The position numbers were made by a program, and so were the translations under genes. A DNA stretch of 22,793 bases from positions 1 through 22,793 of IMG/VR virus record IMGVR_UViG_3300010883_000538. One strand, given 5' to 3'. Below are positions 1-22,793 of this stretch, one piece after another. The stretch's first letter is position 1. Each line of letters begins with the position of its first letter. The notes beneath the pieces are model-generated. The model saw nothing but the letters and a program-made list of their open reading frames with translations, was not told the origin of the DNA and searched no databases. The stretch is from a virus.

Positions 1-67
1 TCTTAATAAAGTTAAACCACAAATCTTCTAACTTAGGAACATCGTCCCTTTGAAAAGTTTTTGCCAT
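1..67 (-). CDS. 5' end of an unidentified gene, cut by the window edge
   Basis: An ATG at 67-65 opens a frame that stays open for 22 codons to the window edge (starts MAKTFQRDDVPK). A Shine-Dalgarno-like AGGT lies 9 nt upstream, in the 28-bp gap after the stop of the preceding gene. The spacing and strand match the rest of the operon, so I read it as the next cistron. Too little is visible to name a family. Confidence 0.6.
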   Translation of the reverse strand, partial: MAKTFQRDDVPKLEDLWFNFIK

Positions 68-88
68 TGATTTTACCTGACTAGAACT

Positions 89-102
89 CGACTAATTAGT
101 CG
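89..102. repeat. 14-bp perfect palindrome over a stop codon
   Basis: CGACTAATTAGTCG is a perfect palindrome that contains the TAA stop of the 81-residue gene at 96-341. It has no central loop, so as RNA it makes only a weak hairpin. It could be a protein-binding site between two cistrons, or chance. Confidence 0.4.
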
Positions 103-341
103 GATTCATTGTCTGCTTTCCAATTAGCATCAATATAATCATAGAACTTTTTCTTATCGCCACCTTTAAGTTCTGCCGGTGAACTAACACCAAACTTCTT
201 TAATGACTTTTGAAAGAATGCTTGATAGTCTTTATCACCACCTTTTACTTCTTCTCTAGTTCTTGCTTCTTCAACATTAACTAAATCGAAAGGGTTTGGC
301 CCAAACATCTGCCTTGCTTTCATTGAATCTACCTTGCTCAT
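96..341 (-). CDS. Small protein with a recurrent marine-phage C-terminal domain
   Basis: 81 residues. I chose the ATG at 341 because an AAGGAG lies about 8 nt upstream; an in-frame ATG at 350 abuts the AAGGAG with no spacing, and another at 380 would overlap the upstream gene. The start is one base after the TAA of the DUF5824-like gene. The N-terminal half has MKARQMFGPNPFDLV and a charged stretch. Residues 39-77 form a compact unit (YQAFFQKSLKKFGVSSPAEL, then KKKFYDYIDANW) that I recognise as a short domain repeated at the C-termini of many proteins of marine T4-like phages. Its function is unknown to me. It is last but one in an operon of modular proteins, and a virion or virion-assembly role is possible but unproven. 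Confidence 0.75.
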   Translation of the reverse strand: MSKVDSMKARQMFGPNPFDLVNVEEARTREEVKGGDKDYQAFFQKSLKKFGVSSPAELKGGDKKKFYDYIDANWKADNESD

Positions 342-342
342 T

Positions 343-864
343 TTATTCATCTCCTTTTTCTTTACCTTTAACATTTGCATAAAGACTTTTCATATCTTCA
401 TGTGTTGCTGATAATTTGTTTTGCATCCATTCAGGAAAGTCTCCTCCATCTTGGATATGTTGTTTTATTTCATCTGAAGCAGTTGACATAAAATTCAACT
501 GTGTCATTGCCATCGAACCTTCATCAGGTGATGCTGGTCCGTCTTCTTCTATACTTTCTCCACGAACTTGTTTCGCAAGGTCGGCATCTGCTTTACCCCA
601 AGTACCACTAGATTTAGTTACAAACGAATTAACTCTAGCAAGTCCCCATTGTTGTGGATTTGTTCCAGGTCTATGACCACCTTTCCAAGCGGCAACACCT
701 CTCTTAAATACCTTTTTCAGCACACCCAAAGGCATACCAGACTTCTCTGCTTTATTCTTCAATGCTTTATCATTCTCATCAAGTAAATTTTCTACTAATC
801 TTTCTAGAGAATTAACATTTACCTCTTCAAGAGTTTGTCTCATTGATTTTCTAATATCTGCCAT
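343..864 (-). CDS. DUF5824-like phage protein
   Basis: 173 residues. The ATG follows directly on the TAA of the cupin-like gene (TAAATG). Residues about 40-95 contain SGMPLGVLKKVFKRGVAAWK, GHRPGTNPQQWGLARVNSFV and TWGKADADLAKQ, the conserved signature (GHRPGT, QQWG.ARVNSF, W.KAD.DL) of a domain of large phages that I recall as DUF5824. Residues about 126-165 form a second short module (TASDEIKQHI, PEWMQNKLSATHEDMKSL) that also recurs in marine phage proteins. No catalytic site is evident. Family assignment is from memory and has not been searched. Function is unknown; it sits in an operon of modular proteins. Confidence 0.8.
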   Translation of the reverse strand: MADIRKSMRQTLEEVNVNSLERLVENLLDENDKALKNKAEKSGMPLGVLKKVFKRGVAAWKGGHRPGTNPQQWGLARVNSFVTKSSGTWGKADADLAKQVRGESIEEDGPASPDEGSMAMTQLNFMSTASDEIKQHIQDGGDFPEWMQNKLSATHEDMKSLYANVKGKEKGDE

Positions 865-1137
865 TTACTTCTCTTCCCAAATTTTAATAGTCAAGTTACC
901 TGTTCCTTTGATAACCCTATGAAACTCCATTGCTGGAATATTATACTTCTTACCTTCTTCTAGTATCACAGGTAGTTCATTATCAAGTTGCAGTTTCCAG
1001 TCGTTACCTTCTAGTACTGTAATCTCTCTAAAGTATTTATCCCTATGCCAAACCAAGTCATCGTCATTTACTGAACTATCGAATGTTCTAACGTCATCAG
1101 TCTGTATATAGGGGTTACCAGAAGTAATTTCCACCAC
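865..1137 (-). CDS. Small cupin-like protein
   Basis: 90 residues starting with GTG (a second GTG follows at once); AGGA lies about 7 nt upstream, inside the end of the preceding gene, with which it overlaps by 23 bp. The sequence VRTFDSSV, DLVWHRDKYFREITVLEG, WKLQLDNELPVILEEG, IPAMEFHRVIKGTGNLTIKI has the alternating strands of a single cupin domain, with His/Arg residues (WHRD, FHRVIKG) where cupins bind metal or ligand. The full G(X)5HXH motif is not present, so it may be non-enzymatic. I recall close relatives as short conserved proteins in T4-like marine phages. Substrate unknown. Confidence 0.75.
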   Translation of the reverse strand: MVEITSGNPYIQTDDVRTFDSSVNDDDLVWHRDKYFREITVLEGNDWKLQLDNELPVILEEGKKYNIPAMEFHRVIKGTGNLTIKIWEEK

Positions 1138-3679
1138 CAGATAATCCTAATTGCTTTGCAAAGTATGGCATACGACACGCCCAATATCCAGGTTTAGTTT
1201 TATCTTTCTTAGTGTCGCACTTATGTCTTGCGGCGAAAGACTTTCTTGCTACTGGATCATTTAATTTAATCTTCAAACCTGTAGTATCACCCCACGAGAC
1301 TTTCTTAACTTTGTCTCCGTCTTTCACATAGACATAATACTTCTTAGTACCACCTGCTTTAGGTTTATTTAATTCTGGTTGCTCTTCTTCTTCAATCATA
1401 GGACAATCTAAAGGAACATGATTACCTTCATATAAAGCATGAGAACCTATATCGGACTCTAGTAATTCTTTATCAAAATACTCTAGTTCCGAACGGTCTA
1501 CTGATTTCTTCCAATCGTTGAATGTCTCATAGTACATCTCTGAACCAATGCGATATTGATTAGTTTCAATCAAAGCGGACTCATTTGTTGGTTTTGCTTT
1601 ATTCATGTTGATTAGACGTTGTTGTTCTAACTTTTTAAGTTTTGGTTTTACTTTCATTGCAATACGATTAATTACTGCAGACTTACCTTGTAATTTCTTT
1701 TCTATCTGTGCTTTTTGTTGAAAACTTAAATCAGCATAGTTTTGACCTTTAGTAAACTTCTTACGCATTAAGTTTCTTGCGTGACGTTGTGCTTTTTGAT
1801 TTAACTTATCTGGACTAGATGGTCGCTTTAGTGCAATCATTCTTGCTCTAGCAATCTTCTTACCTAATCTCTTCATCTGTTGACTACGTTTAAATCTCTG
1901 TGCTGGTGTTAGTACTTCACTTACCCACTTATAGTTATCTTCGATTTGACCCATCTCTTCAGCATCTTTAGTAATCTGCAATTTCGTGTCATCATCATCG
2001 TGGTCTCCATCATTGTCCAAGTCAGGATATAAGTCAGCAACATCTTCCAGGGTGTCATAGGCATCAATCTTTTTTTCTAGTGATGCTTCAAAATCATCAT
2101 CAACTCCATCATTATTATTGATTGGTGTTTCTAATTCTACAATATAATTCTCTTCTAAAAACTCATCTATCTCTACTGGTTCTTCAATAAGTTCTCCATA
2201 TAGACGTTGCCAAACTTTAGTAGAACCTTCTTCTTCTAACTCAGCGGCGAGAGTTTTTCTCATTGTATCTGTTCTTGAAAATTTTGTTGTTCCTGCTTTA
2301 CCTTTCTTAGGCAACAGTAAGTTTTTTAACTTTTTGTCTCTCTGTAGAGTAGAGTTCTTCTTCAATCTTTCTCTCTCAAGTATCTCATCTCTATCAATAA
2401 AATTCTTTAAAGTTAGTCCACGTTCTTTTTCAACTTGTTTATTTGCTTTATCAATTACTGATTTTGAGTTCTTACCATCAAATCCCTTAATAGTATAATC
2501 AGCATCAGGATCGCCAGCAACCCAATCATCTGGATTCTTTGATTTAGGTGCATCTACTTGACCAGGATAATGATTGAAGTCTTCTATGCTAACAGATTTA
2601 GTTGATGTTTTATTTTTTTGTTCGTCTTTTCGTACTTCTCCAAACATTTTTTTGAATTTGTTGGTGTGCTTTGAAGGTTTTGTCTTAGCATCTGCATCAC
2701 CAGGTGCTGGTTTGTAAGCGGAGGCATCATCGTCAGATTTGTCTGCACCTTTTTTGAAGTGTGCATCTCTCTTAGATTTTGTTGACTTGGCAAGTCCCTT
2801 GTAGTATTTCGCAGGTTGTGAACCGGATTTACCTTCAATGTCTCCATCTTGTTTGACCTCGCCGAGGTTCCCAATGTCGGATAACCACTTGGTATATACA
2901 TTTCCATCTTCTCCTTCACAATAAACAAAGTTAGGTCCATGTTCAATAATCTTATATTGTTTCTTTTCGTTTAAGTCGAATACTTGGTCGCCGATTGCAA
3001 ATACATTACCTAGTAAGTAATCTTCTCTTACTTGATTAATCGGTTCAAATTCTTCTCTATCTAATTTTGGTAGTACTTTTCGTACTGCATTGAAAATTGT
3101 TTTTACATCTTTGTCTGATAAACTTTGTGGGGAATACTTTGCAAAATTTTCGTAATCATTCTTGGCGGCATATTCTCTCATCTTTGTACCAGATGCTCCA
3201 GATGCATCAGACGCATCGGCATCTCTCTCACCAGACGAAACAACTTTAATAGTGTCAAAGTTATATAAACCATGACGACCTTCTTTACCATTGTACTTAT
3301 CTAGTAATGTTTGAAATTCTTGAACTCTGTCACTTCCTGCTACCATCACAAGTTCTTTATATGAACCTTTTGCGAATAGCATTGAAGCAATGTGTAGTGC
3401 AGTAGGTGTCTGTTTCGAGGAGATTTTTACGTTATTTCTCGGGAATGCTTTCGCAAGTACCTTCTGCTTTAATTTTGGATTTAAGGGGTTCTTCTTAGTA
3501 TCAAAAGAATGACTTCCAAATACGAAATGGTCTTTCGCTTTCTTTCCTTCTTTTTCAACTGCAATGAATAGTTTAGCATGACCTACTGTAGGAGGATTAA
3601 ATCTTCCAAATGCAAATACTACTGTATCATTCTTTGCTTCGTGTAACCTTTTAGAAAGGTCTGTAAATTTTAACGTCAT
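1115..3679 (-). CDS. Mosaic protein with N-terminal nucleotidylyltransferase domain
   Basis: 854 residues. The ATG at 3679 overlaps the upstream TGA as ATGA; a TTG four codons earlier is open but unneeded. Residues about 18-175 look like a nucleotidylyltransferase of the HIGH superfamily (NadM/coenzyme-A adenylyltransferase type): GRFNPPTVGH at 25-34 is the nucleotide-binding motif and SGTKMR at 163-168 matches the C-terminal ISxTxxR motif. Residues about 221-270 form a small beta-rich unit. A long charged, lysine-rich linker follows. At about 552-561 PDLDNDGDHD is a DxDxDG calcium-loop-like motif. Residues 590-696 are a very basic helical segment (LTPAQRFKRSQQMKRLGKKI onward). The last 76 residues are a domain with HKC...W-ACR, ending in GGGNYFW, recurrent in marine phage proteins. 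The fusion of an enzyme domain with basic and recurrent C-terminal modules suggests a virion-associated or packaged enzyme; that is inference. Confidence 0.85.
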   Translation of the reverse strand: MTLKFTDLSKRLHEAKNDTVVFAFGRFNPPTVGHAKLFIAVEKEGKKAKDHFVFGSHSFDTKKNPLNPKLKQKVLAKAFPRNNVKISSKQTPTALHIASMLFAKGSYKELVMVAGSDRVQEFQTLLDKYNGKEGRHGLYNFDTIKVVSSGERDADASDASGASGTKMREYAAKNDYENFAKYSPQSLSDKDVKTIFNAVRKVLPKLDREEFEPINQVREDYLLGNVFAIGDQVFDLNEKKQYKIIEHGPNFVYCEGEDGNVYTKWLSDIGNLGEVKQDGDIEGKSGSQPAKYYKGLAKSTKSKRDAHFKKGADKSDDDASAYKPAPGDADAKTKPSKHTNKFKKMFGEVRKDEQKNKTSTKSVSIEDFNHYPGQVDAPKSKNPDDWVAGDPDADYTIKGFDGKNSKSVIDKANKQVEKERGLTLKNFIDRDEILERERLKKNSTLQRDKKLKNLLLPKKGKAGTTKFSRTDTMRKTLAAELEEEGSTKVWQRLYGELIEEPVEIDEFLEENYIVELETPINNNDGVDDDFEASLEKKIDAYDTLEDVADLYPDLDNDGDHDDDDTKLQITKDAEEMGQIEDNYKWVSEVLTPAQRFKRSQQMKRLGKKIARARMIALKRPSSPDKLNQKAQRHARNLMRKKFTKGQNYADLSFQQKAQIEKKLQGKSAVINRIAMKVKPKLKKLEQQRLINMNKAKPTNESALIETNQYRIGSEMYYETFNDWKKSVDRSELEYFDKELLESDIGSHALYEGNHVPLDCPMIEEEEQPELNKPKAGGTKKYYVYVKDGDKVKKVSWGDTTGLKIKLNDPVARKSFAARHKCDTKKDKTKPGYWACRMPYFAKQLGLSGGGNYFW

Positions 3680-4917
3680 TTGCTCACCCAATTTTTAGCG
3701 GCGGTGAAGTTTGCTCGACTAAATTCTAGTCGATTAACTAGTTTCACTGCGTTGCCTTTTATTCTATCAACTGCTACAAACCCCTCAGGTTCGGTAGTCT
3801 TTAATCCATCATCTGTTCTCAGAAATGTCCCTATAGATTTAACTTTAGACAACTTCTGCACTAGCACATTTTTTGCTTCCATAATATTAATATATAGTTC
3901 TGTTACTGCTATTATGTCAGATTTTGAACTATCAATCTTATTTATACCATCTTTAAGTATCTCACGATATTTATCTTTAGATACTTCGGTCTTTTTACTA
4001 TCAATTTCTTTATTCATCTTAGTGTTCCAATAAGTTTTGAACTCACTAACAACTGTATTAGCATTTGGAAAGTCACCCTCACTTCTAAAGTAAACATTTA
4101 AGTGAGTTTTAAAGTTAGTCCAAAGCGAAAATCTATTTTTCTCATCAAAGTTTTCACTCATCTTATCTAGATAAGTCTTAACTGATTTTGATTGTGTTTC
4201 TATTTTAGAGATATAACCATTTAGTTTCTCAGTTTCTTTTGAAGTCATTGTTACTGAACCAGATACATCTTTATATGATGCATCATCGAACCAAATAGAC
4301 TTGTTCTTTTTTAATCTAGAAATGTTTATATTGAAAGATGCTTTCATATCTTCTAATTTCTTACCAGTGTATGTCGTATGAAAGATAATACCCATATTAG
4401 TTTTCTTGATAAACTTACCTAATGGACCTTCTTCTGGTACTGCATATACAATAGTGTTAGGTTGAAAAGTAATATACTTCTCACCATCATGTGACATTGA
4501 TTTTAAGTCGCTTTTAGTATACATCATGTCGCCTTGAATGACACCTTTGATACCTAACTTAGATAGTTCTTTCAATGCAACTTCTAATTTTTCTACAAGA
4601 CCACCACTATGATTTTTACGAATGTCTGCATTTGTTTTATTTAACTTTGGACTCTTATTAAACACAGACTTTGTAGCAACAAAGAATTTCTTATCTTCAG
4701 GATCAATCCCACAGAATATAGCAGGTGCGCCATCCCATTTAGTTGTAATGTTAGTAGCAGAACGACTACTACCTCCCAACATATCAGAGACAGACTTTAG
4801 AAACTCAATAGCATTAACTGCACCCTTATAACCATCTGTAATGATAGTCTCTTCGATGTGTGTCAAATGCGTATTGCGATTTTCTTCTAATTCAACGTGT
4901 TGTTTAAAATTTATCAT
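3676..4917 (-). CDS. DUF6267-like protein with DNA/RNA ligase-type motifs
   Basis: 413 residues. The opening MINFKQHVELEE... THLTHIEE, followed by a conserved block NAIEFLKSVSDML, matches a family of marine T4-like phages that I recall as DUF6267. I also see motifs of the covalent nucleotidyltransferase (ligase/capping) superfamily in the right order: KWDG at 60-63 (motif I, KxDG), IQGDMMY at 127-133 (motif III-like), FQPNTIVYAV at 151-160 (IIIa-like), EGFVAV at 378-383 (motif IV, EGxV) and NAVKLV at 389-394 (motif V, KL). About 200 residues, largely helical and lysine-rich, lie between IIIa and IV, much more than in classical ligases. The gene is first behind a strong promoter and has no clear Shine-Dalgarno sequence; the predicted mRNA start is the A of its ATG. 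It is coupled to the nucleotidylyltransferase gene by ATGA. Confidence 0.82.
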   Translation of the reverse strand: MINFKQHVELEENRNTHLTHIEETIITDGYKGAVNAIEFLKSVSDMLGGSSRSATNITTKWDGAPAIFCGIDPEDKKFFVATKSVFNKSPKLNKTNADIRKNHSGGLVEKLEVALKELSKLGIKGVIQGDMMYTKSDLKSMSHDGEKYITFQPNTIVYAVPEEGPLGKFIKKTNMGIIFHTTYTGKKLEDMKASFNINISRLKKNKSIWFDDASYKDVSGSVTMTSKETEKLNGYISKIETQSKSVKTYLDKMSENFDEKNRFSLWTNFKTHLNVYFRSEGDFPNANTVVSEFKTYWNTKMNKEIDSKKTEVSKDKYREILKDGINKIDSSKSDIIAVTELYINIMEAKNVLVQKLSKVKSIGTFLRTDDGLKTTEPEGFVAVDRIKGNAVKLVNRLEFSRANFTAAKNWVSK

Positions 4918-4923
4918 GCTACT

Positions 4924-4951
4924 ATTATACCATATCTTTGTTAGTTGTCAA
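4924..4951 (-). promoter_or_regulatory. Sigma70-type promoter for the 4917-1 operon
   Basis: On the minus strand TTGACA (4951-4946), a 16-bp spacer and TATAAT (4929-4924), both consensus. The predicted +1 (7 nt after the -10 box) is 4917, the A of the ATG itself. Upstream is A-tract DNA with repeated AAAAGTG, which could act as an UP element. A host-type early promoter is the simplest reading. Confidence 0.85.
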
Positions 4952-4986
4952 ACACTTTTTTTACTATTCTTCACTTTTTTATTTTC

Positions 4987-5006
4987 GTGTTGTATTTTTG
5001 CAACAC
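4987..5006. repeat. Stem-loop after the 5008-6207 gene
   Basis: Six-base arms GTGTTG and CAACAC around an 8-nt loop, one base after the TAG stop of the upstream gene on the minus strand. No U-tract follows (the next bases are A-rich), so it is a poor intrinsic terminator but may mark or protect the 3' end. A near copy occurs at 21268-21287. Confidence 0.45.
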
Positions 5007-5007
5007 T

Positions 5008-6207
5008 CTATCCATATAATTTCTTACCGGTCGCCGATTTGGAAGTATAGTCTAGTAAGAAGTGACTTGGTGCAACTCCGCCTTGCTTGTTTCTTATATT
5101 TAGTTTAAAATCAAAGTAAGGATTTGAGAATTTCATATCAACACGTTTCGCCATACCATTCGTAATACCACCATAATATAGTGTAAATTGTGAACCACTG
5201 ATATTTGAATACTTTTTATTCTCATCAACACCAACCCACCAACAAAATGCTTTACCAGAACCTTGACCATGTGCCATCCAATAGTTAGCACCAATAGCAC
5301 TTTGTAGTAGTGAAGTTAGTAGTTGCTTATCAATACTTCGTGTTACGTCTACAATATGTGATGAGTTACCTGTTGCTTTCTTTCCTGTGCCATAGTTATT
5401 AAATACTGCACAGAATGTCGCATTATCAATACCTAATGATTTAAGTAATTGCACACCCATCTGATTTGTAATAGTGCCATTTGTTACTTCTCTTTCACTA
5501 AATGGTTTACCTGAACCTTTTACACCAGTGTTAACGAATGTAAGAGTACTTGAAAACTTTGCTGAAATATATGTTTCAGTCTTATCAGCATGAAATACTG
5601 TAATGTCAGTTACTTTCTTTCCAACATCTGCTGGATTGCCTGGACCAATCATAGGTTTTCCACCACTCATTATGAATGGTCGACTTTCATTCGCACCACC
5701 AACTTGTTTAATTCTATCAACAGGAGACCTATTCTCATTACAAATTGCAGTGATTAGCGAACCTGCTAGTTTTGAATTTATATTTTCGTTCTTCACTCCA
5801 TTTGCATAATCTATCAAAGCATGAGCGAGTTCTCTTTCAAACTTTAGTCCTAGATTTTCTTTCTTTCCACCTGCAGGTTGTCCACCAAACTCTTCAGTCT
5901 TTATTAGTTTAGTAACTGGAATGACTACTGTTCTAATCTGACCAGTATATACTCCTTTGAGTGATACTGTATTACCTCTTTGTCCTTTGAAAGCAAGAAT
6001 TTTATTTGCTAACTCTTCGGCGACAGAAGGCATAACTCCAGGTCGTCTTAATGTCTCTACGTTATTAACTATTATTGCAGTTGCTTCAAACGTACCATCT
6101 GCAGTAGTAAAAGTTGAAGACCTATTATCTAGTTGCATAACCTTATTAACCAACAGTGTTGGTCGATATGGGTACTTAGAAATATCTGCTACTGATAGAG
6201 TTGCCAT
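5008..6207 (-). CDS. Conserved phage protein, possible PD-(D/E)XK nuclease fold
   Basis: 399 residues; the ATG overlaps the TAA of the HExxH gene (TAATG). I do not recognise a named family with confidence. The region GLKFERELAHALIDY (120-134) followed by DITVFHADK (201-209) and ETYISAKF (211-218) resembles the core of restriction-type endonucleases: an acidic helix, then a strand with Asp, then a strand ending in S-x-K (D201, K217, with E124/E126 as possible extra ligands). The C-terminal third is rich in aromatic residues (NYWMAHGQGSGKAFCWW, FTLYYGG, PYFDFKLNIRNKQ) and may bind nucleic acid. In the same transcript as the HExxH protein. A DNA-processing role fits the context but the fold is an inference. 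Confidence 0.72.
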   Translation of the reverse strand: MATLSVADISKYPYRPTLLVNKVMQLDNRSSTFTTADGTFEATAIIVNNVETLRRPGVMPSVAEELANKILAFKGQRGNTVSLKGVYTGQIRTVVIPVTKLIKTEEFGGQPAGGKKENLGLKFERELAHALIDYANGVKNENINSKLAGSLITAICNENRSPVDRIKQVGGANESRPFIMSGGKPMIGPGNPADVGKKVTDITVFHADKTETYISAKFSSTLTFVNTGVKGSGKPFSEREVTNGTITNQMGVQLLKSLGIDNATFCAVFNNYGTGKKATGNSSHIVDVTRSIDKQLLTSLLQSAIGANYWMAHGQGSGKAFCWWVGVDENKKYSNISGSQFTLYYGGITNGMAKRVDMKFSNPYFDFKLNIRNKQGGVAPSHFLLDYTSKSATGKKLYG

Positions 6208-6656
6208 TAGAATATATCATTTTTCCAACAATCCTTAGCGAGACTTTTCTGAAGCATATATGCTTCTTTCTCCCAAGGAAGGTCATAATAGTTAGTTTCA
6301 GGCATCACCTTGGTATTCTTCCAACGTGCAACACCCATTCCGTTCCAATCATCCATTTCACCACGAACATATTGTTTAACGTGTACCATCTCATGGCACA
6401 ATGTCATTACGAAATCTTTGATAGACAAGTCTTTTGAAACTTCTATCTCATATTGTCTTTTATCATCACCCATCATACAGTAACCCACGGCGGTATCTTC
6501 GTTCATCTTCTTCAGTTGAACTTCGATTTCGATATTACGCAATCGTGGCATTAATTTTGTTATCATGTAGTATATAACATTTTCAGCAATTTCTCGCTGA
6601 GTTTTGTTACCACCTACGATACCTACTATATGCACCTTAACCTCTTTTCTTATCAT
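6207..6656 (-). CDS. SprT-like HExxH zinc protein
   Basis: 149 residues from the ATG at 6656. TLCHEMVHVKQY holds HEMVH (H88, E89, H92), the zincin motif; E129 or E131 in LPWEKEAY about 40 residues on could be the third ligand, as in SprT-like proteins. N-terminal GIVGGNKTQREIAENVIYYM precedes two predicted strands. Similar small HExxH proteins are common in marine myophages; they may act as proteases on DNA-bound proteins, but the substrate is unknown. The gene follows a consensus promoter with predicted +1 three bases before the ATG. A GTG at 6635 lies just after GAGGT and could be a second start (giving MHIVGIVGG). A longer frame reaching 6698 would begin upstream of the promoter and is unlikely. 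Confidence 0.82.
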   Translation of the reverse strand: MIRKEVKVHIVGIVGGNKTQREIAENVIYYMITKLMPRLRNIEIEVQLKKMNEDTAVGYCMMGDDKRQYEIEVSKDLSIKDFVMTLCHEMVHVKQYVRGEMDDWNGMGVARWKNTKVMPETNYYDLPWEKEAYMLQKSLAKDCWKNDIF

Positions 6657-6665
6657 TACTACTAT

Positions 6666-6694
6666 ATTATAGCAATGTTTACCATGCTTGTCAA
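6666..6694 (-). promoter_or_regulatory. Consensus sigma70-type promoter for the HExxH gene
   Basis: Minus strand TTGACA (6694-6689), 17-bp spacer, TATAAT (6671-6666): a perfect match to consensus. Predicted +1 at 6659, three bases before the ATG. The sequence GTGCTTGACA is shared with the promoters at 18740 and 21359. Confidence 0.88.
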
Positions 6695-6727
6695 GCACTT
6701 TCTCATAAAAAAGTTTGTTTAGTATAA

Positions 6728-6735
6728 GTATTTAT
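6728..6735 (-). promoter_or_regulatory. Possible T4-type late promoter box
   Basis: ATAAATAC on the minus strand, preceded by C, differs from the T4 late -10 element TATAAATA at one base. It overlaps the stop of the 78-residue gene and lies about 70 nt before the HExxH gene, so it could give that gene a late transcript. A single motif of this size in AT-rich DNA is weak evidence. An inverted repeat ACCTCGA/TCGAGGT (6754-6780) lies 18 bp upstream. Confidence 0.3.
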
Positions 6736-6968
6736 GATTGTTTAGAAGTGGGAACCTCGAACCCATGAAGAAATCGAGGTATTTGCCAGTCAGCAAATCC
6801 AGTGCCGGAGTTCAAAGACTTTATAGTATCTTCTGCTTTATCTTTTTCGATTGTCAGATAGATAGTATCTTTAAACTTTTTATCAAAGGCAGTCCAAATA
6901 TTATATTCTCCGTCAAACTTCAAACTAAATCTTGAATGACGAGAAGTCCTTGTACTTTTTGTTTTCAT
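6732..6968 (-). CDS. Small hypothetical protein overlapping gp41
   Basis: 78 residues from the ATG at 6968, chosen because AAGGAG lies about 10 nt upstream; the in-frame TTG at 7001 has no such site. It overlaps the 3' end of the helicase gene by 44 bp in another frame. The product is basic at the N-terminus (MKTKSTRTSRHSRFSLKFDG) and then has IYLTIEKDKAEDTIKSL, suggesting a small beta-beta-alpha fold. No family recognised. The good ribosome site and its position as the end of the gp41 transcript support it as a gene. Confidence 0.6.
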   Translation of the reverse strand: MKTKSTRTSRHSRFSLKFDGEYNIWTAFDKKFKDTIYLTIEKDKAEDTIKSLNSGTGFADWQIPRFLHGFEVPTSKQS

Positions 6969-8364
6969 TATTTCTGTTCTCCTTGAGTTTATCAAATCCA
7001 AATGCTTGTTCCTCTACTACTTCAACTTTTTGTGGTGCTTTATGTTTCATATTCTCTACTAAGTCTTCTTGTGCAGAATCCTCAACATCGTACAGTTGCA
7101 TCTTTGCTCTATCAATACCAAGTACAAATCTTTTATACTTAGTAGGATCATTATAACGATTTTTCAACTGCTTTACTAGAATTTGATTATGTTGTTCTAG
7201 TTCTTCATTTGAAATTAATGCAAACATAAAATCGCACGTTGCTGGTAGACCGAAACTTTCAGAGGTATCTTCAAGACCAATATCGGTACTTGAGAATCCT
7301 TGTCTAGTTGTCTGAGTAGCAGAGATGATAGGTACATTATGCTCAACGGCAAGACCTCTCAATTCTTCTGCAATGGATTTAATAATAGTGTAGGAGTTGT
7401 GAGAACTTCCTGCTTTAAATCTTTGTGATGCACATATATTTAAATAGTCAATACAGATAGCATCAGGTTTGAAACTTTTCTTTAATGCTAGTTCATTTAT
7501 TAGTGCATCAAAGTGACCCTTATGTGCAGTTGCAGTCGGATATTCTTTGACTATCAACTTGCCGTGGGTCTCTTTTTGTAGTTGTTTTAATTTTTTATCG
7601 AACATAGACTTAGGTAGTTCTTCTAATGTCTGTATGTCCATGTTTAGTAGATTAGCATCAATACGTTCAGCAATTCTTTCTTCTGCCATTTCCATAGTGA
7701 TGTATAATACGTTCTTACCATGCATCATATAGTTTGCGGCAAGATGACACATAAACAAGGATTTACCAACACCAGTTCCTGCTAGTGCTACGTTCAATGT
7801 TTTTTTAGGTAGACCACCTTTTGTAATCAAGTCTAGATACTTGAGATTGAAAGGTATCTTCTCTTCTTTAGTATGATAGAACTCATATCTATCATCCCAA
7901 TTTTCAAAGTAATCGTGACCAACATTAGGATCAAATGATACTGAAAGAGCATCAGATAACATCGATGGTAAGGAATCAGGAGTTCTCTTCTTGTCTTTAC
8001 CTTCTATTATCTGAATACCCTCAGAGATTGCATTGTAGATTGCTTTTTCTTGACAGAACTTTTCAGTCGCATCAGTCAACCATTCAGTATCAGTATTTTG
8101 TGTGTTAAGTGAATTGATAATATCAACTGCAGAATTAAACTCAGGTTCTGCAATATTATGTTGAGTATTCATATCAATCACAATTTGCTCAGAAGAAGGA
8201 AGTTTATTATACTTTGATACTGAAGCAGAAATAGTAGAGAATACGAGTTTTTCTGAAGTATCGTGAAAATACTCAGGACGTAGAAACGGCATCACTTTCC
8301 TCACAAACTCTTCGTTGTGAATTAAGTTAGATAATATTGTTCGTTCAATCCTTGCCGTTTGCAT
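6925..8364 (-). CDS. 41: Replicative DNA helicase, T4 gp41 type
   Basis: 479 residues, close to T4 gp41. DnaB-family hexameric helicase that unwinds the fork and partners the primase. The N-terminal helical domain starts [15 protein letters not shown]; the RecA-like motor has Walker A GTGVGKS at 196-202, ITMEMAEERIAERIDANLL after it, Walker B AICIDYLNI, and the motif ISATQTTRQG. The C-terminal 60 residues are charged and probably flexible. It overlaps the upstream 93-residue gene by 20 bp; an AAAGG lies upstream of the ATG. Order uvsX, small gene, gp41 is that of marine T4-like phages. The primase gp61 is not in the window. Confidence 0.96.
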   Translation of the reverse strand: MQTARIERTILSNLIHNEEFVRKVMPFLRPEYFHDTSEKLVFSTISASVSKYNKLPSSEQIVIDMNTQHNIAEPEFNSAVDIINSLNTQNTDTEWLTDATEKFCQEKAIYNAISEGIQIIEGKDKKRTPDSLPSMLSDALSVSFDPNVGHDYFENWDDRYEFYHTKEEKIPFNLKYLDLITKGGLPKKTLNVALAGTGVGKSLFMCHLAANYMMHGKNVLYITMEMAEERIAERIDANLLNMDIQTLEELPKSMFDKKLKQLQKETHGKLIVKEYPTATAHKGHFDALINELALKKSFKPDAICIDYLNICASQRFKAGSSHNSYTIIKSIAEELRGLAVEHNVPIISATQTTRQGFSSTDIGLEDTSESFGLPATCDFMFALISNEELEQHNQILVKQLKNRYNDPTKYKRFVLGIDRAKMQLYDVEDSAQEDLVENMKHKAPQKVEVVEEQAFGFDKLKENRNNENKKYKDFSSFKI

Positions 8365-8626
8365 ATACTAAGTCGCCTTTCTGTAATTTCTCTTCAATTT
8401 GTTCAACAATGATATCACCAACAATAGATGTAAAATCATCTTCAATAGTAATATCTTCTTTATTCTCTAGTATCTCATACTTGAAACGCATTGCACGATG
8501 ACCAGTTTCGTCTGGTTGACCAAACTGAATACGACCTACTTGATATATAATATTCTCATATTTACCTTCAAGTATCTTTGTTCCTAGTACGTCTTTCTTC
8601 TCGGCGTAACTATATTTCACCACCAT
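8345..8626 (-). CDS. Conserved small protein between uvsX and gp41
   Basis: 93 residues from the ATG at 8626, preceded by AAAGGAG; this start overlaps uvsX by 17 bp. The sequence [39 protein letters not shown] and a C-terminal [15 protein letters not shown] suggests a small alpha/beta protein. I recall similar proteins at the same place in marine T4-like phages, where they lack an assigned function. Its overlap with both neighbours points to coordinated expression with recombination and helicase proteins. Confidence 0.8.
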
Positions 8627-9632
8627 AACTAAACTTCTCCTTTGCAAAGGCATCAATTTTTTGCATCACTTCATCTGTGAAATATACTTCTGGAGAATGT
8701 AATATCTCTTTACCATATCTCTTAGAACCATCAGCGACTTCAATACGAGTTGCTACTTTCTTAAATATGCCTGCTTCTTCAGCAAGTTCTATAAGACCGT
8801 AGTAACGATTGAGACCACCTTTATAACGCAAGGACACATCAATCATAGAGTTTTCTTTAGTTAGTCGTGATTTATTTAACTTACAGTGAATAATATTACC
8901 TACTACTTCTGTACCTTCTTTTTCTTTTCTCTTAGAAAGAAATACGATTGATGAGGCGGCATACTGAAGACCAGAACCACCACCCATTACTTTCTGTGGG
9001 AACATTGTACCCATTTGGTCATAAGTGTGATTAGTAACAATCATAGGAACTTTTGCTTTACCTAACTTCAACGTCAATACTCTGAATGTCGCTTTAGTAA
9101 GTTGTGCCCTAGTCATATCTCTAGTTTCTTTACCATCTGCAGTATCTTCAATCTCTTTTGTTGTTGACAACATTCCGAGACTATCTAACACAAACAGTAA
9201 AGGTCTTTTATCTGCATCTGCTTGTTCAATATACTTGTCAAGAATTTTAATACCTTGATTACGAAATTCTTGAATGGTAGTCACTGGCATCATTACAATA
9301 CGTTTAGTATCAATACCACGCTCATCAATCATATCTTTAGTTAAAGCACTCTCTGTTTCGAAATAGACAACACCTGCATCAGGATTGCTTTCTAGAAAAT
9401 GCTTTACTAATCCGAGAGCAAAGAAAGTTTTTCCAGTGCTGGACTCACCAGCAATAGCAGTAATTTTATTTGATGGTAACCCACCATATATACTACCACT
9501 CAATAGTGCATTGAAAGCATACGAACCAGTATCAATGTAACCTTGTACGTCACCTGCTTCGACACCATCATCAACGATGCCTGCATACTCATTCTTACTC
9601 TCTTTGACTATTTCTTTTAAAAAATCATTCAT
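8610..9632 (-). CDS. uvsX: UvsX RecA-like recombinase
   Basis: 340 residues, somewhat shorter than T4 UvsX (about 390). It forms filaments on single-stranded DNA and drives strand exchange for recombination-dependent replication. Walker A GESSTGKT is at 62-69; FETESALT follows as the catalytic-Glu region, then Walker [30 protein letters not shown] and the loop [20 protein letters not shown], all typical of UvsX. It has its own promoter and a short leader with GAGGT before the ATG. Its ATG overlaps the stop of a five-codon reading frame in the leader. Confidence 0.96.
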
Positions 9633-9646
9633 TTACTATACCTCAT
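9629..9646 (-). other. Possible leader minicistron MRYSK before uvsX
   Basis: ATG AGG TAT AGT AAA TGA starts 5 nt after the predicted mRNA 5' end; its TGA overlaps the uvsX ATG as ATGA. The same segment contains the GAGGT that serves uvsX, so the frame could be a by-product of the ribosome site. A similar frame (MMRYIF) stands before gp43. Confidence 0.35.
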
Positions 9647-9657
9647 TTGTTATACAT

Positions 9658-9686
9658 AATATATCATAAACATCTACAATTGTCAA
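9658..9686 (-). promoter_or_regulatory. Sigma70-type promoter for uvsX
   Basis: Minus strand TTGACA (9686-9681), 17-bp spacer, TATATT (9663-9658). Predicted +1 at 9651. The -35 hexamer contains the TGA stop of the gene at 9683-9946, so the promoter begins inside the upstream gene's end. Confidence 0.78.
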
Positions 9687-9946
9687 GGTAAATGTTTGTC
9701 TTGATATGGTGAAAGTACTGGATCAATATATTTTGAAATCATTTCTAGTTGGTCGTGATATTTCGCCATATGGTCCAATTCTTTTTCTAGTGTTTCGATG
9801 ATATCTGAATGCTCACCGATTCCTACAGTTCGGTTCATATAAACTAAAACATTTGCTTTATGTTTAGCAATATTACCTTCTGCGTGTTTTCTTAGTGCAT
9901 CGACTAAGTGGTTGTCTATAATTATAGACCTATCTAATGTAGTCAT
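9683..9946 (-). CDS. Conserved small protein between gp43 and uvsX
   Basis: 87 residues; AGGAGAAG before the ATG and 10 bp after the gp43 stop. The sequence IIIDNHLVDALRKHAEGNIAKHKANV, VGIGEHSDIIETLEKELDHMAKYHDQLEMI is strongly helical with His/Glu/Lys-rich amphipathic segments. I recall near-identical blocks (VGIGEHSDI...ELD..AKYHDQLEM) in other marine T4-like phages near the polymerase, with no known function. Part of the gp43 transcript. Confidence 0.8.
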   Translation of the reverse strand: MTTLDRSIIIDNHLVDALRKHAEGNIAKHKANVLVYMNRTVGIGEHSDIIETLEKELDHMAKYHDQLEMISKYIDPVLSPYQDKHLP

Positions 9947-9956
9947 TGTTCTTCTC

Positions 9957-12494
9957 CTATCCGAAAAAGTCTTCTAATGTTGCGACTTTCTCTAATTGCC
10001 AACCTATACTACCTGAAATAAAAGTCAGTGGGTCTAGGAAGGATTTTGTAAATTGCATATCATAATCAATATATCTATGCAAATCAAACTCAGTTGGTAA
10101 ATCTGACAAGAATGATATGATGTTCTCACCTATAGGATTAGGCATTTTTAAGTGAACGAATTTTATCTTCTCGCCATCTTTGATTTGTGGGTAGTTCTTT
10201 GATATCTTTTTATCTTTGACAGTTTGATTAAACATCAAGGCGCCACGGACGTGCATCGGCGTACCTTTAGTATAAACTTTTATCTCAGAAGCATACTTCT
10301 TAATACCATTTACAGAACGAGGAAATGCAATCTCTTCTGGTGATAGTTTAAGAAATTCTTCTCTTGTTTTCTCAACGAATTCTATCAGTTCATCATTGTC
10401 ACCTTTTACGATAACTTTGATTGCTTCTCTTAGAAATACACGAACTGGTGCAGGAGTTGAAGACTTTACAACTTCAAGTCCCATAATCTTTAGTTTAGGT
10501 TCAGCATACTGAACACCCTCAGAGTTATGTACATTAAGAATATATCTTTTCTTTGCAGTCCAGATGCCTCTATCAGCGATTACTTCTCGCTTCATAAACA
10601 TCTTTTGTGCATATGAGTTCATATAAGTAGCAAGGTCTTGATAGCAATTATCAATAAACGGTTCAATTTTCTCTGAACCGACCTTATCAAGGAATCTAAC
10701 CACCTTGGGAGTGAGTTCACTACTTTGACTTTTTGTGAATGGTTTTCCCTCATTAAACACTTGGTATACAAGTTTACTAAGATTAATGTATACTGAATCC
10801 GTATCACTTGCAATAACGTAGTTGGTTTCATTGTTTTCATCCTTCAATAACTTACTGAAATATTTATTCAGTGCCCTCTCTATCCAACGTATAGAAAGTT
10901 GACCAGAGAGTGTAATACCCTCTGCTTGACGAATATCAAAATATCTAAAATACTGATTACCTAAAGCACCATAAGCAGAGTTCAATGCAATCTTTTTTGC
11001 TAATTGAATGTTATTGTAGCGAGAGATGAAGTTCTTTAGTTCAGAATTCTTAGTGATTTCATATTCTTTTTCTGCTTCAATCATCTTCTTCTTATAGAAT
11101 GTTCTAGTCTCATAAATCTCTTCCATCATCTTAGGAAGAAACCCTTGAACATCTGCACGAAAACATTGACCATTCGCCGCCATCGATAAATTCTTTTGCT
11201 TCAATACTGAATTGTCAAACTTCTTATCTAGCAAGTCATCGACATTAACATCTAATCTTTCGTTAGTGATAGTGTCAGGAGAAATGTTATACTGCATAAT
11301 CAAGTGTGGGTACAATGAATTTAAATCGAATGACATAACCCACTCATGTTGACCTACAATAGGGTCTTTCACATAAGCACCAGCATAAGCAGTATCTTTA
11401 TTATGAAAAGACTTAGGTGGAATAACAACACCTCTTCGTCTTAGATAATTATAGATAAGCATATCCCAACATCGAACTTGAGAAAATACATCTTCAAAGT
11501 TTACACGAAAATCATATGCCATCGTCATCTGTAATTCAATCAGACCAAGTTTATCTTCAAGTTGAGATACTAATTCAACGTCACGAATGTTATAGTCTAC
11601 AAACTTAGTCCAATCTTGAGTATAGAAATCTTTGAAGTTCTGATACTCAGAGTGGTCTAGTTTCTCAGAACCGAGTTCTACGTTTGCAATATGTGCAAGT
11701 GCAAAACTTTCGTAACCAATACCACGATACTTTCTGAACAACTCAAGATAGTCAATACCAGCGATACCAAAGATATCATAGTAGACTTGTTCTCTACCTT
11801 GTACAGTCAGTTTACCACCCTTGACAACTTTCCAAGGAGAGATAGTTCGAACTTGCTCATCACCAAGTATTCGTTGAACACGATTGACGATATATGGAAT
11901 ATCAAAGAAGCGAGTATTCCAACCGGTAATAACATCTGGTTTGAATTCATTCAACCAAGAAATCCAGTCTTGAAGCATCTGTGCCTCAGTCTCGAAACAT
12001 CGATATTCTACTTCTTTGTTCTTACCAGTGTAAGGTCGTGTACCCCATGTAATCAACTTCTTTGATAGATTATCTTGAATTGTAATAAGAAGAATGCCTT
12101 CATTAGCAGTCTGAATATTAGGGAAACCAAACTCGGTCTCAGTCTCAATATCTAAAGAGATAACTGAAATTTGTTTTGTATCGAAAGGTATCTCTTCTTG
12201 CTCATAGAAGTTATCTGATATCCATTGATATGCGAACTGTGTTTGTCCGTATACTTTAAAGTTAGATACGTCTTTATAATCTTCTAGAAACTGTCTGGAT
12301 TCTTTGATAGAACCAGGTTTGAAATCTTCAACATAATCACCTTCTAAAGTTTTATATTGTGTTGGTGTCTTAGACTTTAAATATAACGTGGGAGAGAAAT
12401 CTTTGTATCTCTGCATAACACGTTGACCATCGTCATTAACTCCTCTTACAAGTAAGTTGTTGCCCCATTGTTGAACATTTGTGTAAAACTTCAA
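9957..12494 (-). CDS. 43: Family B DNA polymerase, T4 gp43 type
   Basis: 845 residues (T4 gp43 is 898). Replicative polymerase with proofreading. Exonuclease motifs: SLDIETE with D115/E117, GWNTRFFDIPYI (191-202), YNIRD with Y301/D305. Polymerase motifs: A, SFDLNSLYP with D390; B, KKIALNSAYG (500-509); C, SDTDSVY with D564/D566. The C-terminal LEDFFG resembles a sliding-clamp binding peptide. The start is TTG: no ATG or GTG in frame gives an N-terminus like the family's (K-F-Y-T-N-V...GNN), and TGAGGT lies about 8-10 nt upstream. The TTG overlaps the TGA of a minicistron. The leader after the predicted +1 is only about 20 nt, too short for a T4-like translational operator hairpin. Confidence 0.96.
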   Translation of the reverse strand: MKFYTNVQQWGNNLLVRGVNDDGQRVMQRYKDFSPTLYLKSKTPTQYKTLEGDYVEDFKPGSIKESRQFLEDYKDVSNFKVYGQTQFAYQWISDNFYEQEEIPFDTKQISVISLDIETETEFGFPNIQTANEGILLITIQDNLSKKLITWGTRPYTGKNKEVEYRCFETEAQMLQDWISWLNEFKPDVITGWNTRFFDIPYIVNRVQRILGDEQVRTISPWKVVKGGKLTVQGREQVYYDIFGIAGIDYLELFRKYRGIGYESFALAHIANVELGSEKLDHSEYQNFKDFYTQDWTKFVDYNIRDVELVSQLEDKLGLIELQMTMAYDFRVNFEDVFSQVRCWDMLIYNYLRRRGVVIPPKSFHNKDTAYAGAYVKDPIVGQHEWVMSFDLNSLYPHLIMQYNISPDTITNERLDVNVDDLLDKKFDNSVLKQKNLSMAANGQCFRADVQGFLPKMMEEIYETRTFYKKKMIEAEKEYEITKNSELKNFISRYNNIQLAKKIALNSAYGALGNQYFRYFDIRQAEGITLSGQLSIRWIERALNKYFSKLLKDENNETNYVIASDTDSVYINLSKLVYQVFNEGKPFTKSQSSELTPKVVRFLDKVGSEKIEPFIDNCYQDLATYMNSYAQKMFMKREVIADRGIWTAKKRYILNVHNSEGVQYAEPKLKIMGLEVVKSSTPAPVRVFLREAIKVIVKGDNDELIEFVEKTREEFLKLSPEEIAFPRSVNGIKKYASEIKVYTKGTPMHVRGALMFNQTVKDKKISKNYPQIKDGEKIKFVHLKMPNPIGENIISFLSDLPTEFDLHRYIDYDMQFTKSFLDPLTFISGSIGWQLEKVATLEDFFG

Positions 12495-12511
12495 AAGATA
12501 TACCTCATCAT
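12491..12511 (-). other. Possible leader minicistron MMRYIF before gp43
   Basis: ATG ATG AGG TAT ATC TTT TGA begins 3 nt after the predicted mRNA start; its TGA overlaps the TTG start of gp43 (TTGA). It contains the GAGGT used by gp43. Translation of it could couple ribosomes to the weak TTG start. Confidence 0.38.
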
Positions 12512-12520
12512 TAAAATATC

Positions 12521-12549
12521 ATTATATAACAAATCACACATAAAGTCAA
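12521..12549 (-). promoter_or_regulatory. Sigma70-type promoter for gp43
   Basis: Minus strand TTGACT (12549-12544), 17-bp spacer, TATAAT (12526-12521). Predicted +1 at 12514. The -35 element lies in the middle of an inverted repeat (12535-12561). Confidence 0.8.
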
Positions 12550-12561
12550 CCCCTATGTGTG
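12535..12561. promoter_or_regulatory. Inverted repeat around the gp43 -35 box
   Basis: Perfect 8-bp arms CACACATA and TATGTGTG separated by 11 bp that hold the -35 hexamer. As DNA it could be an operator; as RNA it would form a hairpin about 11 nt after the TAA of the 12573-12872 gene, followed by AUUUGUUAUAU, so it might end that transcript. The two readings are not exclusive. Confidence 0.45.
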
Positions 12562-12572
12562 GTGAAAGTGTG

Positions 12573-12872
12573 TTAACCCATAAGTGTTTGGTTTGGTATA
12601 ATTAGACCACTACCAAAGTTTTTGTTGTAACTATTTAAAATTTCTGTGTTTGGTTCTGCAATATACAAAACTGCTTGTTTGTTTATTGCAATAGGTTTAT
12701 CTGTAAATGCAGAATATGGACCCATTTGGACTTGAACACCTTTACCATTTTGATTGGGAGATAGCATAATTATCGCTGGTTTCTCACATTGAATTGTTTC
12801 TTCATCTTCTTTAGAAATTTTTGTAATAATTTCTTCACCGTTCATCATTTTGATGACCATAATCTCATTCAT
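12573..12872 (-). CDS. Small beta-rich conserved protein, possibly Lsm-like
   Basis: 99 residues; the ATG overlaps the TAA of the coiled-coil gene (TAATG), and AGGAG lies upstream. IMVIKMMNGEEIITKISKED is the pattern of the first strands of small beta-barrels such as Sm/Lsm proteins; later come VQVQMGPYSAF and VLYIAEPNTEILNSYNKNFG. I recall similar proteins in marine T4-like phages with the conserved ending (AEP..E.LN.YN..FGSG). The Lsm comparison rests on pattern only; no RNA-binding residues can be confirmed. Confidence 0.75.
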   Translation of the reverse strand: MNEIMVIKMMNGEEIITKISKEDEETIQCEKPAIIMLSPNQNGKGVQVQMGPYSAFTDKPIAINKQAVLYIAEPNTEILNSYNKNFGSGLIIPNQTLMG

Positions 12873-13096
12873 TATTTTTCTCCTGCTAATAATTCTTTAC
12901 AAGTTTGAATGGAACCAAGAATAGCATTTGCTTCTGCTTCCAACTGTGTAATTGCTTTTCGATATTGTGCCAGCATATCTCTACGAGTTTCTAAGTCTGC
13001 TTCTAATTGAGTTACCTTATCATTAATTTTGATAACTGAAACATTCATTGCAGTCAACTTATCTGCAACTGGCGTTGCACTTTTCTTTGTTGTCAT
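12872..13096 (-). CDS. Small coiled-coil protein
   Basis: 74 residues, ATG with TTAGGAGA upstream. After a short Thr/Ser/Lys start, residues about 18-70 are a heptad-like helix (VIKINDKVTQLEADLETRRD, MLAQYRKAITQLEAEANAIL) with regular Leu/Ile/Val spacing, hence a probable coiled coil and oligomer. No family recognised. Same transcript as the beta-rich protein that follows. Preceded by a TATAAACT box that may be a late promoter. Confidence 0.75.
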   Translation of the reverse strand: MTTKKSATPVADKLTAMNVSVIKINDKVTQLEADLETRRDMLAQYRKAITQLEAEANAILGSIQTCKELLAGEK

Positions 13097-13122
13097 GTAT
13101 ATCTCCTAATAATATAATGAGC

Positions 13123-13130
13123 AGTTTATA
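13123..13130 (-). promoter_or_regulatory. Candidate late promoter box TATAAACT
   Basis: TATAAACT on the minus strand, 27 nt before the ATG at 13096, with no -35 element. An inverted repeat ACATA/TATGT (13132-13150) lies just upstream. The same layout is found before hsp20 and the winged-helix gene. Resembles the T4 late element TATAAATA in six of eight bases. Confidence 0.38.
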
Positions 13131-13150
13131 CACATACTCAGGTGTTATGT

Positions 13151-13606
13151 TTATTTTACTTCGATAGTTCTAGGTTTCTTTTCTTCTGGTACGATACGCT
13201 CAAGTTCGATTTTCAGCATACCATTTTCTAGTTTAGCACCATTGACTACAACTTCATCTGCAAGAGTAAACTTTCTAGTAAAGTTTCTTTGCGAGATACC
13301 TTTATAGATAGTGTAATCATCAGTTGCACCTTTGTCTTTATCTTTAACTGATTTAACAGTTAAACATCCATCTTCAAAAACGAGTTCAATATCTTTCTTT
13401 TCGAAACCAGCAAGTGCCATTTCGATTTCAAATTTGAAATCTTCTGTCTTCTGAATGTTGTAAGGTGGATATCCCGTGGACTCTGCTTGATGTGATGCGT
13501 AGTCCCACAGTCTTTCAAACTGTCGGTCGAATCCTACTGCATATGGTGTTAGAAGATTATGGTCAAACGCACTTAGCGCCGACCTTAGTTGTGTAAGGTT
13601 AGTCAT
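13151..13606 (-). CDS. hsp20: Small heat shock protein, Hsp20 family
   Basis: 151 residues from the ATG at 13606, chosen for the AAGGAGG seven bases upstream. Alpha-crystallin domain at about 40-150: GYPPYNIQKTEDFKFEIEMA, LAGFEKKDIELVFEDGCLTV, NFTRKFTLADEV, AKLENGMLKIELER, with the conserved LxNGxLxI element. The N-terminal arm (LRSALSAFDHNLLTPYAVGFD, RQFERLWDYA) resembles IbpA-type proteins. ATP-independent holdase that keeps unfolded proteins soluble. Hsp20 genes are common in T4-like marine phages. Preceded by a terminator-like hairpin and a TATAAACC box, so it is likely expressed separately from the replication operon. Confidence 0.95.
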   Translation of the reverse strand: MTNLTQLRSALSAFDHNLLTPYAVGFDRQFERLWDYASHQAESTGYPPYNIQKTEDFKFEIEMALAGFEKKDIELVFEDGCLTVKSVKDKDKGATDDYTIYKGISQRNFTRKFTLADEVVVNGAKLENGMLKIELERIVPEEKKPRTIEVK

Positions 13607-13631
13607 AATTGCCTCCTTGTTAAGCAAGACT

Positions 13632-13639
13632 GGTTTATA
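13632..13639 (-). promoter_or_regulatory. Candidate late promoter box for hsp20
   Basis: TATAAACC on the minus strand, 26 nt before the hsp20 ATG and immediately after the hairpin at 13641-13668. Similar in sequence and spacing to the box before the coiled-coil gene. No -35 match upstream. Confidence 0.4.
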
Positions 13640-13640
13640 A

Positions 13641-13668
13641 AACACGACCTGTTCATCAGCATCGTGTT
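13641..13668 (-). terminator. Terminator-like hairpin after regA
   Basis: Minus-strand RNA: arms AACACGA and UCGUGUU (7 bp) around a 14-nt loop that can itself pair a little (CUG/CAG), followed by UUAUAAA. It lies about 50 nt after the regA stop and could end the replication operon. The stem is short and the U-tract brief. Confidence 0.48.
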
Positions 13669-13720
13669 ACTTATTATATAGTCAATTTTTCTCATAATAC
13701 AAGTCTCAATGTCGGTAATA

Positions 13721-14128
13721 CTATGCTTCTTGCTTTTTCTTACCGATGTTATATTTAGTTTCTAAAATCCATTCACTTTTTTCTTTGAATGCAATAACTT
13801 TAATCTGTGATAGTGGTGCTTGATTTACAATTTTATCTTCTGCCACAATATTAACTAGACCCCAATCATTCAGCAACTTTACAATAGTGTTTCTGCGACT
13901 TTGGTCTTCTTCTGAGAAATTTGTCTGCTTACCATCCAACCCAAATAATTCTTTGAAGTGGACAATAAAGTACCGACCTTGCTTATGCAAGATGTGGCAC
14001 GATTGGTACAACTTCTTATCTTTTTTTGACGCAATCCCGATACGAGATAATGTCTCTCTAATTTTTAGAAAATCATCAGGTTGGGATAATCGTACCTCAA
14101 CCATATTTTCAACTGTCCATTCATTCAT
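13721..14128 (-). CDS. regA: RegA translational repressor
   Basis: 135 residues (T4 RegA 122). Binds AU-rich sequences at the start codons of early phage mRNAs and blocks ribosomes. Clear family blocks: PDDFLKIRETLSRIGIAS, YQSCHILHKQGRYFIVHFKE, LFGLDGKQ, EEDQSRRNTIVKLLNDWGLV, IKVIAFKEKSEWILETKYNIG. The ATG at 14128 overlaps the gp62 stop as ATGA and has AGGTGGAG upstream. An internal ATG at 14104 would give the family's usual N-terminus (MVEVRLSQPDDF) but has a weak ribosome site. Order gp44, gp62, regA is as in T4. Confidence 0.96.
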   Translation of the reverse strand: MNEWTVENMVEVRLSQPDDFLKIRETLSRIGIASKKDKKLYQSCHILHKQGRYFIVHFKELFGLDGKQTNFSEEDQSRRNTIVKLLNDWGLVNIVAEDKIVNQAPLSQIKVIAFKEKSEWILETKYNIGKKKQEA

Positions 14129-14505
14129 TTTACTCCACCTTTATTATCTAACTTTTTTTTAATCTCATTTAATTGAGTAGGTGAAAGTATTTGAAGTGCG
14201 GCAATTGCCTTAGGATATGAATAGTTGTAGTATGCTTTGACATATTCTAATTCTTCACTCTTATCTGCTTTTTGCCATTTATCAAATCGCTTTCGCTTAC
14301 TAATACTATTTAGTAAAAAGTCAAATTGTAAACGCTTTGGCAGACCATGTCGCATATTCATTTCGTTTGCTTGAAGCACAGTATCAATCCCCATGCTCAA
14401 ACCACGATTAACTATGAAAGGATTGTATTCTTTTTCTGTTAGTTCATCAACTATTATATTCTCTTTTGTATAGTTGATTGCTTTAATATAGTCAAATGGT
14501 GTCAT
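14125..14505 (-). CDS. 62: Clamp loader small subunit, gp62
   Basis: 126 residues, shorter than T4 gp62 (187) but typical of marine relatives. Non-ATPase subunit that joins four gp44 to load the gp45 clamp. Signature blocks: DYIKAINYTKENII, PFIVNRGLSMGIDTVLQANE, LQFDFLLNSISKRKRFDKW, VKAYYNYSYPKAIAALQIL. Start ATG overlaps the stop of the oxygenase-like gene (ATGA), so it is translationally coupled to an inserted gene rather than directly to gp44 as in T4. Confidence 0.92.
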   Translation of the reverse strand: MTPFDYIKAINYTKENIIVDELTEKEYNPFIVNRGLSMGIDTVLQANEMNMRHGLPKRLQFDFLLNSISKRKRFDKWQKADKSEELEYVKAYYNYSYPKAIAALQILSPTQLNEIKKKLDNKGGVK

Positions 14506-15194
14506 CGCTTTGGTCCTCTATTCAGACACTTCATAAAATAAACTTGAGATATTCTCCAGTCATTAACCCACTCACTGTGGTCTTGTATATATGCTCCATG
14601 TATATACCAACTAGGATAGACAATGCATCTATTCTTTTTTGCAGGAATAACTTGTGCTAGTTTTGCATTCTTTTCAATATCAACTCGTAAATCAAATACT
14701 TCATCTTGTTCTGTATCTACACTATGATAGAATGCAGTACCATGATTATAATTATCATTCATATAAATGACAGAGGCGATATGATTAAGACTATCTTGAT
14801 GAGGGTAAGATTGTATATTAGGATTAGGAACATCTTCAGACATCCACTTGAAGTAGTTGAATGCATAATCATATTCTGAATCCAAACATTCAAACCCTAA
14901 CTTGTCTCTTGCAACATCTCTTATAAGCATTTGACTTTCATGCTCTGTAGGATGCTCTGTAGGCGTAACTTGAATGTTATGTCTACAATCATAGTAGTCT
15001 TTAAAGTTATGAGACTTAGCATTCAAGTGATAACTAGGTACCCATGCTTTTTCTAGCATATCTTGAATATCATCAGGATATGCATAGAAGTCATCTATAA
15101 TAACTACAGGTCCAATATCTTCAATAGTTTCTACACTAGTCGATATAGAGTTGTTTAATGCGAATAGTTCGTGATGTAGGTAAGGTACTGGCAT
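14502..15194 (-). CDS. 2OG-Fe(II) oxygenase-like protein inside the clamp-loader operon
   Basis: 230 residues. The start overlaps the gp44 stop (TAATG) and the stop overlaps the gp62 start (ATGA). VVIIDDFYAYPDDIQDM near the N-terminus is like prolyl-hydroxylase-type proteins (DDFy..pd.ir). YPHQDSLNHIASVIYMND holds H132-x-D134, the first two iron ligands; VYPSWYIHGAY holds H199, the distal ligand, and W-R214-ISQVYF supplies an Arg that could bind 2-oxoglutarate. Thus the HxD...H...R set is complete. Such oxygenases are common in marine T4-like phages, but the substrate (protein, nucleic acid or small molecule) is not known. The location between gp44 and gp62 is unusual to me. Confidence 0.82.
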   Translation of the reverse strand: MPVPYLHHELFALNNSISTSVETIEDIGPVVIIDDFYAYPDDIQDMLEKAWVPSYHLNAKSHNFKDYYDCRHNIQVTPTEHPTEHESQMLIRDVARDKLGFECLDSEYDYAFNYFKWMSEDVPNPNIQSYPHQDSLNHIASVIYMNDNYNHGTAFYHSVDTEQDEVFDLRVDIEKNAKLAQVIPAKKNRCIVYPSWYIHGAYIQDHSEWVNDWRISQVYFMKCLNRGPKR

Positions 15195-16141
15195 TATGAA
15201 AACTCACAATCAACCATCACTTCCGTAAAGAATGCAACCATGTTTACTTCTTGGTCTGCAACATGAACATTCTTAAACTGATAATCAGCAATTTTAAGAA
15301 CACAAGCAGGTATACTAGCAGGTTGTAAATGTACACTCATAGTGTCATAAACTTTGCGATAGATATCATCAGCACCAGTGGTGTGAATAGTATCAGCAAC
15401 CCATTTTCTCATACTAGAGAAGTCTTTATTCTTACAAAAACCAATTACGTTCTTGATATCTACATCACCTGAATTACCCGCCGCTTCTGCATCTATGCGA
15501 CCACCAATCGAAATCTTTTGAAGTTCGTTGAGTGTGCGGCGAAAGTCAGGAAAGAATTTTGAAACTATACTAGCAACAATATCATTCTCATATGCAACAT
15601 TCTCTTGTCCAAGAATATCTTGTACTCTCTTAAAGAATGAACCAGCAAGTTTTTGCTTTTCGTCTTTCGGAGTACTAAACTCAATTACTGAACACCTACT
15701 ATGTAATGCAGGAATGATTTTGTTTTTATAGTTACAAGTAAAGATGAACCGACAGTTCTTACTGAACTCTTCGATGAAGTTCCTCAATGCTGGTTGAGTA
15801 ACCGCAGTCAAATAATCTGCTTCATCATATATGACTACTTTTCCCTTGCCACTGAAGGATACAGTACTAGCAAAGTTCACAATCTTGTTTCGTAAGGTAT
15901 CGATATCACCTTCACTTGAACCATTAAGAATGATCCAATCATAACCCATTTGCTGACATAATGCCTTTGCTACAGTTGTTTTACCAACACCTGCAGACCC
16001 ACATAGCAATAGATTAGGAATCTCACCATTCTCAATAAATTGGAGAAACGTACTTTCAAGATGCTTCGGTAAGATAGCATCTTTAATAGTCTGCGGTCTA
16101 TACTTCTCCACCCACAGAAATTCATCACTTTTAATATCCAT
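15194..16141 (-). CDS. 44: Clamp loader ATPase subunit, gp44
   Basis: 315 residues (T4 gp44 319). AAA+ ATPase that opens the gp45 ring and places it on primed DNA. LWVEKYRPQTI is the RFC-box start; Walker A GSAGVGKT at 48-55; Walker B VVIYDEAD with DEAD at 106-109; SRC at 148-150 supplies the arginine finger. C-terminal helical collar with FPDFRRTLNELQKIS. ATG with GAGG about 9 nt upstream, 14 bp after gp45. Confidence 0.97.
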   Translation of the reverse strand: MDIKSDEFLWVEKYRPQTIKDAILPKHLESTFLQFIENGEIPNLLLCGSAGVGKTTVAKALCQQMGYDWIILNGSSEGDIDTLRNKIVNFASTVSFSGKGKVVIYDEADYLTAVTQPALRNFIEEFSKNCRFIFTCNYKNKIIPALHSRCSVIEFSTPKDEKQKLAGSFFKRVQDILGQENVAYENDIVASIVSKFFPDFRRTLNELQKISIGGRIDAEAAGNSGDVDIKNVIGFCKNKDFSSMRKWVADTIHTTGADDIYRKVYDTMSVHLQPASIPACVLKIADYQFKNVHVADQEVNMVAFFTEVMVDCEFS

Positions 16142-16155
16142 AATAATCCTCGTTG

Positions 16156-16821
16156 TTAACCTTCAAATGTGCTATCGACTTCTAATGCAATCCAATATTG
16201 CAAGTTCTTGTTAGCATTAACCCAATGAGAAATGTTTTTACTTGAAACAGTCAAGTCATACTCACCTGGAATCACTCTTAGATTATCACGTTTAAAATAG
16301 AATGCAAACTTACTACCATTGCCTTCTGCCACTTCAACATCGAACCTATTAGAAGTTTGGTTCTTCTTGTCGGTTGCAATTAGATTAATAGTATCACCAT
16401 CAGACACTAAACCAATATCAGATAATTGCATAATATTAGATGCTTTCAATAAATCTGTATAGTTTGATTGACTGATACGAACTTTCACTTCTGCACTTGG
16501 CATAACAATTTGCTTTGTTGGTGATACTACTAAACTCTTATCAGCATACCAGAATTTAGAATTAGACTTACCTTGAGATACAGTTAAGTAATCATCATAT
16601 AAGTTTACATCTGGTGCCTCGTAAAGTGATAGAACACTTAAAAAGGAGTTCAAGTCGTAGATAGCAAACTCTTTCTCAAAGTTCTCTTCTACTTTCGCAG
16701 TTGCTAGAACATTTTTCATTACTGAAATAGTTTCTAATGTATTGCCTGGTTTTACGAGCAGGTTCTCGTTAATTTCACTGAAGTTCTTTAAGACTTCAAA
16801 TGTATTTTTACTGATTTTCAT
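16156..16821 (-). CDS. 45: Sliding clamp, gp45
   Basis: 221 residues (T4 gp45 228). Trimeric ring that holds the polymerase on DNA and, in T4, also activates late transcription. Family blocks: MKISKNTFEVLKNFSEINEN, LLVKPGNTLETIS, FAIYDLNSFLSVLSLYEAP, VRISQSNYTDLLKASNIMQL and a closing YWIALEVDSTF. ATG overlaps the stop of the DUF3310 gene (TAATG). Its presence fits the candidate late boxes found elsewhere in the window. Confidence 0.97.
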   Translation of the reverse strand: MKISKNTFEVLKNFSEINENLLVKPGNTLETISVMKNVLATAKVEENFEKEFAIYDLNSFLSVLSLYEAPDVNLYDDYLTVSQGKSNSKFWYADKSLVVSPTKQIVMPSAEVKVRISQSNYTDLLKASNIMQLSDIGLVSDGDTINLIATDKKNQTSNRFDVEVAEGNGSKFAFYFKRDNLRVIPGEYDLTVSSKNISHWVNANKNLQYWIALEVDSTFEG

Positions 16822-17108
16822 TATAAATCCTCATCATGTATGTGCAGTTGTATAATTGCATAGTGTAAGACTTTTAATAAATCTTTTCGGGCATCACTAG
16901 CAGAACCCTTTTTGCCATATCGTTGTGCATACTTTAGCACATTGCCGATACAGAAACCTGTACCATGTCCACCATCAATGATGAACTCAGTCGCTTGAAA
17001 CTTGTCTTTGGAATAATGACCATTGTTATAGGTCGCATCGATGTACTTTTGAAATTCTTCAATTAATTCTTTTTCATTAAACTTATATTCTATTTTAGTA
17101 TTTTTCAT
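16821..17108 (-). CDS. DUF3310-like small protein
   Basis: 95 residues. FIIDGGHGTGFCIGNVLKYA and QRYGKKGSASDARKDLLKVL followed by HYAII match the pattern of DUF3310 proteins (GFxxGNxxKYxxRxGxK...D...A), common in phages and without a settled function (some databases call them nucleotide kinases on weak grounds). First gene of the replication operon; GTGAG upstream of the ATG, and a long hairpin (17143-17193) before that. In marine T4-like phages a similar gene stands before gp45. Confidence 0.83.
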   Translation of the reverse strand: MKNTKIEYKFNEKELIEEFQKYIDATYNNGHYSKDKFQATEFIIDGGHGTGFCIGNVLKYAQRYGKKGSASDARKDLLKVLHYAIIQLHIHDEDL

Positions 17109-17142
17109 ATATTTCTCACTTATTGTTTCATAATAAAAGTAG

Positions 17143-17193
17143 TGGGCACCGAGGTAGAAAGATGATTTGTAAGATGAAAAACCTCGGTGCCCA
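17143..17193 (-). terminator. Long-stem hairpin between the winged-helix gene and the gp45 operon
   Basis: Perfect 13-bp arms TGGGCACCGAGGT and ACCTCGGTGCCCA, nine of thirteen G/C in AT-rich DNA, around a 25-nt loop containing CATCTT twice. On the minus strand it begins 7 nt after the TAA at 17200 and is followed by CUACUUUUAUUAUG. The tail is only partly U-rich and the loop is long, so it may be a terminator, an mRNA-end stabiliser or an RNase target. Confidence 0.62.
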
Positions 17194-17199
17194 TACTAG

Positions 17200-17457
17200 T
17201 TAGGCAGTCGCTAGTGCTTGAAGACCAGCGGCAATGACTGCTTTACTTGGTGTACCTACACGATACGCCACTGAGTTAGTCTTACCCGTAGGGTTAGCAT
17301 AAATCATATTACCTTCGTACCTTAGGTCATGTACTCGTTTAGCAACATTTACTGTAGTAGTATTTGCTTTTTTCGCAAGTTGCTTAGTAGTAAAAGAACT
17401 TCCAGTTGAAAGTGCATTCATAATTTTTGTCTTGACAGACATTTTTGCTTTTGCCAT
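17200..17457 (-). CDS. Small winged-helix-like protein
   Basis: 85 residues, AAGGAG before the ATG. SVKTKIMNALSTGSSFTTKQ, LAKKANTTTVNVAKRVHDLR, YEGNMIYANP, TNSVAYRVG follows the helix, turn, recognition helix, beta-wing order of small winged-helix proteins. The tail GTPSKAVIAAGLQALATA includes the GTPSK motif that I recall from similar small phage proteins. It could be a transcription regulator or a DNA-binding structural protein. It is a one-gene unit bounded by hairpins at 17489-17509 and 17143-17193, which suggests separate, possibly high expression. Confidence 0.78.
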   Translation of the reverse strand: MAKAKMSVKTKIMNALSTGSSFTTKQLAKKANTTTVNVAKRVHDLRYEGNMIYANPTGKTNSVAYRVGTPSKAVIAAGLQALATA

Positions 17458-17480
17458 TATAAGTTCGCTCCTTATATAAT

Positions 17481-17488
17481 GTATTTAC
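17481..17488 (-). promoter_or_regulatory. Candidate late promoter box for the winged-helix gene
   Basis: GTAAATAC on the minus strand, 24 nt before the ATG at 17457 and directly abutting the hairpin at 17489-17509. Shares TAAATAC with the T4 late consensus. The spacing agrees with the boxes at 13123 and 13632. Confidence 0.36.
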
Positions 17489-17509
17489 GAGACTGCAAAA
17501 TGCAATCTC
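17489..17509 (-). terminator. Hairpin before the winged-helix gene
   Basis: Minus-strand RNA: GAGAUUGCA and UGCAGUCUC pair over 9 bp (one U-G pair) with a 3-nt UUU loop. It follows the AAA ATPase gene by about 24 nt. There is no U-run after it, so it may act as a processing or 3'-protecting hairpin rather than a classic terminator. Confidence 0.52.
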
Positions 17510-17518
17510 TTTCAATTG

Positions 17519-17538
17519 TTTTAAGTATACTCTTAAAA
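17519..17538. repeat. Inverted repeat over the AAA gene stop
   Basis: Arms TTTTAAG and CTTAAAA with 6 bp between, overlapping the TAA stop at 17533-17535. AT-rich and weak as RNA structure. Confidence 0.35.
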
Positions 17539-18708
17539 CGGTGTTTTGTCAACATCTTCTTTCGGTGCAATTTCACTTTCACCGACTTCAGTGTTAACGA
17601 TATCAGCATCCACCTTAGTATAAAGGTCAATGAATGCCGATTTAGTTTCATCATCAAAACGATTTATGCACATTTGGATCGCTTTCATACGGTCTCCAAA
17701 TACTGAATATGCTTTGACGATATGGACTAGTCTACGAGTTGCAATCAACTCATCGATGCCTCCATCCATGAAGGTCTTTCTGATAATATCTGCCCACTTG
17801 ACAAGTTTATCAGCAAAGTCCTCATCTTCTTTACCCACTGCAATTAGTTCTTTTGAGACAATCTTTTTCTCAATAGTAACTGCTGGATAATCTTGTTCCA
17901 CAGTAATAGGGAATCTTTCTAGGAATGCTTCATTAAGGATATTGGTTCCGATGAAACGACCATCTTCTGAACCCTTACCTTTTGTATTAGCAGTCGCAAC
18001 AATCTGAAAACCTTCTACAGGTTCTACAAACTGATTAATCTTCTTTAGAAGTACGCCATTACCTTCGAGGATTGGTTGTAAGCACATAATTTTGTTTGAT
18101 GCTAAATCAATCTCATCTAAAAGTAAAACGCCTCCTGCTTTCATTGCTTGAATAACTGGACCATCATACCAGACAGTCTCGCCATCGACAAGTCTATACC
18201 CACCGAGTAAATCATCTTCATCGGTTTCGATAGTAATGTTAACTCTAAAGAATTCTCTTTTAAGCATTGCACATACTTGTTCAAACATCATGGTCTTACC
18301 ATTACCTGATAGACCAGTGCAGAAGATAGGGTAGAACATCTTAGAACGAATGATACTACGGACATCTTGAAACTGACCAAAAGGAACATAATTCGCATAA
18401 ACTTTAGGAATTAAGTTATGTATTGTAGTATCAGAAATAGTAATACTCTTTTTCGCTACAGGTTGTTCTGGAACTTGAATGTTTTGCATTACTGCATCTC
18501 CAACGACCTTTGTTTCTGGCATCACACTGCCACTCATTAATGAATACAACCCGTTACCCATTTTGTATTCGTCATTTTTAACAATCCAAGACGGAGCATA
18601 TTTCATACCCATCTCATTTGCTACAGTAACTAATTCTGCTCTAGTAAAATCATTCTTACCATTGAACAGTTCTTTTGCTTTTGTTATAAAAGTTTCACGA
18701 TTATTCAT
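17533..18708 (-). CDS. cobS-like: MoxR/CobS-like AAA+ ATPase
   Basis: 391 residues from the ATG at 18708, chosen for GAGGTGA seven bases upstream; an in-frame ATGATG at 18732 lies one base after the predicted mRNA start and would add 8 residues. Residues 4-70 are a small N-terminal domain (FITKAKELFNG...FTRAELVTVANEMGM). The AAA core has Walker A GLSGNGKT at 132-139, DEDDLLGGYRLVDGETVWYD, Walker B LLLDEID at 195-201, sensor 1 ATANT at 238-242 and arginine finger FLERF. This is the CobS/NorQ type, often called CobS in cyanophages. Together with the VWA protein just upstream it forms an AAA-VWA pair, like CobS-CobT or MoxR-VWA, which remodel partner proteins or insert metals. No other cobalamin gene is present here. 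Confidence 0.93.
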   Translation of the reverse strand: MNNRETFITKAKELFNGKNDFTRAELVTVANEMGMKYAPSWIVKNDEYKMGNGLYSLMSGSVMPETKVVGDAVMQNIQVPEQPVAKKSITISDTTIHNLIPKVYANYVPFGQFQDVRSIIRSKMFYPIFCTGLSGNGKTMMFEQVCAMLKREFFRVNITIETDEDDLLGGYRLVDGETVWYDGPVIQAMKAGGVLLLDEIDLASNKIMCLQPILEGNGVLLKKINQFVEPVEGFQIVATANTKGKGSEDGRFIGTNILNEAFLERFPITVEQDYPAVTIEKKIVSKELIAVGKEDEDFADKLVKWADIIRKTFMDGGIDELIATRRLVHIVKAYSVFGDRMKAIQMCINRFDDETKSAFIDLYTKVDADIVNTEVGESEIAPKEDVDKTPF

Positions 18709-18739
18709 AATTATCACCTCTTTTTTCATCATATAATAT

Positions 18740-18769
18740 ATTATAGCATATTAAATAGTAGTTTGTCAA
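18740..18769 (-). promoter_or_regulatory. Sigma70-type promoter for the AAA ATPase gene
   Basis: Minus strand TTGACA (18769-18764), 18-bp spacer, TATAAT (18745-18740). Predicted +1 at 18733, one base before ATGATG. The -35 region belongs to a 29-bp repeat shared with the promoter at 21359. Confidence 0.8.
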
Positions 18770-18787
18770 GCACTAAATTCACTTTTT
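18759..18787. repeat. 29-bp direct repeat, copy 1 (promoter -35/upstream region)
   Basis: Exact 29-bp match with 21377-21405, spanning the -35 hexamer and the A/T-rich sequence before it. Both copies lie at the same place in a promoter, so this is probably a shared promoter module. Confidence 0.85.
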
Positions 18788-18816
18788 ATGGCAAATATGC
18801 ACTTTTTTTTCATTTT

Positions 18817-21150
18817 TTATGCTACCATGTCAATAAACTTCTGAAGTACTACTCGATTTTGAAGTTTACCCTTACCCATACGTTTAAATGCACTAGTTAG
18901 TTTTTGTTTTGATGCACCATTTAAGTCTTCGCCAAGACCTTCATCTTCTACTTCTAAATTCTTACCACCTTTGATGATATATAACTCATCAAGTCCACTG
19001 GCATAAGATACTGAACAATTTTCTCTGGTCATTAGTTTTTTCCACTCATCGAAATTGTAGTGTATTTCATTATCATCAGATGGTTTTCTGAAATCTGTTC
19101 TTTGTGTTTGAAAATATTGTTGCCAAGCATATCTCACTTCTTGACGTCCAGCGATAAAGAAACCAGTAGTATTAGCACCAGTCGAAATTTTCATCAACTT
19201 GTATAAACCTTTTGTGATATCATCAGTTGAAATTGAATAAGTATAACCTCTAACAATATTAGTATTAGTAATAGCAACTTGATTTTGACCATCTCGCAGG
19301 ATCAAAGTACCTGCTGACTTATAACTGCTATCTTCTTTAGTCCATTCCATCTCACCAGCACGACCTTCTCTATAACCAGAAACCCCATCGATGCCATGAC
19401 TTGAACCATCAGTTAAAAATGATGTACTAACAATTTGCACATTATTTCTTTGCTTGAATTCTTTTATTAATCTAGTAGCAATACAGATTGTATGATTAAG
19501 AGGTGTACCACCAAGATACATATTACGAGGAAGTCCCCACCAAGCATAGTCACCTCTGCTTTTTCTATCGTACATCGAACCGATTGCAATAGAAATACCT
19601 AGAGCATCATTAAATTCTTTAGAAGTCATTTTCTCATGGAATAACTCTAAAAGAGAAACACTTTCTAAAAGTGCCTCATGTAAGTTATGAGATTGACGTT
19701 TTTCTTTTTGCTCAGGAGAAATTCTTTTTGCCCACTCAGAACTAAAACCATAAGCGGCGAAAGGAATATTTGCTTTTCTACAAAACAATGCAAGGTTAAT
19801 TAATTGTTGCATTGTACCATGCATATTATCTGCCATTGAACCAGACCAATCTAAAAAGAAAATCATACCATGGTCTTTACCATTAGGAATAATATTTTTC
19901 TTTAGAAAGATATCATCATTATATTTGTAAGAATGTAATTTATTAACATTCAAAACACCAGTTCTGGCACTAGTTGCTCTAGCATATCTATCTGCTTGTT
20001 TTTTCATTTCGAATTCTTTATGAAGATAGTTTATAATCTTTTCATTTTTCTTTTTGAATTCTTTTACATTCTTAGCAAGAGTATCTTCTCTACTGCCGTC
20101 AGTATTTACTGACCAATGGTCATAAAGAGACTTTTTAATTTCTGCAAAAGGAACTGTATAATCTTTAACATTAAGAACTTTAGGAATATCTAGATATCTA
20201 ACTTGCTTTGAAATATCAGTCTCAACTAATTCTCTAGTAGATTGTTGAGTACCAAGGTCAGTAATTGATTTAGCACCAGGTGTCAAACCTTTTTCACTTT
20301 TAATCTTACCAGTCATATTCTTTTTAGGTGCAGGATTTGATTTACTTTCAGTCTCTTCGGAATCATTACCTTCTTCATTAGTTTTCTGACCGCCTTGACC
20401 AGTACCTTTTTCTTCGTCTGAATTTTCATCTTGCTCTTCGCCAGAATTAGAAGGTTGGTCAACTTCACTACCTGTCTCTTCTTGATTTTCATCAGACTGA
20501 GAAGTTTCTTGTTCACCTTGCTCTTCATTTGAATTATCAGATTCAACTGACATATACTGCTCAGTATCTTCGCCGTTCTGAGTTTTATTTTCTAACTCTT
20601 CTTGACAGTACTCATATAATTCTTCAGCAAGAGTAAAAACTTCATCAAAGGTTTCTGTTTTTTGTGACCTAGTTAAAAAGTCTTGTTCTACATCAGTAAA
20701 AGGAATGTCAATTTGTGTACCTAACTTTGCTTTAAGATTAAGACGGTCAATTAAAAGCATCTCTTCTGTTTTCTTACCATCAGTATGAAAGAAGTTATTT
20801 GACTGTAACTTACTATATGCATTATAGAAAGGTTTTTTTAGACCAGGATACTTCTTTTGAATTAGTCGTTCAATACGAACATCTTCGACTACGTTTACAA
20901 AAGAGTGAAAGTTTTTAGGTTTGTCTCTTAACTTATCCATACCACTCATTGGTGTATATAGAGCATGAGAAACTTCGTGACCGACAAACAAGTCTAATAT
21001 TTCGGCATCAATATCTTTCAGAGTAGGAATTCTAAGAATACGTTTTTCAACATCAAAACTTGCAGTCTCGACATTAGAAAATTCAACTGTTAGGTTTTCA
21101 GTAGCAAGTAATTTTGCTAGAACCGACTTTATTTCTTTTACGTTTTCCAC
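18817..21150 (-). CDS. CobT-like VWA protein with N-terminal HExxH motif
   Basis: 777 residues from a GTG at 21150 that follows GAGGTGAACATA; an ATGATG at 21177, exactly at the predicted +1, is in frame and would add 9 residues. Numbering from the longer form: HEVSH at 67-71 is a zincin motif, and VNVVEDVRIERL at about 95-106 offers E98 as a third ligand. Residues about 195-285 are very acidic and low in complexity (Glu, Asp, Ser, Gln, Gly), as in CobT. A VWA domain from about 435 has a full MIDAS: DWSGS (D443, S445, S447), T558 in GGTPL, D590 in FLTDGS. The downstream AAA gene is its likely partner. I infer a metal-dependent remodelling or protease complex acting on phage or host proteins. 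True cobaltochelatase activity is unlikely without the other subunits. Confidence 0.9.
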   Translation of the reverse strand: MENVKEIKSVLAKLLATENLTVEFSNVETASFDVEKRILRIPTLKDIDAEILDLFVGHEVSHALYTPMSGMDKLRDKPKNFHSFVNVVEDVRIERLIQKKYPGLKKPFYNAYSKLQSNNFFHTDGKKTEEMLLIDRLNLKAKLGTQIDIPFTDVEQDFLTRSQKTETFDEVFTLAEELYEYCQEELENKTQNGEDTEQYMSVESDNSNEEQGEQETSQSDENQEETGSEVDQPSNSGEEQDENSDEEKGTGQGGQKTNEEGNDSEETESKSNPAPKKNMTGKIKSEKGLTPGAKSITDLGTQQSTRELVETDISKQVRYLDIPKVLNVKDYTVPFAEIKKSLYDHWSVNTDGSREDTLAKNVKEFKKKNEKIINYLHKEFEMKKQADRYARATSARTGVLNVNKLHSYKYNDDIFLKKNIIPNGKDHGMIFFLDWSGSMADNMHGTMQQLINLALFCRKANIPFAAYGFSSEWAKRISPEQKEKRQSHNLHEALLESVSLLELFHEKMTSKEFNDALGISIAIGSMYDRKSRGDYAWWGLPRNMYLGGTPLNHTICIATRLIKEFKQRNNVQIVSTSFLTDGSSHGIDGVSGYREGRAGEMEWTKEDSSYKSAGTLILRDGQNQVAITNTNIVRGYTYSISTDDITKGLYKLMKISTGANTTGFFIAGRQEVRYAWQQYFQTQRTDFRKPSDDNEIHYNFDEWKKLMTRENCSVSYASGLDELYIIKGGKNLEVEDEGLGEDLNGASKQKLTSAFKRMGKGKLQNRVVLQKFIDMVA

Positions 21151-21183
21151 TATGTTCACCTCTTTATCTCTCATCATGTATAC

Positions 21184-21212
21184 ATTATCTCATAACTTGG
21201 TGTTAATGTCAA
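21184..21212 (-). promoter_or_regulatory. Sigma70-type promoter for the VWA gene
   Basis: Minus strand TTGACA (21212-21207), 17-bp spacer, GATAAT (21189-21184). Predicted +1 at 21177, the A of an in-frame ATGATG. The -35 hexamer contains the TGA stop of the small membrane protein gene. Confidence 0.78.
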
Positions 21213-21352
21213 GTAAATAATGCACTAATTATGGCAATAATGACAAATAAACCGAAAAACATACAAAGTGTTGCAAAAATGCAACAGATTGACCAGTAAA
21301 TCAATTTAAATGGGAGTGTTAATCCAAACCATATACTTTTAAAAATCATCAT
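21209..21352 (-). CDS. Small membrane protein
   Basis: 47 residues from the ATG at 21352, the predicted transcription start; further upstream codons would lie before the promoter. Nearly the whole chain is hydrophobic: MIFKSIWFGLTLPFKLIYWS, then CCIFATLCMFFGLFVIIAII, enough for one or two membrane spans, with Lys at 5 and 17. No Shine-Dalgarno sequence, so it would be a leaderless mRNA. Its TGA lies within the -35 box of the next promoter. No family recognised; an inner-membrane effect on the host (holin-like, exclusion) is possible but unsupported. Confidence 0.6.
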   Translation of the reverse strand: MMIFKSIWFGLTLPFKLIYWSICCIFATLCMFFGLFVIIAIISALFT

Positions 21353-21358
21353 AGGTAT

Positions 21359-21387
21359 ATAGTACCATAAACTATTTAGTTTGTCAA
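21359..21387 (-). promoter_or_regulatory. Sigma70-type promoter for the small membrane protein
   Basis: Minus strand TTGACA (21387-21382), 17-bp spacer, TACTAT (21364-21359) with a TGG just before the -10. Predicted +1 at 21352, the A of ATGATG. Confidence 0.75.
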
Positions 21388-21405
21388 GCACTAAATTCAC
21401 TTTTT
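21377..21405. repeat. 29-bp direct repeat, copy 2 (promoter -35/upstream region)
   Basis: Exact 29-bp match with 18759-18787; covers the -35 box of the small membrane protein promoter and the A-tract upstream of it. Confidence 0.85.
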
Positions 21406-21432
21406 TTGAAGAAATATTTGAATTGTTTTTCG

Positions 21433-22113
21433 TTATCTTTGAAATATACTTACATTTATATAATATTCGTGTCTTGTTAGATTTTTAGAAAATCTTGAAT
21501 GTAGTATTGACATTGAACCATCTTGATAATATTCGAACTGTTTAATACCATTCAAAACGTGTTGACTGATATCTCCACTATATAATTTTTTCAGTCCATG
21601 TGTTTTCTCTAAAACTAGTTCATAGTTTTGATATTCGGTCTGATTGAAACTTGATTGAATTATAATTAAATATCCATTATCATTTAATGCTTGTGATAGT
21701 CTAAGTAGTAATGCACTTTTATTATCATAATCTTCAAATGCTTCATATGAGAATATGAAGTCTGCTTTACCTTGCTTAGATAAGATAAAATCTTTATAGA
21801 ACGATAAACCTTTTTCATCCCATATGTCTTTACAGTGATGCAGTAAATTAGTTGAACCTGTAAATCCAATAGACTTTTTAAAACCAAACTCTCTTTTAAG
21901 TCCGGCGATACCACAACCCTTACCAGAATTAATATCCATGACAGTTTGTTTTGTGGGGTCTGTTATGTAAGGTAGAATAAAATGTCTATAGGCATTATAA
22001 CAATACTTATCGATACCGAATGCTTTATCGTAATCGAAATTACCCCAATCTTCAAAATCAACTGGTGGGTTTACGAATAAATTACGACTTTCTAAAAACA
22101 AAGATTGGTTCAT
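21433..22113 (-). CDS. SAM-dependent methyltransferase-like protein
   Basis: 226 residues; the ATG lies inside the end of the upstream methyltransferase gene (32-bp overlap) with a weak ribosome site. VMDINSGKGCGIAGL (58-72) is motif I of a class I Rossmann methyltransferase, IGFTGSTNLLHHC the region after strand 2, ADFIFSYEAFEDYDNKSALL motif-IV-like, and LSQALNDNGYLIII the typical strand-5 block. The layout resembles small-molecule or sugar methyltransferases (a methyltransf_11/23-like core) more than DNA enzymes, since no PPY motif is present. Substrate unknown. Confidence 0.75.
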   Translation of the reverse strand: MNQSLFLESRNLFVNPPVDFEDWGNFDYDKAFGIDKYCYNAYRHFILPYITDPTKQTVMDINSGKGCGIAGLKREFGFKKSIGFTGSTNLLHHCKDIWDEKGLSFYKDFILSKQGKADFIFSYEAFEDYDNKSALLLRLSQALNDNGYLIIIQSSFNQTEYQNYELVLEKTHGLKKLYSGDISQHVLNGIKQFEYYQDGSMSILHSRFSKNLTRHEYYINVSIFQR

Positions 22114-22793
22114 ATTTTAACCAGATACCATTCACTTTGCAAAAATTCTTTGCTCGTGGTTTACCTGTCTCCTCATCTACTCTGTTGCCTCCAGGCATTT
22201 GAGCAAGTGCCATTTTCAACATAGTCACATATTCAAATCCTAGTTCATTACATATATTTATGCTATCGGATTCTAGTGGAAGCATCTTGTTACCAAATTT
22301 AGCATCAGCAATGTTCCAAAGCAAGTATCTGTCGCTTTTAAGATACTTGTAAGCATTAGTTAATGTAGGTTTCAAGAAACCTTCTACCCACGTTTCATAT
22401 TCTCCAAACTTTTTGTATGACTGTTCTTCATCATCACTGTACGCCTCTTTAGCGAAATATGGTGGGGAAGTGAATACCATGTCGAGAGAGTTTTCTTCAC
22501 ACTCAAAGGTCTCTGAACCGACTTGATGCACTTCGTATGTGTTTGTATGAGGAAATAATCCATTACCTCTATAAGTCTTTTCATTGAAGAACTTAGCAAG
22601 AGCATCATACTTCGTACTTTTAGTTCCATCTTCAAGTGTAATAGTGTGGTCTGTATTTGGATCAGTTCCAATGTAGTGTATATTCCTATCGTCAGAAATA
22701 GACATGGCACCAAGAATACGACCACCCCAACCTGAACTAGGATCCCATATACGAATTTGCTCTTGGTCTTTAAAGTGTTCGGTGTATTTTTCA
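22082..22793 (-). CDS. DNA methyltransferase, 5' part beyond the window
   Basis: An ATG at 22705 would give 207 residues, but the frame stays open to the window edge and the extra codons encode a conserved motif, so the real start is outside. Reading upstream of that ATG gives FKDQEQIRIWDPSSGWGGRI followed by LGA: DPSSGWGGR is a SAM-binding motif I. GTDPN follows, then TSPPYF at about 165 codons into the visible part as the catalytic (D/N/S)PPY motif IV of N6-adenine/N4-cytosine enzymes. Motif I before motif IV indicates gamma-like (or alpha) order. The ending NGIWLKYEPIFVFRK is the usual last strand. It may protect phage DNA from host restriction or mark it; target sequence unknown. Confidence 0.85.
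   Translation of the reverse strand, partial: EKYTEHFKDQEQIRIWDPSSGWGGRILGAMSISDDRNIHYIGTDPNTDHTITLEDGTKSTKYDALAKFFNEKTYRGNGLFPHTNTYEVHQVGSETFECEENSLDMVFTSPPYFAKEAYSDDEEQSYKKFGEYETWVEGFLKPTLTNAYKYLKSDRYLLWNIADAKFGNKMLPLESDSINICNELGFEYVTMLKMALAQMPGGNRVDEETGKPRAKNFCKVNGIWLKYEPIFVFRKS

Follow-up and report, generated by a model that had tools for sequence, protein, structure and literature searches.

On the minus strand of a marine viral genome fragment, seven consensus promoters are each followed by an ATG at or near the predicted transcription start, and comparison with related phages suggests that these ATGs mostly reflect leaderless translation, or dual leaderless and ribosome-site translation, of ordinary genes by a known mechanism. 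We regard as probable an explanation with three classes, namely leaderless genes, genes with a dual start, and incidental ATGs. The stretch of DNA analysed, here called the window, is a 22.8-kb (22,793 nt) IMG/VR fragment from an uncultured marine T4-like myophage, and the genes for gp41, UvsX, gp43, the clamp (gp45), the clamp loader (gp44), the CobS-like ATPase and DUF6267 all lie on its minus strand. The isolates nearest by DNA are cyanophages and the Methylophilales phage Melnitz, with similarity in short stretches only, and among isolates Pelagibacter phage HTVC008M carries the DUF6267 protein most closely related to that of the window. An Rfam scan of the window gave 0 matches.

The first-pass annotation had proposed seven minus-strand promoters with TTGAC(A/T) and spacers of 16-18 nt, and all seven were confirmed in place. 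In coordinate order, they are:

4924 to 4951, minus strand: promoter TTGACA-16-TATAAT with TG before the -10 box, conserved in orthologues
6666 to 6694, minus strand: promoter TTGACA-17-TATAAT, upstream of the SprT-like leader
9658 to 9686, minus strand: uvsX promoter, TTGACA-17-TATATT
12521 to 12549, minus strand: gp43 promoter, TTGACT-17-TATAAT
18740 to 18769, minus strand: promoter of the CobS-like gene, TTGACA-18-TATAAT
21184 to 21212, minus strand: promoter of the phrog_459 gene, TTGACA-17-GATAAT
21359 to 21387, minus strand: promoter TTGACA-17-TACTAT

Scored against the host sigma70 early promoter (TTGACA, 16-18 nt, TATAAT), these sites have 10 to 12 matches of 12. The ATG lies 6 nt (4917), 9 nt (6656), 11 nt (9646), 9 nt (12511), 7 nt (18732), 6 nt (21177) and 6 nt (21352) after the -10 box, and the distances of 0, 3, 5, 3, 1, 0 and 0 nt from the predicted +1 to the ATG, as counted earlier, equal these measured spacings. 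Six of the seven ATGs continue as ATGATR, as had been noted; the exception is ATGAGG at 9646. We then shuffled the 30 nt 3′ of each -10 box while keeping the dinucleotides. On average 1.95 of 7 promoters carried an ATG at 6-11 nt, and none of 5000 trials reached the 7/7 of the window, indicating that the placement is indeed improbable by chance. An eighth strong TTGAC promoter (TTGACA/TATACT, -10 ending at 17524) is without such an ATG, so that 7/8 strong TTGAC promoters in the window carry one. A general promoter scan found 99 promoter-like sites in the window compared with 82 in shuffled sequence, and only the best promoter sites are therefore meaningful. Two strong promoter-like sites (11/12) were also seen on the plus strand, at 13090-13118 and 17451-17480, opposed to the direction of all genes; possibly they give rise to antisense transcripts, or they are due to chance.

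Relatives came from protein searches and a DNA pattern search of IMG/VR, and the comparison further took in long contigs from the window's clade, the isolates Melnitz and HTVC008M, T4 and three cyanophages. Removal of near-identical leaders left 405 non-redundant promoters from relatives of the window and from further marine T4-like contigs. An ATG stood at 6-9 nt after the -10 box in 81 of the 405, compared with 50.1±6.6 in shuffled sequence, and ATGATR in 28 of the 405, compared with 5.4±2.3, which bears out the expectation that ATGATR is enriched near +1 in related marine myophages. For the clade of the window alone, the values were 36 of 120 non-redundant promoters (19.2±3.7 when shuffled) for ATG and 18 of 120 (2.6±1.6) for ATGATR; the relatives are not independent of each other. 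No comparable ATG enrichment was seen in T4, Syn9, P-HM2 or P-SSM2, and we rejected a near-+1 ATG as a general property of T4-like phages on this ground. In distant relatives from another marine clade (L026 and L029), several promoters have a different leader, with TATTGATTCGTTAA after the -10 box.

We then examined the reading frame of these ATGs, with promoters sorted by a simple Shine-Dalgarno (SD) rule into class A, where no SD start follows, and class B, where an SD start follows. In class A, the ATG at 6-8 nt was in frame and open in 29/35 cases, compared with 18/46 (about 39%) at 10-20 nt (Fisher 7e-5); in class B, it was in frame in 15/24 cases, compared with 24/83 (about 29%) at 10-20 nt (Fisher p 0.003). 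The bias is confined to about 6-9 nt and is absent at 0-5 and 10-20 nt. Moreover, we scanned the viral collection with the pattern TTGAC-N16-18-TATAAT-N6-8-ATGATG, without selection by frame or taxon, which gave at least 53 non-redundant, unambiguous cases from diverse viral contigs. Among the matches listed, ATGATG at exactly 6 nt was in frame 29:4 (p 1e-10 against one third), and at 7-8 nt it was in frame 8:12. Bacterial RNA polymerase prefers a pyrimidine at -1 and a purine at +1 (the YR initiator). The base preceding an in-frame ATG at 6 nt was a pyrimidine in 25/26 promoters of the relatives and in 27/29 of the pattern-scan matches listed, which fits a start on the A of the ATG because of this preference. 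A transcription signal would have a random frame, and since the frame is biased, the ATG is not explained as such a signal; the cause of the near-+1 ATG looks translational. The bias is a tendency rather than a rule, as class B at 9 nt with SprT excluded has only 4/15 in frame and the CobS leaders have 4 in frame and 3 out. We propose that host-type sigma70 early promoters abut the genes and that transcription would begin at the AUG or 1-3 nt before it.

Two genes of the window fall in class A:

3676 to 4917, minus strand: DUF6267 gene, predicted leaderless; ATG 6 nt after the -10 box (predicted +1), no SD
21209 to 21352, minus strand: gene for a small hydrophobic protein of 47 aa, predicted leaderless; ATGATG at the predicted +1, no SD

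The sequence between the -10 box and the ATG is AGTAGC at 4917 and ATACCT at 21352, neither of which holds a Shine-Dalgarno. Both ATGs lie 6 nt after a consensus -10 box with a pyrimidine at -1, which places the predicted 5′ ends, and in relatives conservation of the proteins sets in at the ATG or immediately behind it. Six deduplicated leader variants of the DUF6267 gene have the ATG at 6 nt, except that one of the six has it at 4 nt by a slightly different assignment of the -10 box; codon changes just after the ATG are synonymous or conservative (ATA/ATT for Ile, CAC/CAT for His, AAA/AAG for Lys). The closest DUF6267 relative, L153, has lost the promoter, and there the same ATG stands behind AAGG, an SD. 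In the window, G001 and L082, the 21352 protein opens with MMIFKSIWFG, encoded from the predicted +1, while the orthologues in L086, L088 and L096 (MLLLNAIWFG, MLNAIWFG and MFSAIWFG) are SD-led, from an ATG that follows a promoter of this kind by 20-30 nt. Another family, of which L041 is typical, likewise alternates between leaderless and SD-led versions. Several members of the clade have a primase gp61 that appears leaderless, and so does Melnitz, whose annotated start for it (26014) falls on the predicted +1 ATG; the same holds for the annotated start of HTVC008M gp113 (93048). Spacing, start conservation and orthologues thus support well the earlier prediction of leaderless mRNAs for 4917 and 21352, and the two genes are best read as leaderless, with the AUG as the presumed sole start.

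In class B, an AUG with a predicted 5′ terminus 0-3 nt before it is followed by a downstream SD-led start, as found at 6656, 18732 and 21177:

6207 to 6656, minus strand: gene for an SprT-like protein (Pfam SprT-like below the curated cut-off; PHROG families of unknown function)
6633 to 6656, minus strand: leader of the SprT-like gene, ATGATAAGAAAAGAGGTTAAGGTG, with the 5′ ATG at 6656 and an SD-led GTG at 6635, in frame, 7 codons on
17533 to 18732, minus strand: gene for a CobS-like AAA+ ATPase, phrog_249
18706 to 18732, minus strand: leader of the CobS-like gene, ATGATGAAAAAAGAGGTGATAATTATG, with the 5′ ATG at 18732 and an SD-led ATG at 18708, in frame, 8 codons on
18817 to 21177, minus strand: phrog_459 ('peptidase') gene
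21148 to 21177, minus strand: leader of the phrog_459 gene, ATGATGAGAGATAAAGAGGTGAACATAGTG, with the 5′ ATG at 21177 at the predicted +1 and an SD-led GTG at 21150, in frame, 9 codons on

The suggestion that a 5′ ATG precedes a second, SD-bearing start in the genes that are not leaderless therefore stands as a description of the anatomy, and the frame supports it at these three positions. We compared 55 distinct promoter-bearing leaders of the SprT gene, of which 39 are without an AUG at 5-10 nt. Where an ATG is present at 5-10 nt, it is in frame in 14/16 leaders, compared with 7/28 for leaders with UUG, CUG or GUG in that place (Fisher 7e-5), and the in-frame leaders have 6 to 10 codons between the 5′ ATG and the SD start. 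The in-frame state requires at least 7 changes on the SprT protein tree, and is therefore not one inherited event. In phylogenetically independent pairs, the SprT frame contrast had the expected direction and, with only 4-6 pairs, was not significant. The phrog_459 leaders have 6 in frame and 2 out. We propose that one class B mRNA would offer two starts, the AUG at its 5′ end and the SD start 7-9 codons on, and that the 5′ AUG may add a short N-terminal extension (MMRKEV-like) and/or deliver ribosomes to the nearby SD start. The promoters, their spacing, the frame bias and the evolutionary switching are observed, and from these we infer the exact +1, the use of the 5′ AUG in the cell and any effect on the SD start.

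The remaining two ATGs, which form class C, belong to uvsX and gp43:

8610 to 9632, minus strand: UvsX recombinase gene
9629 to 9646, minus strand: uvsX leader, ATGAGGTATAGTAAATGA, with an ATG 11 nt after the -10 box, out of frame with the ATG at 9632 and within SD context
9957 to 12494, minus strand: gene for the family B DNA polymerase gp43
12491 to 12511, minus strand: gp43 leader, ATGATGAGGTATATCTTTTGA, with a 6-codon uORF whose stop overlaps the TTG start at 12494

In uvsX, ATGAGG adjoins the SD, and its place is taken by TAGGAG or TGGAG in orthologues; in the gp43 relative G001, the ATG is changed to ATT (it reads ATTGAGG). A functional 5′ ATG at UvsX and gp43 was rejected, as it is not conserved in relatives. 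The ATGs at 9646 and 12511 are probably incidental, mostly reflecting SD context (ATGAGG), and would have no special role. Both short uORFs end on a TGA that overlaps the gene start; this overlap could permit coupling, and there is no sign of selection for coupling.

The first-pass annotation took AUGAUR to define a class of phage early promoters, as their conserved initial transcribed sequence, with a role in promoter escape or as a tag that marks mRNA 5′ ends. The strong enrichment of ATGATR at 6-9 nt agrees with this, as does the recurrence of the leader cassette ATGATGAGAAAAGAGGTG across several genes and relatives. However, orthologous promoters lose the AUG freely: they keep the -35 and -10 boxes but carry UUGAG, CUGAG or other sequence in its place, as the SprT leaders without an AUG (39/55) and the ATT of gp43 in G001 illustrate, and orthologues of gp43 and uvsX are without the motif. 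Moreover, the leaderless genes use ATGAAA, ATGTTA, ATGAAC and others, and a tag should be indifferent to frame, yet the frame is biased and in-frame AUGs are retained in preference to others. We consider such a promoter class decidedly improbable, and this part of the earlier proposal is not supported by the comparison. It is also unlikely that all these ATGs are a functionless side effect of compact genomes with AT-rich, SD-containing leaders (ATGAGG). This would suit the unconserved ATGs of uvsX and gp43, which lie directly against the SD, but it does not predict an in-frame bias restricted to about 6-9 nt.

Another alternative, for which E. coli ptrB is a precedent, is that ribosomes land on the 5′ AUG or are handed over from it, which boosts initiation at the SD start close by, and that the peptide or extension is irrelevant. 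The SD start of class B lies 21-27 nt after the 5′ AUG, near the 26-nt leader of ptrB, and several leaders, such as those of CobS, hold the 5′ ATG out of frame. The in-frame bias at 6-8 nt (15/24), on the other hand, is unexpected if binding alone matters, unless out-of-frame initiation is harmful. We therefore regard this alternative as possible but doubtful. A 5′-terminal AUG ahead of an SD start is known from the E. coli mRNAs described by Beck, Fleming and Janssen (2016; PMC4965119). Translation was supported by most of the 5′-uAUGs there, and removal of the 5′-uAUG of ptrB reduced downstream expression to <8%. Class B is similar to these mRNAs in its predicted 5′-end AUG and in the distance of about 20-30 nt from there to the SD-led start that follows. 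In contrast, the E. coli study deliberately chose out-of-frame uORFs, whereas the phage 5′ AUG shows a tendency to be in frame, which would yield an N-terminally extended protein.

The preferred reading, leaderless or dual translation, also has a counterpart in known leaderless mRNAs from bacteria and from phages, such as that of lambda cI (reviewed in PMC9031893), which resemble the mRNAs predicted here in having an AUG at or near the 5′ end, no SD, and a sigma70-type promoter directly upstream. The present cases differ in that their 5′ ends are predicted only, that the layout recurs at several unrelated genes within one phage lineage, and that orthologues switch between leaderless and SD-led versions. 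For Melnitz, which belongs to the same phage group, 31 early sigma70 promoters of the same type have been predicted (PMC9004378); the paper describes no leaderless or 5′-AUG layout, and 'leaderless' occurs in its reference list only. Literature searches confined to an open-access collection turned up no description of leaderless transcription in marine T4-like phages.

A different conserved leader element was observed after the CobS-like gene, at 17459-17552 on the minus strand. Here, the -10 box of a promoter is centred in a palindrome, GTTTTAAG...CTTAAAAC, which is followed by a hairpin, GAGATTGC...GCAGTCTC, ahead of the SD of the next gene. Both stems covary in relatives, with 22 cells changed on both sides compared with 7.9 in shuffles, and 95% of cells are paired compared with about 38-44% when slid. 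The element could be an operator with a leader hairpin, and we take it to resemble the promoter-stem-loop cassettes of T4-type phages.

Members of the clade carry a homologue of ribosomal protein S21 (G002:C1:110259-110417 and G004:C1:12084-12242). The bS21 gene was also found in Melnitz and HTVC008M, and it is absent from T4, the three cyanophages and this 22.8-kb fragment. One could imagine dual-mode early mRNAs on which phage bS21 shifts ribosomes between the in-frame 5′ AUG and the SD start during infection. We rate this as very improbable, and the link to bS21 is a lead only; if true, such a shift of mode would alter protein isoforms or favour phage mRNA.

Across many phage genes, leaderless, dual and SD-led versions of one gene coexist, which makes up a large natural set. 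With these versions side by side, the evolution and use of leaderless initiation become directly testable. The finding also bears on annotation, since the starts of such genes may be misplaced by gene callers that depend on an SD.
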